Shown one piece after another: positions 1 to 64,000 of a stretch of DNA of 64,000 nucleotides; the stretch's first letter is position 1; every line of letters begins with the position of its first letter. The stretch is from an uncultured bacterium. GTDB lineage: Bacteria > Bacillota > Clostridia > Oscillospirales > Oscillospiraceae. The DNA lies in the NCBI GenBank assembly GCA_949293165.1, contig CASFCW010000003.1, positions 21,580 through 85,579 of the forward strand, read 5' to 3'. The notes beneath the pieces were generated by a model that saw only the letters and a list, made by a program, of their open reading frames with translations, searched no databases and was not told the origin of the DNA. A program made the position numbers and the translations under genes.

Positions 1-399
1 CCCCACCCCTTTGGGGGACTGGAAGGTCCGGCCCAGCCGTCCCCTGCCCCCTGTCTGCTCCTCGCTGATGACCACCAGCCCTTCCTCCGCCCCGGCCAGC
101 GCCTGCCGCTTGGCCTCGGTATTGGTGGAGTCCACCGTGTCCAGACACAGGAGCCGGCGGCCCACATAGCATCCGGCCAGCGGCCCGGTCAGCTCCCCTT
201 CCCGTACCCGGTCAGGGCTCTGCTCCAGCCGGTAGCCCCGTTTGGGCGCCGACTGAATCACATACCCCTCCTGGCGCAGGGCTTCAATCGCCTTCCACAC
301 GGCGGCCCGGCTGATGCCCAGGGTCTGGCTCATCGCCTCGCCGGACACATAGCTGTCCCCCTGCTCCAACAACAGGGAGAGTACCTTCTCTCGGCTCAT
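1..399 (-). CDS. birA: BirA biotin-protein ligase / repressor, N-terminal part
   Basis: Attaches biotin to biotin carboxyl carrier proteins such as that of acetyl-CoA carboxylase; BirA proteins with an HTH also repress biotin genes. The visible 133 residues begin at an ATG with a GGAGGAGG site directly upstream. Residues about 1-55 form a winged helix-turn-helix (ISRAAVWKAIEALRQEGY), followed by the start of the catalytic domain with DTVDSTN and the biotin-loop motif GGRGRLGR near residue 120. The gene runs off the left edge of the window, so roughly the last 60 percent is missing; nothing suggests a natural truncation. The HTH indicates the bifunctional repressor type, though no biotin operator can be seen here. 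Confidence 0.93.
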   Translation of the reverse strand, partial: MSREKVLSLLLEQGDSYVSGEAMSQTLGISRAAVWKAIEALRQEGYVIQSAPKRGYRLEQSPDRVREGELTGPLAGCYVGRRLLCLDTVDSTNTEAKRQALAGAEEGLVVISEEQTGGRGRLGRTFQSPKGVG

Positions 400-429
400 G
401 GTTCCTCCTCCGCACCCGTTTTCCAGGGT

Positions 430-1458
430 TCATTTGTTCAGGGCAGCCTCCTGCTCCTCTACCGCCCGGAACCGAGGCATAATGCCGATCTTGTCCGGGG
501 TATGGACGGGCAGCTGATAAATGTCATGGCCTGGGAAGTGGTTGCCCTCAATGATGCAGGGGCCCTCCGGCGTGAAGCAAACATCCCAGCCCACGTACCG
601 CAGCCCCTCCGGGATACTGGCGGCCCGCTCCACCAGCGCCTTGGCCTTGTCCCAGTCCGGGAATTGAAAGCCCTTGATGGGGGTGCCGGTAGCGGGGTGG
701 TTTTCGTAAAGGTGCTTGCTCTTGTCCAGGGCCCGGTCGATCACCGTGCCCGTCTCCGGGTCTATAGGCGCCACCATGCCGCCGCTGTTGAAATTATCCA
801 CGTACTTCCCGTTGCCGATGCGGAACATGGCGGTAATCAGATAGACCTTGCCGCTTTTCCCCCGGATGGTGACCATGCGAACGGTGTTGATGGCGTCTGG
901 GTAGATCTCCGCCACCTTGGGATGCTGGCGGATGATCTGCTCCAGTTCAAAATGGGGGGCAAACTGCACCAGATGGTCGTACAGGGCGTCCAGGGAGGGG
1001 TAGTCCTCCACAGACAGCTTTTCAATGCCGTGGCCGCAGGTGCCCAGGGCAGGCTTGGCCATAAATACCGGGTGGCGCTTCAGGAAGTCCATCACTTCCT
1101 CCCGGTTTTCCCCGGTCACCGCCACCCACTCCCGCCCCAGGAAGGGGCCGTACTTTTGGTTGAACTGGACCTTGTCCTCCAGCTCCCCCCAACACTCCCG
1201 GCGGTTATACATGGCCACCAGCTGGTTGTTCCTGCCCCGGGTGAGGTAGGTGTCCCGCTGCTGGTCAGTCAGGTTATACATCTCAAACAGGTCGTAATCC
1301 ATGTAGCCCGCGCCGTATTTCACGGCGCAGTCCTTCATGTCCCGGAAAATGGCCAGACGGGAACAGCCCGTCTTTCCATGGATGGCGTTGATCTTGCCCC
1401 ACATGGCCCGGTAGTCCATATTCAGCGCCCGCTGAATCACATATGACAGTCTTCCCAC
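430..1458 (-). CDS. Sugar-transfer-associated ATP-grasp protein
   Basis: About 342 residues resembling the ATP-grasp family found near polysaccharide and hexapeptide-transferase genes (ATPgrasp_ST). ATP-grasp enzymes form an acyl-phosphate and join it to an amine or similar nucleophile; the substrate of this one is unknown. Visible features are VFMAKPALGTCGHGIEKL (nucleotide-binding lysine and glycine-rich loop), INTVRMVTIRG, and the C-terminal GWDVCFTPEGPCIIEGNHFPG, which matches the metal-binding E-x-N end of the fold. A TTG lies 6 bases upstream in frame, but I prefer the GTG at 1458 because it sits 7 bases from GAGGG. It is a single gene between birA and ilvE with no polysaccharide genes beside it, so its pathway cannot be inferred from context. 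Confidence 0.75.
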   Translation of the reverse strand: MGRLSYVIQRALNMDYRAMWGKINAIHGKTGCSRLAIFRDMKDCAVKYGAGYMDYDLFEMYNLTDQQRDTYLTRGRNNQLVAMYNRRECWGELEDKVQFNQKYGPFLGREWVAVTGENREEVMDFLKRHPVFMAKPALGTCGHGIEKLSVEDYPSLDALYDHLVQFAPHFELEQIIRQHPKVAEIYPDAINTVRMVTIRGKSGKVYLITAMFRIGNGKYVDNFNSGGMVAPIDPETGTVIDRALDKSKHLYENHPATGTPIKGFQFPDWDKAKALVERAASIPEGLRYVGWDVCFTPEGPCIIEGNHFPGHDIYQLPVHTPDKIGIMPRFRAVEEQEAALNK

Positions 1459-1500
1459 AAACAATCCCTCATATCATTGGCATGGCGGTTTGGTGATAAC

Positions 1501-1533
1501 CGGCCCCCGTGCGGACAAGCCGCGCGGGGGCCG
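1501..1533 (-). terminator. GC-rich hairpin downstream of ilvE
   Basis: CGGCCCCCG and CGGGGGCCG form a 9-bp perfect stem in the 90-base gap between ilvE and the ATP-grasp gene. The run of T after the stem is poor on either strand, so termination may be only partial. Confidence 0.45.
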
Positions 1534-1553
1534 TAACATTCTGTTCTGCCGGT

Positions 1554-2621
1554 TCAGCACAGGGGCATGACCCAGCCGTGGGGGTCGGGGCGGCGGCCCC
1601 ACTGGATGCCGGTCAGTTCGTCATACAGCCGCTGGGTGACAGGGCCGATCTGGTTGTTGCTGACGGTCACCTTCTTGTCCCCGCTGGCCAGCTCGCCGAT
1701 GGGGGAGACCACGGCGGCGGTGCCGGTGCCCCAGGCCTCCTCCAGGGTGCCGTTCTCAGCGGCCTCAAACAGCTCCTCGGCGGAGATGCGGCGCTCCTCC
1801 ACCTCGTAGCCCCAGTCCTTCAGCAGCTGGATGCAGGACCGGCGGGTAATGCCGTCCAGCACGGAGCCGTTCAGGTCGGGGGTGAGGATCTTGCCGGCCA
1901 CCTTGAACATCACGTTCATAGAGCCGACCTCCTCAATGTACTTGCGGTGGACGCCGTCCAGCCACAGCACCTGGCTGTAGCCCTTCTCCTCCGCCCGGTC
2001 GCTGGCCCGGAGGGAGGCGGCGTAGTTGCCGCCGGTCTTGGCGGTGCCGGTGCCGCCCTTGACGGCGCGGACATCCTGGTCCTCCACATAGATCTTTACA
2101 GGGTTCAGCCCCTCGGGGTAATAGGCGCCCACAGGGCATACAATGACGATGTACTGGCAGTGCTTGGAGCTGTGTACGCCCAGGGCGGCGTCCAGGCCGA
2201 CGATGAAGGGGCGGATATACAGGGAGGTATCCTTCTCATAGGGCACCCAGTCCTGCTCCATCTTCACCAGCTCGGTAATACCGGCCAGGGCCAGCTCCTC
2301 CGGGATCTGAGGCAGCGCCATACGCTCGGCGGACTGGTTCATCCGGCGCACGTTGTCCAGGGGACGGAACAGCTGGATCTTGTTGTCCTCGGTGCGATAA
2401 GCCTTCAGGCCCTCGAAGATCTCCTCCGCGTAGTGCAGCACCTTGGCCGCAGGGTCGATGCTCAGCGGGCCGTAGGGGACAATGCGGGCGTCGTGCCAGC
2501 CCTGGCCGGCGTCATAGTCCACGATGAACATATGGTCGGTCATATTCTTGCCAAACACCAGGGTGGAGGAGTCAGGCTTCTCCTTCAGGGTCTGGGCGCG
2601 GGTGATCTGAATGCTTTCCAT
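1554..2621 (-). CDS. ilvE: Branched-chain amino acid aminotransferase
   Basis: Interconverts leucine, isoleucine and valine with their 2-keto acids using glutamate/2-oxoglutarate and PLP, in the cytoplasm. The protein has 355 residues, the usual length for the BCAT type II family. The PLP lysine is K195 in TAKTGGNYAASL; other family segments are EEIFEGLKAYR, RPLDNVRRMN, YIRPF and YIEEVGSMNVMF. The ATG at 2621 is 9 bases after AGGAGG. A TTG nine bases further upstream would overlap the spacer and is unlikely. It has its own strong promoter with TTGCAA and TATAAT (see 2755..2783) and a leader of about 125 bases. I saw no T-box or leucine attenuator in the leader. Confidence 0.95.
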   Translation of the reverse strand: MESIQITRAQTLKEKPDSSTLVFGKNMTDHMFIVDYDAGQGWHDARIVPYGPLSIDPAAKVLHYAEEIFEGLKAYRTEDNKIQLFRPLDNVRRMNQSAERMALPQIPEELALAGITELVKMEQDWVPYEKDTSLYIRPFIVGLDAALGVHSSKHCQYIVIVCPVGAYYPEGLNPVKIYVEDQDVRAVKGGTGTAKTGGNYAASLRASDRAEEKGYSQVLWLDGVHRKYIEEVGSMNVMFKVAGKILTPDLNGSVLDGITRRSCIQLLKDWGYEVEERRISAEELFEAAENGTLEEAWGTGTAAVVSPIGELASGDKKVTVSNNQIGPVTQRLYDELTGIQWGRRPDPHGWVMPLC

Positions 2622-2754
2622 GTCAAACAACCTCCTAAGGGTATGAATCTCACAGACACAGGGTCCGCTCCTGCGGCTCCGCTTCTCTATTCATCGGGGC
2701 CCCGGGCGCCGGCTCTTTTCTGCGGCCGTTCCGCAACAGCGGGCTTGTTTGTTT

Positions 2755-2783
2755 ATTATATCAGCCTTTTTCCCTGGTTGCAA
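2755..2783 (-). promoter_or_regulatory. Sigma-A promoter for ilvE
   Basis: On the minus strand TTGCAA (2783-2778) and TATAAT (2760-2755) are separated by 17 bases. This predicts transcription start near 2748. Confidence 0.75.
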
Positions 2784-2860
2784 CGGCTCAGGACAGGAAA
2801 ACACGATTTTTCTCCCCTGCCCCCTTCCGTTTTCCCCGGGAACCGGACGGGATTTCCCTC

Positions 2861-2889
2861 TTGTCGAATTATGCAGAATAACCTATAAT
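2861..2889 (+). promoter_or_regulatory. Sigma-A promoter for the DUF3048 gene
   Basis: TTGTCG at 2861-2866 and a perfect TATAAT at 2884-2889 with a 17-base spacer. It leaves a leader of about 120 bases with two hairpins before the ATG at 3017. Confidence 0.75.
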
Positions 2890-3016
2890 ATGGTTGAATG
2901 CCGGCAAAAGATTGCCTTTTCGTCCAAGGCCGCCCCTTCCCGCCGGGCCGCGGGGAGGGCTGCCTCCCCGCCTTTATCACAGATGCCGCCTTCGGCGGTG
3001 AAATGGAGGATTGTAC

Positions 3017-4105
3017 ATGGATTGGAACACCAGATGGACTGTATCCCTGGCCGCCGTGCTGACGGCGGGACTGCTGTGTGCCTGCGGAGGGCAGCCCTCC
3101 GATGTCTCCCAGTCGGACCCCGGCGGCTCGGCCTCCCTTGAGCAGCCTGTTGACCTGCCCGATCCGGAGCCCGTCTATCCCTACACCAATCCCCTCACCG
3201 GCGAGGGCTGTATGGAGGACATCAGCCAGAACCGCCCCATCGCCATCATGCTCAACAACCTGAAGCAGGCGCTTCCGCAGCTGGGCGTTTCAGAAGCCGA
3301 TATTATCTATGAGGCCCTGGCGGAGGGCGGCATCACCCGGATGCTGGCGGTGTACCAGTCTGTGGAGGATGTGGGGGAAATCGGCTCGGTGCGCTCCGCC
3401 CGGGAATACTACGTCTCTCTGGCCCTGGGCCACGACGCGCTGTTCCTCCACGCCGGCGGAAGCCCTGGGGCGTACACGGCCATCGACAATTGGGGCGTGG
3501 CGGCTTTCGACTGCGTCAACGGCCCCTACGAGGGCACCCTCTTCTGGCGGGACAAGGACCGCCGGGCTACCATGGGGCTGGAGCACAGCGTGGTCACCTC
3601 CGGCCAGGTCATTTCCCAGCTGATGCCCACCTACTCCTACCGCCTGACCCACAAGGACGGCTTTTCCCTCCCCCTGACCTTTATGGACCAGGACGAAACC
3701 GCCCAGGGCGATCCCGCCCAGACGGTGGAGGTTGTTTTCTCCACCTATAAGACGGGGGTATTTACTTACGACGAGGAAACCGGCCTGTACCAGGTGGAGG
3801 AATACGGCGCGCCCTATATCGACGGCAACACCGACCAGCAGGTCTCGGTCAAGAACGTCCTGGTGCTCCGCACCGACGTGTCCACCGTGGCGGGGGACAC
3901 CGCCGGGCGGCTGGACATCCGCACCACCGGCACCGGCACCGGGCTGTTCTGCTGCGACGGGACTGTGCAGGAGATCACCTGGTCCAAGGAAAGCAACAGC
4001 GCCCCCATGAGCTACTTCACCCAGGACGGCCAGCCCCTGGAGCTGGGGGTGGGGCAGACCTACGTCAATCTGGTGGGCCGCTCCTCCTCCGTCACCGTAT
4101 CATAA
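3017..4105 (+). CDS. DUF3048 (YerB-like) lipoprotein
   Basis: A 362-residue exported lipoprotein. The N-terminus has a hydrophobic signal ending in a lipobox, AGLLCACGG. The mature protein matches the DUF3048 family (YerB of Bacillus): TGEGCMEDISQNRPIAIMLNN, SEADIIYEALAEGGITRMLAVY and the RSAREYYVSLALGHDALFLHAGGS region, followed by the C-terminal DUF3048 half with NVLVLRTDV and GTVQEITWSK. The biochemical role of the family is not established; members sit on the outer face of the membrane in spore-forming Firmicutes. The ATG at 3017 is 7 bases from GGAGG. The next gene, ogt, starts 10 bases after the stop and is probably cotranscribed. Confidence 0.88.
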   Translation: MDWNTRWTVSLAAVLTAGLLCACGGQPSDVSQSDPGGSASLEQPVDLPDPEPVYPYTNPLTGEGCMEDISQNRPIAIMLNNLKQALPQLGVSEADIIYEALAEGGITRMLAVYQSVEDVGEIGSVRSAREYYVSLALGHDALFLHAGGSPGAYTAIDNWGVAAFDCVNGPYEGTLFWRDKDRRATMGLEHSVVTSGQVISQLMPTYSYRLTHKDGFSLPLTFMDQDETAQGDPAQTVEVVFSTYKTGVFTYDEETGLYQVEEYGAPYIDGNTDQQVSVKNVLVLRTDVSTVAGDTAGRLDIRTTGTGTGLFCCDGTVQEITWSKESNSAPMSYFTQDGQPLELGVGQTYVNLVGRSSSVTVS

Positions 4106-4115
4106 GGGGCTGGGC

Positions 4116-4604
4116 ATGGAGCTGCTTCGTTTTGCCACCCCTCTGGGGCCCATGGCCCTGGGGGCGGAGAACGGCGCCCTGGTGCGGGTGTATCTCCCCG
4201 GGGCGTCACTCCCCCCGCTGCCGGACAGGGAAACGCCCCTGCTCCTCCAGGGCAGGGGACAGCTGGAGGAATATTTCGCCGGGGTACGGACAGTCTTTGA
4301 CCTGCCCCTCGCCCCCGGAGGCACCCCCTTCCAGCAAGCTGTCTGGCGGGCGCTTACCGCCATCCCCTGGGGGGAAACCCGCTCTTACGGGCAGCTTGCC
4401 CGGGAAATCGGCCGGCCCGGCGCGGCCAGGGCGGTGGGCATGGCCAACCACCGCAATCCGCTCCCCATCCTCATCCCCTGCCACCGGGTAATCGGCGCCG
4501 GGGGCAGCCTGGTGGGCTATGCCGGCGGCCTGGAGCTGAAGCAGGCCCTGCTGGCTTTGGAGGGCGGCGGAAAAGTACCGCCCGGCCTGCCGCCCCGGCC
4601 TTGA
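4116..4604 (+). CDS. ogt: Methylated-DNA-protein cysteine methyltransferase
   Basis: Repairs O6-alkylguanine by moving the alkyl group to its own cysteine in a suicide reaction. It has 162 residues, normal for a single-domain Ogt. The active-site motif is PCHRV with C122, preceded by VGMANHRNPLPIL and followed by the GYAGGLELKQALLALE helix; the DNA-binding arginine-finger region is ARAVGMA. The start is 10 bases after the DUF3048 stop with only a weak AAGGGG ribosome site, which suggests translational coupling. There is no AdaA-type zinc domain. The TGA stop overlaps the -35 box of the mgtE leader promoter. Confidence 0.93.
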   Translation: MELLRFATPLGPMALGAENGALVRVYLPGASLPPLPDRETPLLLQGRGQLEEYFAGVRTVFDLPLAPGGTPFQQAVWRALTAIPWGETRSYGQLAREIGRPGAARAVGMANHRNPLPILIPCHRVIGAGGSLVGYAGGLELKQALLALEGGGKVPPGLPPRP

Positions 4605-4630
4605 ATTTTATCGCGGAGGTGTGCTATACT
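4601..4630 (+). promoter_or_regulatory. Promoter of the mgtE leader
   Basis: TTGAAT at 4601-4606 and TATACT at 4625-4630 with an 18-base spacer, plus an extended -10 TG one base upstream of TATACT. The predicted start is near 4636, giving about 265 bases of leader before mgtE. Confidence 0.7.
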
Positions 4631-4633
4631 GTA

Positions 4634-4862
4634 AGGTGCCGGGGTTTCCGCCCCGGCTGATAACCAGAAAACGAGAGGAAGTGGAACCCGATGGATGGCC
4701 GAAGTTGCGGCAAGGACTCTGAGGCGAGCTGTCACAAACGGAATGGGGCAGGCGCGGCGTCCGGCGGGTTCTACCGCCGCCGCTGATACCCGCGGGCCGC
4801 GGCGCGGCCCCTCCAGATCCATCCGTTTGCCACAGGGAGCGTCCGCCCCTGTGGCTTTTTCG
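4634..4862 (+). ncRNA. Structured leader RNA of mgtE, probable Mg2+-responsive attenuator
   Basis: A leader of about 225 bases that ends in an intrinsic terminator just before a magnesium transporter gene. It opens with GGTG and a CCGGGG/CCCCGG hairpin (4639-4656), followed by an A-rich junction, a GGGCCGC/GCGGCCC hairpin (4794-4810) and the terminator. GATGGAT at 4690-4696 can pair with ATCCATC at 4817-4823, just upstream of the terminator stem, which could be an alternative structure. The opening GGTG-stem-junction recalls the M-box (ykoK) riboswitch, but conserved M-box segments are not clearly present, so the class is unresolved. Alternatives are a divergent M-box or another metal-sensing leader. 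Confidence 0.5.
4829..4860 (+). terminator. Intrinsic terminator inside the mgtE leader
   Basis: GCCACAGGG (4829-4837) pairs with CCCTGTGGC (4847-4855) and is followed by TTTTT (4856-4860). It lies 42 bases before the mgtE ATG, between promoter and gene, so it must be conditionally bypassed. Confidence 0.85.
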
Positions 4863-4902
4863 CTCCGCCCGCTGAATTCACGAAAAACTGGGGGAGATCA
4901 GG

Positions 4903-6273
4903 ATGCACGAGGCATACGACCTGGACCTGCTGCTGGAGCTGGTCCGTTCCAAACAATTCCGGCGGCTGCGGGAGCTGCTGGAGGACATGAACCAGGTGGA
5001 CATCGCGGAGTTCCTGGATGAGCTTGGCCCGGAGGAACTGATCGTGGTGTTCCGACTGCTGCCCAAGGAGATGGCGGCGGAGGTGTTCACCGAGCTGGAG
5101 GATTCCGATGACCAGGAACGGATTATCAACGCCTTCAGCGACCAGGAGCTGCGGGAAGTGCTGGACGAGCTGTACCTGGACGATACGGTGGACGTGATCG
5201 AGGACATGCCCGCCAACGTGGTGTCCCGTATTCTCCGCAACAGCGACTCGGCCACCCGCAGCCAGATCAACCAGCTGCTCAACTACCCCAAGGATTCCGC
5301 CGGCTCTATCATGACCACGGAATATGTCTACCTCCACCCCAACGCCACGGTGGAGGAGTCCTTCGCCCGGATTCGGAAGGTAGGCATGGACAAGGAGACC
5401 ATCTACACCTGCTACGTCACCCAGAACCGGGTGCTGCTGGGTGTGGTCACGGTGCGCCGCCTCCTGCTGTCCAGCTACGAAACCCACATCCGGGACATCA
5501 TGGAGACCAACCTCCTGTCCGTCAACACCCACGAGGACAAGGAGGACGTGGCCCAGATCATGAACAAATACTCCCTGTCCGCCCTGCCTGTGGTGGACGG
5601 CGAGAACCGCCTGGTGGGCATCGTCACCTTCGACGACGCCATGGAGGTCATTGAGGAGGAGACCACCGAGGACTTCGAGAAGATGGCCGCCATCCTCCCC
5701 AGCGACAAGCCTTACCTGAAAACCGGCGTGGTGGAGACCTGGAAGGCCCGCATCCCCTGGCTGCTGTTGCTCATGCTGTCGGCCACCTTTACCGGCATCA
5801 TTATCACCAGCTTCGAGGGGGCCCTGGCCGCCTGCGTGGTGCTCACCTCCTTCATCCCCATGCTGTCGGGCACCGGCGGCAACTCCGGCTCCCAGTCCTC
5901 CGTGGCCATCATCCGCGCCCTGTCCCTGGACGAGGTGGAGTTTTCCGACATCGCCTCGGTGGTCTGGAAGGAGATCCGGGTGGCGGTGCTGTGCGGCGTG
6001 TGCCTGGCCTGTGCCAACTTTGTAAAAATGATGGTGGTGGACCGCTGGCTGATGCATAACCCGGAAGTCACCCCTATGGTGGCCCTGGTGGTCTGCCTGA
6101 CCCTGGTCTTTACCGTACTGTGCGCCAAGGTGGTGGGCTGTACCCTGCCTATGGCGGCGGAAAAAATCGGCATTGACCCGGCGGTGATGGCCTCCCCCTT
6201 CATCACTACCATTGTGGACGCCCTCTCCCTGCTGATTTATTTCTTCATCGCCACCCGGCTGCTGGGCATCTGA
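4903..6273 (+). CDS. mgtE: Magnesium transporter MgtE
   Basis: A Mg2+ (also Co2+) channel of the inner membrane. It has 456 residues, the normal family length. Residues about 1-130 form the superhelical N domain (EFLDELGPEELIVVFRLLPKEMAAEVF). Residues about 135-255 hold two CBS domains, the first opening with SAGSIMTTEYVYL and the second with ALPVVDGENRLVGIVTFDDAMEVIEEE. The C-terminal 170 residues hold five membrane helices with the pore signature GTGGNSGSQSS and DPAVMASPFITT, including the acidic pore aspartate. The ATG at 4903 follows GGGGAGATCAGG. Expression is probably controlled by the leader at 4634..4862, and an efficient terminator follows. Confidence 0.96.
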   Translation: MHEAYDLDLLLELVRSKQFRRLRELLEDMNQVDIAEFLDELGPEELIVVFRLLPKEMAAEVFTELEDSDDQERIINAFSDQELREVLDELYLDDTVDVIEDMPANVVSRILRNSDSATRSQINQLLNYPKDSAGSIMTTEYVYLHPNATVEESFARIRKVGMDKETIYTCYVTQNRVLLGVVTVRRLLLSSYETHIRDIMETNLLSVNTHEDKEDVAQIMNKYSLSALPVVDGENRLVGIVTFDDAMEVIEEETTEDFEKMAAILPSDKPYLKTGVVETWKARIPWLLLLMLSATFTGIIITSFEGALAACVVLTSFIPMLSGTGGNSGSQSSVAIIRALSLDEVEFSDIASVVWKEIRVAVLCGVCLACANFVKMMVVDRWLMHNPEVTPMVALVVCLTLVFTVLCAKVVGCTLPMAAEKIGIDPAVMASPFITTIVDALSLLIYFFIATRLLGI

Positions 6274-6319
6274 GTCCGTTCTTCCGCCCCCCGGGTCCAC
6301 ATACAATTTCATATCCATA

Positions 6320-6350
6320 GGCCGGAGCCGCGGGTGCTCCGGCCTTTTTT
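6320..6350 (+). terminator. Intrinsic terminator after mgtE
   Basis: GGCCGGAGC (6320-6328) and GCTCCGGCC (6336-6344) form a 9-bp stem followed by six T. The next gene's ribosome site begins 3 bases later. Confidence 0.88.
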
Positions 6351-6366
6351 GTAAGGAGGAATGACC

Positions 6367-7221
6367 ATGCCGGCTCCACCCCGCCTCTCCCAAAATCTGC
6401 TGCGGCCGCCGGAGGGCAGGACCCTGGCCGCCTTCCTCTCCGCCGCCCTCCTCCCGGTGGGCCAGGCCCTCTATGTCTACGGCGGCGGCTGGGACCTCCA
6501 CGACCGGGGGCCAGGCCCCCAGTCCGTCATCCCCGGCCTGCCCCCTACCTGGGGCCGCTTTTTCCGGCGGCAGGACGCTTTTTACGACTACCGCCTGTGG
6601 CGGGGCAGTCCCCCCCACCGCTTCAACCCCTACTACTACGCCGGGCTGGACTGCTCCGGCTATGTGGGCTGGGCCGTATACAACGCCCTGTACGCCCTCC
6701 CCGGCGCCCCCGGCTTTGTCTGCCCCTCCACCGCCCTGGCCCGCTCCCTGGCCGGCTGCCCCGGGCTGGGCACATGGGCCGTCCCGGAGGGCGACGGCTA
6801 CCTGCCCGGCGACATTGTCAGCATCCCGGGCCACGTCTGGATCTGCCTGGGCCGCTGCCGCGACGGCAGCCTGGTCATCCTCCACTCCACCCCCTCCCCC
6901 AGCCGGGCCGGCCGCCCCGGCGGCGGCGTCCAGATGACCGGCGTAGGGCTCACCCCGGACTGCCAGGCGGCCCGCCTGGCCCAATGGTATATGGAAACCC
7001 GCTGCCCCGCCTGGAGCCTGCGCTACCCCGCTGTCTGGAAGCCCCGGCACACCTACACCCACTTCACCGCCCCATGCTCCGGCCGCTTCCGATGGAATCT
7101 GGCCGCGGGCGGTCTGCTTTCCGATCCCCATAATCTGGTCAACACCCCACCCATCCGCATCCTGTCCCTGCTGGACTGCACATCCCCTTTTCTTGGTAAG
7201 AGCGCACAAAAAATGAACTGA
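6367..7221 (+). CDS. NlpC/P60-like cysteine hydrolase
   Basis: A 284-residue protein with the NlpC/P60 (CHAP-like) cysteine-peptidase fold, a family that usually cleaves peptidoglycan stem peptides. The likely nucleophile is C96 in YAGLDCSGYVGWAVYN and the histidine is H156 in SIPGHVWICLG; ILHSTPS may supply a later active-site segment. There is no clear signal peptide, though a hydrophobic patch (LAAFLSAALLPVGQALYVYGG) lies near residue 25, so its location is uncertain. The second in-frame ATG (6367) is preferred because it is 7 bases from AAGGAGG; the first, at 6361, would be only 1 base away. It begins just after the mgtE terminator, so its promoter is not obvious. Confidence 0.75.
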   Translation: MPAPPRLSQNLLRPPEGRTLAAFLSAALLPVGQALYVYGGGWDLHDRGPGPQSVIPGLPPTWGRFFRRQDAFYDYRLWRGSPPHRFNPYYYAGLDCSGYVGWAVYNALYALPGAPGFVCPSTALARSLAGCPGLGTWAVPEGDGYLPGDIVSIPGHVWICLGRCRDGSLVILHSTPSPSRAGRPGGGVQMTGVGLTPDCQAARLAQWYMETRCPAWSLRYPAVWKPRHTYTHFTAPCSGRFRWNLAAGGLLSDPHNLVNTPPIRILSLLDCTSPFLGKSAQKMN

Positions 7222-7239
7222 AACTTTACAGATTATTCC

Positions 7240-7268
7240 TTTACATTCCAACCAGAACGTGGTATGAT
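7240..7268 (+). promoter_or_regulatory. Promoter of the iron alcohol dehydrogenase gene
   Basis: TTTACA (7240-7245) and TATGAT (7263-7268) with a 17-base spacer. A small inverted repeat, GATATTGTTA/TAACAATATA, lies at about 7280-7303 in the 5' leader and could be an operator. Confidence 0.65.
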
Positions 7269-7345
7269 ACTGGTATGGGATATTGTTATTTCTTTAACAA
7301 TATACAAGCGGGTCATCCCGCATCATTTTAAAGGAGGCAATCGCC

Positions 7346-8517
7346 ATGAATCGTTTTACTCTTCCCCGGGACCTGTACCACGGTGAAAACGCTCTGGACG
7401 CCCTGAAGACCCTGACCGGTAAGAAGGCCATCGTCGTAGTGGGCGGCGGCTCCATGAAACGCTTTGGTTTCCTGGACAAGGTTGTGAACAACCTGAAGGA
7501 AGCCGGCATGGAGGTCACTGTTTTTGAGGGCGTGGAGCCCGATCCCTCTGTGGAGACCGTGATGAAGGGCGCCGAGGCCATGCGTCAGTTCCAGCCCGAC
7601 TGGATTGTCTCCATCGGCGGCGGCTCCCCCATCGACGCCGCCAAGGCCATGTGGGCCTTCTATGAGTACCCCGACACCACCTTCGAGGCCCTGTGCATCC
7701 CCTTCAACTTCCCCAGCGCACCAAGGCCAAGTTCTGCGCCATCCCCTCCACCTCCGGCACCGCCACCGAGGTGACCGCCTTCTCCGTCATCACCGACTAC
7801 GCCAAGGGCGTGAAGTACCCCCTGGCCGACTTTAACATTACCCCCGACGTGGCCATCGTTGATCCCGCTCTGGCCCAGACCATGCCCAAGAAGCTCACCG
7901 CCCACACCGGTATGGACGCCATGACCCACGCCATCGAGGCCTACGTATCTACCATGCACTGCAACTACACCGATCCCCTGGCCCTCCACGCCATTAAGAT
8001 GATTTCCGCCGATCTGGTGGACTCCTACAACGGCGACGAGGGCGCCCGGGCCCGGATGCATGACGCCCAGTGCCTGGCCGGTATGGCCTTCTCCAACGCC
8101 CTGCTGGGCATCGTCCACTCCATGGCCCACAAGACCGGCGCCGCTTACTCCGGCGGGCACATCGTCCATGGCTGCGCCAACGCCATGTACCTGCCCAAGG
8201 TCATCGCCTACAACGCCAAGGAGCCCGAGGCTGAGAAGCGCTACGGCGAGATCGCCGCGTTCCTGGGGCTGGAGCCCACCAGCAAGGCCCTCATCGCCCA
8301 CATCAAGGCCATGAACGCTAAGCTGGACATCCCCACCTGCATCAAGGACTACGAGGGCGGCATCATCGACGAGAAGGAGTTTATGGACAAGCTGCCCCAG
8401 GTGGCCGAGCTGGCCGTGGGCGACGCCTGCACCGGCTCCAACCCCCGTCAGATTGACCCCGCCACCATGGCCAAGCTGCTCAAGTGCTGCTTCTACGACG
8501 AGGAAGTGGATTTCTGA
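7346..8517 (+). pseudogene. Iron-containing alcohol dehydrogenase with internal frameshift
   Basis: NAD(P)H-dependent group III alcohol dehydrogenase, related to butanol and 1,3-propanediol dehydrogenases, which reduces aldehydes during fermentation. Residues 1-123 are in one frame (VVVGGGSMKRFGFLDKV; SIGGGSPIDAAKAMWAFYE). The rest is in another frame from about 7712, with TKAKFCAIPSTSGTATEVTAFS, metal-binding THAIEAYVS and the MAHKTGAAYSGGHIVHGCAN segment. The coding length is 1172 bases; four more bases give 1176, which encodes exactly 391 residues, the usual size. Family members I recall read FNFPKLRTKAKF at this point, and loss of AGCT from CCCCAAGCTGCGC would give the sequence seen. It is either a recent knock-out or a sequence error; the rest looks under selection. 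Confidence 0.85.
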
Positions 8518-8533
8518 TCCCATTATTTCAAAA

Positions 8534-8567
8534 GGACAGGGCTTCTTTGGAGGCCCTGTCCTTTTTT
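8534..8567 (+). terminator. Intrinsic terminator after the alcohol dehydrogenase
   Basis: GGACAGGGC (8534-8542) pairs with GCCCTGTCC (8553-8561), followed by six T. Flanking A and T extend the stem further. Confidence 0.9.
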
Positions 8568-8568
8568 C

Positions 8569-8597
8569 TTGACATACCTTGTTGTTCTAGGTATAAT
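8569..8597 (+). promoter_or_regulatory. Consensus promoter of padR
   Basis: A perfect TTGACA (8569-8574) and a perfect TATAAT (8592-8597) with a 17-base spacer. It starts 2 bases after the preceding terminator and lies inside the inverted repeat at 8574..8618. Confidence 0.92.
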
Positions 8598-8618
8598 ATA
8601 CCTAGAACAACAAGGTAT
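8574..8618. promoter_or_regulatory. Perfect 21-bp inverted repeat over the padR promoter (operator)
   Basis: Two 21-base arms (8574-8594 and 8598-8618) are exact reverse complements separated by AAT. Each arm is itself a dyad, ATACCT-N9-AGGTAT, so the region contains two copies of one candidate operator. The left copy covers the spacer and half of the -10 box; the right one covers the transcription start. This position fits autorepression by the PadR protein encoded next. Confidence 0.8.
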
Positions 8619-8638
8619 CTTTCACAGGAGGTGCTGAC

Positions 8639-8968
8639 ATGAAATTCGACAAAGGACTGATGGCGGGCAGCAGCATCCTGCTGGTGCTGTCCCTGGTGGA
8701 GCGGGAGGACATGTACGGCTATCAGATGATTGAGGAGCTGGCCCGCCGCTCCAACGAAACCTTCCAAATGAAGGAGGGCACCCTATACCCCATTTTACAC
8801 ACCCTGGAAAAAGGAAAATACCTTTCCTCCTATCAGCAGGAGGCCCCCAGCGGACGGCAGCGGAAATATTATCATATCACCGGCAGGGGCAAGGCCCTCC
8901 TGGCCGAAAAACAGGCGGAGTGGGCCGCGTTTCACCAGGGGGTAGACGCCGTCCTCTCCTTCGCCTGA
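8639..8968 (+). CDS. PadR-family transcriptional repressor
   Basis: A 109-residue short PadR (PadR-s2-like) regulator, a dimeric winged-helix DNA-binding protein. Recognisable segments are ILLVLSLVEREDMYGYQMIEEL (helices 1-2), the EGTLYPILHTLEKGKYLSS recognition helix and wing, and YYHITGRGKALL. The start ATG is 8 bases from AGGAGG. The gene sits behind a strong promoter buried in a palindromic operator, so autorepression is likely. The next two genes, both predicted to be membrane-anchored, begin 42 bases downstream and form the typical PadR plus HAAS/DUF1700 arrangement in which the membrane protein senses envelope stress or drugs. Confidence 0.93.
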   Translation: MKFDKGLMAGSSILLVLSLVEREDMYGYQMIEELARRSNETFQMKEGTLYPILHTLEKGKYLSSYQQEAPSGRQRKYYHITGRGKALLAEKQAEWAAFHQGVDAVLSFA

Positions 8969-9010
8969 TCCATCCCCAGAGCTACTGTTCGTTTGACCGG
9001 AGGTGAGACC

Positions 9011-9895
9011 ATGTATCAGGAAAAATCCCCCCAGGATCAGTGGCTGGACGAGGCCACCCGAGGGATTCGGTTTGGAGATGACCGCCGGGCGGTTCGGGCA
9101 GAGCTGCAGGCCCACCTGGAGGACAAAGCTGCCGATCTGCAGCGTATTTTCCCCGGTCTGGACCGCCGGCGCATTCTGTCCCGGGTACTGGAGGAAATGG
9201 GCGATCCCGAAGATCTGAGCCAGGCTCTCGCCGCCGTACATAAGCCATGGCTGGGATATCTGTGGACAGTCAGCCGGTGGCTGGTCGGTCTGTCCCTCTG
9301 CGCCGCCCTGCTTTGCTGGGGCGGACGGGGCCTTACCGCTTTGCGGGAATGGAACGACCTGCGCCAGGTAAGCCAGGACTTCCCCTCCTACGACGATCAG
9401 GTACACGAATACTACCTGACCGGTGATCCCGACCTTCCCTTTCCCTTGTCCCCGGCTGCCTCCGGCACGGAGCCCGGGCTGCTTCGCTCCCCGCTGCGTC
9501 GGGTGGGAGAAACCAGCCAGGTGCATGCAGGGACGTTTACCCTGACCGTGACCCGGGGCGCCCTCTGGTCCATTATGGAAGAAGGTGAATCGGAAGCCTA
9601 CTATCTTCTGGAATGTGAGCTCACCGCCCGTGGCGACCTTGGGCAGCGGCTGAACCTGGAGGCGGTGTACCAAATTGGGGGAACGGACAGCCTGGGCAAC
9701 CGGTATCTCAGCACCCGCTCCGGCCACAGTACAGGTCAGCCCTACATCCTGGCTATGGAGCTGTCCGGCGGGGATAACCCCCAGCGGTTCCGCCTGTCTG
9801 TGTCCGATGTGCCGCCCCAGGCGGAGTGGCTCCGTCTGGAATATGATTGGGGCGGCCTGGATTGGGAACTGACCATTCCTCTGGAGGAGGTGTAG
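9011..9895 (+). CDS. PadR-linked membrane protein with HAAS-like N-terminus
   Basis: A 294-residue protein. Residues about 1-75 are a charged helical domain (WLDEATRGIRFGDDRRAVRAELQAHLEDKAADL, then EEMGDPEDLSQALAAVH) like the HAAS/DUF1700 domain commonly encoded beside padR. One membrane helix follows at about residues 83-105 (YLWTVSRWLVGLSLCAALLCWG), then an extracytoplasmic region of about 185 residues with no family I recognise. The ATG at 9011 is preferred over an earlier in-frame start because GGAGGTGAGACC precedes it. It is followed 3 bases later by another single-helix protein, so the pair is probably cotranslated and controlled by the PadR repressor. Confidence 0.7.
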   Translation: MYQEKSPQDQWLDEATRGIRFGDDRRAVRAELQAHLEDKAADLQRIFPGLDRRRILSRVLEEMGDPEDLSQALAAVHKPWLGYLWTVSRWLVGLSLCAALLCWGGRGLTALREWNDLRQVSQDFPSYDDQVHEYYLTGDPDLPFPLSPAASGTEPGLLRSPLRRVGETSQVHAGTFTLTVTRGALWSIMEEGESEAYYLLECELTARGDLGQRLNLEAVYQIGGTDSLGNRYLSTRSGHSTGQPYILAMELSGGDNPQRFRLSVSDVPPQAEWLRLEYDWGGLDWELTIPLEEV

Positions 9896-9898
9896 CAG

Positions 9899-10669
9899 AT
9901 GAGCAAGCCGTTTTTTACCCTGCCCCGTCTGGGACGAAGGGGCAAGATCCTGCGCAATCTGACGCTGAGCCTCTGTTTCCTGGCTCTGGTCTGGGCGGCG
10001 CTGGAGTTTCCCCTTCCGGCCGTACCCGCCTTTCACCGTCTGGAACGGTCCTACCTTCGCCAGCCCTCCCAGGTCATCGCCCAGCTCCGGCAGGAGGATG
10101 GCGTCTACGTGGTGGGCGTCTCCCAGGAGGATGCCGTGGTAGGCGATATGGACTACCCTACCCTTTCCGCCTGGCCTCTCTCACAGGATGGCGCAAGCCT
10201 GATGCCTATCCCAACCCGCAAGGTCGCGCCGGAAACGGTTTTCTTTCTGTCCCTGAACACGCCTCAGGATGCCGTAACCGCCCGGCTGGAGCTGGAATTG
10301 TCCGCATGGCTGATTGATATTGGGCCCGACACGGACGTGCCTGTGCTGGAGCTGCCCAACGCCGAAGACTCCGGCCGCTACCGCCAGGAGTTCCGGCAGT
10401 ATCAGGCCCAGGGGCAGCGGCTGGACAGCGGAGCCTTTCTGTTCCCCGTCCGTGCAGCCGCCCCTGGGGATGCGGCGGATGGCGCCGGGGAGCGGAGAAC
10501 CCTGAGCGCCCTGGTCGACTGGTACACCTACACCGCCGCCAGGCCGGGGCGGGAAAATAACCCAGACTTTCTTATCACCGCGCATTTTTACGACGCCAAT
10601 GGCAGGCAGATCGGCCAGGCTGTTCTCTCCCCCCAGGAGGGCAATCCCTTCTGCCCATCCCAGCCATAA
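9899..10669 (+). CDS. Hypothetical single-pass membrane protein
   Basis: 256 residues with a basic N-terminus (RLGRRGKILRN), one membrane helix at about residues 19-40 (LTLSLCFLALVWAALEF) and a large outer domain without recognisable motifs. It starts 3 bases after the preceding HAAS-like gene and ends just before a strong bidirectional terminator, so padR, the HAAS-like gene and this one form a three-gene operon. The two outer domains show similar composition but no alignment that I can defend by eye. Function unknown. Confidence 0.6.
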   Translation: MSKPFFTLPRLGRRGKILRNLTLSLCFLALVWAALEFPLPAVPAFHRLERSYLRQPSQVIAQLRQEDGVYVVGVSQEDAVVGDMDYPTLSAWPLSQDGASLMPIPTRKVAPETVFFLSLNTPQDAVTARLELELSAWLIDIGPDTDVPVLELPNAEDSGRYRQEFRQYQAQGQRLDSGAFLFPVRAAAPGDAADGAGERRTLSALVDWYTYTAARPGRENNPDFLITAHFYDANGRQIGQAVLSPQEGNPFCPSQP

Positions 10670-10680
10670 ACAGAAAAGGG

Positions 10681-10710
10681 CCCGCCGCGGAAGGCTTCTT
10701 CCGCGGCGGG
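10681..10710. terminator. Bidirectional terminator between convergent operons
   Basis: CCCGCCGCGGAAG (10681-10693) and CTTCCGCGGCGGG (10698-10710) form a 13-bp stem with a 4-base loop. It lies between the padR operon (plus) and the GH13 gene (minus). The T runs are short on both sides. Confidence 0.7.
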
Positions 10711-10718
10711 TCTATGCT

Positions 10719-12593
10719 TCATTCTTCCGTCTGATTGGTTCGAAGCAGGGTCAGCAGGCTGCCGGAACGGGGGGGCAGGATGAGCACGTGCCCCTCCTGG
10801 GACACCTGGAACCGGGCCGAGCCCAGCAGCAGCTGCACCCGCTCGTCGTCCTCCAGGCGGAGGGAGGCAGTGGCGTCCCCGGTGTTAAAGGCAGCCAGGA
10901 CGGTCTCTCCATCCACCGACCGGGTAAAGGCCAGCAGCGGCCCCTTCCCCGCCCGGTAACGGATATCCCCCCGGCGGAGGGGCCGGCACTCCCGGCGGAG
11001 ATGGCCCAAGCGGGAAAACCAGCCCAGCAGCTCCATATCCTCCCGTCCCCAGGGGTAGGTGCGGCGGTTAAAGGGATCTTCAAAGCCCTCCATCCCCGCC
11101 TCATCCCCGTAGTAGATGGTGGGGGAGCCTGGGAAGGCAAACAGCAGGGCAGCTCCCAGGCGCAGCAGCTCCTTGGCCCTTCTCCGCTGGTCCGGCTCCA
11201 TGCGGTAGGCCGCCCGCCACTCCCGGCTGTGCTCCCGGCAGTCGCCGCCCACCCCCAGCAGGGTGAGAATCCGCGGGGTGTCGTGGGTGCCCAGGGAATT
11301 CATGGCGGAATAAAAGGCATAGGGGGGATAATTTTCCCGGATGGTCTCCATGGTTTTGACGAACTGTTCCCCGTCTCCCCCCTGGAGATAGGCCAGCAGG
11401 GCGGTGCGCAGGGGATAATTCATCAGCCCGTCGCAGTGCCCCCCCAGGATGTGCTTACGGCGCACGCCGTAGGCGATTTTGTTGGAGCCGTCCTCCCACA
11501 CCTCGCCGATAATCACAGCGTCCGGCTTTTCCTCCCGGGCCGCCTGGTGGATGCCGTGGACAAAATCGTCGGGCAGCTCGTCGGCCACATCCAGCCGCCA
11601 GCCGTCCGCTCCCGCCCGCAGCCACCGGCGCACCACGGAGTCCGCCCCGCCGAAAATAAAGTCCCGGTAGCCGGGGTCCGACTCGTTCACCGCAGGCAGG
11701 GAGTAAATCCCCCACCAGCTTTCGTACCGGTCGGGCCAGTGGATGAACTGGAACCAGGAGCGGTAGGGGGAGTCCTGGCTCTGGCAGGCCCCCTGCTCTG
11801 GGTAAAACCCGTCCCCGTTGAAGTACCGGCTGACATAGCCGGTGTGGTTGAACACACCGTCCAGCATCACACGCATCCCCAGCTCATGGGCCTTCTGGCA
11901 CAGGGCGGAGAAGTCCTCATCGCTGCCCAGCATGGGGTCCACATGGCAGTAGTCGGCGGTGCCGTAGCGGTGGTTTTCCGCCGCCTCAAAAATGGGGCAG
12001 AAGTACAGCGTCTCCACCCCCAGGCTGTGGAGATACTCCAGCTTCTCCATAACCCCCTTCAGGTCGCCGCCAAAAAAGTCCCGGTTGCGGATCTCCCCAT
12101 TATAATCCGGGCGGTACTCCGGCTCCTCCTGCCAGGCGGCGTGTACCCACCGCCCTCCCACCATCCCTGTGGGGTCGGGGACGCGGGTTCGGCGGAACCG
12201 GTCGGGAAATATCTGATAGGTCACCCCCTGGCCGAACCAGTCGGGCACCTGCTCCTCTCCGTCATACACCGTCAGCTGGTAAGGGCCCAGCTCCTGACGG
12301 TACGCCCTGTCCAGCCGTTCCAGGACAAAGGAATACCACACCAGGCCCACGTAATTCCCGGTGTCCAGGGTGACGGAAAACAGATCCCGGTCCCCCTCCA
12401 TCCCTTGCCAGCGCACCGGCAGCATTTTGATTTGATTTTCCATGGCCTCAAACCGGGCTGTCATGGTGACCCGGGAATAGCCCATTGCCCGGGGCGGGCG
12501 GAGAGTCAGCTCCACCTTTGTCCCCCCAGGCACCGCGCCGTAGGGCGTTTTGTACCGGGAATCCCGGGAATCGAAAATGGGTTGTTGTGACAT
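10719..12593 (-). CDS. GH13 alpha-glycosidase (neopullulanase/cyclomaltodextrinase-like)
   Basis: Hydrolyses alpha-1,4 (and perhaps alpha-1,6) glucans in the cytoplasm; there is no signal peptide. It has 624 residues. An N-terminal beta domain of about 125 residues is followed by the TIM barrel starting at DWFGQGVTYQIFPDRF. Catalytic residues are the nucleophile near D333 (GWRLDVADELP), the acid near E364 (IIGEVWED) and the stabiliser near D438 (SLGTHDTPR); region I is VMLDGVFNHTG. A C-terminal all-beta domain ends the protein. It is the last gene of the minus-strand recJ operon, 35 bases after the kinase gene. The exact specificity (neopullulanase, maltogenic amylase or cyclodextrinase) cannot be read from the sequence alone. 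Confidence 0.9.
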   Translation of the reverse strand: MSQQPIFDSRDSRYKTPYGAVPGGTKVELTLRPPRAMGYSRVTMTARFEAMENQIKMLPVRWQGMEGDRDLFSVTLDTGNYVGLVWYSFVLERLDRAYRQELGPYQLTVYDGEEQVPDWFGQGVTYQIFPDRFRRTRVPDPTGMVGGRWVHAAWQEEPEYRPDYNGEIRNRDFFGGDLKGVMEKLEYLHSLGVETLYFCPIFEAAENHRYGTADYCHVDPMLGSDEDFSALCQKAHELGMRVMLDGVFNHTGYVSRYFNGDGFYPEQGACQSQDSPYRSWFQFIHWPDRYESWWGIYSLPAVNESDPGYRDFIFGGADSVVRRWLRAGADGWRLDVADELPDDFVHGIHQAAREEKPDAVIIGEVWEDGSNKIAYGVRRKHILGGHCDGLMNYPLRTALLAYLQGGDGEQFVKTMETIRENYPPYAFYSAMNSLGTHDTPRILTLLGVGGDCREHSREWRAAYRMEPDQRRRAKELLRLGAALLFAFPGSPTIYYGDEAGMEGFEDPFNRRTYPWGREDMELLGWFSRLGHLRRECRPLRRGDIRYRAGKGPLLAFTRSVDGETVLAAFNTGDATASLRLEDDERVQLLLGSARFQVSQEGHVLILPPRSGSLLTLLRTNQTEE

Positions 12594-12628
12594 GAGATCA
12601 CCTTGGTTGATGGAATTTCAGCGCAGGC

Positions 12629-13567
12629 TCAGCTGTATTGATAGCTGCCGCCGCCGATAAACTCCCGCAGCAGGGAGTCCTTGGGAACCAGCTCCGGGTC
12701 GATTCCCTCAAAATACTGGAAGGCGTCCACCAGATCCAGCAGCTCGCTGCGGCGGACGTTTTCCTCCGGCACCGCCCGAAGCAGGGGCAGCGCGTAATAC
12801 TTCATCACAGATACCTCATAGGGGAGGGAGGAGTCGAAGATGATATTGGCCTTGTGCTTGTAGGGGGAGATATACAGCTTCTCCCCCCGCCGGACATTGG
12901 CCCACATATCCAGGGTGTCCTCCACGTCGGTGCCCCGGAAGTTGAAGTCCCGCACCGCCCGCCGGGTCAGTCGCATCCAGGTGCCCTTGAACCGGAGGGT
13001 CGCGCCCTCGTTCACGTTGGAGCGGGCGGAGATATACAGCTTGGTGGCCTGGGGATGCCGGTCGGCAATCTCGTCGTTCAGGGCGTGGATTCCCTCAAAC
13101 ACAGCGATTTCATTCTTCCCCAGCTTCATCGGGGTGCCCCGGCTGTCGTTGCGCATATGCCGGGCAAACTCATATTTGGGGATCAGGATCTCCTCCCCGT
13201 GGGCAAGGGCGGTAAAATGCCGGTCCAGCAGCTCCATATCCAGGCACTTGGGGGACTCGTAATCAATCTCCCCCTCCGGGGTGCGGGGCGCCGTTTTGGG
13301 ATTGACGCTCAGGAAATAGTTGTCCATCGCCACCGCCCGGGTATTGACTCCCCGGCGGTGCAGCTCCTCGGCAATTTTCAGGGCGGTGGTGGTTTTTCCC
13401 GATCCCGACGGCCCGGACAGCAGGACGATGGGGCTGTTTTCCAGGTTGGACAGGATCTTATCCGCCGCCAGGGAGACCCGCTGGGCGTAATTTTCATCAC
13501 ACTCGGCTAAAAACTCCTTCACATCGCTGAGAATCCGCCGGTTGATTTCCTGTAGCTGGTATGCCAT
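12629..13567 (-). CDS. Uridine-kinase-like P-loop nucleoside kinase
   Basis: 312 residues with the phosphoribulokinase/uridine kinase fold. The P-loop is GPSGSGKTTTALKIAEEL near residue 55, followed by the VAMDNYFLSVNPKTAPRTPEGEIDYESP substrate segment typical of Udk and then FEGIHALND. The extra N-terminal 45 residues and C-terminal extension match the clostridial Udk-like family often annotated as nucleoside kinase rather than classical Udk (about 210 residues). It probably phosphorylates uridine/cytidine, but the substrate is not proven. It lies 41 bases downstream of hemZ in the same operon. Confidence 0.85.
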   Translation of the reverse strand: MAYQLQEINRRILSDVKEFLAECDENYAQRVSLAADKILSNLENSPIVLLSGPSGSGKTTTALKIAEELHRRGVNTRAVAMDNYFLSVNPKTAPRTPEGEIDYESPKCLDMELLDRHFTALAHGEEILIPKYEFARHMRNDSRGTPMKLGKNEIAVFEGIHALNDEIADRHPQATKLYISARSNVNEGATLRFKGTWMRLTRRAVRDFNFRGTDVEDTLDMWANVRRGEKLYISPYKHKANIIFDSSLPYEVSVMKYYALPLLRAVPEENVRRSELLDLVDAFQYFEGIDPELVPKDSLLREFIGGGSYQYS

Positions 13568-13608
13568 AGAGACAAATCTCCTTTCCCATTCACGGTTGGA
13601 CGATGGGC

Positions 13609-15072
13609 CTACCGGGCGCAGAAGGCGGCGATCTCCTCCTTCTGGGCCAACACCTTTTCCAGCCCCGCCAGGTAATCCTGGGGGTACTTGGGGTTGGCCA
13701 GCCGAAGGATGGCCCCCTTCTCCCGGTCAATCAATTTGGTCACGCCGCCGCCCCCCAAAGAGAGCACGGTTTGCAGCTCCTCCATCATGATGATGTTGTA
13801 GACGCTGGCGTGCCCCGGCTTGGCCCAGCCGATATTTTCCAGGCCGCCGGACATATATTTCTGCCGGTACAGGTAGTAGGGGCGGTAACCCGCCGCCTCC
13901 AGGGCATCCAGGGAGTATTCCACCATCCGGCTCACCAGCTCCCCATCCTGTCCCCCGCCCCCCTGGTTCATCAGGGTGGAGCCCTTTTTCATGGCCAGGG
14001 TATGCACGGTGATATTCTCCGGTTCCAGGTCCAGCACTCCCTCCAGGGAACGGCGGAAGCCGTCCAGGTCGTCCCTGGGCAGGCCGGCGATGAGATCCAT
14101 GTTGATGGAGTCAAAGCCCACCTGCCGGGCCAGATGGTAGGCGTCCAGGATGTCCCGGGCGGTATGCCTGCGGCCGATGGCCTCCAGAACGTGGTCCTGC
14201 AGCGTCTGGGGATTGATGGAGATGCGGCCGATGCCGTGGGCACGCAGCACCTCCAGCTTTTCCCGGTCGATGGTGTCCGGGCGCCCGGCCTCCACGGTAT
14301 ACTCGGCGCAGGCGCCCAGGGGCAGGCGCTCCTCCGCCGCCGTCAGCAGCCGGTCCATCTGCCCCGCCGTCAGGACGGTGGGGGTCCCGCCCCCCATATA
14401 CAGGGAGTGGACGGTGCCGCCCACCCGCTCCAAGACCGCCCCGGTGCGGGCAATCTCCTGCTCCAGGGCCTGGACATAGGGCTCCACCAGTTTTAGGGTG
14501 CGGCCCACATCCGCGGAGACAAAGGAGCAGTAGGAGCACCGGCTGGGGCAGAAAGGGATGCCCAGGTACACCGATACCTGCCCCGGCGCCAGCTGCCGGC
14601 TCACCGCCGCGCTGGCCTGGGCGCAGTCCACCGCCAAAGCCGCCCGTTTGGGAGAGACAAAGCACTCCTCCTCCAGCTCCCTGGCCGCCTGCTCCGGAGA
14701 AGCTCCCGCCAGGATGCTGCGGGTGGGCAGCTTTACAGGCCGCACGCCGGTGAGCATCCCCCAGGGCGGCGTGTACCCCGTTACCTCCCGGGCAGCCAGA
14801 AAGAAGCATTTGCCGATGGCACGGCGGCGCTGGCCCTCCCGCTGGTACGCGTCCCCCGCCAGGGGGACGTCCAGGCTGTAGGGCGCCGCCTTCCCACGGT
14901 AGCTCAGTTCCACCGTCACATGGCAGCGGTCGCCCTCCTCCAGGGACACAACGGCCCAGGTGTCATCCTGGTCTGTAATGGGCTCATACACCGGCTTCTC
15001 CCCGGGGAACAGGTTCAGCATCCCCTGCTCCACCACATAGCGCTCGTTATGGCCGTTGAATACCAATTTCAT
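13609..15072 (-). CDS. hemZ: Coproporphyrinogen dehydrogenase HemZ-type radical SAM enzyme
   Basis: A radical SAM protein of 487 residues resembling HemZ, the oxygen-independent coproporphyrinogen III oxidase-like family in Firmicutes. The iron-sulfur motif is C-x3-C-x2-C in GIPFCPSRCSYCSF, with SAM-binding LYMGGGTPTVL. Residues about 1-165 form an extra N-terminal domain typical of HemZ. Whether the family makes haem is uncertain; many clostridia with hemZ lack the rest of the pathway, so another radical SAM reaction is possible. It starts 9 bases after the MBL hydrolase gene in the recJ-relA operon, a common clostridial order. Confidence 0.9.
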   Translation of the reverse strand: MKLVFNGHNERYVVEQGMLNLFPGEKPVYEPITDQDDTWAVVSLEEGDRCHVTVELSYRGKAAPYSLDVPLAGDAYQREGQRRRAIGKCFFLAAREVTGYTPPWGMLTGVRPVKLPTRSILAGASPEQAARELEEECFVSPKRAALAVDCAQASAAVSRQLAPGQVSVYLGIPFCPSRCSYCSFVSADVGRTLKLVEPYVQALEQEIARTGAVLERVGGTVHSLYMGGGTPTVLTAGQMDRLLTAAEERLPLGACAEYTVEAGRPDTIDREKLEVLRAHGIGRISINPQTLQDHVLEAIGRRHTARDILDAYHLARQVGFDSINMDLIAGLPRDDLDGFRRSLEGVLDLEPENITVHTLAMKKGSTLMNQGGGGQDGELVSRMVEYSLDALEAAGYRPYYLYRQKYMSGGLENIGWAKPGHASVYNIIMMEELQTVLSLGGGGVTKLIDREKGAILRLANPKYPQDYLAGLEKVLAQKEEIAAFCAR

Positions 15073-15081
15073 GTCCAGTCC

Positions 15082-15699
15082 TCAGTGCAGCCCCAGCGCC
15101 TCTCGCAGGAAGGGGTTCATCGTCCGCTCCCGGTTCAGATTGGAGGTGTCGTCATGGCCGGGGCAGACGTAGTAGTTGCCCTCCAGCTCCCCCAGCCGCT
15201 TGAGGGACTGCATAATCTGGGTGTAGCTGCCCCCCCGCAGGTCCGTGCGCCCACAGGAGCCGCAAAACAGGGTGTCGCCGGTGAATAGCACATCCCCCAC
15301 CTTCAGCGTCACCGAGCCGGGGGAATGGCCGGGGGTATGGAGCACCTGGATGGTCAGATTGCCCAGGTCCAGGGCATCCCCCTCGTCATAGAATTTCAGG
15401 TCCTCCACCTGCCGGGCCAGGGGGAACAGGGCGCTGCCCGCCCCGTTGGCGTCCGCCTGATGGATATACACCTGGGCCTGGGGCAGGGCCTTCTTCAAGG
15501 TGGGGACAGCGGTGGTGTGGTCATAGTGCCCGTGGGTCAGCAGGATATACTTGACCTGGCCCCCCCGCTGCTTCAGGGTTTCCAGAATCCACTCCGCCTC
15601 ATCCCCGGGATCAATGACAGCCAGCTGGCGGGTGGTCTCATCCTCCAGAATATAGCAGTTGGTGCCGATGGGGCCCACCTGCATCATGCTTACATTCAT
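15082..15699 (-). CDS. Metallo-beta-lactamase-fold hydrolase, GloB-like
   Basis: 205 residues of the MBL-fold glyoxalase II-like group. The metal site is LLTHGHYDHTTAV (HxHxDH), with HTPGHSPGS, GDTLFCGSCGRTDL and CPGHDDTS supplying the remaining ligands. Family members hydrolyse thioesters such as S-lactoylglutathione analogues or persulfides; the clostridial substrate is not known. The ATG at 15699 is 5 bases from GGGAGG, so a GTG 15 bases further upstream is rejected. It lies between dtd and hemZ, with gaps of 11 and 9 bases. Confidence 0.88.
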   Translation of the reverse strand: MNVSMMQVGPIGTNCYILEDETTRQLAVIDPGDEAEWILETLKQRGGQVKYILLTHGHYDHTTAVPTLKKALPQAQVYIHQADANGAGSALFPLARQVEDLKFYDEGDALDLGNLTIQVLHTPGHSPGSVTLKVGDVLFTGDTLFCGSCGRTDLRGGSYTQIMQSLKRLGELEGNYYVCPGHDDTSNLNRERTMNPFLREALGLH

Positions 15700-15710
15700 A
15701 AATACCTCCC

Positions 15711-16145
15711 TCACAGTTCAAACAAAATGGTAACCGGCCCGTCGTTGACCGAGGCCACCTTCATGTCCGCGCCGAATTGCCCGTGCTCCACCTGGAACCC
15801 CCGCTCCCGGCAGCGGGCCATAAACCGCTCATACAGGGGGACGGCCAGCTCCGGCTTGGCCGCCCCGGAAAAGCCGGGCCGGCGGGAGGAGGTGTCGGCG
15901 TACAGGGTAAACTGGCTGACCACCAGCATAGCGCCCCCCACCTGCTCCAGGCTGAGATTCATTTTCCCGTTTGCGTCCTCAAACACCCGGAGGTTGCAGA
16001 TCTTTTCCGCCAGCTTATCGCACACGGCCTCCGTGTCCTCCGGGCCCACGCCCAGCAGGATCAGGTAGCCCCGTCCGATGGCGCCCTCCTCCCTGCCGTC
16101 AATGGTGACGGCGGCGGAGGATACTCTGGTAACCACAGCTCTCAT
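15711..16145 (-). CDS. dtd: D-aminoacyl-tRNA deacylase
   Basis: Removes D-amino acids (and glycine from mischarged tRNA-Ala) from tRNA. It has 144 residues, close to the usual 145-150. Family signatures are MRAVVTRVSSAAVTIDG, LVVSQFTLYADTSSRRPGFSGAA (the SQxTL motif), and the C-terminal VNDGPVTILFEL containing the NxGPxT motif. It starts 15 bases after relA and is preceded by GGGGAGGGG. The recJ-relA-dtd order is widely conserved in Firmicutes. Confidence 0.96.
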   Translation of the reverse strand: MRAVVTRVSSAAVTIDGREEGAIGRGYLILLGVGPEDTEAVCDKLAEKICNLRVFEDANGKMNLSLEQVGGAMLVVSQFTLYADTSSRRPGFSGAAKPELAVPLYERFMARCRERGFQVEHGQFGADMKVASVNDGPVTILFEL

Positions 16146-16160
16146 GGCTTCCCCTCCCCG

Positions 16161-18392
16161 TTATTTCCCGCTGGCCCGGGCCACATGGTAGACCCCCTGG
16201 ATATTGTTCAGCCGGTTGATGACTGAGGCCAGCTCGTTGCGGTCCTTGACCTCCAGCTCGATGGTCATGATGGCATGGCCGTCAGCCATGGCCCGCACCG
16301 CCAGAGCGGTGACCTTCACCTTGGCGGAGGACAGGGCGGTGGCGATGTCCAGGGTCAGGTTGTCCCGGTCCTTGGCGGACAGCTCCACCGTGGTCTTGTA
16401 GTTGGGCAGGCTGCTCTCCACCCAGGACACCTTCACCCAGCGGTCCGCCTCCTCCGGCTTGCGCCGCTCCGGCGCGGCGTTGGGGCAGTCCTGCCGGTGG
16501 ACGGACACGCCGTACCCCCGGGTGATGAAGCCGATCACCGGGTCACCCGGCACCGGGGAACAGCACTTGGCAAACTTCACCAGGCAGTTGCCCATCCCCT
16601 CCACAATAATGCCAGAGTCGGAATGCTTGGGCATGGGCTTGGCGGGCGTCTGGGCGGAGGAGCCGGGAACGATCACGCTCTCCGCCGTGGTGCGGGCGGC
16701 GGCGGCCGCCTTTTCCGCCTGGAGCCTGCCCAGGCGCAGCAGCTCGTCCCGGATGCGGACCACCGTCTTGGCGGCGGTGGTGCCGCCGTAGCCGATGGAG
16801 GCGTACAGCTCGTCCAGGGTGCCGAAGCGCACCTTGTGCAGGATATGGGGCAGCACCTCCTCCCCGGTGATGGCCGCCAGGGGGATTCCGGCGTGCTTCA
16901 GCTCCGCCTCAAAGGCAGCCCGGCCGGTGGCGATGTTCTCCTCCCGGCGCTCCCGCTTAAACCACTGGCGGATCTTGTTCCGGGCCTCGTTGCTTTTGGC
17001 CAGCTTCAGCCAGTCCCGGCTGGGGCCCTTGGCGGTTTTGGAGGTCAGCACCTCCACAATGTCGCCGTTTTTCAGCTGGGTCTCATAGGGCACCATCCGC
17101 CCGTTGACCCGGGCGCCCACCATGCTGTTGCCCACGGCGGAGTGGATGGAATAGGCAAAGTCGATGGGGGTAGCCCCGGCGGGCAGGCTCTTCACATCCC
17201 CATTGGGGGTGAATACAAAGACCTCGTCGGCGAACATATCCACCTTCAAGGTGCGGACAAACTCCTCCGCGTCGGTGTCCTGCTGGCTTTCCAGCAGCTT
17301 GCGCACCCATTCAAACTCCTGCTCCGTGCCCAGCTTCTGGTTGGCCATCCCCTGCTTGTACTTCCAGTGGGCGGCGATGCCGTATTCCGCCGTCTGGTGC
17401 ATCTCCCAGGTGCGGATCTGCACCTCAAAGGGGATGCCCTCCCGGCCGATGACGGTGGTGTGGAGGGACTGGTACATATTGGGCTTGGGGGTGCCGATAT
17501 AGTCCTTGAACCGGCCCAGCACCGGCTTGAACATGTCGTGAATGCAGCCCAGCACATTGTAGCACTCGGAAATATCGTCCACGATCACCCGGAAGGCGTA
17601 CAGGTCAAAAATCTCGTCCAGGGTCTTGTTCTGGGTGAACATCTTCCGGTAGATGGAGTAGGTGTGCTTCACCCGGCCGTAGACCTTGCACCGGATGCCC
17701 TCCTGTTCCAGCCGCTGCTGAATCCGCATCTGGATGGAGGCCAAAAACTCCTCATGGGCGGCGGAGCGCTTGGCCATCTCGTCCTCAATCTCCTTGTAAC
17801 CCACAGGGTCCAGGTACCGCAGGGACAGGTCCTCCAGCTCCCATTTCAGCTTCTGCATGCCCAGGCGGTGCGCCAGGGGGGCATAGATTTCCATGGTTTC
17901 CAGGGACTTCTCCCGCTGCTTCTTGGGGGACTGGTACTCCATGGTGCGCATGTTGTGCAGCCGGTCGCAGATCTTAATGAGGATCACCCGGATGTCATGG
18001 GCCATGGCCATGAGCATTTTCCGCAGGTTCTCCATCTGCTCCTCTTCCTTGGTGACGTACTGCACCCGGGTCAGCTTGGTAACCCCCTCCACCAGCTCCG
18101 CCACCGGCTCGCCGAACCGGCGGGCAATTTCCTCATGGGTGGCGTCGGTGTCCTCAATGCAGTCGTGGAGCAGCGCCGCCACCACGGAATCCATATCCAG
18201 GCCCAGGTCGGCCACAATGTCGGCCACCGCCAGCGGGTGGATGATATAGGGCTCCCCGCTTTTCCGCAGCTGCCCGTGGTGCTCCGTGTCCGCATAGGTA
18301 AAGGCGTCAAAGAGCTTTTGGGTATTTAAATTTGGGGTATACTGGGCGACCTTGTTTTCCAGCGCCTGATACCGTTCCAAAATAGGGTCCAT
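16161..18392 (-). CDS. relA: Bifunctional (p)ppGpp synthetase/hydrolase RelA/SpoT
   Basis: The long Rel enzyme of the stringent response, which makes and degrades (p)ppGpp. It has 743 residues, the normal length. The hydrolase HD domain has H52 (IIHPLAVAD) and the H76-D77 pair (LLHDCIEDTD). The synthetase domain includes YAFRVIV, GTPKPNMYQSLHTTVIG and EVQIRTWEMH. The TGS domain starts at DEVFVFTPNGDVKSLPAGATPIDFAY, followed by a helical/zinc-finger region with the cysteines of KCCSPVPGDP and a C-terminal ACT domain. Both catalytic halves look intact, so it is probably bifunctional. It lies 36 bases downstream of recJ. Confidence 0.97.
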   Translation of the reverse strand: MDPILERYQALENKVAQYTPNLNTQKLFDAFTYADTEHHGQLRKSGEPYIIHPLAVADIVADLGLDMDSVVAALLHDCIEDTDATHEEIARRFGEPVAELVEGVTKLTRVQYVTKEEEQMENLRKMLMAMAHDIRVILIKICDRLHNMRTMEYQSPKKQREKSLETMEIYAPLAHRLGMQKLKWELEDLSLRYLDPVGYKEIEDEMAKRSAAHEEFLASIQMRIQQRLEQEGIRCKVYGRVKHTYSIYRKMFTQNKTLDEIFDLYAFRVIVDDISECYNVLGCIHDMFKPVLGRFKDYIGTPKPNMYQSLHTTVIGREGIPFEVQIRTWEMHQTAEYGIAAHWKYKQGMANQKLGTEQEFEWVRKLLESQQDTDAEEFVRTLKVDMFADEVFVFTPNGDVKSLPAGATPIDFAYSIHSAVGNSMVGARVNGRMVPYETQLKNGDIVEVLTSKTAKGPSRDWLKLAKSNEARNKIRQWFKRERREENIATGRAAFEAELKHAGIPLAAITGEEVLPHILHKVRFGTLDELYASIGYGGTTAAKTVVRIRDELLRLGRLQAEKAAAAARTTAESVIVPGSSAQTPAKPMPKHSDSGIIVEGMGNCLVKFAKCCSPVPGDPVIGFITRGYGVSVHRQDCPNAAPERRKPEEADRWVKVSWVESSLPNYKTTVELSAKDRDNLTLDIATALSSAKVKVTALAVRAMADGHAIMTIELEVKDRNELASVINRLNNIQGVYHVARASGK

Positions 18393-18428
18393 AACTTCAC
18401 CTCATATCCGGTTCCCGGAACCGGCTGA

Positions 18429-20492
18429 TCAGGACTCCAGAGCCCTGTTCAGCGCCTGCAAAATGGCAGACGCCTCCAGATCCACCTTCTGGGCGGGCCG
18501 CCGAATGGTAATCCGCAGCCGCTCCCCCACCGCCGTCAGGGACAGCAGCCCCCGCTCCTCCAGCACCTCCAGGCAGACCACGGTGCGGTTGGGCAGCTCC
18601 CGCCCGCCGCTGAGCCGGGCCACGCCCCGGGCAATGTGGGCCACCGTGTCCTCCAGCACATCCCGGCCGGCGCACTGCCGCTGGAGATAGCGCCAGTGGG
18701 CGGCAAATTCCGCCCGCTGGGGCAGCAGCATCCTGGCCTCCTCCGGGGAGAGGGGCTCCCGCCGGTGGTATTTATCCAGCAGGGTGCGTTCCATCTCCGC
18801 CCTGGGCAGGGCCCGGCGGAGATCCACCACCTGCATCTGTACCGAGCGAACCCCCCGGAATTCATTGATCTGGGGGTAAAAGGCCACGTCAATCCGGCTG
18901 CCGGGCACCAGCCCCAGCTCTCCGCCGTCGGCAGAGAAAAAGATGGCGTCCAGCGTCACGCCCCTGGCCTCCAGGCGCAGCTTCAAGTGCCGGCCCCGGC
19001 CCACCTGGGCCGCGCTGAGCACATGGGCGCCTGTCACCGCCAGCACCGGGCGGGGATTCCCCGTCCCGCAGGGCTCCAGCAGGTCCAGGGCCTGAACCTG
19101 CTCCACCGTCAGCTCCCGGGGCTGGACCACCCCATCCACCTCCAGGCAGGAGACCAGCTCCTGCCCCGCCTGGGCCTCCAGCACCAGCTGGCTGAGGCGC
19201 CGCCTTAGGGCGGGGATATTTTTCTGTTCCACCGTAAAACCCGCCGCCAGGGCGTGGCCGCCAAAGCCCTCCAGCAGGTCGGCGCACTGGCTCAGCAGCT
19301 GGAACAGGTTGATCCCGCCCCAGGACCGGCAGGACCCCTTCCCCCGCTCCCCTTCCAGGCAGACCATGAAGGTAGGGCAGGCATATTTTTCCGCCAGGCG
19401 GGAGGCCACAATGCCCACCACCCCCTGGTGCCAGTTGGGCGCGGCCAGCAGGATGGCCCCCTGCTGGGGCTCCCGCTCCAGGCGGCAGACGCACTCCTGA
19501 AAGATCTCCCCCTCAATGGACTGCCGCTCCCGGTTGAGGGCGCACAGCTCCTGGGCCAGTACCACCGCCCGGATGGGGTCCCGGGTGAGCAGCAGCTCGG
19601 CAGCCAGCTCCGCCCGGCCCATCCGCCCCGCGGCGTTGATCCGGGGGGCCAGGGTATATCCGATGGAGGTCGCGGTCATCAGCCGGTCCCCCAGGGCCGA
19701 CTCCCGGATCAGCTGGGCCAGCCCCATCCGGTGGGGCTGGGTGAGGATTTCCAGCCCCGTCTGGACAATGGTGCGGTTTTCCCCGGTCATGGGCATGACA
19801 TCTGCCACCGTGCCCACCGCCGCCAGGTCGGCGTATTCCCGCAGCACCTGGCCGCCCCGGTCGGCTCCCGCCACCGCCATAGCCAGCTTCAACGCCACCC
19901 CGACTCCCGCCAGCCCCTTGAAGGGGTACGGGCAGTCCGGCCGGTGGGGGTCCACCACCGCCGCCGCCTGGGGCAGCTCATCCTTGCACTCATGGTGGTC
20001 GGTGATAACCACATCCATGCCCAGTTCCGCGGCCCAGGCTGTCTCCTGGACGGCGGTGATCCCGCAGTCCACCGTGACAATCAGCTTCACACCCATCCCG
20101 GCCAGCTTGCTCACGGCGCCCTTGTTCAGCCCGTAGCCCTCCTCCATCCGGTTGGGGATATAGTGCACCACATTTCCCCCCAGCCGGGTGAGGAAATCGG
20201 TCAGCAGGCAGGTGGATGTGATGCCGTCCACGTCGTAATCCCCGTATACAGCCACCCGCTCCCGCCGGTCCAGGGCCAGCCGAATCCGCTGGGCCGCCAG
20301 CTCCATGTCCTTCATCAGCAGGGGGTCGGGCATGGGCTCCTCCCAGGGGGTCAGCAGAGCCCGGGCCTGCTCCACAGAGGAGACGCCCCGGGCCGACAGC
20401 ACCGCGGCCAGCAGGGAGGGGACGCCCGCATCCTCCAGGCCGCGCCGTCCCTCCGGGCAGGGCGGCGCGATATTCCATTGCTGGTAGCGCAC
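18429..20492 (-). CDS. recJ: Single-stranded-DNA-specific exonuclease RecJ
   Basis: A 5'-3' single-strand DNA exonuclease used in recombination and repair. I chose the GTG at 20492 because AGGAGG lies 7 bases upstream and the resulting N-terminus ([11 protein letters not shown]) resembles RecJ starts; this gives 687 residues. The DHH phosphoesterase motifs are intact: GDYDVDG at 84-90, VDCGI, VITDHHE, and the [23 protein letters not shown] region. The DHHA1 half holds [17 protein letters not shown] and [11 protein letters not shown]. It is the first gene of the seven-gene minus-strand operon. Confidence 0.96.
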
Positions 20493-20585
20493 GGAGCTCC
20501 CTCCTTCCTCCCCCGGGCGGTCCTTTTGGGATGGTTGCCCTTTCAAAACCTGCTTCCCCCGTAGGAATCATGTATATTGCATCTT

Positions 20586-20591
20586 ATTATA
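20586..20591 (-). promoter_or_regulatory. Extended -10 promoter of the recJ operon
   Basis: On the minus strand TGCTATAAT gives an extended -10 with a perfect TATAAT hexamer. The -35 region is poor. It lies about 95 bases before the recJ GTG and diverges from the mnmG promoter. Confidence 0.55.
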
Positions 20592-20636
20592 GCACAGTTT
20601 CTTCCTCCGGTACAGTGAAAATTCAGTGCCCCCGCC

Positions 20637-20665
20637 TTGTCCGGGGAATCAAAAGGTGGTACAAT
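20637..20665 (+). promoter_or_regulatory. Promoter of mnmG
   Basis: TTGTCC (20637-20642) and TACAAT (20660-20665) with a 17-base spacer. The -10 is embedded in a short dyad, GTGGTACAATACCAC. Confidence 0.65.
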
Positions 20666-20728
20666 ACCACGAGCAATCTATCCGGAGGGCGGCCGTACCG
20701 GCACGCCTCCACAGCAAGGAAGGGCAGC

Positions 20729-22603
20729 ATGAAACGTTACGAGGCAGGAACCTATGATATCGCCGTCATCGGCGCGGGCCACGCGGGCATCGAGGCCGCT
20801 TTGGCCGCCGCCCGGCTGGGGCTGAATACATTGTGCTTCTCCGTCAATCTGGACGCGGTGGGCAACATGCCCTGCAACCCCGCCATCGGCGGCACAGGCA
20901 AGGGGCACCTGGTCCGGGAGCTGGACGCCCTGGGAGGCGAGATGGGCCGGGCGGCCGACGCCGCCTGCATCCAGTACCGGATTCTCAACCGGGGAAAGGG
21001 CCCCGCGGTCTGGTCCCTCCGGGCCCAGGCCGACCGGCGCACCTACCAGCAGGTGATGAAGCACACCCTGGAGCGCCAGGAACACCTGTGGCTGAAGCAG
21101 GCAGAGGTGGTGGAGATCCTCACCGAAGGCGGGCAGGTCTCCGGGGTGGTCACCCACACCGGGGCGGTCTATCGGGTGAAGGCGGCCATCGTGGCCAGCG
21201 GCACCTTCCTGGGCGGGCGGACCATCGTAGGGGAAGTGGTGCGGGATTCCGGCCCCGACGGCCTGGCGGCCGCCCTCCCTCTGACCCAGTGCCTGAAGGA
21301 GCTGGGGCTGTCCATCCGCCGCTTCAAAACGGGCACGCCCCCCCGGGTCAACGCCCGCAGCGTGGACTTCTCCAAGCTGGAGGTGCAGCCCGGCGACCAG
21401 GACGCCCAGCCCTTTTCCTTCACCACCACCCACGCTCCGGAGAACCGGGCCGTCTGCTGGCTCACCGCCACCACCCCGGAGACCCACCGGGTCATCCGGG
21501 CAAATCTGGACCGCTCCCCCCTGTTTTCCGGTGTAATTGAGGGGGTGGGCCCCCGGTACTGCCCCTCCATCGAGGACAAGGTGGTGCGGTTTGCCGACAA
21601 GGAGCGCCATCTGCTGTTTATTGAGCCCATGGGCCTGAACACGGAGGAGCTGTATATCCAGGGCTTCTCCTCCTCCCTGCCGGAGGAGGTGCAGGTGGAA
21701 ATGCTCCACACCATTCCCGGCCTGGAGCACGCGGAGATGACCCGGTGCGCTTACGCCATCGAGTACGACTGCGTGGACCCCACGGAGCTGTTTCCCACCC
21801 TGGAGAGCAAAAAGGTGGCCGGCCTGTACGGCGCCGGCCAGTTCAACGGCTCCTCCGGCTACGAGGAGGCCGCCGCCCAAGGCTTTGTGGCCGGCGTCAA
21901 CGCCGCGTTGAAGCTGCTGGGCCGGGAGCCCTTCATCCTCCGCCGGGACCAGGGGTATATCGGCGTGCTCATTGACGACCTGGTGACCAAGGGCACCAAT
22001 GAGCCCTACCGCATGATGACCTCCCGCACAGAGTACCGCCTGCTCCACCGGCAGGACAACGCCGACCAGCGCCTGACCCCCATCGGCTACGCCCTGGGCC
22101 TGGTACCCAAGGCGCGGATGGAGGCGGTGGAGGAAAAATATGCCGCCGCCCAGCAGGAGTGCAGCCGCCTGGAACACACCGGCGTGGCCCCCAGCCCGGA
22201 GCTGGACGCGTTTCTCTCCGCCCACGGCCAGCCGGCCGCCCCCAACGGCGTGCGCCTGGCCGACCTGCTCCGCCGGCCGTCCATCCGCTATGAGGAGTTG
22301 GCCCCCTTCGATCCCCAGCGCCCCAATTTGTCCACAGCGGTGGCTGAAACGGTGGAAATCTCCATAAAATATCAGGGCTACATCCACCGCCAGCTCCGCC
22401 AGGTGGAGGAAATGAAAAAACTGGAGCGCCATCCCCTTCCCCCGGATGTGGATTACGGGTCCATCCAGGGGCTCCGTTTGGAGGCCCGGCAGAAGCTGGC
22501 CCAAATCCGTCCCCGCAGCCTGGGGCAGGCCAGCCGGGTATCTGGCGTATCCCCGGCGGACATCGCGGTGCTGATGGTCTATCTCAAGCAGGAAAAGGAG
22601 TAA
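20729..22603 (+). CDS. mnmG: tRNA uridine-5-carboxymethylaminomethyl modification enzyme MnmG
   Basis: With MnmE it builds cmnm5U at the wobble position of several tRNAs, using FAD, methylene-THF and glycine. It has 624 residues, the usual size. The FAD motif is GAGHAG at 15-20; other signatures are [31 protein letters not shown] and the C-terminal SAM-like helical domain [39 protein letters not shown] (two overlapping family blocks). The ATG at 20729 follows GGAAGGG. In-frame codons further upstream would overlap the promoter. mnmE and rsmG are not next to it here. The MBL gene starts 5 bases after the stop. Confidence 0.96.
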
Positions 22604-22608
22604 CCGCC

Positions 22609-23505
22609 ATGGAATTGAGACAAATCAAGGGGAACACCTGGGCCCTGGAGGGCATTGAGCTGATTCCCCTGTATAAGCTGGATGGCAAGCGGTGCATTTT
22701 GCTGGACACCGGCCTGGCCCAGGAGGGGGAGGCCCTGCTGGCCGCTTTGGAGGCCCACGGGCTCACCCCGGCGGGGGTGCTGTGCTCCCATGCCCATGTG
22801 GATCACGCCGGCAACAACCGGGCGCTGCAGCAGAAATTCGGCCTGCCGGTGGCCATGACCGCCAGCGAGGCTGGGATGTGCGCCAGCCTGCTGACGCTGA
22901 AGTGCTATTTCCTGCTGCTCTCCCCAGACACCGTGGCCCGGGAGGCCGGGCACCTGGTGCACCGCCCCGACGTCATGATTCCCGAGCGGGACGGCGTCTT
23001 TTCCTTCCTGGGGACGGAATTTCAGATCCTGTATACGCCCGGCCATTCCGCCGGGCACATCGCCATTACAACCCCCGACCGGGTATGCTACGTGGGGGAC
23101 GCCCTGCTGTCCTGGGAGCAGATGGAGGCCAAGCTGCCCTACAGCCTGTGCCACCGCATGGCCAAGGACAGCCGGGAAAAGCTGCGGCAGGTGGACTGCG
23201 ACCTGCTGCTCATGGCCCACCGGGGCGTCATCTCCCGGGACGGGCTGGACGCGCTGATTGACGCCAACGACGCCCTGATCCAGCGGCGGGCAGGCGAGAT
23301 TCTGGAACTGGTGACCCGGCCCATGACCGTCAGCGAAATCAGCCAGACCGTATGCGCCAAATACAAGCTGCTCACCTCCAAGCCCAGCCGTGCCCTGCGC
23401 TTTGAGCGCAACATCCGCTTTTATTTGGAGTATCTGGTCGACCACGGAGACCTGACCATGGAAACCGCGTCCGGTATTGCGGTTTACCACCGCTCCGCTC
23501 CCTAG
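22609..23505 (+). CDS. MBL-fold metallohydrolase
   Basis: 298 residues with the metallo-beta-lactamase fold. The metal motif is CSHAHVDHAGNN (HxHxDH), with YTPGHSAGHI, VGDALLS and a late MAHRGVI histidine. The last 70 residues form a helical/winged-helix-like tail (ITQ-like LELVTRPMTVSEISQTVCAKYKLL), as in MBL proteins of the LACTB2/RNase Z-like group that carry a C-terminal DNA/RNA-binding domain. Function unknown. Its ribosome site AAAAGGAG overlaps the end of mnmG, so the two are cotranscribed. Confidence 0.82.
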   Translation: MELRQIKGNTWALEGIELIPLYKLDGKRCILLDTGLAQEGEALLAALEAHGLTPAGVLCSHAHVDHAGNNRALQQKFGLPVAMTASEAGMCASLLTLKCYFLLLSPDTVAREAGHLVHRPDVMIPERDGVFSFLGTEFQILYTPGHSAGHIAITTPDRVCYVGDALLSWEQMEAKLPYSLCHRMAKDSREKLRQVDCDLLLMAHRGVISRDGLDALIDANDALIQRRAGEILELVTRPMTVSEISQTVCAKYKLLTSKPSRALRFERNIRFYLEYLVDHGDLTMETASGIAVYHRSAP

Positions 23506-23557
23506 CCGGGCGGCCCGCGGCTTCCGCCGGAACCGCAGCGCCGGTCCGTTTTCCCTC

Positions 23558-23586
23558 TTTACAGATTGGTCAATTTCCTATAGAAT
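23558..23586 (+). promoter_or_regulatory. Promoter of the c-di-GMP signalling operon
   Basis: TTTACA (23558-23563) and TAGAAT (23581-23586) with a 17-base spacer. The leader of about 105 bases before the diguanylate cyclase gene contains no riboswitch class I recognise. Confidence 0.55.
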
Positions 23587-23697
23587 GGGAATTGTAGGTT
23601 ATATCTTCCACCGGCTTTCTGCGGGTGCCGCCCCAGTGAGGGGGTGTCCGCCTTTCTGTGATGATCTCCCAGTAATCCAGAATCAGGAGGTGAGCCG

Positions 23698-24870
23698 ATG
23701 CCTGAATTTATGAACTGCAGTCTTTCCCCCATCAACATCCCTTCCGCTCTGATCGCCAACGGCTTGGGGGTCTGCCTGATGCTGGTGATTCTTTTCAGCA
23801 GCTACCGGCAGGCCAGGTTCATTACCCGTGACGGACGGATGTTCATTTGGATGTGTTATCTTTGTCTGGCCCTTTGCCTGCTGGAAGCGGTGGGCTTTCT
23901 CCTGGACGGCAGTATGTTTCAAGGCGCACGGCCAATTATCATTCTCAGCAGCGTATCCCTGTATTTTCTCAGCTCAGCCATCGCATTTTTGTGGATCTGT
24001 TACGTTGACTACAAGCTGTTCGGCGACCACGACCGCCTGCGGTACCTCTATTCCTGGGCGTCCATCCCGGCGGTGCTGGTTTGCCTGATGGCCTTTGCAA
24101 ACCTGTTTTTCCCCGTATTCTTCCAGGTGGATTCCAACAACGTCTACAGCCGCACCCCCCTGTTTTTCCTGCCCTGTCTGGTCTCGTTCTGTTACCTGAC
24201 CTATGGTGCGGTGCTGGCACGTTATCATCGGTCACGGGTGGACCGGTATCTTTTCATGCCCGTCATGACCTTTGTCATTCCCATCTACATCGGCGGCGTC
24301 ATCCAGGTATTTTTCTATGGCCTGGCTCTGATTTGGGCGGCCACCGCCCTGGGGCTGACCTTCCTTTACATCAACCTGCAAAACGAGGAGACCTTTCTGG
24401 ACCCCCTGACCAATCTATACAACCGAAATTATCTGTTCCATTACATCAGCCGCCTGATCCGCCGGGAAAGGGGCACCATCTCCCTGATCGGGATTCTGCT
24501 GGACGTGAACGGGTTCAAGCAGATTAACGACATCCACGGGCACATCCAGGGTGACCAGGTGCTGCAGCGGCTGGGCGATTTGCTGCTGCGGACCGTGGAT
24601 CGGGGCGTGGTGTTCCGGTACGGCGGAGACGAATTTCTGATTCTGATAGAGAACGCCTCCCTTGCAGACGCCCACAGCCTGATTTCTGCCATCCAGGCGG
24701 AGCTGCAGCGCAGCAACGACCGGGGGGATTTCCCCAGCTCCATCTCCTTTTCCGCCGGCACCGCGGTGCTGACCGGGTCGGACGTGTACCATTTCTTCCA
24801 GGAAATGGACCGCAATATGTACAGCGAGAAACGGCTTTTCCACCGCTCAAAGGCAGTTCCTCCACAGTAA
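23698..24870 (+). CDS. Membrane diguanylate cyclase (GGDEF)
   Basis: Makes cyclic di-GMP from two GTP. It has 390 residues. About seven membrane helices fill residues 17-222 without a known sensor family, followed by a GGDEF domain starting at DPLTNLYNRNYL (235). The active-site motif RYGGDEF (309-313 for GGDEF) is intact, with LLDVNGFKQIND as the metal/GTP loop. An RxxD is present at 298-301 but is 7 rather than 5 residues from GGDEF, so the canonical inhibitory I-site may be absent. The ATG follows CAGGAGGTGAGCCG. It is the first gene of the signalling block that leads into the c-di-GMP riboswitch at 28964. Confidence 0.93.
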   Translation: MPEFMNCSLSPINIPSALIANGLGVCLMLVILFSSYRQARFITRDGRMFIWMCYLCLALCLLEAVGFLLDGSMFQGARPIIILSSVSLYFLSSAIAFLWICYVDYKLFGDHDRLRYLYSWASIPAVLVCLMAFANLFFPVFFQVDSNNVYSRTPLFFLPCLVSFCYLTYGAVLARYHRSRVDRYLFMPVMTFVIPIYIGGVIQVFFYGLALIWAATALGLTFLYINLQNEETFLDPLTNLYNRNYLFHYISRLIRRERGTISLIGILLDVNGFKQINDIHGHIQGDQVLQRLGDLLLRTVDRGVVFRYGGDEFLILIENASLADAHSLISAIQAELQRSNDRGDFPSSISFSAGTAVLTGSDVYHFFQEMDRNMYSEKRLFHRSKAVPPQ

Positions 24871-24911
24871 CCCTTATCCTTCCGGGATATAGATTGGAGC
24901 GCGCCATCCAT

Positions 24912-27503
24912 ATGAAAACTCGGATTCCAACCCACACCCACAGCATCACGCTGAATATCGCGATTCTGGTTGCCGTGGCCATTTTGCTTATGTCCTCCAT
25001 TGTCCTGGTGCGGGACAAGCTGCTGCAAAACGCCCAGGAGCTGGGCAACGCCCTGGCCCGCAGCTATGCCGTGGAGGAGGAAACTACCATTCAAACCCTT
25101 GTCCGGGAGGTGGACCTGGTCAGCCAGTATGTGGCGGAGTTCAGCGTCAATTCCGGCGATCTGGAGCCGATTCAGGCATGGCTGAGCAGCCATTTCTCCA
25201 GGTTGATGCAGGTCATGGCCGACGACGGAACCACAGGCACCATGCTCGACTTTTATGCTGTAGTGGGCGGGCAGATTGTGGCGGTGAATCCCTGGGTGGG
25301 CGACCAATCCTATCCATATCAGAACACCGATTGGTACCGCCAGGCCATCGAAGCCGGCGGCGAGGTTGTGTGCGGCGAGATATACACCGACGCTGTTACC
25401 GGCGAGCTGGTGTTCACCATCTCCAAGGCGCTGAATGACCGGGGGGACGTTTTCGCCCTGGACGTCTATGTCCAGCGGGGCGTATTCCACCACAACAGTT
25501 CCACCCTTCCGGCGGACTGCTCCTACTACCTGTGCGACTCCACCGGCAAGCTCATCTACTCCATTACCAAGTGGGACGTGAGCCAGGAGGATCTGCAGCG
25601 GTATGCCGACTATATGCTGGGCGGAATCGCTGACGGCTCCCTGCTCTCCTATGATTCCTCCTTTGACGATCTGGACGGCATTCCCCGTGGAGTCTATTAT
25701 CAGACCATGAGCAACGGCTGGATTGTCATGCTGACCATCCCCATCAACTCCATCCTCATGGGGGACCAAAACGCCATTGTAAACATTTTCGCCGGCCTGG
25801 CCATCATGATGTTTCTGATCCTGGGCATGGCCACCATTACAGACATCTTCCGCAGCCGGCAGATCAAGCGGGCGGATGACACCGCCCATATGCTGGGCGA
25901 CTCCTTCTATGCCATCTACCACGTGAATTTTGTGGATGGGTACTATGAGCGTTTCAAATCCAGCGATGATCTGGAGGCTGATCTGCCGCCCAAGGGGCCC
26001 TACTCCCAGCTGCTGCTGGCCATCTCTTCCGTGGTACATCCGGACACTTTCCATATGTTTGAGGAAGGGTTCTCTCTGGACAGCATCCGTCAGCGGGTGG
26101 ATCAGAACATTCCTGACTACGGAGGCGACTATCTCCGCCGGTTCGGGGAGGATTATCGTTGGGTCAATGTACGTACTCTTTACGATCCCGCTCTGATCCC
26201 CAACGAGGTCATTCTCTGCTTCCGGGATGTAGACGCGGAAAAGCGCCGGGACGTGCAGCACACCATCATACTGCAGGAAGCGCTGGACGCCGCGCAGAAG
26301 AGCACCAAGTCGAAAACAGAATTTTTCAGCCGCATGTCCCACGACATGCGCACCCCCCTGAACGCCATCATCGGCTGCTGCTCCCTGGCGGAGAAAAGCT
26401 GCTCCGCCGACGACAGGGAAAAGGTGCGCGACTACCTGAAAAAAATCGAATTTGCCGGCAACCAGCTGCTCAGCCTGATTAACGACATCCTGGAGCTGTC
26501 CAGGATGGAGGCGGGGAAAAACAACCTGGATGTGTGGGAGCTGGATTTGAAGCAGCTGCTTTGCGACACCGCCGATATTTTCCAGATCCGCGCCCAGAGC
26601 GAGGGAAAGGAACTGTCCGCAAGCATCGCCTTTCAGGACTGCATTGTGTCGGGAGACGAAAAGAAGATCAGCCAGATTATTAACAACCTGCTGTCCAACG
26701 CCATCAAATACACCGATCCCGGGGATCAGATTCGCCTGGAGGCCAGGCAGTTTAACTTCCAGGCCCACAGCAAGTACCAGATCACGGTGGAGGACACCGG
26801 CATTGGGATGTCCCCCGGCTTTTTGGAGCATCTCTTCGACCCTTACTCCCGTGAGACCGCCTTCTCCTCCCACTCCACCGTGGGCACGGGTCTGGGTATG
26901 GCCATCGTAAAAAGCCTGGTGCAGCAGATGAGCGGCGAGATCTCCGTGGAGAGCCAGCTGGGCAAGGGCAGCCGCTTTACCATCACGCTGCCCCTGCAGT
27001 CCCTGCACCGCCAGGCGCCCGCCTCCCCCCAGGCTTTGCCCAATTCCACCCCCATGGACTGGTCCGGGCGGACGGTGCTGCTGGCGGAGGACAACGAGCT
27101 CAACCGGGAGATTTTGCAGGATATTCTCCAGCAGTTCGGCATGGAGGTGCTGTGCGCCGTCAATGGCCGGGAAGCGGTGGAGCAGTTCCGCCACTCTCCC
27201 CCCTTCTCCATCGACATCATACTGATGGATATGCAGATGCCGGTGATGGACGGCTGCCAGGCGGCGGAGGCCATCCGTCAGCTGGACCGAGCGGACGCCC
27301 GGGACATCCCCATTGTGGCGGTAACCGCCAACGCCTTTGCCGAGGACATTGACCGCACCACCAAGTCCGGCATGAACGACCACATCTCCAAGCCCATCAA
27401 CCGCGCCGCATTGCAGGAGGCCATGCAGCGGCTGATGGTGGAGTGGGACGCCCTCCGGACGGCCCGGACAGATAAAAATACGGACGGAGGGGAGCCATGT
27501 TGA
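24912..27503 (+). CDS. Hybrid sensor histidine kinase with receiver domain
   Basis: A membrane sensor of 863 residues. A first helix at about 12-33 and a second at about 285-305 enclose an extracytoplasmic dCACHE-like sensor (YPYQNTDWYRQA; VCGEIYTDAVTGELVFTISKAL). A linker with PAS-like features follows, then HisKA with H477 (FFSRMSHDMRTPLNAIIG), HATPase_c with N-box INNLLSNAIKYT, DTGIGMSPG and GTGLGMAIV, and a C-terminal receiver with D773 (LMDMQMPVMDG) and lysine in ISKPI. ATG 24912 is chosen over a TTG 18 bases upstream, since it gives a standard basic N-terminus. It overlaps the next gene by 7 bases. The ligand is probably small and extracellular, as for other dCACHE kinases. Confidence 0.94.
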   Translation: MKTRIPTHTHSITLNIAILVAVAILLMSSIVLVRDKLLQNAQELGNALARSYAVEEETTIQTLVREVDLVSQYVAEFSVNSGDLEPIQAWLSSHFSRLMQVMADDGTTGTMLDFYAVVGGQIVAVNPWVGDQSYPYQNTDWYRQAIEAGGEVVCGEIYTDAVTGELVFTISKALNDRGDVFALDVYVQRGVFHHNSSTLPADCSYYLCDSTGKLIYSITKWDVSQEDLQRYADYMLGGIADGSLLSYDSSFDDLDGIPRGVYYQTMSNGWIVMLTIPINSILMGDQNAIVNIFAGLAIMMFLILGMATITDIFRSRQIKRADDTAHMLGDSFYAIYHVNFVDGYYERFKSSDDLEADLPPKGPYSQLLLAISSVVHPDTFHMFEEGFSLDSIRQRVDQNIPDYGGDYLRRFGEDYRWVNVRTLYDPALIPNEVILCFRDVDAEKRRDVQHTIILQEALDAAQKSTKSKTEFFSRMSHDMRTPLNAIIGCCSLAEKSCSADDREKVRDYLKKIEFAGNQLLSLINDILELSRMEAGKNNLDVWELDLKQLLCDTADIFQIRAQSEGKELSASIAFQDCIVSGDEKKISQIINNLLSNAIKYTDPGDQIRLEARQFNFQAHSKYQITVEDTGIGMSPGFLEHLFDPYSRETAFSSHSTVGTGLGMAIVKSLVQQMSGEISVESQLGKGSRFTITLPLQSLHRQAPASPQALPNSTPMDWSGRTVLLAEDNELNREILQDILQQFGMEVLCAVNGREAVEQFRHSPPFSIDIILMDMQMPVMDGCQAAEAIRQLDRADARDIPIVAVTANAFAEDIDRTTKSGMNDHISKPINRAALQEAMQRLMVEWDALRTARTDKNTDGGEPC

Positions 27504-28579
27504 CCACCCAAACCGGAGCCACCCTCCTCATCGTGGATGACGAGGAGATCAATCAGGCGATTTTGTCCAATATTTTCTCCTCCGAGTACCAGATTCTCAC
27601 CGCCTCCGACGGCCAGGCCGGTCTGGACGCCATCCTGGCCAACCGCGAGACGCTCAGCGCCGTGCTGCTGGACGTTGTCATGCCCCGCATGACAGGGCTG
27701 GATGTCCTCCGCCGCCTGGACGAGCTGGGGCTGATGCAGGTGATCCCAGTATTTCTGATTACCGCGGATATCAACAACGATACCATGCGCCAGGCCTATG
27801 CCATGGGGGTTATGGACGTCATTTTCAAGCCCGTGGTCCCCTATGTCGTCCGCCGCCGGGTCAACTCCATCGTGGAGCTGTTCCAGGCCAGAAAGCAGCT
27901 GGGCGCGGAGGTAATACGCCAGCGGGATCAGCTGCTGCTCCAAACGCAGAAGCTGGCGGAGCTGAGCATGGGGATGGTGGAGGCCCTGTCCACCGCCATC
28001 GAGTTCCGCAGCGACGAGTCCGGCGAGCACGTCCGCCGAATCCATGACATCACGTACTACCTGCTGCGCAGCACGCCCCTGGGCGCAGGGCTGACCGAGG
28101 GGGAGATCCGGCTCATCGGCATCGGCGCCATCACCCACGACGTGGGCAAAATCTCCATCCCCGACGCCGTTTTGAACAAGCCGGGCCGGCTGACCCCCGA
28201 GGAATTTGAACTGATGAAATCCCATACGGTAAAGGGGGCGGAGCTGCTGGCCAAAATCCCCCAAATGCGGGACCACCCCGCCTTTCCGTATGCGTATGAC
28301 ATCGCGCTGCATCACCACGAGCGATGGGACGGGAGAGGGTATCCTGAGGGGCTGGCCGGCGACCAGATCTCCATCTGGGCCCAGGTCGTCTCCCTGGCGG
28401 ATGTGTATGACGCGCTGGTAAGCAGGCGGTGCTACAAAGACGCCCTGCCCCCGGACACCGCCGTGCGCATGATCCTTAACGGGGAGTGCGGCGCATTCAA
28501 CCCCCGGCTGTTGGACTATTTCCGGCAGGCCGAGCCTGTGCTGAGGGCATTTTACCACCCCACTGAGGAAGGAGGATGA
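27497..28579 (+). CDS. Response regulator with HD-GYP phosphodiesterase domain
   Basis: 360 residues. The receiver domain (1-125) has the acidic pair DDEE and phosphoacceptor D59 in LLDVVMPRMTG, plus FKPV. Residues about 165-345 are an HD-GYP domain with H214-D215 (THDVGKISIPD), LHHHERWDGRGYPEG (GYP motif intact) and SLADVYDAL. HD-GYP enzymes hydrolyse c-di-GMP (some prefer cGAMP) to GMP or pGpG. Phosphorylation by the preceding hybrid kinase, perhaps through the HPt protein next to it, would control degradation. It overlaps the kinase gene by 7 bases and is 6 bases from the HPt gene. Confidence 0.94.
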   Translation: MLTTQTGATLLIVDDEEINQAILSNIFSSEYQILTASDGQAGLDAILANRETLSAVLLDVVMPRMTGLDVLRRLDELGLMQVIPVFLITADINNDTMRQAYAMGVMDVIFKPVVPYVVRRRVNSIVELFQARKQLGAEVIRQRDQLLLQTQKLAELSMGMVEALSTAIEFRSDESGEHVRRIHDITYYLLRSTPLGAGLTEGEIRLIGIGAITHDVGKISIPDAVLNKPGRLTPEEFELMKSHTVKGAELLAKIPQMRDHPAFPYAYDIALHHHERWDGRGYPEGLAGDQISIWAQVVSLADVYDALVSRRCYKDALPPDTAVRMILNGECGAFNPRLLDYFRQAEPVLRAFYHPTEEGG

Positions 28580-28585
28580 GCGGCG

Positions 28586-28942
28586 ATGGATGACGCTGTG
28601 AAACGCAGGCTGGTGTCCGCGGGGATCGACGTGGACGAGGCCCTTGACCGGTTTATGGGCAGCGAGGCGCTGATGGTCAAATATCTGGCCCGCTTCCCCC
28701 AGGACCCCAACTTTTCCCTGATGGAACAGGCCATCCGGGCCGGCGACGCCGCCCAGGCCTTCACCGCCGCCCACACGCTGAAAGGAGTGACAGGCAACCT
28801 GTCCATCCACGCGCTGTACCAGCCGCTGAGCCAGGCGGTGGAAGATCTCCGGCGCGGCGATCTGGCCGGGGCAGCCGGTCGGATGGAGGAGCTGGAGGCG
28901 CTGTACCGCCAGGTATCCGACGCGCTGGAGGGGCTGGGATAA
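28586..28942 (+). CDS. Stand-alone HPt phosphotransfer protein
   Basis: 118 residues, all helical. The phosphoryl-accepting histidine is H63 in AAHTLKGVTGNL, the classic HPt motif. It can carry phosphate between the receiver of the hybrid kinase and the HD-GYP regulator, completing a four-step relay (H477, D773, H63, D59). The start is 8 bases from GGAGG. It ends only about 22 bases before the c-di-GMP aptamer, so the riboswitch is probably transcribed as part of this operon. Confidence 0.92.
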   Translation: MDDAVKRRLVSAGIDVDEALDRFMGSEALMVKYLARFPQDPNFSLMEQAIRAGDAAQAFTAAHTLKGVTGNLSIHALYQPLSQAVEDLRRGDLAGAAGRMEELEALYRQVSDALEGLG

Positions 28943-28963
28943 GCCCTTTCCCCCCTTCCCACA

Positions 28964-29045
28964 ACCCAATGGGCAAACCCGCCGAAAGGCGGGGACGCAA
29001 AGCCATGAGTCTACGGCAGGCAACTGCTACGATTGTCAGGCTGCA
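28964..29045 (+). ncRNA. Cyclic-di-GMP-I riboswitch aptamer (GEMM-I)
   Basis: The sequence follows the class-I c-di-GMP aptamer closely. GGGCAAACC (28971-28979) is followed by a P2 hairpin CGCC-GAAA-GGCG carrying the GNRA tetraloop, then GGGACGCAAAGCC, the P3 arm with its tetraloop-receptor side GAGTCTACGGC, and closing GTCAGGCTGC. The order and the invariant GACGCAAAGCC and GCAAACC blocks match the Vibrio cholerae Vc2 aptamer. The exact 5' end of P1 is uncertain by several bases. It lies in the gap between the HPt gene and the VTC gene. Confidence 0.95.
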
Positions 29046-29087
29046 AAGACCTTCCCGCTGAGCCGCGGAGGTTTTTGCAGCTTTTTT
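29040..29087 (+). terminator. Terminator forming the riboswitch expression platform
   Basis: GCTGCAAA (29040-29047) pairs with TTTGCAGC (29074-29081), with further pairing of ACCTTC and GGAGGT inside, then TTTTTT (29082-29087). The 5' arm overlaps the last bases of the aptamer (GGCTGC), so a ligand-bound aptamer would compete with the terminator. That predicts transcription ON when c-di-GMP is high. Confidence 0.85.
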
Positions 29088-29101
29088 AATGAGGTGTACC
29101 C

Positions 29102-29797
29102 ATGAACGAGGTGTATCGCCAGGAAAAAAAGTACCTGATGAATCTGGAGGCGCTGCAGCGGCTGTCCCTGGTGCTGGACCCGGTAATGATGCAGGACCCC
29201 CACAACGGGGCCCGGGGCTACCGGGTGCGCTCCCTGTATTTCGACACCATCAACGACCAGGACTTCGAGGACAAAATCGAGGGGGTGGAGCTGCGGCGGA
29301 AGATCCGCCTGCGGATCTACAGCCCTGGGGACGACTTCGCCATGCTGGAGATGAAGCAGAAGCAGGGAGCATACCAAAAAAAGCGTTCCCTCCGTCTCCC
29401 CCGGGCAGACGCCCTGGAGCTGGCGGCCGGGCGTTACGACTGTCTGCTCCGCAGCAGCAGTCCCTTCGCCCAGGAATGCTACGGGCTGATGCATATGCAG
29501 TGCTACCGGCCCAAAACCGTGGTGGAATACCTGCGGAAGGCCTATATCGCCAAGGAGAACAAAATCCGGATTACCTTTGACCACGAGATCCGCGCCACGG
29601 AAACCAACGTCCAGCTGTTTGACCCCCATCTGAACCTGTACCCCGTGCTGGACCCCTTCCATGCCGTGCTGGAGGTGAAGTACAACGGCTTTCTCCTCAG
29701 CTACATCAAGGACCTGGTAGGCGCGGCCAACCGGTCTGAGCTGTCCGTAAGCAAATACTGTCTGGCCAGGAGCGCCGGGCTCCACTTCGCGCTGTAA
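29102..29797 (+). CDS. VTC-domain polyphosphate polymerase-like protein
   Basis: 231 residues of the VTC (TTM-fold tunnel) family, whose yeast member polymerises phosphate from ATP into polyphosphate; bacterial members occur beside cotH and DUF4956 genes. The basic tunnel residues are visible on successive strands: RQEKKY, YRVRSLYFDT, LRRKIRLRIY, LEMKQK, YQKKRSLRL, VEYLRKAY, KIRITFD and VLEVKYNG, ending SKYCLAR. No membrane segment or signal is present, so it is cytoplasmic, facing the DUF4956 membrane partner. It is the first gene after the c-di-GMP switch, 15 bases from the terminator's T run. The product could be polyphosphate or another phosphoanhydride donor; this is unproven. Confidence 0.9.
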   Translation: MNEVYRQEKKYLMNLEALQRLSLVLDPVMMQDPHNGARGYRVRSLYFDTINDQDFEDKIEGVELRRKIRLRIYSPGDDFAMLEMKQKQGAYQKKRSLRLPRADALELAAGRYDCLLRSSSPFAQECYGLMHMQCYRPKTVVEYLRKAYIAKENKIRITFDHEIRATETNVQLFDPHLNLYPVLDPFHAVLEVKYNGFLLSYIKDLVGAANRSELSVSKYCLARSAGLHFAL

Positions 29798-29846
29798 TCC
29801 CCAAAACTCCGGCTTTCAGAAATCAACCAAACCGGGAGGAACAACC

Positions 29847-30545
29847 ATGAGAAAAATGCTGCTGGAGCTGTTTGAAAGCACCGGGCAACTGGATATGCGG
29901 AGCGTCATCCTCCGAATGCTGGTGGCCACCGTCATCGCCTTTTTTATCTACCTGTCCTACATGCTGTCCCACCAGGGGAGCATCTACAGCAAGAAATTCA
30001 ACGTCTCCCTGATGGCGCTGACCGTCATCACCACGGCTGTGATGATCGTCATTGGAAATAACATCGCCCTCTCCCTGGGCATGGTGGGCGCTTTGTCCAT
30101 CGTGCGTTTCCGCACCGCCATCAAGGACTCCCGGGACACGGTGTATATTTTCTGGACCATTGTCACCGGTATCTGCTGCGGCGCCGGCGACTTCATGGTG
30201 GCCGGCATCGGCTGCGCCTTTATCTTCCTGGTGCTGCTGATTTTCGGCCGGATCAAAAACGACAACCGGATGCTGCTGATTGTCCGCGGCTCCCGGGCCA
30301 GTGAGGAACGGATTGAGGCCCTGATCTTCCAGTATTTCACCCGCAAAGCGGTTCTTCGGGTGAAAAACACCACGGAAAGCAGCGTGGAGCTGATTTACGA
30401 GCTGAGCAAGCGCACCATGGACCGGGCTGCCGGCGCCCCCGCCGGCGCCGCGGGGAAGCGGAAAAGCATCACCGATTCCCTGTATGAAATCGGGGGCATT
30501 GAGTATTGCAACATCGTGGCCCAAAATGACGAAATCAGCAGCTGA
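29847..30545 (+). CDS. DUF4956 membrane protein
   Basis: 232 residues with about four membrane helices between residues 20 and 135, including the family signature SLGMVGALSIVRFRTAIKDSRDTVYIFW, and a cytoplasmic C-terminal domain of about 95 residues. DUF4956 proteins are encoded with VTC and CotH proteins in many bacteria and are thought to act as their membrane partner, perhaps as a channel or transporter; the activity is not known. It starts 49 bases after the VTC gene with GGGAGGAACAACC upstream. Confidence 0.9.
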   Translation: MRKMLLELFESTGQLDMRSVILRMLVATVIAFFIYLSYMLSHQGSIYSKKFNVSLMALTVITTAVMIVIGNNIALSLGMVGALSIVRFRTAIKDSRDTVYIFWTIVTGICCGAGDFMVAGIGCAFIFLVLLIFGRIKNDNRMLLIVRGSRASEERIEALIFQYFTRKAVLRVKNTTESSVELIYELSKRTMDRAAGAPAGAAGKRKSITDSLYEIGGIEYCNIVAQNDEISS

Positions 30546-30572
30546 GCCGCTGCTGTCCGGGAGGTGGCACAA

Positions 30573-32039
30573 ATGAAATATCGTCTCCTCATCGCGGCGG
30601 CGGTGGTCGCTGTGCTCACCGTCTCCTTCTCCGCCGCCCAGCTGGACCAGGAAAGCCCGGAGCGGCGCGTCCACCAGCACCTCACCTCCAGGCAGCCGGA
30701 CGAGGGCTGCGGCTGCGACGGCAGCCAGCTTTGCACCCATCTGCCCCTGGTCATCATCGACACGGCGGGAACGGACATCCCCGGCCGGCCCATTGTGGAC
30801 GCCGACGGCCACGAAATTGGGTTTACCACCACCGTCCAGGGGGAGGAGATGCTGTCAGCCAAAATCTCCGTCATCAGCGACGAGGACAGCAACCATCACC
30901 CCTCGGACCAGCCGGACCTGGAAAGCGACATGCTCATCCGCATCCGGGGCAACTCCTCCCGGTTCTTTGACAAAAAAAGCTATCTCATCCGGCTGACGGA
31001 CGATTCCGGGGATTACCACAATGAAGAGATGATGGGCATGGCCCCCCATTACGAGTGGGCCCTCCACGGCCCCTATCTGGACAAATCCCTCATCCGCAAC
31101 TATATGTGGTACAACATCACCGGGGAATTTATGGACTATGCCCCCAACGTGCGCTTTTGCGAGGTGATCCTCAACGGGGAGTACCAGGGCCTGTATGTGA
31201 TGACGGAGACCCTCACCAACGGCGAGGACTGCCGCATCAACGTCTCTGAGCCGGTGGAGGGCAGCAGCCAGACCGGATACCTGCTCCGCCTGGACCGGGG
31301 CAGCGGCACCCCCATCAAGAACATCCAGACCTTCACCAACTACTCCTACCGCAACATGCAGAAGTACAACATCCAGTACCCCCGTTCCGGCGACCTGACG
31401 CCGGAGCTGGCTGACGCCATCGCCCAGGACTTTTCCGACTTTGAAAAAAGCCTGTACTCCTACGACTACGACACCGACGATTACGGCTACTACTACGACA
31501 TTGACGTCCAGTCCTTCATAGACTACTTCCTAATTAATGAATTTACCACCAACTACGACGCCGGGTGGCTGTCCACCAACCTGTATAAGGACATCGGCGG
31601 AAAATACAAAATGGTGATCTGGGACTTCAACTCCGCCTGCGACAACTACACCCAGACCACCCTGGAACCCCACCATTTTGAGACCCAGCTCACCGTTTTG
31701 TACTACATGCTCACCAAGGACGAGTATTTTGTGGAGCGGATGATTGACCGGTACCGGGCGCTGCGGGAGGGCGTGCTCAGCGAGGCATATCTCGACCAAT
31801 ACATTGACGACGTGCTGGCCTACCTGGGGGACGCGGTGGAGCGCAACTTCTCCGTCTGGGGATACACCTTTACCGAGTACCTGCCCCTCTCCCCGGATAC
31901 CCGAAACCCCGCCGACCACGAAGAAGCCATAGAGCAGACGCGGGATTTCATTCACCAGCGCGGGGACTGGATGGACGAACACATTGACATCCTGCTGCAA
32001 TACTGCCACGAGTCCAAGGTCAAGAAATTCAACCACTAA
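30573..32039 (+). CDS. CotH kinase family protein, exported
   Basis: 488 residues. An N-terminal signal (MKYRLLIAAAVVAVLTVSFSA) targets it outside. CotH proteins have a Fam20C-like protein-kinase fold; Bacillus CotH phosphorylates spore-coat proteins. Family segments are MLIRIRGNSSRFFDKKSYLIRL, HGPYLDKSLIRNYMWYNI, FCEVILNGEYQGLYVMTE, GYLLRLDRG, YFLINEFTTNYD and IWDFNSACDNY with D351 as likely metal-binding aspartate. A cysteine-rich CGCDGSQLC follows the signal. Start ATG 30573 is 8 bases from GGGAGG; a GTG 9 bases upstream overlaps that site. In this operon it may phosphorylate a surface protein or polysaccharide-associated partner rather than spore coat. Confidence 0.9.
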   Translation: MKYRLLIAAAVVAVLTVSFSAAQLDQESPERRVHQHLTSRQPDEGCGCDGSQLCTHLPLVIIDTAGTDIPGRPIVDADGHEIGFTTTVQGEEMLSAKISVISDEDSNHHPSDQPDLESDMLIRIRGNSSRFFDKKSYLIRLTDDSGDYHNEEMMGMAPHYEWALHGPYLDKSLIRNYMWYNITGEFMDYAPNVRFCEVILNGEYQGLYVMTETLTNGEDCRINVSEPVEGSSQTGYLLRLDRGSGTPIKNIQTFTNYSYRNMQKYNIQYPRSGDLTPELADAIAQDFSDFEKSLYSYDYDTDDYGYYYDIDVQSFIDYFLINEFTTNYDAGWLSTNLYKDIGGKYKMVIWDFNSACDNYTQTTLEPHHFETQLTVLYYMLTKDEYFVERMIDRYRALREGVLSEAYLDQYIDDVLAYLGDAVERNFSVWGYTFTEYLPLSPDTRNPADHEEAIEQTRDFIHQRGDWMDEHIDILLQYCHESKVKKFNH

Positions 32040-32060
32040 TCGGGAAAGGGGGCGGACGCC

Positions 32061-34310
32061 ATCAAAAAATTCATCATCGCCGCCTGCGCCGTAGTGGTCC
32101 TCTTTTTCGCCTGGAATGAGGCCTATTACCGCTTCGGCATCTATGTGGACCTCCACCCCGACCAGCCGGTTACCACCTTCATGACCACCGATTCCCACAC
32201 CATCTACATGGAACGGGACGGGTCCGCCGTCCCCTTTGAAATCCGGGGCGTCAACCTGGGCGTGGGCCTGCCCGGGGAATGGGCCACCGACTACGCCATC
32301 GACTACGACACCTATCTGCGGTGGTTTGCCATGATCCAGGAGCTGGGGGCCAACACCATCCGGGTGTACACCATCCTCCATGACGACTTCTACAACGCCT
32401 TTTACGACTACAACACCCAGCTGGAGGAGTCGGGCCAGGAGCCGCTGTGGCTGATCCACGGGGTATGGGTCAACGACTACGTCCAAAATTCCCACCGGGA
32501 CGCCTATGACGACGATTTCCGCCAGACGCTGATTGACGACTGCCGCACGGTGGTGGACATCCTCCACGGGAAGAAAAACCTGTCCCTGGGCAAGGGGCTG
32601 GGCTCCGGCAGCTACCGGAAGGATGTCTCCCCGTGGGTAATCGGGTACATCCTGGGCGTGGAGTGGGAGGACGTGACCGTGGCGTACACGGATCACAAAT
32701 ACCCTGACCGGAACCAGTACCAAGGCACCTATCTGTACACCACCGCCGACGCCTCCCCCTTCGAGGCCATGCTCTGCGAGGTGGGGGACCAGATCATCGC
32801 CTACGAAGGCGAGCGCTATAAGCAGCAGCGGCTGGTAGCCTTCTCCAACTGGCCCACCACCGACCCCTTTGACTATCCGGAGGACATCGCCCGCTTCTTC
32901 ATGAAATGCGCCAAGGTGGATGTGGAGCATATCAAGGCCACGCCGGCCTTCCAGTCGGGGCACTTTGCCTCCTACCACGTCTACCCCTATTACCCGGACT
33001 ACCTGAACTACACCTACCTGGCCACCGACATCAACGACCCCCTGTCCCAGGACCGGAATTCCTATTCCGTGTACGACCTGACCGAGATGGAAAATCCCAT
33101 CCTGGACTATCTGCCCGGCGGGGAGGCTGCCGACTATCTGGACAGCACCGGCCAGGTGAACACCTACTACACCTATTTGAAGGCGCTGACCAACTACCAC
33201 ACCATCCCCGTGGTCATCTCCGAATACGGCGTCTCCACTGGCCGGGGCATGGCCCAGCGGGATTTCAACACCAACCGCAACCAGGGCCATATGTCCGAGC
33301 GGGAGCAGGGCCAGGCGCTGATCCGCACCTACCAGGACATTATGGACGCCGGCTGCGCCGGCAGCTGCGTGTTCACCTGGCAGGACGAGTGGTTCAAGCG
33401 CACCTGGAACACCATGCACGCCGTGGACCTGCTCAACACCCCCTACTGGAGCGATTACCAGACCAATGAGCAGTATTTCGGCCTGCTCGCCTTCGACCCC
33501 GGCGAGGAGGAGAGCGTCTGTTACGTGGACGGCGACATCTCCGAGTGGGAGGAGGCGGATCTGGTGTCGGAGCACGACGGCATGTCCATCTCCATGAAAT
33601 ACGATGAAAAATTCCTGTATTTCCTCATCGAAAAGGAGGGCTACTCCCCCCAGGAGGACGTGCTGTACATCCCGGTGGACACCACCCCAAAAACAGGGAG
33701 CACCTACTGCCAGAACCACAACCTCTCCTTCCAGCGGGCCAGCGATTTTCTCATCGTCATCAACGGCGCGGACAACAGCCGTGTGCTGGTGCAGGAGCGG
33801 TACGAGGTGCTGCGGGCCATGTTCCTCCACGAGACGGAGGACAGGGACGCCTTCCTGGACGTCCCCGACCGGGACACCCCCGTGTTCAAGCCCATTGAGC
33901 TGATGCTCCAAACCGCCACCCCCCTGCTCACCGGCGACTGGCAGGCCTCCGCCGAAACCTATGAGACGGGCCGGCTGACCTACGGCAACGCCAATCCGGA
34001 CAGCCCGGCCTTCAACTCCCTGGCCGATTTCATCATCTCCGGGGACTATGTGGAGCTCCGCCTGCCCTGGCAGCTGCTGAATTTCGCCAATCCCTCAGAA
34101 ATGATGATCCACGACGATTATTACGAGCATTACGGCGTGGAGTACATCTCCATCGACCAGATGTATGTGGGTATTACCGACAGCCGTCACCGGGATTTCC
34201 GCGTTCCCATGGAGCCTTTTGGCCTGGAGGGGTGGGGCAAAAAGGTGGCCTATCACGAGCGGCTGAAAGAATCCTACTACATCCTGCAAGCCTACTGGGC
34301 CGGCGTATAA
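32061..34310 (+). CDS. Membrane-anchored clan GH-A glycoside hydrolase with CBM9-like domain
   Basis: About 749 residues if translation starts at ATC 32061, giving IKKFIIAACAVVVLFFAW, a clear signal/anchor. The only standard start nearby, GTG 32094, would remove most of it. A TIM-barrel domain follows: EIRGVNLGVGLPG, GANTIRVYTIL, GYILGVEWED (E201 or E203, likely acid/base) and VVISEYGVSTGRG (E388, likely nucleophile), all in the positions expected for clan GH-A. From about residue 490 a beta-sandwich begins with VDGDISEWEEADLV, like CBM9 domains. It may trim or release the polymer made by the GT2 protein. The exact GH family is not assigned. Confidence 0.75.
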   Translation: MKKFIIAACAVVVLFFAWNEAYYRFGIYVDLHPDQPVTTFMTTDSHTIYMERDGSAVPFEIRGVNLGVGLPGEWATDYAIDYDTYLRWFAMIQELGANTIRVYTILHDDFYNAFYDYNTQLEESGQEPLWLIHGVWVNDYVQNSHRDAYDDDFRQTLIDDCRTVVDILHGKKNLSLGKGLGSGSYRKDVSPWVIGYILGVEWEDVTVAYTDHKYPDRNQYQGTYLYTTADASPFEAMLCEVGDQIIAYEGERYKQQRLVAFSNWPTTDPFDYPEDIARFFMKCAKVDVEHIKATPAFQSGHFASYHVYPYYPDYLNYTYLATDINDPLSQDRNSYSVYDLTEMENPILDYLPGGEAADYLDSTGQVNTYYTYLKALTNYHTIPVVISEYGVSTGRGMAQRDFNTNRNQGHMSEREQGQALIRTYQDIMDAGCAGSCVFTWQDEWFKRTWNTMHAVDLLNTPYWSDYQTNEQYFGLLAFDPGEEESVCYVDGDISEWEEADLVSEHDGMSISMKYDEKFLYFLIEKEGYSPQEDVLYIPVDTTPKTGSTYCQNHNLSFQRASDFLIVINGADNSRVLVQERYEVLRAMFLHETEDRDAFLDVPDRDTPVFKPIELMLQTATPLLTGDWQASAETYETGRLTYGNANPDSPAFNSLADFIISGDYVELRLPWQLLNFANPSEMMIHDDYYEHYGVEYISIDQMYVGITDSRHRDFRVPMEPFGLEGWGKKVAYHERLKESYYILQAYWAGV

Positions 34311-34337
34311 CCGGCGCGTCACAAGGAGAGATGCCCC

Positions 34338-35438
34338 ATGCGGATTGAACTGATGATTTATATTTACGGCGCGGTGTGCGCCAGCATGATCCTGTTCAAT
34401 CTGGTTTACAACCTGCTGCTGACCAGGAGCCAGCCCCGCATGGAGCGGCGCTGCCGCCGGATCAAGGCCAGCGTGGAAGCTCAGCTTCAGGAATGCCGGG
34501 AGACGGGGCGTATCGACCCGGCCCGGCTCACCCTAATGCGCCGCCGGCTGCGCCGGGTCAATAACCTCATCGCCTTTCACCGTGTCCTGGAGGAAATCTT
34601 CGAAGCCCGGCCGGAGGAGCGCGCCGACTATCTCCACCAGATTCAGGGCGTGATGCTGTATCTGGCGCTGGTGTACCGGAAGCGGGACGACATGCAGGCG
34701 GCCTACTTCGCCTACTTCCTTTCCCGGAACATGAGCCTGCGTCAGATGCCCATTGACTCCCTCCAGGACATTATGCTGGATTACATCGGGAAGCGCAACC
34801 TCTACTGCCGGGTCAACGCCCTAACCGCCCTGTACGATTTCGGCACCGCGGAGCGGGTGGCCCAGGCCCTCCGCATTCAGGACGACGGCGCCGTCTTTCT
34901 CCATGAAAAAATCCTGACCGAGGGGCTGCTCTCCTACCGCGGGGATCATGACGCGCTGATCCGCATTCTGTGGAGCCGCCTTTACACCTACTCCGTCCAC
35001 ACCAGGCTGGCCATTTTGAACTACATCCGCTTCCGCTCCGGCGGCTTTTGCCGGGAGATGTTCTCCATCTTGCAGGACGGCAGGGAGGACAAGGAGCTTC
35101 GCCTTTCCGCCATCCGCTATTTCGGCAAGTATGTCTATCCCCCCGCGCTGAATCCCCTGCTGACCTTTCTGGCCGACCCCTCCCCCGAGAATTGGGAGTA
35201 CGCCACCGTGGCCGCCTCCTCCCTGGCCAATTACTCCGGGGACCGCGTCATATCCGCCCTGACGGAGGCCCTGCACAGCGGCAGCTGGTATGTCCGCTCC
35301 GCCGCCTCCCAAAGTCTGGAGCGCCACCACGTGGATTACAGCGACCTGATCGACGTGGTGGCCGGGCAGGACCGCTACGCCAGGGAGATGATTACCTACC
35401 GTCTGGAATCCCGAAAGCTGCGGAAACAGGAGGTGTAA
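34338..35438 (+). CDS. HEAT-repeat membrane-anchored protein
   Basis: 366 residues. One N-terminal membrane helix (MIYIYGAVCASMILFNLVYNLLL) is followed by a basic helical region and, from about residue 150, tandem helical pairs resembling HEAT repeats (CRVNALTALYDFG; LRLSAIRYFGKYVYPPALNPLLTFL; ATVAASSLANYSGDRVISALTEAL; VRSAASQSLERH). Such scaffolds bind protein partners; with a single N-terminal anchor and no cleavage site the repeats probably lie in the cytoplasm. It is 27 bases after the glycosidase gene and 6 bases before the GT2 gene, so a role as adaptor for the glycosyltransferase is plausible but unproven. Confidence 0.75.
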   Translation: MRIELMIYIYGAVCASMILFNLVYNLLLTRSQPRMERRCRRIKASVEAQLQECRETGRIDPARLTLMRRRLRRVNNLIAFHRVLEEIFEARPEERADYLHQIQGVMLYLALVYRKRDDMQAAYFAYFLSRNMSLRQMPIDSLQDIMLDYIGKRNLYCRVNALTALYDFGTAERVAQALRIQDDGAVFLHEKILTEGLLSYRGDHDALIRILWSRLYTYSVHTRLAILNYIRFRSGGFCREMFSILQDGREDKELRLSAIRYFGKYVYPPALNPLLTFLADPSPENWEYATVAASSLANYSGDRVISALTEALHSGSWYVRSAASQSLERHHVDYSDLIDVVAGQDRYAREMITYRLESRKLRKQEV

Positions 35439-35444
35439 CCCGCC

Positions 35445-36848
35445 ATGATGGATGCATTCAAACTGTTTTTTGACTACGTGGGGGCATTTTTTATCCTGTA
35501 TATGATCGGGTACGCCAGCTTCCTGTTCTTGTCGGTGACGGTTGGCTCCTCTGTGCTCTACCAGCTGAAGCAGCGCAACAAGATGAAAAACGAGCTGCAA
35601 AGCGAATATTATGTCCCGGTTTCCATCCTGGTGCCCGCCTACAACGAGGCGGTGACCATTGAGTCCAGCATCCGGTCCCTCCTGGCCCTGGAATACAAGC
35701 TGTATGAGATCATTGTGGTGGACGACGGTTCCCAGGACGACACCTCCCGGATCGTCTGCGAGGCCTTCCGGATGCAGCAGATCAGCCGCCCCATCCAGCG
35801 CAAAATCCCATGCCAGCCGGAGGAATTTGTCTGTGAAAGCCACGAGTGGGGCGTCCCCATCACCTTGATCCGCAAGAAAAACGGCGGCAAGGCGGACGCC
35901 CTGAATATGGGCATTAACGCGTGCAGGTATCCCTACTTTATCTGCATGGACGCCGACTCCGTGTTACAGTACGATTCCCTGGAAAAAATTGTCCGCCCCG
36001 TATTGGAGGAGGGCAACATCGTGGCTGTGGGGGGCGCCGTCCGCCCCTGCAACGGGGCGGAGATCCAAAACGGGCGTGTGATCTCCTACCACATGCCGGA
36101 CCGCATAATCCCCTGTATGCAGGTGCTGGAGTACGACCGTTCCTTCCTGGCGGCCCGAATCCTGTTTGACAAGTTCAACGGCAGCGTCATTATCTCCGGC
36201 GCCTTCGGCCTGTTTAAGAAAAGCACCGTCATCGACGCGGGAGGCTATGACCCCACCACCATGGGGGAGGATATGGAGCTGGTCATCAAGCTGCATGTGT
36301 TCTGCCAGGAGCACAGCATCCCGTACCGTATGCGCTACGCCACCGACGCCATCTGCTGGACGCAGGTGCCGGAACGTCTGAAGGATCTGCGCCGCCAGAG
36401 GCGGCGGTGGCACATCGGCCTGTTCCAAAGCATGTTCCGCCACAGGAAGGTGTTCCTCAACTCCAAATACGGGCTTGTGGGCATCGTCTCCTACCTGTAT
36501 TTCCTGCTCTATGAACTGCTCTCCCCCTACATTGAGCTGTTCGGACTGTTTACCGTCTTCCTGGCCTTTGCGGTGGATCTGATTAACGTCCCGTTCATGC
36601 TTCTGTTTTTCGCCATCTACGTGGTCTATTCCGCCATATTGTCCCTGACCGCCTTCTTTGCCCGCATCCACACCATCGACTTGAAGCTGACGGTGACCGA
36701 CGTTCTGAAGGCGGTGGGCCTGTGCGTGGCGGAAATATCCTGCCTGCGCTTTATCCTGGCCTGGACCCGGGCCACCGCCCTGATCGGGTATCAAAAGAAA
36801 AAACACAGCTGGGGCACCATCCAGCGGCAAGCAATCAAATTTAAGTGA
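35445..36848 (+). CDS. Processive family 2 glycosyltransferase (BcsA/PgaC-like)
   Basis: 467 residues. One membrane helix near the N-terminus (about 10-38), a GT2 domain, then four or five helices after residue 340. All motifs of processive inverting synthases are present: VVDDGS (D93-D94), MDADS (D169, D171), TMGED (D276, putative base) and QRRRW (318-322) that holds the acceptor chain. Enzymes of this set make cellulose, poly-GlcNAc, hyaluronan or similar beta-linked polymers and push them through their own channel. There is no PilZ domain here or elsewhere in the window, so c-di-GMP control seems to act on transcription rather than on the enzyme. Product sugar unknown. Confidence 0.93.
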   Translation: MMDAFKLFFDYVGAFFILYMIGYASFLFLSVTVGSSVLYQLKQRNKMKNELQSEYYVPVSILVPAYNEAVTIESSIRSLLALEYKLYEIIVVDDGSQDDTSRIVCEAFRMQQISRPIQRKIPCQPEEFVCESHEWGVPITLIRKKNGGKADALNMGINACRYPYFICMDADSVLQYDSLEKIVRPVLEEGNIVAVGGAVRPCNGAEIQNGRVISYHMPDRIIPCMQVLEYDRSFLAARILFDKFNGSVIISGAFGLFKKSTVIDAGGYDPTTMGEDMELVIKLHVFCQEHSIPYRMRYATDAICWTQVPERLKDLRRQRRRWHIGLFQSMFRHRKVFLNSKYGLVGIVSYLYFLLYELLSPYIELFGLFTVFLAFAVDLINVPFMLLFFAIYVVYSAILSLTAFFARIHTIDLKLTVTDVLKAVGLCVAEISCLRFILAWTRATALIGYQKKKHSWGTIQRQAIKFK

Positions 36849-36864
36849 GATGGAGGGTTTTGTT

Positions 36865-37374
36865 ATGACGTTGGATCATCTGAAGAAAGGGTTCTGGGGC
36901 TACCAGAAATCCAGTGTATACGAGTACGTCACCGCTCTGGAAGGAGACTTTTCCCAAAAGCTGATGGAGCAGGAGGCCAAGGCCCGGGACAGCGAGACGC
37001 AGTACCAGGAACGGGTGCGCCAGCTGGAGGAGGAGCTGACCACGCTGCGCCAGCAGTACGAGGCCCAGCAGGCCGAGCAGCGGATGATCTCCTCTACCCT
37101 CATTGAGGCGAAGAAGTACGCCGAAACCCTGAAGCAGGAGGCAGACGCCGCCGCCCAGGCGGAGCGGCAGGCCTGGGAGAGGGAGCTGGAGCAGATGCAC
37201 AAGGCTCTCAACCAGTACCGTCTCCAGGTCCGCACCCTGCGGGAGCAGTTCTCCACCATGCTCCAGGCCCTGGATGACCAGGTGGAGGACTTCGACCAGC
37301 AGGCCCAGGCCACCGCGTCCGACTGCCCCGGCCGGAACATGAATCTGTTCCACCGGAAGCAGGAGGAAGCATGA
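36865..37374 (+). CDS. Coiled-coil protein, DivIVA-like N-terminus
   Basis: 169 residues. The short N-terminal segment LKKGFWGYQKSSVYEYVTALE resembles the start of DivIVA/GpsB proteins, which bind membranes at poles or septa, followed by about 110 residues of charged heptad-rich coiled coil. No membrane helix. ATG 36865 is 7 bases from GGAGGG; the ATG at 36850 overlaps that site and is rejected. Its stop overlaps the start of the EAL gene (ATGA). It could place the polymer machinery in the cell, which is inference from the fold only. Confidence 0.7.
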   Translation: MTLDHLKKGFWGYQKSSVYEYVTALEGDFSQKLMEQEAKARDSETQYQERVRQLEEELTTLRQQYEAQQAEQRMISSTLIEAKKYAETLKQEADAAAQAERQAWERELEQMHKALNQYRLQVRTLREQFSTMLQALDDQVEDFDQQAQATASDCPGRNMNLFHRKQEEA

Positions 37375-39239
37375 CAGCCGAGGGAACGCCGGTGAGCGAA
37401 ACTATTTTGATCTATGTGGCTGGGAACCCGGACGCCTATCCCATCGAATACTACGACGAGCAGACGCAGTCCTACCAGGGCGTCATCCCCCAGCTCCTCA
37501 GCCGCTTTTCCAGCGCCAGCGGGTACGAAGTCGTCTATTACCAGCCCGGTGAACGGGACGCCCGCGCCCACCTGGGCAATAACAACCAGGTGGACCTGCT
37601 CTCCGGCTATTTGGAGGGGGAGTATGTCCCCAGCAGTGTGGCCTCCATCCCCCTGTTTTCCGCGCATACGGATGGGGAGACCCAAACTTACTGCATCCAC
37701 CTGACCCGTGCCGCGCCGGCGCAGCTGCTCTCCGATTTGCAGGCCTTTTCCCAGGCCGTCCCCCAGGAGGAGATCAGCGGAATACTCATCGACACCGCCG
37801 CCGCCCGTACCGGCGGTCTCTCCCCCGGCATGGCCGGCACGCTGCTTGTCGCCGCCGTTCTGCTGGCCTTTGGGGTTTCACTGGTGATCCGCCGTTACCG
37901 CAAGCGCCTGTCCCAGGCCCTGGCGGCCGCCCAGTCCGACCCTGTAACCGGCGTCGGCAACCTGACCTACCTGGATGAGCAGTACAGGCGGCAGATCATC
38001 CCCCGGAACCGGATTTTATACCACCTGGTCTACTTCTTTGTGGACACGGACCATCTGCGTCGGATCAGCGACAGCCAGGAGACGGACGACTTTCTCCGGT
38101 ACTGTGCCGCTATGCTTACCGAATATCTCGAGCCCGGCGATATTCTGGCCCGGGTCTCCGACCACGGCTTTGCCATGTTCCGCATGAAGGAGGATGCCGC
38201 CCAGGTTTATGCCTGGGCCGCCACGGTGGTGGGGAAGATGCAATCCTACCCCCAGCTGTACTCCAAGCCCTTTGAAATCAGCGCGTCGGCCGGCATCTAC
38301 TCCCTGAAGGCCCGGGAAGGGCCTCTGCCCGACCTGATATTCACCGCCTCCCAGGGCGCCTTCTCCGCCGCCCGGGAGAATATGGACTACGTCATCTGCA
38401 CCCCCGAGATGCAGCAGCAGCTGGCCCAGGAAAAATTCCTCCAGGCCAGCATCGAGCAGGCCTTCGCCCGGCGGGAATTTAAGCTGTACATCCAGTTTTA
38501 CGTGGACGCCATGACCGGGGAAATTGTAGGCGGCGAAGCCCTGTCCCGCTGGAACCATCCCCAGCAGGGCGTGCTGATGCCCGGCGTATTCGTCCCGCTT
38601 ATGGAGCGGGAGCGGCTGATTAGCCGCCTGGATTATTACTGCCTGGAGGAGTCCTGCGCCTTCCTCCAGCGGCTGGTAGAGTATGGGATTGACGCGTTTT
38701 TCATCTCCTGCAACTTCTCCCGGGAGACCTTCTCCGCCCCGGACTTTTCCTCCCGGGCCAAGGACATTATGGAGCGGTACCGCTTCCCCAGGGAACTGCT
38801 GATTTTTGAGATTACGGAAAGCGCGTCGGTGCAGCGGGTCGTCCAAATCCGCCAGAACATCATCGCCCTGCGGCAGTACGGCATCCGCGTGGCCCTGGAT
38901 GACTTCGGCGAAGGGCTGACCTCCTTCTATGACCTGCATAAATACCCCATCGACGGCATTAAGCTGGACAAGGGGTTGATTGATTACACCCTGACCCCCA
39001 GCGGCGCCGCCATCTTGAAGGCCATGGTCCAGGTGGGCCACGAGCTGAACATGACCATTCTGGCCGAGGGCGTGGAATCCCAGCAGCAGGCGCGTGCCCT
39101 TCAGGAGATCCGGTGCGACGTGATCCAGGGCTTCTACTTCTACCATCCTCTTCCCGATTGGGAGGCCGAGCAGAAAATCCTGGCCCAGTTTGCCTCCCGC
39201 GACCATTCCGCGGAGGAGCAGACAAAAAACCACCCATGA
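37371..39239 (+). CDS. c-di-GMP phosphodiesterase: degenerate GGDEF plus intact EAL
   Basis: 622 residues. Residues about 10-145 look like a truncated type-3 solute-binding (PBPb) sensor domain, then one membrane helix (about 155-175), a GGDEF domain in which the active motif is replaced by ARVSDHGFAMF and is therefore probably inactive, and a complete EAL domain. EAL is E389-A-L; the other catalytic residues are present in SCNFSRE, IFEITES, ALDDFGEG, GIKLDK, LAEGVES and QGFYF. It should hydrolyse c-di-GMP. Odd points are the missing signal peptide before the sensor domain and its location in the very operon that c-di-GMP switches. It overlaps the coiled-coil gene by 4 bases. Confidence 0.92.
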   Translation: MTAEGTPVSETILIYVAGNPDAYPIEYYDEQTQSYQGVIPQLLSRFSSASGYEVVYYQPGERDARAHLGNNNQVDLLSGYLEGEYVPSSVASIPLFSAHTDGETQTYCIHLTRAAPAQLLSDLQAFSQAVPQEEISGILIDTAAARTGGLSPGMAGTLLVAAVLLAFGVSLVIRRYRKRLSQALAAAQSDPVTGVGNLTYLDEQYRRQIIPRNRILYHLVYFFVDTDHLRRISDSQETDDFLRYCAAMLTEYLEPGDILARVSDHGFAMFRMKEDAAQVYAWAATVVGKMQSYPQLYSKPFEISASAGIYSLKAREGPLPDLIFTASQGAFSAARENMDYVICTPEMQQQLAQEKFLQASIEQAFARREFKLYIQFYVDAMTGEIVGGEALSRWNHPQQGVLMPGVFVPLMERERLISRLDYYCLEESCAFLQRLVEYGIDAFFISCNFSRETFSAPDFSSRAKDIMERYRFPRELLIFEITESASVQRVVQIRQNIIALRQYGIRVALDDFGEGLTSFYDLHKYPIDGIKLDKGLIDYTLTPSGAAILKAMVQVGHELNMTILAEGVESQQQARALQEIRCDVIQGFYFYHPLPDWEAEQKILAQFASRDHSAEEQTKNHP

Positions 39240-39253
39240 TGAGGAGGCCTGTT

Positions 39254-41290
39254 ATGACAATCCGTACCCTCTGTGCCGCGCTCGCCCTGCTTCTGGCGTG
39301 CGCCGGGTGCAGCGCCCCCCCTGCCGGCACGCCGGCTCAGACGGACGCCCCCGCCGCCCTGGCGCCCCACCCCCTGCCCGTCAAGGATGTGGCGGTCAAC
39401 CCGTATATGGCAAACAGCGATAACTCCATCCACAACGACGCCTACGCCACCGACGTTACCGACGCGGTGGCCCCCCTGGGTATCTTCTCCATCCTATCCA
39501 CCTCCATAGAAACCCAGAACATCCACGCCCCTTCCGCCGCCTTTTACGACAGCAGGGGGAATGCCATTACCCCCTTCCTGGGGGGCGTCTCCATTGTGGA
39601 TATGGATGGGCCCGTCATCACCCGGCTGGGCTCCTTTGTCCCCGCCCGGGATGACAGCAGCTATTCCTTCCAGATCTCCTATTCCTTTGTGGACCGGGAC
39701 GACCGGATTATCGCCCCCACCTCCCACGGGCACATTGTGGTGCTCCACACCATGGACGACCAGGGGAACGTCCTGCCCGTCTTTGAGAAGATCCTGGATA
39801 TCGACCTGGTGCAGGCTGCCGTGGAACAGCTGGGAGACGCTGTAGACCAGCGCCTGCTGAGCATTGTGTACGACTACCAGGGCAACCTGTGGTTCACCAC
39901 AGGGGGCTTCCGCATCTACCCGGACCGCGACCCCGCCGGCTTCCTGGGCTACATTTCCCGGGAATACATGCAGCAGCTGGAAACCGGTCAGGCGGTGCCG
40001 CTGGATGGGAACGTCTTTTTCTACCCCCTGGCTCAGGGGGAAAGCGCGGAAAACGGCATCGCCGCCAACCAGGACGGAGCCGTTATTCTGACCAACCAGG
40101 CCTGCTATATGCTGGCCGCTGACAACGGCGTGTCCGTCACATGGCGCACGCCCTATGAAAGCGCAGGGGCCAACGACGCCCAGGAGGGCTCCGGCTACAC
40201 CGGCGGCGGGCTGGCCTGGGGCAGCGGCACCAGCCCCACATTAACCGACGAGCTGGTGCTTTTCACCGACAACCAGGACCCCATTTGTCTGCTGGCCCTC
40301 TCCTCTAAAACCGGCGAAATCCTGGCCCAGATCCCCGTGCTGGAGACGCTGGGGGATGATGTCCCTGTCTCGGTGGAGAATTCCATCCTGGTATACGACC
40401 CGGGCGACGGCTCAGCGTCGGTTATCGTGTGCAACTGGTTCGGCGCAGGCAATTCCGGCCTGGCCCAGCCCGGCGCCAATTCCGCCATTCAGTCCTACGA
40501 CAATATCTACGACGCCAACTGGATGGCCCAGGGCAACGCCTACATCGCCCCCGGCGTGGAACGGGTGGACTTTACCCCCACCGAAACCGGGTATGCGGCC
40601 GAAAAGGTGTGGAGCCGGCAGGACATCCGGGAAACGGCTATGATTAAGCTGAGCACCGCCACCGGCTACCTGTACGGCTACTGGCAGGACATGGACAGCG
40701 GCATGTGGCGGTACGAGGCTTTGGATTTCCAAACCGGCGAAACGGTGCTGACCATGGATGTATCCACCCAGCCCGGCTATAACAACCTGGCGGTGGGGGT
40801 GATTGCCGACCCCGCCGGGAACGGCCTGTACTGCCCCACAGGGGCCATGGAAATGGTGTGCTGGCGGGATGAGCTGGCCTACCTGCCGGACAGCCCGGCC
40901 AAGGCCATCCCGGCGGAGAATACCACCCGCGTCCGCCTGTCGGCGGACGCCCTGGGCGCCGGTTACCGCCCGGCGGGGTACCAAATGACGGTTACCGTGG
41001 ACAATCTCTCCGGGGAACAGCCCCTGGCGCTGCGGGTCAACGGCCTGTCCGGCCTGCCAGACAGCTACACCCTCCTGTACCTGGACCAGACCGGCGCATG
41101 GCGGGAGCTGCCCCAGCCCTGGAGCCTGTGCGCCTCTGGCGGCGGTGCTCTGGCGGAGGGGCAGCCGTTGACCCCCGAACAAATCTATGAAATCCGCCTT
41201 CCCGTCTCCTGCCAAGCCCAATGGAACCGTTCCAGCCTGGAAAGTCAGGGCCAGTTCACCCTCATTCTGGCGGAGCGTACCGGCAGCTGA
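39254..41290 (+). CDS. Large lipoprotein, probable beta-propeller
   Basis: 678 residues starting at the ATG 7 bases after GAGGAGG. A signal ending in a lipobox (LLLACAGCSAPP) predicts a lipoprotein with cysteine near residue 19. The body is beta-rich, with repeated patterns of the PQQ/WD propeller kind (GAVILTNQACYMLAADNGVSVTWRTPYES; PICLLALSSKTGEILAQIPVLE; TGYLYGYWQDMDSGMWRYEALDFQTGETVLTMD), but no family is certain. The last 110 residues look like a separate beta domain. Being the last gene of the riboswitch operon, outside the membrane, it might hold or recognise the polymer. Confidence 0.72.
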   Translation: MTIRTLCAALALLLACAGCSAPPAGTPAQTDAPAALAPHPLPVKDVAVNPYMANSDNSIHNDAYATDVTDAVAPLGIFSILSTSIETQNIHAPSAAFYDSRGNAITPFLGGVSIVDMDGPVITRLGSFVPARDDSSYSFQISYSFVDRDDRIIAPTSHGHIVVLHTMDDQGNVLPVFEKILDIDLVQAAVEQLGDAVDQRLLSIVYDYQGNLWFTTGGFRIYPDRDPAGFLGYISREYMQQLETGQAVPLDGNVFFYPLAQGESAENGIAANQDGAVILTNQACYMLAADNGVSVTWRTPYESAGANDAQEGSGYTGGGLAWGSGTSPTLTDELVLFTDNQDPICLLALSSKTGEILAQIPVLETLGDDVPVSVENSILVYDPGDGSASVIVCNWFGAGNSGLAQPGANSAIQSYDNIYDANWMAQGNAYIAPGVERVDFTPTETGYAAEKVWSRQDIRETAMIKLSTATGYLYGYWQDMDSGMWRYEALDFQTGETVLTMDVSTQPGYNNLAVGVIADPAGNGLYCPTGAMEMVCWRDELAYLPDSPAKAIPAENTTRVRLSADALGAGYRPAGYQMTVTVDNLSGEQPLALRVNGLSGLPDSYTLLYLDQTGAWRELPQPWSLCASGGGALAEGQPLTPEQIYEIRLPVSCQAQWNRSSLESQGQFTLILAERTGS

Positions 41291-41319
41291 TGGCCTGGCG
41301 GGAAATCTCACACAAACTG

Positions 41320-41350
41320 CGGCCCCGGCGCGCTTTTTGCGCCGGGGCCG
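41320..41350 (+). terminator. Terminator at the end of the c-di-GMP-controlled operon
   Basis: CGGCCCCGGCGC (41320-41331) and GCGCCGGGGCCG (41339-41350) form a 12-bp stem with loop GCTTTTT, followed by TTT. The stem is very strong although the T run is short. Confidence 0.7.
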
Positions 41351-41417
41351 TTTGCCGCCTTTCCCCTCCCCGCACCTGGATACAACGGCAGGAAGATTAT
41401 CGGATCAAACATGTTTC

Positions 41418-41448
41418 TTGCGCCGCCCCCCGTAAAATATGGTAAAAT
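41418..41448 (+). promoter_or_regulatory. Possible promoter of the 41510 gene
   Basis: TTGCGC (41418-41423) and TAAAAT (41443-41448), spacer 19 bases, which is longer than ideal. Confidence 0.35.
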
Positions 41449-41509
41449 AGCCTTATACACCACAATACACCGCTTGCCTGCGGCAGGCGGAAGGAAAGGG
41501 AGAAATTGC

Positions 41510-43188
41510 ATGAGCACAAAGGCGCCCTCGCAACCCCGTTTTTACCTCAAGTGGCCCTGGAACCTGGTGGTATACATCGTCCTGGCGCTGATTCTGCGCA
41601 TTTTTGCCATTCCGGTGATCCTCCTCATTATGTGGTGGAACAAAAAACAGCAGCCGAACGGCCCGGAGGAGGGCTACTGCCTCCAGCGGACCCGGGGACG
41701 GCTCACGGGGCTAATTTGGGCGGCCCTCTGCCTGGCGGGGGGCGGGCTGGCCGTCTGGTTCTTTGTGACGGCCCAGTCCATGCCCCAGGAGGCGGAGCAG
41801 TTGAAGGAACAACTGAGCTTCGGCTACTACCTCATTCCTGCGGCGGGCGCGGTCGCCATCCTGGCAGGTCTCTTTCTCGCCTACCGCAGCCTGCGGGACG
41901 CCTTTTTCCCGGAAAAAAGCGCCCTGGCCCAGTCCATCCGCAATCAGCTCCCCCACCCGGACGAGGCGCCGCCGGTGCAGGAGCTCTTTGCCATGGTGGA
42001 CCGGGACCTGAAGGCCAACGGCCAGTGGTGCGGCAAGCTGGGCGTGGGCAAGGAGTGGGTGCTGGGGGATGAGGTTTCCTCCATTCCCCGTATCCGCGGA
42101 GTGTTCAGCCGGGAGGAGCATCACATCCGCCGGGCCGGCAAGCGCACCCAGGCCGTCCACGTCTATGAGATTTGGATTGTAGACGACCGGCGGGAGCGCC
42201 AGGTCACCACTCTGAAATCCAGGCAGGAGCTGGATGAGGCCATGGACTGCCTGCGCCGCCGGGCCCCCGCCGCCCTGTTCGGGGTGTACGACTCCAAGGA
42301 GTACCAGGACCTGGTCTACACCAAGGAGGAGGAGCAGCAGTACGCCCAGGAGCGGGCCTACCGCCAGCGGAAGGCCCGGTTTGAGGAGCAGGAGCAGAAG
42401 GAGCAGGAGCGGCTGGCCCAGAACCAGGTGCTCACCCTGCCCGACGGCTCCGTGACCTCCCGGATTACCTGGGACACCATCCACCATCTGCTGCGCCAGC
42501 CCGACCTGAAGGGGAAGGCCGTTCCCCTCCAGCTGGTACCCGGCGTCCCCATCCAGGGGGAGGGGCATACCTTCAGCCGTCTGGTCGGCCTGGCCGGCGG
42601 CACAGTGCAGCCCACCCGCATCCTGATGGAGGAGTATTCCGGCACCCCGGCGTGCCCGGGCAGTACGCCTGGACCCGGGACATGTCCGCCGGCGAGGCGG
42701 AGGAGGTGCTGCGGGGGTGGCTGCGGGGGGAGATCCCCTCCCTGGAGAACTGGAGGAAAATGGAGCGCTCCGGCCGCACCTGGCAGCAGGTGACGGAGCG
42801 TCCGAACAGGGGCCCTGCCCCCACGCCGCCCCAGCCCCATCGGGACTGTCCCTGGACCTTGAATATCGGCGGGGTCCGGCAATTTGCCCCCTCCTGGCAG
42901 AGTATCGAATCGGGGCTGCGGGAGCTGAATCAAGAGGCGGACAGCTTCTTGATTTTAGAGCAGAGGGACCCACAAAACCCGGAGCAATCCTGGTTTATTC
43001 AAAGCGCGATAGCCCTGGAAGGGCCGGACGCCGGGATGTACGCGGTGGAGATCGGCTGCTCCAACCCGGACGGCCCCCTCCTGTGGGAGCGGATGACGCC
43101 TGATGTGCAGGATGTCATAGCGTATTTCTCGAATGCTTACTATCATAGAGGCCTGGATGTTTCCGGATTCCGGGAAATGGATTTCTGA
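41510..43188 (+). pseudogene. Two-helix membrane protein with frameshift, hypothetical
   Basis: Reads in one frame to about 42645 (378 residues) and continues in the next frame to a stop at 43188. Adding one base gives 1680 bases, or 559 residues. The first part has hydrophobic segments at about residues 14-37, 62-83 and 100-125, then a soluble region with a charged coiled stretch (EEEQQYAQERAYRQRKARFEEQEQKEQERLAQN). After the shift the protein continues VPGQYAWTRDMSAGEAEEVLRGW and a C-terminal domain of about 110 residues (WTLNIGG to GFREMDF). The break falls at CACCCCGGCG, so loss of one C from a C run explains it. Function not recognised. Confidence 0.65.
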
Positions 43189-43254
43189 ATGAATTACCCC
43201 TGCGCCTGCATAGGTTGAAAGCCAGATGAAATGTTGGGAATTTGAGGTGATGTT

Positions 43255-43917
43255 ATGACAAAGGAAGAGTTTTTGATTCGTTTAAAAGAGGACGAAAATT
43301 ACTCTCCCGGATGGCAGGCCATTGACGATGCGTTTGAAAAACTTTATCCTGGCCAAACCCCTGAGCACTTTGGAACGCTTCTCACAGCAAGGGCAACGCT
43401 GGGCGGCGACGAATATTTGGACGGGTTTTCCATCTATACCTCCCCCAAGGGCTATAAGCATCTGGTTACCTATGGAATGACGGTGCTTTACGGTGATGAA
43501 GATGCTTTCGGCGGCGAATGGAACGGCTGGGGCTATGAAATGACCATGAAGCTGAAGGAGAACGACTCGGAGAGCTGTATGTGGGCCATTGATATGATGT
43601 CTAATCTGGCCAGATATACCTACAAAACCCAGCGTTTTTTCCAGCCCAATCAATATGTGAAGGGGAACGGAACCTCCCTGCACGTCGGTTCAGATTCTTT
43701 GATAACCGCGCTTTTGTTGGTTAAGGATACAGAAGCGGAGCCTCAGATGTCCGTATATGGAAGGACGGAATTCATCCAGCTTGTTGGGATAACCGAGTCG
43801 GAGATGCAGGCAATTCTTGCGGATAAAAATAACATTCCCAAATTCATTGAGCTTATGAAGGCAGACGGAAATGAGGATTTGGTTACGGATATGAGAAGGA
43901 CGAAGTCATATCTATAA
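43255..43917 (+). CDS. Suppressor-of-fused (SUFU) domain protein
   Basis: 220 residues matching the bacterial SUFU family: EKLYPGQTPEHFGTLLTARATLGGDEYLDGFSIYTS, then KHLVTYGMTVLYGDEDAFGGEWNGWGYEMTMKL and a late FIQLVGITESEMQAI. In bacteria SUFU proteins are often immunity proteins of polymorphic toxin systems or stand-alone with unknown role. The gene is noticeably less GC-rich than its neighbours, suggesting recent transfer. No toxin gene is visible in this window. Start ATG follows TTTGAGGTGATGTT. Confidence 0.85.
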   Translation: MTKEEFLIRLKEDENYSPGWQAIDDAFEKLYPGQTPEHFGTLLTARATLGGDEYLDGFSIYTSPKGYKHLVTYGMTVLYGDEDAFGGEWNGWGYEMTMKLKENDSESCMWAIDMMSNLARYTYKTQRFFQPNQYVKGNGTSLHVGSDSLITALLLVKDTEAEPQMSVYGRTEFIQLVGITESEMQAILADKNNIPKFIELMKADGNEDLVTDMRRTKSYL

Positions 43918-43983
43918 CCCGATCAACGCTCCATTGAACAGGCAATGAGAGCAGATTCAAAAACAGGACGGGAGAACCTATCT

Positions 43984-45225
43984 ATGGGACTATTTTTCAG
44001 CGACCCGGTGGAACGGGCACTCAAGTACATCTACTACGACCTGCGCGCCCGGCGGGGGCAGGAGGGCTTTCAGCTGCTCCAGCAGGCGGTGCAGGACGGG
44101 GACGCGGACGCCTGCTGCCTGCTGGCCCGGTGCCTGTACGGGCCGGAGTATACCTGGCCGGGGCACAATTTCCCCGTGGATGAGCGGGCGGGGGATGAAC
44201 TGATGCGCCGCTCCGTGCTGGAGGGCAGCGCCATCGGGACGCTGCTGTCCCTGCGCTGCGGGGTGATGAACCGGAAGCTGGCCCAGGCCATGCCCCTGAG
44301 CTTCCAGGAGGCCTTTGATACCGTGCTGGACAAGGCGGAGCACGGGGAGCCCCTGTGCCAGATGATTATCGGAAACGCCTATTACTGGGGCGATTTTCCG
44401 GAAATTCAGGGCAAGACCCGGGAGGATTTTGACAGCGACGACGCCATCCAAAGCTACCTGCGGGAAAATTACGCCAAGTGTGAGGACTGGCTGTGGCGGT
44501 CCCTGCGCGGCGGCATCTCCACCGGCGGCGTCAACCTGGCCAATTTCTACCGGGAGGGGAAGGCGGGGCTCATCTCTCCCCGGCCGGAGAAGGCCATGGA
44601 GGTGTACCGCTACGGGGCGGAGAAGGGGTATCCCAGCTACTTCTTCTATTATGGCAACGAGCTCTATGACCAGGGGAACAAGGGGGAGGCCTTTGACCTC
44701 TACCGCCGGGCGGCAGAGGCGGGGGAACCCCGGGCCTTCTTCTGGGCGGGCTACTCCTATGAGCTGGGCGATGGGGTGACCAAGGACAATGCCCGGGCCA
44801 CCCAATATTACCAGCAGGCCCTCTCGGCGCCCATTCAGGGAAAAGTGAACCCTGCCAACCGGTTGGGCATGTGCTACTATGACGGACGCGGCGTGGAGCG
44901 CGACTATGCCAAGGCCTTCCAGCTTTTGAAGTGGGCGGAGGACCACGGCGGTCCGGCCATGCTTTACTACCTGGGTGCCTGCTACGCCAACGGTCAGGGG
45001 ACCCAGCAGGACTACGCCAAGGCCTTGACCTATCTGGAGAAGGTCGATTGGGACTGCCCTCACGCGTTTTATCTCCTGGGAAAGATGTACTGCAACGGCC
45101 TTGGCGTACCGGAGGACATTGCAAAGGGTGTGGAATACCTTCAGAGGGCCGGCGATTATGCAGAAGTCAAAGAGGAATTGAGGCACTATAAAAAGACCCT
45201 GTTTGGCAAATGGGTACGGCGGTAG
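43984..45225 (+). CDS. Sel1-repeat protein
   Basis: 413 residues of tandem helical Sel1/TPR-like repeats, for example ANRLGMCYYDGRGVERDYAKAFQLLKWAEDHGGP, AMLYYLGACYANGQGTQQDYAKALTYLEKV and AFYLLGKMYCNGLGVPEDIAKGVEYLQRAG. There is no signal peptide, so it is cytoplasmic. Such repeats bind proteins and are frequent in toxin-immunity neighbourhoods. ATG 43984 is preferred over the one 39 bases upstream because GGGAG lies about 9 bases before it. A strong terminator follows. Confidence 0.88.
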   Translation: MGLFFSDPVERALKYIYYDLRARRGQEGFQLLQQAVQDGDADACCLLARCLYGPEYTWPGHNFPVDERAGDELMRRSVLEGSAIGTLLSLRCGVMNRKLAQAMPLSFQEAFDTVLDKAEHGEPLCQMIIGNAYYWGDFPEIQGKTREDFDSDDAIQSYLRENYAKCEDWLWRSLRGGISTGGVNLANFYREGKAGLISPRPEKAMEVYRYGAEKGYPSYFFYYGNELYDQGNKGEAFDLYRRAAEAGEPRAFFWAGYSYELGDGVTKDNARATQYYQQALSAPIQGKVNPANRLGMCYYDGRGVERDYAKAFQLLKWAEDHGGPAMLYYLGACYANGQGTQQDYAKALTYLEKVDWDCPHAFYLLGKMYCNGLGVPEDIAKGVEYLQRAGDYAEVKEELRHYKKTLFGKWVRR

Positions 45226-45270
45226 CCTCCGGCAGGCCGGGCCGCCCCCATACGCCCGGCGGGATACAGC

Positions 45271-45306
45271 AAAAAGCTGGACAGAGCGTTCTCTGTCCAG
45301 CTTTTT
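45271..45306. terminator. Bidirectional intrinsic terminator
   Basis: AAAAAGCTGGACAGAG (45271-45286) and CTCTGTCCAGCTTTTT (45291-45306) form a 16-bp perfect stem with loop CGTT and A/T tails on both sides. It separates the Sel1 gene (plus) from the surface operon (minus). Confidence 0.92.
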
Positions 45307-45524
45307 GCTTCATTTTAACCCATTGGCAGACGGGCAGCATCAGCTTGCCCCGCTCCCAGGCTGTGCCAGGCGTTTGGCGTAAATTGGTGCGCAGACTATG
45401 GGGTGGACGAATTCCGCCAGCAATGGAAGCATTCCCAAAGGCAGAGTTTCCGCCCCGGAAACTGCCCGCCATCTTGTTTTGGCTCTGCCTATGCAAAATA
45501 GCCCTTCCTATTTCTTCGGAGCAA
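45307..45524. other. Intergenic, nothing recognised
   Basis: About 220 bases between the terminator and the stop codon of the transglutaminase-like gene. No convincing gene, promoter or RNA structure was seen. Confidence 0.5.
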
Positions 45525-47129
45525 TCAGTTGGGCGAGAATGCCTCCCCAACAGGCTTCCAGCTTCCTGCCTCCAGCAAAAACAGCTTGTCCCCAGGTGAG
45601 ATGGTATCCAATTTCACCACATTCAGCCCTGTTTCCAACCCACTGTGGATCGAGACCGACCCGATACGGCCATCCTGATAAGAGGCGGAGATCAGCACTG
45701 CCTCCGCTATTTCTCCCGACAGGTAAATGCCCACCTGCTCACCACGCGCGTCCCAGCCTATAATGCCAGAATCGGTGGCCGCATCCCAAGCGGGAGGATA
45801 GGTGGCCGCCTCTACAGTGGCTAGGACCACATCCGGCCTGGTTTTGGAAACGGCGGAAATCACCCCAGTCTCCTGGTCGTACATCAGGCCCACGGAATCC
45901 TGCTGGTAGGGATAGCTCCCGTCCCAGCTATCCGCCGCCTGGAAGGAGAGCTCCTCCACCAGAGTGCTGGTACCGTCCCGCAAGTCCACAACGTACAGCA
46001 CCGGCCGCTGGTTGGCCATGGTGCCCGCCCCGGCGGTGTAGTACATCAGGCCATTGGCCCAGACCGTGGGGTAGGCGGGGTAGTAGGTGTATCCGCCGCC
46101 GGAGGACGGGGTGTAATTCCGGAACCAGCTGACGGAGCGCACCATGGACGAATCCCCCAGTTCCAGGCTCCCCGCCTGTTTCAGGGCGGAGGCGGTGGCG
46201 TAATAGAACGCGCCGTCATAGAAGTAAATGGAGGTCTCGCTTTCGTTGAAAATATAGCCGCTTTCGTACCTGGTGCTCTCCCCCTCCCGGAACGTCCAGT
46301 CGTCCTGACGGAAATGGTTTCCTGTCGCTATGGAATCATAGGACAGGAGAAAATAATCGTGATTGCAGCCTCCCTCCAGATTGGGGACAGGGTCATCCCA
46401 GGTTACGTCCACATGGTACCACTGCCCATCCAGCTCAACAGCATTCCACGCATGATTCAGGGAATCACTGGATACCAGGACACAGGGGATGCCCACCCGG
46501 TTCATCAGCAGCTGGTAAGCCAGGGCATAGCCCTGACAGACGGCGTCTCCATTCACCAGCGCGCCGTAGGCGTTATACACCGTATCATCATGGGTGCCGT
46601 TTCCGGTGGCTACGGCCCAGTTGTAGTCGATATGCACCGCCAGGTAATCATGGAGCAGCAGCGCCTGTTCCAGCGGGTCGGACACGCCCTCCACCACTTC
46701 CATGGCCTGATTCAGGGCCTGGTCAAAGGCCTGCTCCACCTCCGGTGTCATCATCGCATCTATATAGTAGGGCTTGAGTGCCGTCACATTCCCGCTTCCA
46801 TCCGTATAGTAGGAGTACCCGTTCTCCACGTAGAAAAACTCCGGATGATCGTTTACCACCGCCCGGAAGGTCTCCCGTACCACATCCACGGGAAAGGCCC
46901 CCTCCAAATGCAGATAGTCCCGGGACTTTGCGGCGATATGGGCCTCAATCTGCCCGTACAGCGTATCCTCCTCCAGCAGCACCGAAGGCGTCATGCCTCC
47001 CGTGGAAGCCAGCGTGCCGGACTGAAAGGTTTCTACCCTCTCGTATCCCTGTTCACCCGCAGCCAGGGCAGGCGCCGCCAGGAACAGCGCCAAAGCCAGT
47101 ACCGTCAGGCAGAACGTCCTTTTTTTCAC
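45525..47129 (-). CDS. Exported transglutaminase-like protein
   Basis: 534 residues, GTG start 8 bases after AGGGGG. A clean signal peptide (MKKRTFCLTVLALALFLAAPALAA) sends it out of the cell. The transglutaminase-like triad is visible: cysteine in GDAVCQGYALAYQLLMNRVGIP, histidine in LNHAWNAVELDG and aspartate in YHVDVTWDD, with HDYLAVHIDYNW upstream. These enzymes are usually proteases or cross-linkers of surface proteins. The C-terminal 250 residues show beta-propeller-like strands (GLMYYTAGAGTMANQRPVLYVVDLRDG). It is the last gene of the five-gene surface operon, 95 bases after the SLH protein gene and behind a hairpin, so its level may be lower. Confidence 0.87.
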   Translation of the reverse strand: MKKRTFCLTVLALALFLAAPALAAGEQGYERVETFQSGTLASTGGMTPSVLLEEDTLYGQIEAHIAAKSRDYLHLEGAFPVDVVRETFRAVVNDHPEFFYVENGYSYYTDGSGNVTALKPYYIDAMMTPEVEQAFDQALNQAMEVVEGVSDPLEQALLLHDYLAVHIDYNWAVATGNGTHDDTVYNAYGALVNGDAVCQGYALAYQLLMNRVGIPCVLVSSDSLNHAWNAVELDGQWYHVDVTWDDPVPNLEGGCNHDYFLLSYDSIATGNHFRQDDWTFREGESTRYESGYIFNESETSIYFYDGAFYYATASALKQAGSLELGDSSMVRSVSWFRNYTPSSGGGYTYYPAYPTVWANGLMYYTAGAGTMANQRPVLYVVDLRDGTSTLVEELSFQAADSWDGSYPYQQDSVGLMYDQETGVISAVSKTRPDVVLATVEAATYPPAWDAATDSGIIGWDARGEQVGIYLSGEIAEAVLISASYQDGRIGSVSIHSGLETGLNVVKLDTISPGDKLFLLEAGSWKPVGEAFSPN

Positions 47130-47152
47130 ACATTTTACCCCCTGTTACAACG

Positions 47153-47187
47153 AAGGCGGGGCCTATGCGCCGCATAAGCCCCGCCTT
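47153..47187 (-). terminator. Hairpin between SLH gene and transglutaminase-like gene
   Basis: AAGGCGGGGC (47153-47162) and GCCCCGCCTT (47178-47187) pair over 10 bp. The T tract is poor in the minus direction, so it is likely a partial terminator or an RNA-stabilising structure. Confidence 0.5.
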
Positions 47188-47224
47188 TCGGCTCACTGAT
47201 CCACTGGTTTCCCGAAATCAGGAC

Positions 47225-50200
47225 TTAGGCCCCGAATTTCTCCACAAACCGCATCAGGATGGTAGCCACCTGAGCGCGGGTCGCATTGCCCTGAGGATTG
47301 AGCATACCGTTTTCGCCGGAAATCATGCCGTTATCCACAGCCCAGCTCATGGCTTCAACCGCCCAGTCGCTGACCGCGGCGGCATCGGGATAGCTGCTCA
47401 GGCTGCCGGAGGCAGCGGGCCGTCCCGCGTAGCTCCACAGCATCACAGCCAGCTGCTCACGCTGCAGGTTGCCGTCCATGTTGGTGCCGTCGGACACGCC
47501 GTAGGACATCGCCCACTGCCGGCCGGCCTCGTACCAGGCCTGTCCGGGGGCAGCCACGGTGTTCTCACCGTGGTAAGCCGCCAGGACGGTGACGATCATG
47601 CCGCGGGTCATGGGTGCATTGGGGGAGAAGGTGGTCTCGCTGGTGCCGGAGAACAGGCCGTGGCTGACCACAAAGTCGATATAGGTCTTGCCCCAGAAGT
47701 TGTCGGGCACATCCACGAAGGACTTGGACAGATCCACGATCTTCACCGTATCGCCATCGGTCAAAGTAACCACCACGCCGGTGTCGGTTGCCACGCTGGA
47801 CTTCACAACCGCTTCCGTACCGTCAGCCTTGACGATGACGGCCACAGTGCCGGAAGTCACGTTCTCCACGGGGATCTCCACCTTCACGGGGGTGCTGCTG
47901 TCAGGCAGCTCCACGGTAACGGCGGGAGCCTTCTCGCTGTCGTCGGAGGCAGAAACCTGCGGCATGGGCAGCTTCACGGCCTCGCCCTTGTCGCCAGCCT
48001 CACTCACCGCCTGGGAAGACAGGGAAACCTGGGCTTCGGTGCTGCCGTCTTCCGCCACGGTGGTGGTGGAGGAGGAGCCGTCCCGGTTATCCACCGTAGT
48101 CTCCACGGAACCATCCGCCTTCTCCACAACCTGGGTCTCGTTGCCGGAGGCGTCGGTGTTGGTGGTGGTCACGGTGCCGTTTGTGTTGGTCTCAACCACC
48201 GTCTGGCTGCCGTCGGGATTCTTGGTGGTCTCGGTAACGTTGCCGTTGGAGTCCGTCTTGATGGTGGTGGTAGAGCCGTCGGGATTGGTCACCGTCTCGC
48301 TCTGGCCGCCGGAGGAGCCTCCACCGCTGGAGGAGCGGCGGGTAACCTCCACCGTACACTGGGTAACGGCGCCGTTGTGGGCGGCGTCCCCGTCATAGAC
48401 GGCAGTGAAGGTATACGTCTTGGTTTCATTGGGCAGATCCACTGTCCAGCCGTCGCCGCTTTCGGTAACCGTCACAGTCTCATCATCACAGGTCACCACA
48501 GCGGTTCCGCCGGCGGGCAGCCCGGAGATGGTCAGGGTAACCGTGCCGCTGCCCCGCATGGATTCTGGATCGGCGGTAAGCGTCAGCTCCGGGGTGATCT
48601 TCTCGCTGACGGTCAGGGTGCCGTTCTTGTAGGTCACCTGGTAGCAGTCCGCGTTGGTCAGAACACCGCCGCTGGGAATAATCTCAAAGGTGCCGGGAGC
48701 CGCGGTGCTGGGGGTAACGGCATAGGCCAGGGCCACATCGGTCAGCGTGTCATTTCCTGCCAGGCCCTCGATCTCGCAGTCCAGGCCGGACAGCTCGGGG
48801 ATCTCGCCGCCCACATAGACGCTCATGCTGGGGGCTGTCACAGTAACGGGGGCTTTCCCGATGGTAAAGTTCAGCGTCAGGCTGCCCACCACCTGGGCGC
48901 TGTCCGGGATGGTAAAGATCACCTGATATTCTCCAGGTTTGACAGGCGCCTGATCCCCACCGGGCACATAGGTCACGATGAAATCTCCATCATAGTCCTG
49001 GGCGGCAGGCGTACCGGTGTAGCCCTGCTGGGCCTTTCCGTTGTAGATCAAGCCCTCAGCCGCCTGTACGCCGGTGATGGTCACGGGCTTCTTGTCCGTA
49101 CCCACAAGGGTGATAATGATGTCGTAGTCGTAATAGTTGACAGCGCCGGTGACGGGGACGGTTACCTCGTACTCCTCCCCGGTTTCCACGTTGGAGCCGC
49201 CGGTGTAGTGGAACTGGCCGTTGGAAATGTCTCCATAGACCACCACGTCGCTGTCAATGGAGTAGATTCCATATTCCGCGCCCTCAGGCAGAGCGGGCAG
49301 CTCCACTGTGCCGTCGGCGTTGAGGTAGAGGTAGCCGCTGGCGGTGGTCATCGCCTCGCTGGCCTCAGCCTTCCGGATGGTCTGGCCAGCCAGCACATAG
49401 TCCGCCGTCTTGCCCTCGTCGAAGGTGTAGTTGCCGTTGTTCAGGGTGACGGTGACGATAACCTCCTTGTCCGTTCCCGCGTTGGCGCCGTCAAACACGG
49501 CGCTGGCGGTATAGCCGGCTCCGGCCTCCAGGGAATCATCCGCAGCCACACCCTGGAAGCTCACGCCGGTCACCTTGGCGTCGACGGTACCGTCATAGGT
49601 CTTATCCTCCACAGCGGCGCCGGTGATGGTCAGGGTGGCGGCCTCAATCACGTAGCTGGCGGCAGCCTTGCCGGAATAGTTACCTGTGCCGGTAACGGTC
49701 ACAGTAACGGAACCCGCATTGACCAGATCGCCCTGATAGCTTACGGTGTAGTCCACATCCTCCGCCAGGGGGATCTCGCCCAGCATCACGGAGGTGACCG
49801 CAGGCTTGTGCTCCTGGTTGTCGAATACATAGCTGGTCTTGTCCAGGGTTACCACAGCATTTGCGATGGACACACCGGCAATCTCCCAGCTCAGGGTCAG
49901 GCCGGAGCCGCCGCTGAGGGTATAGTTGGCGTTGTCCAGCTCGGTAACCTTGGCGGAATACGTGCCCTTATTGGTGGCGCTGTTGCCCTCATAGGTCAGA
50001 TTGACCACATCCCCGGCCACCAGGTTGGACACCTCAGCGGTAACCGTTTTCCGGGTGTTGTCAAACTCGAAGGGCTCGGCGTAATCCCAGGTCAGCTCCA
50101 CCGGACGAGGCGCGATGGTTCCGGCAACATCGGTGGGCATGGTGCTGACCTTGTAATTGCCCTTGTCGCTGCCCTTCAGCACCACGTTGGTGATGGTAAT

Positions 50201-52219
50201 TGCCTTGTCCTGCCCGGCATTGGCATCGGCATAGACACCGGCGGCGGACAGCACGCCCACGTCGTCCTGACCAACCAGTCCGGCAATCTGGGCGGCGCCT
50301 GCGGCGATCTGGACCTCAGTCGTGCCGTCATACTCCTTCTCCACACCGGTCAACCCGGTCACGGTGACGGGCTTGGGGGTGACGGAAACCTTCAGCTTGG
50401 CGCTGCCCGCATAGAGGTCGTCCTCCACCGTGGCCACCAGGTAATAGGTTCCGGCATCCACGGGGGCGGCGGACAGGGCCTGGCCGTCCTGGCTCTCCCA
50501 GGTGTAGACGATCTTGTCAACCTGAACCGCAGCCTCGGCCTCGCCGGTATAGGTAATAGCCTGGCCGTCATAGGTCTTATCGGAGAGCGTGATGCCGCCC
50601 ATCTCTACATTGGTAGGAATCTTGTCCAGAATCTGGAACTTCACTTCCGCCGTCTTGCCGTTGATGTCGGCAGTCAGCGTATAGTTACCAGGCTGGGTGC
50701 CGGCGGGAATGGTAATCAGGACCTGATTGTCCGTCTTACCACCGGTGCTGCTTACCTTGTACAGCTGGTCGGGCAGGTCGCCGCTCCAGCTGACGGTGTA
50801 ATCGTTGGTGCTGCCCTGGCCATACTTGTTCATGCCCTGGGCAGTCAGTGTCAGCTCGGTCTCGCCTTCGGCGGGGATCACCAGGGTGTAGCTGTTGTCC
50901 GCGTCAGCGGCGCCTTCCGTCAGCTTCACGCCGGTCACGGTCTGGTCAAGCAACAGGTAAACCAGGCACTTGTCCTGGGCATTACCGGCCGTGGCATAGA
51001 CCGTCACGTCGGTATCCCCGGTAATCTCCAAAGCCTTTACGGTGAGGACGCCGTTTTCATCAATATACACGCCGGAAATTACGGGCTCCACAGACCACAC
51101 CACCTGCTGGTCCAGCTTGCCGCCAAACTGATCGGTCACAGCGGCGGTGAAGGTTGTCGTGGCATTCTCCTCACCCAGAGCGGGGACCGTAATCTTCTCC
51201 GCTCCACCGGAGATCTCCACCTGAGCGGGTACAGAAGCCTCCCGCACCACATTGATGGTCACTTCATTGGAGGTCATGTCGGCCAGGGAGGCAGAGACGG
51301 TAATGGTACCCGCCTTAGCCATGCCGGGAACGGTGATGACAGTGCCGTCCCGTGTGGCGCCGGTTCCGCCGTCGTTAAAGCTGAACTGCACGCCGTCGGT
51401 GGGATAAGCATCGCCGTCCACATCCTTGGCAGTTACGGTCAAGGTCACCTTCACATCTTCCTTGCCGTCCGCGGTGATCTGATTGGCGTTGGCAGTCAGC
51501 TCCAGGCTGCCAATCTGCGCCACCGTGGAGTTGGGGTAGACCAGGCTGGGCGCCGCGAGGGTGTTACCGCTCTTGCCGGCAGTATACTGGTACTTATAAT
51601 TGAGAGCGCTATCAGCAGTGTTAACAGTCACTGTATCACTGGCCTGCACGGAATCCAGTGCATCCGGATCAGAAGTAAGGAGAAAGCTGCCCTTCTTCAG
51701 GTTACTCTCATCATTGTCCAAGATCTTGAACATCATCACATACATCATCTGTGGGCCCGTCTCCGTTACCCGATCTGGATCAGATGCAAGGACGCCGAAC
51801 TCAAATGTAGTGACAGTTCCATTCTCCGCCACCGCAATAGCCGTTGCAGAGTATCTGCTTCCCCGGACATCATACACTCCGGTAAACGCATCTCCCAATT
51901 CATCGATACTAGCCAACGGTTCATCGTATATTACGTTATACGGAAAGATTACTGTATTGTCATACGAGACAACCGTGCTCATCATGATCATCTTCCGAGC
52001 CTCTCCGTCATCCCCAATACCCGGCTCGCCGGTGAAGAACAGCCCGTAGACATCAGGATCTGTTATCTGGTAGGTATCCAGTTCCTCCGCAGTCAATTTG
52101 TGCGCCTCAATACTGACACTTGCCTCTTCCGCCGCAAAAGATGTAATACACAGGAGAGATGCCAGCATAGCCCCGACCATGGCAAGAGAGAGCACCCGTT
52201 TTACTCGTTTCTTCATCAT
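47225..52219 (-). CDS. Giant surface protein with Ig-like/YDG/MBG repeats and C-terminal SLH domains
   Basis: 1664 residues. A signal peptide (MMKKRVKRVLSLAMVGAMLASLLCITSFA) is followed by a beta-rich N-terminal region of about 180 residues that may be cohesin-like (MSTVVSYDNTVIFPYNVIYDE; VTTFEFGVLA). Ig-like domains come next (ADGKEDVKVTLTVTAKDVDGD), then YDG/MBG repeats near residues 550, 625, 870 and 1058 (DKTYDGQA, EKEYDGTT, DKTYDGTV, LIYNGKAQ). A low-complexity Thr/Asp/Gly linker (about 1300-1405) precedes three SLH repeats from about 1498 (FVDVPDNFWGKTYIDFVVSHGLF; ...MLWSYAGRPA; ...WAVDNGMISGENGML) that anchor to pyruvylated wall polymer. It probably acts as a large adhesin or scaffold. 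Confidence 0.92.
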   Translation of the reverse strand: MMKKRVKRVLSLAMVGAMLASLLCITSFAAEEASVSIEAHKLTAEELDTYQITDPDVYGLFFTGEPGIGDDGEARKMIMMSTVVSYDNTVIFPYNVIYDEPLASIDELGDAFTGVYDVRGSRYSATAIAVAENGTVTTFEFGVLASDPDRVTETGPQMMYVMMFKILDNDESNLKKGSFLLTSDPDALDSVQASDTVTVNTADSALNYKYQYTAGKSGNTLAAPSLVYPNSTVAQIGSLELTANANQITADGKEDVKVTLTVTAKDVDGDAYPTDGVQFSFNDGGTGATRDGTVITVPGMAKAGTITVSASLADMTSNEVTINVVREASVPAQVEISGGAEKITVPALGEENATTTFTAAVTDQFGGKLDQQVVWSVEPVISGVYIDENGVLTVKALEITGDTDVTVYATAGNAQDKCLVYLLLDQTVTGVKLTEGAADADNSYTLVIPAEGETELTLTAQGMNKYGQGSTNDYTVSWSGDLPDQLYKVSSTGGKTDNQVLITIPAGTQPGNYTLTADINGKTAEVKFQILDKIPTNVEMGGITLSDKTYDGQAITYTGEAEAAVQVDKIVYTWESQDGQALSAAPVDAGTYYLVATVEDDLYAGSAKLKVSVTPKPVTVTGLTGVEKEYDGTTEVQIAAGAAQIAGLVGQDDVGVLSAAGVYADANAGQDKAITITNVVLKGSDKGNYKVSTMPTDVAGTIAPRPVELTWDYAEPFEFDNTRKTVTAEVSNLVAGDVVNLTYEGNSATNKGTYSAKVTELDNANYTLSGGSGLTLSWEIAGVSIANAVVTLDKTSYVFDNQEHKPAVTSVMLGEIPLAEDVDYTVSYQGDLVNAGSVTVTVTGTGNYSGKAAASYVIEAATLTITGAAVEDKTYDGTVDAKVTGVSFQGVAADDSLEAGAGYTASAVFDGANAGTDKEVIVTVTLNNGNYTFDEGKTADYVLAGQTIRKAEASEAMTTASGYLYLNADGTVELPALPEGAEYGIYSIDSDVVVYGDISNGQFHYTGGSNVETGEEYEVTVPVTGAVNYYDYDIIITLVGTDKKPVTITGVQAAEGLIYNGKAQQGYTGTPAAQDYDGDFIVTYVPGGDQAPVKPGEYQVIFTIPDSAQVVGSLTLNFTIGKAPVTVTAPSMSVYVGGEIPELSGLDCEIEGLAGNDTLTDVALAYAVTPSTAAPGTFEIIPSGGVLTNADCYQVTYKNGTLTVSEKITPELTLTADPESMRGSGTVTLTISGLPAGGTAVVTCDDETVTVTESGDGWTVDLPNETKTYTFTAVYDGDAAHNGAVTQCTVEVTRRSSSGGGSSGGQSETVTNPDGSTTTIKTDSNGNVTETTKNPDGSQTVVETNTNGTVTTTNTDASGNETQVVEKADGSVETTVDNRDGSSSTTTVAEDGSTEAQVSLSSQAVSEAGDKGEAVKLPMPQVSASDDSEKAPAVTVELPDSSTPVKVEIPVENVTSGTVAVIVKADGTEAVVKSSVATDTGVVVTLTDGDTVKIVDLSKSFVDVPDNFWGKTYIDFVVSHGLFSGTSETTFSPNAPMTRGMIVTVLAAYHGENTVAAPGQAWYEAGRQWAMSYGVSDGTNMDGNLQREQLAVMLWSYAGRPAASGSLSSYPDAAAVSDWAVEAMSWAVDNGMISGENGMLNPQGNATRAQVATILMRFVEKFGA
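48000..48330 (-). repeat. Thr/Asp/Gly-rich imperfect coding repeats in the SLH protein linker
   Basis: The encoded stretch reads as imperfect units of the form NPDGS-T-x3-T and DSNGNVTETT, NTNGTVTTTN, KADGSVETTV, about 10-12 residues each. Such units often vary in copy number and lift a surface domain off the wall. Confidence 0.7.
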
Positions 52220-52228
52220 TTCTCCCCC

Positions 52229-53014
52229 TTAGTTTTCATAGCTCTTCTTAAAGTTCGAAAGGATAATGCTCAAATCGGAAATATTTACGTACCCATCTTC
52301 GTTCACATTCGTGGGATTCCCAACCGCATCTTCCCTCTTGAAATCTACCAGAAGGGCTGAGATATCGCCGGTATTGATGTACCGATGGTCGTCATCCACG
52401 TCGCCGGCCAGCAGCTCCACCTGAGGGATTCCCCCGACAATCTCACCATCCTGCACAGTAACCGTCACTGTGTAGGGCAGGTGGGATGTCTTGGAAATGG
52501 TCAGCGTGTACTCGCCATCCATAATGCCGGAAGCGGTGTAGCCGTTTTCAGAATCCTCAAAGGAATAGTCCCCCGATGTTCCGCTCAGAGCAACCGTAGG
52601 CGGCGTAACACCCTCGTAGCCGATATTCCCCATAGGGATATCAATCGTTGCGCCCTTTCCTTCCACCTCGCCCAGCATCTTCGGGGACACTCCGTCAGCA
52701 AACTCGCCGCCCAGCAGCACAGCGCAGTCGGCGTAGCTTTTGGGAATGTAGGTAAAGGAAACGCCGTTCTCATCCGCGGCCTTCTGGTCGATGAACAGCA
52801 CATCCTCCGCCCGGAAGCCCCAGTCCGGCATCAGATTCTTCACCACCAGGATGGCATATTGCTTCCCCTGCTGGGTGATGGAACAGCTGGCGGTGTAGCT
52901 GCCGTCGCCATTATCCACCACCGTTCCGTCGTAGTCCGCGGCCATCGCCCCGCCGGTGAGCACCAGGCACAGGCCGCCCAGGGCGAGCAGCATTCGCAGT
53001 CCTTTTTTCATCAT
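52229..53014 (-). CDS. Exported dockerin-domain protein
   Basis: 261 residues. A signal peptide (MKKGLRMLLALGGLCLVLTGGAMA) is followed by about 165 residues of beta-rich sequence and a type-I dockerin at the C-terminus. The dockerin has two calcium-binding segments: DVDDDHRYINTGDISALLVDF, in which the first loop carries one extra residue, and NVNEDGYVNISDLSIILSNF, which is canonical. Dockerins plug into cohesin domains. The genes on either side encode a cohesin-like protein (8 bases upstream) and the SLH protein (9 bases downstream). AGGAGG precedes tandem ATG codons; either may be used. Confidence 0.88.
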   Translation of the reverse strand: MMKKGLRMLLALGGLCLVLTGGAMAADYDGTVVDNGDGSYTASCSITQQGKQYAILVVKNLMPDWGFRAEDVLFIDQKAADENGVSFTYIPKSYADCAVLLGGEFADGVSPKMLGEVEGKGATIDIPMGNIGYEGVTPPTVALSGTSGDYSFEDSENGYTASGIMDGEYTLTISKTSHLPYTVTVTVQDGEIVGGIPQVELLAGDVDDDHRYINTGDISALLVDFKREDAVGNPTNVNEDGYVNISDLSIILSNFKKSYEN

Positions 53015-53022
53015 GTCCCTCC

Positions 53023-54156
53023 TTACACAAAGTTACCGTACAGAGCCAGAAGCCCCATGGCCTGGTTCAGCGCCGCTTGGGCGGCGTCGCTCTCCGGATT
53101 CCAGGTGACGCTGCCGTCGCTGACGGCGGCAAGCTGCCGCTGGGAATCCCAGATGACCGGCCACCCCAGCACTTCGGTGAAGAACTGGGCGGGAGCCATG
53201 CTGCGTTCACCGGAAATCACAGCGGGTGCTTCCATGGGATGGGCAACCCCGTCGGTGGTGCAGCTGTCCGCTCCCACAGTCAGCCGGGTTGTCCTTCCAT
53301 CCTGCACAATCACCACGGTACCGGTGTCCCCTTCCCAGCTCACCTGGGCGCCAAGCCGCTGGGCCACGAAGGCGACGGGTAAGTAGATCGTCCCATCCCG
53401 GAGGAAGGGAACCACCTCCCGCTCCCCGGAGTAGATGGCGGTAATCCAGTTCTTCGCCAAAGCCACATGGCTGCCTGTTCTGAGAATCAGGGAGTGATCC
53501 AGCAGCCGCTCCGCCGTCACCGGCGGCTCCGTCTCAGGCTCCTCTACCTCTGTCTCCCCGGCAGCGCCCATCCCCTGTGGGTAAGCAAATACCAGCGTCA
53601 GAGGAATACTCTCCCCGGCGTTGACCACCGCTCCCCCCTGGGGAAGGTAGCTGCGGAAGGGGTGCCCGCTGTCCTGCGCGGCCAAAGCCAGCACCACCGG
53701 CTCCTCCCCAACCTGCTTGAACCGGAAGGTAAACAGCGTCAGGCCGCTCTCTCCCACCGATGCAATCCCGTCCTCCTCCGGTGCGTCCACCGCCACGCCC
53801 TCTCCCGGAGTGATATAGCCGGTGAAGTCAATCAGGCACTCCCCGGTGTCAATTCCGGTCCCAATCACGGACATCCATCCGTCGTCCATGGGCTGGGCAA
53901 AGGCGGAGAAATCCTCCGTCTCCTCCCCGGAGCTATCCACAGGAACCACGGTGTCGCTGTCGTACCAGAGCACGAACTGAAACGCGTTGAATTTGGCGTT
54001 ATAAATCCGCATCTCCATGGTAAAGCAGCCTTCATCGTCGGTCGCCCCGGCCTCCAGCACCACCCGGCCGCCGGTTTCGGCGGCCAGGGTGCCCGGAATC
54101 ATCAGCCCCATCAGAACGCATACGGCGGAGAACAGGGATACGACCCTTTTTCCCAT
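53023..54156 (-). CDS. Cohesin-like protein with copper-amine-oxidase-like C-terminal domain
   Basis: 377 residues with a signal peptide (MGKRVVSLFSAVCVLMGLMIPGTLA). Residues about 30-195 resemble a cohesin fold: FTMEMRIYNAKFNAFQFVLWYDSDTVVPVD, SGLTLFTFRFKQVGEEP. After an acidic hinge (ETEVEEPETEPP), residues 240-350 match the Cu_amine_oxidN1 domain (GTIYLPVAFVAQRLGAQVSW; RSMAPAQFFTEVLGWPVIWD), a wall/peptidoglycan-associated domain common in Firmicutes surface proteins. This would let the protein hold a dockerin partner at the wall. The cohesin call is by pattern and needs structural confirmation. Confidence 0.72.
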   Translation of the reverse strand: MGKRVVSLFSAVCVLMGLMIPGTLAAETGGRVVLEAGATDDEGCFTMEMRIYNAKFNAFQFVLWYDSDTVVPVDSSGEETEDFSAFAQPMDDGWMSVIGTGIDTGECLIDFTGYITPGEGVAVDAPEEDGIASVGESGLTLFTFRFKQVGEEPVVLALAAQDSGHPFRSYLPQGGAVVNAGESIPLTLVFAYPQGMGAAGETEVEEPETEPPVTAERLLDHSLILRTGSHVALAKNWITAIYSGEREVVPFLRDGTIYLPVAFVAQRLGAQVSWEGDTGTVVIVQDGRTTRLTVGADSCTTDGVAHPMEAPAVISGERSMAPAQFFTEVLGWPVIWDSQRQLAAVSDGSVTWNPESDAAQAALNQAMGLLALYGNFV

Positions 54157-54202
54157 TCAATCACTCCCCTCGTATCTCATACTCTTTTATTTACATCCTG
54201 TT

Positions 54203-57200
54203 TCACTTGACGGTCAGGTTCTCCATCATCGGGACGCCCCATCTGTTGACAAGAAATGCCTTCACAGTCGCGGCCTGCCCGTATTTTTCCGCGAAATTCA
54301 GGGTGACCGCACAACTGCCGTCGGAAAGGTCGACAGGCACCGCAATAAAGTCCAGCATGACGCCTCTGGCATCGTAAATCGCAGCCAGAATACCCACGGT
54401 ATCATACTCCATCTCGCCCACCAGGCTGAGCCGAACCGGCTCGCCCTGGCGCACATCGGACAGGATGCTCTGGCTGTCACTGCCCGAAGCGGTGTAGGCT
54501 GCAGCCACACCGGGCTGGTCGCTCGTTACGCCGTATGCCGTCACCTGCTCCACCGCAAAGCCGTAATAGGAATTGAGCGTCTCGGGGAAGGCTTCCAGCT
54601 CCACCTTGAGGGTGTCTCCCTCTACTGTAATGGTCTGCCCTGCCAGATCATATGGATTGTAGGTTTTTCCGTTCACCTTGACCTCAATATCCGTGCGATT
54701 GGAGAAGGTGACATCCATGGATGCGGCGCCGGGATAGGTGTAGGTGTACACAGCCCCTTGAGCCAGCCCCGTGAAGCCGTGATCGCTTTGCAGCAGGTAA
54801 TCCTCCGCACCGTCATCCCACAGCGCGGGGGTGAAGTCCACCCGGTTGGTGCCGGAGTAGGGGACATAGTAGGTCTCCGCCTCCTCCATGGAGGACACGA
54901 CCGTACCGTCGGAATTGACGTAATGCCAGCCGGTATCCACCACATCATTGACGTCGTTGGAGTAATACTGCAGCTTGTATGCGCTGCCCGAACTCAGGCT
55001 GATATTTCCCAGCGTGTAGGTAGAGTACCACCGTCCAAGCTCATCCTGCTGTCCCACGCCGGGGCCGATAATGATTTCCTGCACCGAATCGGTCACATCA
55101 AAGGTGGAGATGCCGCTGGCAGACACCGTATCTACCATCAGGATCATGGACGTGGTCAGTTCCTCCGGACAGTAGATCCGACCGGTGGCAATGGGCAGGA
55201 TAGTCAGAGGAGTAAAGCTGTGGACAGAAGGCTCCGCCACGGAGAAGAACCCCCTCTGAGAAAACTCATTGACGAAAGAGCCGTCCTGCATCATATAGAA
55301 GGTGCCGGATGCCAGTCCGTTGCTGTAGGTGTTATAGGAGAAGGTATAGTTCTCAGATGCGTCCGATTCAGGGATGATCACCGTAAACGGGGCGCTGTTC
55401 TGGTTATAGCTGATGTAAACGCTGGCATAGTAGCGTCCGTAGCTTTCCACGGTATCCACGTAAATGGTCACACTGATAGACTGATCGCTGGAAATCTCAT
55501 CCGGACGATACACCACGCCGGTGATAACACTTCTGCCCTTCTCCAGGGTAAAGTCCAGTCCGCTCACGTCGCCGGACACCTCAACGCCGGGAATCTCCTG
55601 ATCCCCGTCCAGATAGACATTGGTCTCCAGGCCGGAGGGGAAGGAGCTTATTCCCCGCAGTTCGATGGTATAGGTTCCGCTCTCCTTAGGCACCGTAATG
55701 GAGTAGCTGCCGCCGGATTCACCCACGGTTCCTTGTCCGTAATAGGATGTGCTTTCGCCCCGAGCCCAAACGGTCATGGACACCTCACCGCCGGTAACGA
55801 AGCCCCCCGCAGGCAGCTTGATCTGTCCCGACAGTCTCCAGCCGGTCTCCACATACAGCTTCACTCCGGTACAATCCCCCGCCCCGATGGTGAGGAAATC
55901 CGCTTCACTCTCCGTGGTGGCCACGCCGGACTGTGCGTAATAGTAATTCCGGCTGCCGATGATATTGGTGTCATAATTGGAACCGATATAGACGTACATT
56001 TTAAACTGACCGGCCAGATCCGGGCTGACTGTCATGGACCAGTTCCCCTCAGCATCCACAGTAATAGGGGAACTCTCCGACTGACCGTCCTCCGATCTCA
56101 GATACATCCAAAGGGTATCATCCGAATTCCAGGTCACCGCTCCGCCGGCCGCATCCACCAGGCTGCCGCTGATCACCTTGCCCTTGGGAATGGCAAGATC
56201 AATTTGGGCTCCTTCCTCCCCGATGGTAATGGGCGTGGCCTTCGACTTATCGCTGGTCATGCCGTTGACGGAGTAGTAGCTTTCCTGGTAGGGAATAACG
56301 CCCTGTCCTTCATAGGGATAGACCAAAAGATAATATGCCTTTCCCACTGCATTCTGGGACAGGGAAATCTTGTAGTCATAGGAGGTGCCGTTCAACTCAT
56401 AATACTCAGAGTAAATCTGTCCGTCAGCCACCGGCTCCAGACGGATCGTACCGGTGTATTCCCCGGCCTGAAGTCCCTCCTCAAGGGACAGCGTACCGGA
56501 CACAAACACCCCCCTGGGAACCGGGATATCCAGCTTCATATCCTGGTCAAGGGTAATATTCAAGTTGGTATAGGTGCTTGCAAAACTGGCCAGGTCCGGC
56601 TGGAGATACAGGGTCTTGGTATCCAGCGCATTCTGAGTATCTGCCGACACGCGAACGCTCAGGTAAGAAATCTGCATATCCGACGGCAGCTTCAAAATGT
56701 AAGGCACACTGACCGCCCCCTTGGGCACGGCCACATTATAGCTGACATACTGGCTGGCAGTTCCCTGGCCCATGTTGGCACTGACCTGAATCACCGCCAC
56801 ACCATCCCGGCAGCTGTCCGGTACGGTGACATTGCCCGATACCGCAACGGCTTGGGGGAAGGCCAGATCCGCCTGATCCAGCTGGCCCTGACTGTAGGTT
56901 TCCAGAACCTCGCCGTATACGCCGTCTACCGCCGCGACCAGTCTCGCCCAGGCCATAATATCGCCCGACGTAGGCACGGACAGCGCATACTGGGTGCTGC
57001 TCCGCCCGGCAGGGATATAATAGGTGGCGTACTGCTGCTGGTTATACTCCTCACGCACGCCCACTTCCACCACCAGACCGCCCTCCGGGGCGACGGCGCC
57101 CTGAGGAAGGGAGATGGTACCGTACAGATTGGGCGTTCTCTCCGGCAGCGTCAGATTCTTCTCCACATTCCCGCTGAGTGTGTAGCGGCTGCCCTCGGTC

Positions 57201-58693
57201 TCCCCCTCATCGTCCATCTGATTTCCCATGCCGCCCTTGGCCGGGGCAGCAGTGAGGGTAAAGGATTTGCCCGCCTGGCTCTGGGGAATGTATATGGTGT
57301 ATGCCGCCTGGCTCTCCCCGGAGTGGAACACCGCCCGGCCCGCGTAGGTCTCCCCGTCGTCAAAACGGGCCAGGACATAGGCCGCCTGCTGCGCGATGGT
57401 CCCGCCGCTCCGGCTCATCGTACCGGTCACCGTGTAGCAGGCCGGTTCGGTAATGGTAATCTGGGTGTCCGTCCCGCCGGTGAACAGCTTGGCCTTATCC
57501 ACCTGGGTGGTAATTCCGTTTTCCGCGGCATACCTGGCTCCCGTCACAGGGGTAAAGTACGTGGTATATTCCGTCACATCGCTGTATCCCACAAGGAACG
57601 GTTCCCCCGTCTGATAACTCAAATCCACGGCGAAGGAGCTCTCGCCTGCATCCACAGATATATTGGAGGACATTCTGAAATTGCCGTCCTCGTCAGCAAA
57701 AAGCACCTCCATTTCCCGTCTCTCCGTCAGGGGCTTAGGCAGCTCCACGGTCACTTCCACCCGGGCGTTGCCTTCCCCCTGGCTCATAATCAGGTTGGTG
57801 GCGTTGATTTCCAGCCCGGTGATCGGGCCATCCAGGGTAGAGTAAACCATCCGGTCAGAATAATCGTTGCTCACGGTACCGTAGACATCGCTGTAGGCAT
57901 AGTCCCAGTTCACCATCTCGGACAACTGCAGGGGGTAGGACCCCCGGCCCACACCAACGGAGAATTCCGCCTGGGTCTGCCCCTTCTTGATGGTAGTCGT
58001 GCCGGTATAGTTGAAATTCGCACTGTCGTCGTAACAGTTGAACCGGATGCCTGTATCCGCCGCCACAGGGCTGTCCACCGTCACAGTACCGCTGATCCAG
58101 GTGTCCGCCAGGGGGAGGGTCAGATCTACCCTGCTGCTGGAGGACACGGTCACCGGCTCCGCTGCGTACACATTCGTCACATAAGAGCCGTCCCCATTGA
58201 AGAACAGCTCCCCGCCCAGCACACGATCCCCGGCTACATAGGAATAGACGCGAAGCACATAGTCCCCCGGGGCAAGACCGGTAAGGGTATAGGAGCCGGA
58301 GCTCTGCCCCTCAGCAAAATCCACCCGGGTGCCTTTCAACGTGTTGGCCTCCACCAGTACCTTGCCATCCTCGTCCAGCACGGGAGGGACGCATGCATAG
58401 ACGAAAAGATAGCCGTCCGCCAGCATGGAAACGCCCTCCGGCAGGGACACTGTACCGCTGATCTGAGCCGTACCGGCCAACGTGTCAGCCCCGGCGTCAA
58501 ATCGCTCCGGTTCCACCCAGACTTCCATGGGCGGTTCCATCTCCTGGGAAACTGGTTCCTCTTCCGAGGGCTGCTGAAGCTGAACCTGCTGCCCCTCCTC
58601 CTGGGTTTGGAGCTCCGCACCCAGGGCAACGCCCGGCAGCATGGTCAGCACCAGGCACAATGCCACAAACAGACTGAACCATCGTTTCATCAT
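54203..58693 (-). CDS. Giant exported repetitive beta-domain protein
   Basis: 1496 residues with signal peptide (MMKRWFSLFVALCLVLTMLPGVALG). The rest is built from many repeats of about 85-100 residues starting with patterns such as ISGTVSLPEGV, ISGTVTVDSPVA, VTGTMSRSGGT, LYGTISLPQGAV, VSGNVTVPDSC, VSGTLSLEEGL, LSGQIKLPAGG and ITGVVYRPDEI, like carboxypeptidase-regulatory/CNA-B-type beta sandwiches (prealbumin-like). No SLH, LPxTG or dockerin is visible, so how it stays at the surface is unclear. It is the first gene of the five-gene surface operon, behind the promoter at 58782..58810. Confidence 0.85.
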   Translation of the reverse strand: MMKRWFSLFVALCLVLTMLPGVALGAELQTQEEGQQVQLQQPSEEEPVSQEMEPPMEVWVEPERFDAGADTLAGTAQISGTVSLPEGVSMLADGYLFVYACVPPVLDEDGKVLVEANTLKGTRVDFAEGQSSGSYTLTGLAPGDYVLRVYSYVAGDRVLGGELFFNGDGSYVTNVYAAEPVTVSSSSRVDLTLPLADTWISGTVTVDSPVAADTGIRFNCYDDSANFNYTGTTTIKKGQTQAEFSVGVGRGSYPLQLSEMVNWDYAYSDVYGTVSNDYSDRMVYSTLDGPITGLEINATNLIMSQGEGNARVEVTVELPKPLTERREMEVLFADEDGNFRMSSNISVDAGESSFAVDLSYQTGEPFLVGYSDVTEYTTYFTPVTGARYAAENGITTQVDKAKLFTGGTDTQITITEPACYTVTGTMSRSGGTIAQQAAYVLARFDDGETYAGRAVFHSGESQAAYTIYIPQSQAGKSFTLTAAPAKGGMGNQMDDEGETEGSRYTLSGNVEKNLTLPERTPNLYGTISLPQGAVAPEGGLVVEVGVREEYNQQQYATYYIPAGRSSTQYALSVPTSGDIMAWARLVAAVDGVYGEVLETYSQGQLDQADLAFPQAVAVSGNVTVPDSCRDGVAVIQVSANMGQGTASQYVSYNVAVPKGAVSVPYILKLPSDMQISYLSVRVSADTQNALDTKTLYLQPDLASFASTYTNLNITLDQDMKLDIPVPRGVFVSGTLSLEEGLQAGEYTGTIRLEPVADGQIYSEYYELNGTSYDYKISLSQNAVGKAYYLLVYPYEGQGVIPYQESYYSVNGMTSDKSKATPITIGEEGAQIDLAIPKGKVISGSLVDAAGGAVTWNSDDTLWMYLRSEDGQSESSPITVDAEGNWSMTVSPDLAGQFKMYVYIGSNYDTNIIGSRNYYYAQSGVATTESEADFLTIGAGDCTGVKLYVETGWRLSGQIKLPAGGFVTGGEVSMTVWARGESTSYYGQGTVGESGGSYSITVPKESGTYTIELRGISSFPSGLETNVYLDGDQEIPGVEVSGDVSGLDFTLEKGRSVITGVVYRPDEISSDQSISVTIYVDTVESYGRYYASVYISYNQNSAPFTVIIPESDASENYTFSYNTYSNGLASGTFYMMQDGSFVNEFSQRGFFSVAEPSVHSFTPLTILPIATGRIYCPEELTTSMILMVDTVSASGISTFDVTDSVQEIIIGPGVGQQDELGRWYSTYTLGNISLSSGSAYKLQYYSNDVNDVVDTGWHYVNSDGTVVSSMEEAETYYVPYSGTNRVDFTPALWDDGAEDYLLQSDHGFTGLAQGAVYTYTYPGAASMDVTFSNRTDIEVKVNGKTYNPYDLAGQTITVEGDTLKVELEAFPETLNSYYGFAVEQVTAYGVTSDQPGVAAAYTASGSDSQSILSDVRQGEPVRLSLVGEMEYDTVGILAAIYDARGVMLDFIAVPVDLSDGSCAVTLNFAEKYGQAATVKAFLVNRWGVPMMENLTVK

Positions 58694-58781
58694 CGTATTC
58701 CTCCCATCTCATCGTAGTCCTGAATCGTCCCAGGGCAGTTGCCGCTTTTCTGTCATTTCTGCCATGCCCTTCTATTTTCCA

Positions 58782-58810
58782 AATATATCATGTATACAAG
58801 TCGGCTGCAA
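58782..58810 (-). promoter_or_regulatory. Promoter of the surface-protein operon
   Basis: On the minus strand TTGCAG (58810-58805) and TATATT (58787-58782) are 17 bases apart. The predicted leader is about 80 bases. Confidence 0.65.
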
Positions 58811-59112
58811 CAGAATTTGGTAAATTGTCACGAAAAGGTTTCGACTCATTTGTAAATTCATGTGTCTAAATGCCTACCTGCTCCGGCGGCGCCGCTGATT
58901 ATGAAACTGAACCGCAGCCCCATTTCAATGGCATCCGCGCAGATTGATTGTGGAATCAAATGTACTGAATACGCCGGAAAGCCCGTCAGATTAGACACAT
59001 CCCCCGCCTGTTGCGGCCATACCCTGGAGGGGAGCTCCTGAGAGAAAACGCGGGGTCCTTGGGGCGCCAGGCTGCGATGGAGCCTGGGAAAAGCGAATAT
59101 AAAAAGAATAAA

Positions 59113-59141
59113 TTTACAAGTTCCCCTGTGTGTGTTACTCT
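59113..59141 (+). promoter_or_regulatory. Possible promoter of the GH5-like lipoprotein gene
   Basis: TTTACA (59113-59118) and TACTCT (59136-59141) with a 17-base spacer; the -10 is weak. Confidence 0.45.
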
Positions 59142-59174
59142 TAGGGCAGTAAAGCATAAAGGGGGGATTGCCAC

Positions 59175-62075
59175 ATGCGATTGCGAGGTATGATACCGCT
59201 GCTGATCCTGACGCTCCTGGGCGGGTGCCTGCAGCCCGCGGCTCAGGCTGTTTCCGTGGAAACGCCGCTCCATGCAGTCCGTGTAGTGGTGGATGGGGAT
59301 GTCAACTGGGCTGCAGCCCAGTTGAAAGACGGCGACTGGTATATCCGCCCAGATGATTTACCAGACGTTTTGTCCTCTGCCGCTCACGGCGAGGACTGGA
59401 TCAGTCTGCGGAGTGCGGCCCAACGCCTGGACATCGCCTATGATTTTGACGGTGATCTGCAGGCCGCCTATCTTTGGACTGCCGAGCCCTATGGCCGTGC
59501 CTCCACCCCGGCAGATTACCGCCGGGCCTTCGATTTGGGTCTGGTACCGGACGAGATAATGGGCCTGGACCCCGATGCTGCAGCCACCTCCGGACAGCTC
59601 CGGACGCTGCTGCTGGGTCTGGTGGAGCGCTGCGCTCCAGACCAGGCGTCCTACTTCACCCAAAAGGTCTCCACCTATGAGATGCCGCTGCTTCGCTTCC
59701 AGGCCTATCCCATGGTTTTTTACGCCGCCATGGCCCTGGGCCTGAGCCTGGACAACCAGGGTTCCCCGTATTCCTATGGCAACGACTGGCCCACCCTGTT
59801 CCCCGATATCTTCGGTGGGGACTACTGGGACGGGGACCGGCAGAGCCTGGTCCCCTTGTACCCGGATGCCCTGAAGGAAGAGGAATCCATCTGGGTAAAC
59901 GGCCTGGAATGTCCCAGCGAAGAAAACGCGGCCATGATGTGGATGACCGGATACAAGTCCACCTTCTCAGACCGGCAGATCATCGCCTACGACTTCTTTG
60001 CCGAGAGTATGCGCAACCAGGACCCCTTCACGGTGGAGGACGCACTCTGTGCCGTGGCCCGGCTGTACGACTGCATTCCTGGGGATTTTGAGGTGGAGCC
60101 GGACGATTCCCTGGCCACCCATGCAGACCCCAGCATCCTCTATCCGGAACTGCTGGCGCAGGCGGCGAAGACGTCAATCACCGACATCTCCCAGCTGCCT
60201 CAGCTCAAGGGCTTCGTGCTCCCCATTACGGAGGATGAATTCGCCTCCGGCGGCGTGCTGAAAACGGAAGGCCTGATCCGGGACAGCGCCAACTGGGGCT
60301 ACAACTGTGTGCGGCTCAACCTGCGCTATGAGAGCTTCTTCACTGACGAGACGGACAAGCCGGGGCTCACCGTCAATTACCGGATGCTTCAGCGGCTGGA
60401 CCGGCTTGTGGCCGCCGCCCTCCGCAGCAATATCCATCTGAATATCTGTCTGGAATCCCTGCCCGGCCGCTGGTATGTGTTTGACTATGACGACCGCACC
60501 TCCGACACCTCCCTGGACCTGTTCATTGATCCGGTGGAACAGGAGAAGGTGCTGGCCATCTGGAACCTGCTGACCCAGCGATATCAGGAGGTGCCCGGCG
60601 CCCACCTGTCCTTTACCCCCTTCTGGGAGGCAGACAACACGAGCCTGAGCACCGGCCTGGAGCCGCCGGACTATGGTATGGAGGACATCGTTTCCCTGCT
60701 GGAGCGCATTGTCCAAACCGTCCTGGAACAGGATGGAGACCGGTTCCTTTTTGCTGAGGTGGGCGTCCAGCCCGACAAGGAAGAAGCCATGGCGACAATC
60801 CATGCCATTTTTGATCCTGCCATGGAGGAATATACTTCCAGGGTGAAGATTTCCCACAACTGGGCCCAGGGCCCCTTTATCTACGCCAATATCTGCACCG
60901 TCACGCCGGGGATGCACATCGACATGAATAACCACGGCATGTTCCGCCCGGAATACCCCACGGATATATACGGCATCGGGGTCTATTTTGACAGCCACCA
61001 GCCCTTTGTGATGAAGGGCGGCATCCCCGCCGGCACCCAGTTTGACCTCTACCTGGCGGATTCCGACGCCTGTACTCTGACCATTTCCTCCGATACTTAG
61101 ACCCTTTACACGGAAGATCTTTCAGACCGGGCCTATGAGACCAGCAACAAGTTTTCGGAATACTACCCCTACGCCACCAGTGAGAAGAAAATCTCCGTTA
61201 CATTGGAGGAGTACACGGAAACCCTGAGCATCACAGTGACCAGTTCTACGGGGGACACCTGCTTTGTGCACTGGGCGGGCATGGACCTGCTGCTGCCGGA
61301 ATCCTACGCGGTGGAGCGGTGGTATTTCCCCACGGAATACGATGCCCATCTGGCGGGCACGGAGAAGGAAACCGTCAGTCTCAAAAAGACCAGCCGGATT
61401 ATGCTCTGCCCCAACTGCTATGAGCAGGTCTATGAGATCCGGATTGACGCGGAAAACGTGGCCTACGAGTCCGATGTTGTGGCCTACCAGGCCAACGCCC
61501 AGATTGTGGAGGATTACGCCGCGCTGATTGAAAAGTACGCCCCTGCCGGGGCGCTGGTTCGCTTTGAGCAGGCCACGGGCACGCGGGAGTCCGTATATCG
61601 TTACTACGACGACACCATCCGCAGCCTGGACGCCCACGGCCTGAGCTGGCTGGACAACGACTTCTTCCTGGCCATATCCCTATACGACGAGAGCTTCAAC
61701 GTGGTGGGCGGCGCGGAACTGGTGCAGTACCGCCGCCACAGCTGCTTTAATCTGGAACTGTTCCAGTTCCTCCAATCCCGCCAGGGACATCTGCCCACCC
61801 TGTCTGCCAGTCTGCGCCGAGGGGCGGGGCAGGCCACAGTAACGGTCCTGGTACTGGACCCGGGTTTTGAAGACACCACCGGCTACATAGCCGCCGCTGC
61901 TTACCGTGCCGATGGCAGGATGGTGGACGCCGCCCTGTCCCCGGTGTCCCTGGAGGCTTTTGTCCCCGGCGCAGTCGAATTGCAGCTGGACACGGAAGCC
62001 GCTTCCACCGTCAAGGTTTTCTACCTGGATCAAAACTACGTGCCGGTGACCCAGGCGCAGAGCCTGGATGTGTAG
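59175..62075 (+). pseudogene. GH5-like cellulase-fold lipoprotein interrupted by in-frame TAG
   Basis: The frame opened at ATG 59175 stops at TAG 61098-61100 (codon 642) and continues without a shift to 62075, 967 codons in all including the final stop. A lipobox signal (IPLLILTLLGGC) starts it. Residues about 30-330 include two segments like copper-amine-oxidase/SLH-type domains, and 340-600 resemble a GH5 TIM barrel: RDSANWGYNCVRLNLRYESFF, LVAAALRSNIHLNICLES, FTPFWEADN and FLFAEVGVQP, the last two holding candidate catalytic glutamates. The part after TAG is beta-rich. A single CAG-to-TAG change explains the stop. The truncated 641-residue form would still contain the whole barrel, so it may be functional. 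Confidence 0.75.
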
Positions 62076-62593
62076 CCAGCCGCCTGGATATGACGGCATC
62101 TGCCGGCTTCCATGTCTTTTCAAATGCCTTGTCCGTGCCAACGGTATGCTCTTTACTGTTAGAGCGGACACTCCAGCACCCACGGCCATAACCTGGTCGC
62201 TGATGTCACCCGATACAGAACCTGTCTTGCGCGATTTTGTCCAGGGCCACAAGAAGACGGCGCAATGGTTTGGGGCGGGCGTCGTGCGCATTACGGATCA
62301 AGAAGCGCAGTGAGGCGAAGGACTGAGTCCTTCGCCTCGTTTGCGTCATGGTTCAAACGGCTCATCTTCAACTGACGGGATCGCATTTTGCTTGGCTCCG
62401 GCTCCAGCCGCAGTATTCCTCCATCCGCCGGATCAACTGCCGCCCCGTGAGCAGCCCGTCCCCCATAGGCGCTCCCCCGGCGCGCACCAGGTTTAATCCA
62501 GGGCTGGTGCCATCCTGGGCCCCACACGATGCCCCTGGTATGTCTCATCGGAGCACTTTTTCAAAATGTCCTTGCGTTTCAGATATCGTTGGC
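62076..62593. other. Region with gene remnants
   Basis: About 520 bases without an intact gene. A hairpin at 62312-62338 ends the upstream unit. On the minus strand, 62374-62545 encodes an uninterrupted tail (LLTGRQLIRRMEEYCGWSRS...) that ends in TGA but has no start, as if it were the end of a lost gene. I do not recognise it. Confidence 0.4.
62312..62338 (+). terminator. Hairpin after the GH5-like gene
   Basis: GAGGCGAAGGACT (62312-62324) and AGTCCTTCGCCTC (62326-62338) are exact complements around a single G, so the real loop is a few bases larger. It is followed by GTTTG. Confidence 0.6.
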
Positions 62594-62599
62594 TATAAT
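62572..62599 (+). promoter_or_regulatory. Promoter of the TetR gene
   Basis: TTGCGT (62572-62577) and TATAAT (62594-62599) with a 16-base spacer, in a strikingly AT-rich stretch. Confidence 0.7.
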
Positions 62600-62650
62600 A
62601 TAAATAAATACTACTTTTATATTTTGTTCTTTATATGGCGGTGACGGCTA

Positions 62651-63286
62651 ATGGCGCGAAAGGCGTATTCCAATCAGGAGAAAGAACAGGTAAGGGAGGC
62701 ACTGATGGCCACCGTGATCCAGTGCATTGCGGACCGGGGGCTGATCCACAGCAGCATCGAGACCCTGTGCGGAAAAGTGGGCATCTCCAAGACCTTCTTT
62801 TACAGCCTTTTCTCCTCTAAGGAGGAGCTGGTATTCCATGCCCTGCTGTACCAGCAGCCCAGGCTGCTGGACTGCGCCCGCCAGCTGATGGAGGACCCGG
62901 AGCTCAGTTGGCGGGCGGGGGTGGAGACCTTCTTGAAAAATTGTTGCTACGGGGCCAAAAGCAGGGTCGCTGTTTTGTCCATTGAGGAGGAACAGCAGGT
63001 GCGCCGCTGCCTTTCTGAGGAAAGTTTCCAGGCCTTCCGGCAGTACCAGATCCGCTTTTACGGGAAGCTGCTGTCCATCTTCGGCCTTCCAAGGGAGGGC
63101 ATTGATCCCAGGCTGTTCGGCAATTTGGCCCTGGCTATGATGATGGTGCACAAGGCGATTCCCGACGCCATGCCGTTTCTGTTTCCAGAGGTGGCGGAGG
63201 ATATGGTGGACTTCCAGGTCCGGGCTCTGGTGGACGAGATGGAGCGGATAAGAGCGAGTGTACAGCAGGTGAACGCAGATGGATAA
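62651..63286 (+). CDS. TetR/AcrR-family transcriptional regulator
   Basis: 211 residues. The N-terminal helix-turn-helix is typical of TetR: EALMATVIQCIADRGLIHSSIETLCGKVGISKTFFYSLFSSKEELVFHAL. The C-terminal ligand-binding domain is helical and not assigned. The ribosome site is weak (GCGGTGACGG). The TetR gene is transcribed from an AT-rich promoter and overlaps a doubtful small frame at its end. Its targets may lie beyond the right edge. Confidence 0.9.
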   Translation: MARKAYSNQEKEQVREALMATVIQCIADRGLIHSSIETLCGKVGISKTFFYSLFSSKEELVFHALLYQQPRLLDCARQLMEDPELSWRAGVETFLKNCCYGAKSRVAVLSIEEEQQVRRCLSEESFQAFRQYQIRFYGKLLSIFGLPREGIDPRLFGNLALAMMMVHKAIPDAMPFLFPEVAEDMVDFQVRALVDEMERIRASVQQVNADG

Positions 63287-63457
63287 AAAATGGTGGCCCT
63301 GTCCAACCGGATGCGAAAGACAACAGAACATCGTCAGGCACAGGGCCTTGGAAAACAGGTCTTGGTTTTGTGCGGTCTTTTCACGCCTCGCGTCAGCCTG
63401 CCCAAGTGGCAGACGGACACGGGGCATTTTTCTGTTTATAGAAAGAGGTGGCCTGAT

Positions 63458-64000
63458 ATGAATTTACCAAAACGAAACAGTGCGGACGGGCGCTGTTACT
63501 GGATGAAGCCCGAGGTACAGGAGCAGCTGCAGCCGCTCTTTGACCAGTGCATCCAGGATGCCATTGACGGGAGAATCACGCGGCTTGATTCCCTCTGGCC
63601 GCCGGTGGTGGTCAGCAGTCAAGGCGCGCCCTTTGAGGTGTGGCAACTGCTTCGGACATGGACCGAAGCGCAGCGGGCTGAGACCCTTGACGCGGAAAAA
63701 GCCATCGCCTTCTGCGAAAACCTGCGCCGCCAGAGCCGCTGGGGTGAAATTGACTATTATTTGATTAACCTGCTGAAACGGGAGCTGCAAGAGAAGTATT
63801 TTGTCGGGACAGGCAATGAAGAGGATCACTTCTGGGATCGGGACTATTCCCTGAAACCAGGCATCCGTGCGGAGCAGGTCCCGGAGCCGCTGCTGCGTTT
63901 CGCCTGCTATGTGGCGGTGAGCTATAAAGTGTATGGTTTGGACTTTGAGTATCTGGACGCCAATTACCTCTTTGGATTGGTGGAGAAAGTCCGTCCGGAT
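63458..64000 (+). CDS. Hypothetical protein, N-terminal part
   Basis: 181 residues are visible before the window ends, with no stop. The start ATG is preceded by GAAAGAGGTG. The sequence is soluble, with no signal or membrane helix, and rich in Trp, Tyr and acidic residues (RCYWMKPEVQEQLQPLFDQCIQDAIDGRI; FCENLRRQSRWGEIDYYLINLL; VAVSYKVYGLDFEYLDANYLFGL). I do not recognise a family. The gap of about 170 bases after tetR contains no clear promoter, so it may be cotranscribed. Confidence 0.7.
   Translation, partial: MNLPKRNSADGRCYWMKPEVQEQLQPLFDQCIQDAIDGRITRLDSLWPPVVVSSQGAPFEVWQLLRTWTEAQRAETLDAEKAIAFCENLRRQSRWGEIDYYLINLLKRELQEKYFVGTGNEEDHFWDRDYSLKPGIRAEQVPEPLLRFACYVAVSYKVYGLDFEYLDANYLFGLVEKVRPD

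Follow-up and report, generated by a model that had tools for sequence, protein, structure and literature searches.

A probable c-di-GMP-activated exopolysaccharide locus behind a c-di-GMP-I riboswitch in an uncultured Oscillospiraceae bacterium

The locus described here, part of a 64,000-nt stretch of an uncultured Oscillospiraceae genome (the window), is best read as a whole as an exopolysaccharide locus activated by c-di-GMP, an explanation to which we assign a probability of about 0.72. It joins genes predicted to make and degrade c-di-GMP to a riboswitch and a six-gene core ending in a glycosyltransferase family 2 (GT2) synthase. The core gene order is already known from NELoc-2 and the accessory trio from Pel operons, and the link to the riboswitch appears to be new; we found neither a published function for the six-gene core nor a published link between it and a c-di-GMP riboswitch. 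Pfam and Rfam searches of the window confirmed the named parts in place and on the plus strand, in agreement with the preliminary description of a cyclase, kinase, HD-GYP protein, HPt protein, aptamer, GT2 operon and EAL protein in one direction, and c-di-GMP production, sensing and removal are indeed encoded together (domains and aptamer at 23698-39239). The genes listed there are all present, but the HEAT-repeat protein, the coiled-coil protein and the lipoprotein gene had been omitted, the sensor kinase is of the hybrid type, carrying a receiver itself, and the EAL protein carries a degenerate GGDEF domain that had gone unmentioned. The features are, in order:

23558..23586, +, promoter-like site (TTTACA-17-TAGAAT; 10/12 matches; about 110 nt 5' of the GGDEF gene)
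23698..24870, +, membrane diguanylate cyclase, GGDEF intact
24894..27503, +, hybrid sensor histidine kinase (HisKA, HATPase, receiver)
27497..28579, +, receiver-HD-GYP protein, predicted phosphodiesterase (HD and GYP motifs judged intact on inspection)
28586..28942, +, Hpt phosphotransfer protein, one match in the genome
28962..29048, +, c-di-GMP-I aptamer (RF01051; 83 bits, gathering score 35, E 7.7e-15)
29039..29087, +, intrinsic terminator (hairpin 29039-29082, -27.8 kcal/mol, and U-tract)
29102..29797, +, VTC polyphosphate-polymerase domain protein (Pfam, 141.9 bits)
29847..30545, +, DUF4956 membrane protein (Pfam)
30564..32039, +, CotH-family kinase-like protein, hydrophobic N-terminus (Pfam, 185.6 bits)
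32094..34310, +, TIM-barrel glycoside-hydrolase-like (GH-like) protein with C-terminal beta domains (AlphaFold2/Foldseek)
34338..35438, +, HEAT-repeat protein, hydrophobic N-terminus
35445..36848, +, processive-type GT2 synthase (DDG, DAD, GED, QRRRW)
36850..37374, +, coiled-coil protein of 174 aa, no Pfam family
37371..39239, +, GGDEF/EAL protein, predicted phosphodiesterase (GGDEF degenerate, SDHGF; all eight EAL catalytic columns intact)
39236..41290, +, lipoprotein, family not recognised, start overlapping the EAL stop

The 2.19-Mb draft genome has no c-di-GMP-I match other than this aptamer, in which no non-standard pair is marked. The aptamer has G at model position 11, which we take to be the ligand-contact G (Vc2 G20); across the 21 riboswitch loci this position is G in 15 and A in 6, the latter presumably the change known from cGAMP-binding variants. 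The 5' arm of the terminator consists of the final 10 nt of the aptamer match; the hairpin is absent from the listing of a simple scan that sees short uninterrupted stems only. The same placement of the 5' arm within the aptamer 3' strand was found at 21/21 operon loci versus 1/23 other c-di-GMP-I aptamers, a non-random control set of 30 (one per best-scoring genome) less 7 with shortened flanks, in which 10/23 have any terminator. With one strand serving both structures, aptamer and terminator should exclude each other, and c-di-GMP binding should turn the operon ON.

A riboswitch unique to the window was at one point considered, as the first five loci scanned were without one, and was dropped when a wider scan found others. 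An aptamer lies 44-113 nt 5' of the VTC match in 17/50 operon genomes and is the sole c-di-GMP-I match in 16 of these 17, in a set that holds one genome twice (G008 and L045, the same contig), includes L034 (G045) without its VTC end, and was searched under stricter filters that may lose weak matches. Among the complete operons of a class sample picked by GT2 alone, 7/14 have the aptamer directly before VTC. In the remaining 33/50 operon genomes no aptamer adjoins the operon, which limits c-di-GMP gating to some members of the family. Of 36 congeners, only 4 have a close GT2 relative, none of these four with the riboswitch; a c-di-GMP-II riboswitch occurs in 1/49 genomes, which is not that of the window, and no other regulatory RNA reached Rfam gathering scores before seven riboswitch-less loci. 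The sole aptamer, the constant gene order and an aptamer position common to relatives make the arrangement in the window more than a chance one.

The window aptamer begins 19 nt 3' of the Hpt stop and is not preceded by a promoter match; it may thus gate read-through between two halves of a single operon, as is possible also at L051, L070 and L055. A strict read-through model for all loci was rejected: promoter-like sites lie at most 90 nt before the aptamer in 11/21 riboswitch loci (chance frequency no more than 0.02 each), and in 9 of the 11 no more than 9 nt separate the end of the -10 from the aptamer, so read-through from signalling genes is not general. The same sites favour the foremost alternative, in which the window aptamer has its own promoter, missed by the scan in a GC-rich genome, and the signalling and polysaccharide genes form separate neighbouring operons, reducing the supposed circuit to c-di-GMP control of one of the two. 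We consider this quite possible, at somewhat under even odds, given that a scan of 23400-41500 detected no promoter-like site on the plus strand between 25700 and 35470, that L051 likewise has no match before its aptamer and L070 and L055 only poor ones, and that all four loci have at most 24 nt between the upstream stop codon and the aptamer. The site at 23558..23586 is weak by itself, since seven of that quality were found versus 6.3 expected on both strands of the scanned region.

The signalling genes upstream include a cyclase lacking an RxxD I-site at the customary spacing and a hybrid kinase with a weak dCache match below its cut-off. A kinase with its own receiver, an Hpt protein and a receiver-HD-GYP protein together read as a phosphorelay. 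Hpt homologues were found in 30/49 genomes, in single copy in 25 of these and no more than about 10 kb from the operon in 13/30. Neighbour counts for GGDEF and EAL genes cover loci with room beyond the VTC or GT2 gene; in 16/53 of them a same-strand GGDEF gene precedes VTC by at most 1.2 kb. A PilZ effector was considered and dropped, there being no PilZ match in the genome. Comparison of the loci (aptamer/terminator overlap; nearby GGDEF, EAL and Hpt genes) suggests selection on the link between c-di-GMP and the operon, which upholds the circuit proposed in the preliminary description in part; its term "self-contained" is too strong, as the genome encodes two further GGDEF proteins, one of them its only other EAL protein, 33/57 core loci have no GGDEF match on the fetched stretch, and the core so often lacks an adjacent riboswitch.

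Among loci with room, 32/52 have an EAL gene no more than 1.5 kb 3' of GT2, and such a gene stands directly 3' of GT2 in 18/18 riboswitch loci versus 14/34 others (Fisher p 1.3e-5, uncorrected for kinship). On independent pairs this association is not demonstrable, the pairs on supported branches being too few (5; 2.4 in the same direction, 0.0 in the other, 2.6 without difference; median p 0.25). The constant EAL neighbour of riboswitch loci suggests that the protein gives the operon delayed negative feedback. Consistent with a predicted phosphodiesterase activity, the eight EAL catalytic columns, which we take to be E, N, E, D, D, K, E and Q, are intact in 38/43 homologues, and 3 of the 5 misses run off contig ends; this alignment covered open frames >520 aa and left out the shorter L034, L049, L066 and L077. 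Degeneration of the EAL domain in one clade, considered at an earlier stage, was dropped because the first regexes were too strict and the alignment had the columns intact. YdaK of Bacillus subtilis is a degenerate GGDEF protein. It also serves as the protein receptor of an EPS operon, according to the accessible part of the report (PMC7064775), a precedent for a GGDEF/EAL protein that would work chiefly as a c-di-GMP receptor and activate the synthase. The GGDEF domain is degenerate in 43/43 homologues and the genome has no PilZ match, both in favour of such a receptor, but the intact catalytic columns make the role unlikely.

Among gut Clostridia, the six-gene core has a wide but patchy distribution. 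All six genes (VTC-DUF4956-CotH-GH-HEAT-GT2) were found in 57/108 loci, the 108 being what remained of 113 after removal of L032 (same contig as L045) and of the duplicates L209, L214, L221 and L222 (of L065, L063, L067 and L071, respectively). Conservation of gene order had been set beforehand as a refuting test of the preliminary description, and the order is identical, on one strand, in 57/57 full-core loci, which leaves the description standing on this point. A GT2 of the operon kind occurs in 30/391 sampled genomes of the class and 24/223 genera; besides the window, 13/29 of the class-sample genomes with this GT2 have all six genes on the fetched stretch, while contig ends truncate some of the rest. 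The core was also found in records named Coriobacteriia and Bacilli.

Among the core proteins, VTC has no match to PDB entries by direct sequence search and was therefore judged by fold. Its AlphaFold2 model (pLDDT 93) has as best Foldseek match the eukaryotic polyphosphate polymerase 3g3r (E 1.2e-14), and the columns kept in at least 95% of 47 homologues include R6, E8, K10, R43, K67, R69, R71, E83, K85, R145, R156, D160, E191 and K193; with the tunnel fold and conserved basic and acidic residues, it is a predicted polyphosphate polymerase. CotH matches PDB entries only marginally by direct sequence search; D332 and D354, to which we attribute a predicted catalytic role, are kept in at least 95% of 47. 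The gene previously called a glycosidase scores 21 bits to GH72, below the Pfam cut-off of 25.9, but a fold search of its model does lead to TIM-barrel glycoside hydrolases (GH157, GH2, GH5, Gel4), with whole-chain TM-scores of 0.20-0.33 of the query that make the matches clan-level hints only. PgaC/IcaA (TIGR03937) is the nearest NCBIfam model of the GT2, at 148 bits versus a cut-off of 422.3, short of a PNAG synthase assignment. No Pel-named family was found among the Pfam/NCBIfam matches of the operon proteins. A tblastn search of the scanned loci gave no match to the lipoprotein.

How the accessory proteins would work together can be pictured tentatively, as a distinctly improbable but specific scheme: VTC would convert intracellular ATP into polyphosphate, DUF4956 would provide its passage through the membrane, and a secreted CotH would draw on it, where ATP is lacking, to phosphorylate the nascent polysaccharide, the unit being licensed by a c-di-GMP RNA switch that here lies inside one operon, between messenger enzymes and matrix genes. 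CotH also supplies the clue for a product that is a spore-coat or envelope modification rather than a polysaccharide matrix, being a known spore-coat protein kinase in the accessible part of one source (PMC7112168); we hold this very unlikely, as PgaC/IcaA is the closest, if below-cut-off, NCBIfam relative of the GT2, and related accessory genes accompany Pel in streptococci, which do not sporulate, in the portion available of another (PMC12345266). Less likely still is an OFF switch in which c-di-GMP binding promotes termination, as the available text reports for the flagellar riboswitch Cd1 of C. difficile (PMC6366702) and as a terminator wholly 3' of the aptamer, seen in 9/23 control aptamers, would allow, because the strand is shared at all operon riboswitches and Bc2 of B. 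thuringiensis, a c-di-GMP-I riboswitch with a terminator, is described as an ON switch in the part of its source at hand (PMC4933901).

In the preferred reading of a c-di-GMP-activated exopolysaccharide locus, the leader RNA before VTC would fold the terminator at low c-di-GMP and transcription would stop; at high c-di-GMP, the bound aptamer would keep the strand that the terminator needs, and RNA polymerase would enter VTC and read through DUF4956, CotH, GH, HEAT, GT2, coiled coil, EAL and lipoprotein genes. The GT2 would make and extrude a polymer, which we infer to be a polysaccharide, the glycoside hydrolase would trim it, and VTC, DUF4956 and CotH would provide a phosphate-related modification. 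Upstream, the GGDEF cyclase would raise c-di-GMP and the hybrid kinase-Hpt-receiver-HD-GYP phosphorelay would set its removal, while the dedicated EAL phosphodiesterase near the operon end would bring c-di-GMP down again. If this holds, the shared ON-type riboswitch offers a ready way to switch the core on and find its polymer; what CotH, DUF4956 and polyphosphate polymerase do next to polysaccharide synthases would become open to experiment, and a locus reported as a marker of necrotic enteritis would acquire a new meaning.

In comparing the locus with known systems, we take the NELoc-2 gene named tubulin/FtsZ and the four-TM MgtC/ACT gene of streptococci to be DUF4956 members. On a Planococcus maritimus plasmid (NZ_CP059541.1), genes annotated as polyphosphate polymerase, DUF4956, CotH, hypothetical, HEAT and glycosyltransferase follow in this order, with no annotated c-di-GMP enzyme within 10 kb in a gene table that is incomplete and has several "hypothetical" entries. 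The claim that no described system has this exact composition does not stand against NELoc-2 of Clostridium perfringens (CP4_0458-0468), for which the accessible part of the 2010 report gives VTC, "tubulin/FtsZ", CotH, a 685-aa protein, a HEAT protein of 377 aa and a GT2 of 466 aa ("chitin synthase"), ordered as in the window (PMC2879425), a likeness in order, size and product name. NELoc-2 differs in having VTC and its neighbour twice, around a resolvase, and a sigma factor and predicted cell-wall protein in front; that part of the report mentions no c-di-GMP gene or riboswitch in the locus and does not recognise it as a polysaccharide operon (PMC2879425). Novelty of composition is further countered by Gram-positive pel operons, which, in the available portions of two sources, share with the window the accessory trio of cotH, polyphosphate polymerase and DUF4956, together with a glycoside hydrolase (S. 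intermedius) and a dual cyclase/phosphodiesterase gene (bifidobacteria), but make their polymer by pelDEADAFG, whereas the window has one GT2 with a HEAT protein and riboswitch control (PMC7112168, PMC12345266). Streptococcal mutants in the CotH gene and the four-TM MgtC/ACT gene are described there as aggregating less (PMC12345266). Likewise a c-di-GMP-responsive Gram-positive EPS operon with a cognate cyclase, ydaJKLMN of Bacillus subtilis differs in its protein receptor YdaK, and the accessible text mentions no VTC, DUF4956, CotH or riboswitch (PMC7064775). The control element itself is closest to Bc2 of the B. thuringiensis cap gene, which, as far as the available part of its source goes, shares the c-di-GMP-I aptamer and terminator and is turned ON by read-through, but lies in the 5'-UTR of an adhesin gene, whereas the aptamer in the window is intercistronic and precedes a putative polysaccharide operon (PMC4933901).

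The protein domains named in the preliminary description of this c-di-GMP/exopolysaccharide block are present in the draft genome (G000; 2.19 Mb, 127 contigs, 95% complete). Pfam matches at the locus comprise GGDEF, hybrid kinase, receiver-HD-GYP, Hpt, VTC, DUF4956, CotH, HEAT, GT2, and GGDEF/EAL, and the named genes all lie on the + strand, with short gaps, from a promoter-like site at 23558 to 41290. When read in translation, motifs were intact in the cyclase (GGDEF), the receiver-HD-GYP protein (HD and GYP), Hpt (HxxKG), and GT2 (DDG, DAD, GED, QRRRW), while the EAL protein retains eight of eight EAL columns but has a degenerate GGDEF half. Two overlapping RNA features precede the VTC gene:

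28962-29048, + strand, c-di-GMP-I aptamer, the sole Rfam match of the whole window at gathering scores
29039-29082, + strand, terminator hairpin starting within the aptamer and followed by U's

The aptamer is the only c-di-GMP-I match found in the G000 genome. The strand closing its long helix is also the 5' arm of the terminator, a hairpin absent from a simple terminator scan because its stem is interrupted. This overlap recurs in 16/17 operon aptamers under a strict rule, the 17th having a shorter U-tract, and under a looser rule in 21/21, versus 1/23 other aptamers of the class; among these 23 controls, terminators were seen in 10, mostly wholly 3' of the aptamer. Because the strand is shared, the bound aptamer and the terminator should be mutually exclusive, and by its anatomy the operon riboswitch should be an ON switch. 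Among known c-di-GMP riboswitches, experiments have shown the c-di-GMP-I representative Bc2 of B. thuringiensis to switch ON (PMC4933901); Cd1 of C. difficile works as an OFF switch (PMC6366702).

The preliminary description had tied its reading to a gene order shared among relatives. Searching genome contigs with a profile built from aligned GT2 proteins yielded 79 loci; with those of a genome homology search added, 108 were examined. All six core genes occurred on one strand in 57 of these, and the window order, VTC-DUF4956-CotH-GH-HEAT-GT2, was kept in 57/57; the core operon is thus an ordered unit. Its distribution is patchy. Carriers include records named Flavonifractor, Evtepia, Intestinimonas, Anaerotignum, Faecalicatena, Gordonibacter, and Coriobacteriia, as well as a Planococcus plasmid, and only 4/36 congeners have a close GT2 relative (52%–74% identity). 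In a sample of the class, the GT2 type was found in 30/391 genomes, with all six core genes on the stretch fetched for 13 of the 29 non-window carriers. Several of the remaining GT2 loci represent a sister operon type, with GT2 plus GH and/or HEAT homologues and, in some, GGDEF genes alongside; homologues of VTC, DUF4956, and CotH are missing from sister-type loci L227, L229, L230, L232–L235, and L237, and L229, L230, and L232 had no Rfam match.

Roughly one third to one half of core operons include the riboswitch. A c-di-GMP-I match was found in 22/50 operon genomes (one genome entered twice), and by coordinates and sequences it lies 44–113 nt 5' of the VTC match in 17/50, being the only such match of the genome in 16 of these 17 under stricter filters that may lose weak matches. 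It was present at 6/13 complete operons of the class sample, plus the window, and in none of the four operon-carrying congeners. On a VTC+DUF4956+GT2 tree (46 rows), the trait required 7 changes versus 14.1 with shuffled labels, which argues for inheritance with some gains or losses. Replacement by c-di-GMP-II was rejected (1/49 genomes), and seven riboswitch-less loci had no other Rfam regulatory RNA. Model position 11 is A rather than G in 6/21 operon aptamers (L038, L061, L077, L215, L217, L219), which we take to be a mark of cGAMP-preferring variants; the choice of ligand may therefore vary within the family.

Combining two gene readings, a same-strand gene ends within 50 nt 5' of the aptamer in 13/21 riboswitch loci (19 nt from the Hpt stop in the window), three of these encoding Hpt and the rest GGDEF proteins, reduced to a fragment in L077; an automatic longest-ORF rule alone gave 10/21, versus 0/23 controls. 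Of the 17 cyclases encoded less than 1.2 kb upstream, 16 retain the GGDEF motif, with open frames of varying length (296–772 aa); the seventeenth (L077) has a broken frame. Control by read-through was rejected as a general rule for riboswitch loci, as in 11/21 the 90 nt preceding the aptamer contain a promoter match. No such match was found in the window or L051, and L070 and L055 had poor matches only. For the window, we therefore favor, at slightly better than even odds, perhaps a single transcript driven by the promoter-like sequence at 23558 and gated midway.

An EAL-protein gene lies within 1.5 kb 3' of GT2 in 32/52 loci with room, including 18/18 riboswitch loci versus 14/34 others (Fisher p = 1.3e-5, an association weakened by kinship; independent pairs never ran in opposite directions but were too few for a test). 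EAL columns are intact in 38/43 proteins; of the five exceptions, three are cut by a contig end. Negative feedback would be the simplest reading of this protein, with a role as receptor its rival. By eye, the N-terminus of the window protein (37371-39239) resembles an extracytoplasmic solute-binding domain followed by a transmembrane helix, with no evident signal peptide at the called start. An Hpt homologue occurs in 30/49 genomes (single copy in 25), and in 13 genomes it is encoded no more than about 10 kb away, on one side of the operon or the other; the kinase-Hpt-HD-GYP set thus tends to accompany the operon. G000 encodes four GGDEF proteins (two here), two EAL proteins (one here), and one riboswitch match, with no PilZ match in the genome. 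The circuit, which had been proposed to be self-contained, is thus not so, as two further GGDEF proteins, one of them being also the second EAL protein, are encoded elsewhere; this locus nevertheless probably ranks among the main outputs of the genome's c-di-GMP. A second GT2 gene, on contig 27 of G000 (L238, 1753-7249), lies close to the gene for a large GGDEF membrane protein and may belong to an EPS locus resembling yda/pss.

Regarding the product, the nearest curated models of the window GT2 are poly-N-acetylglucosamine synthases, with a score well below cut-off. The 738-aa GH-like protein is well modelled (pLDDT 88.6). Foldseek matched it best to enzymes of GH157, GH2, and GH5, and Gel4 was also among the matches; whole-chain TM-scores are low. 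Conservation of Glu190 (46/51) and Glu377 (38/51) makes enzyme activity likely. The VTC protein, modelled as a polyphosphate polymerase, keeps its basic and acidic columns in the alignment; a phosphorylation unit of polyphosphate, DUF4956, and CotH is our own idea. The coiled-coil protein (36850-37374) had no Pfam match; by eye, its N-terminus (MTLDHLKKGFWGYQKSSVYEYV) resembles that of DivIVA/GpsB, and it may position the synthase in the membrane. The 684-aa lipoprotein (39236-41290), whose gene is coupled to the EAL gene, had no Pfam or NCBIfam match and no tblastn match across the scanned loci. Further downstream, very long + strand open frames (46778-52360, 1860 aa, no Pfam match; 54017-58717, 1566 aa) are covered by long opposite-strand frames, and the protein at 59175-61100 matches cellulase (GH5) marginally, at 23.9 versus 23.5 bits.

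The preliminary description knew of no system with this composition. However, the six-gene core agrees in order and product names with NELoc-2 (PMC2879425, Table 4), whose genes were interpreted there as chitin synthase plus tubulin genes; lower levels in vivo were later reported for two of them (PMC4983038). Pel operons carrying cotH, polyphosphate polymerase, and DUF4956 have also been described (PMC7112168). Mutating either the CotH gene of S. intermedius or its four-TM MgtC/ACT gene, which we take for the DUF4956 member, changed Pel levels and reduced aggregation (PMC12345266). In searches of mainly open-licence literature, covering listings and selected passages, no paper was found tying the six-gene core to a c-di-GMP riboswitch. 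Judged from sequence, the window locus would be a c-di-GMP-controlled exopolysaccharide operon of a known kind, its novelty probably lying in its own composition and its RNA receptor.
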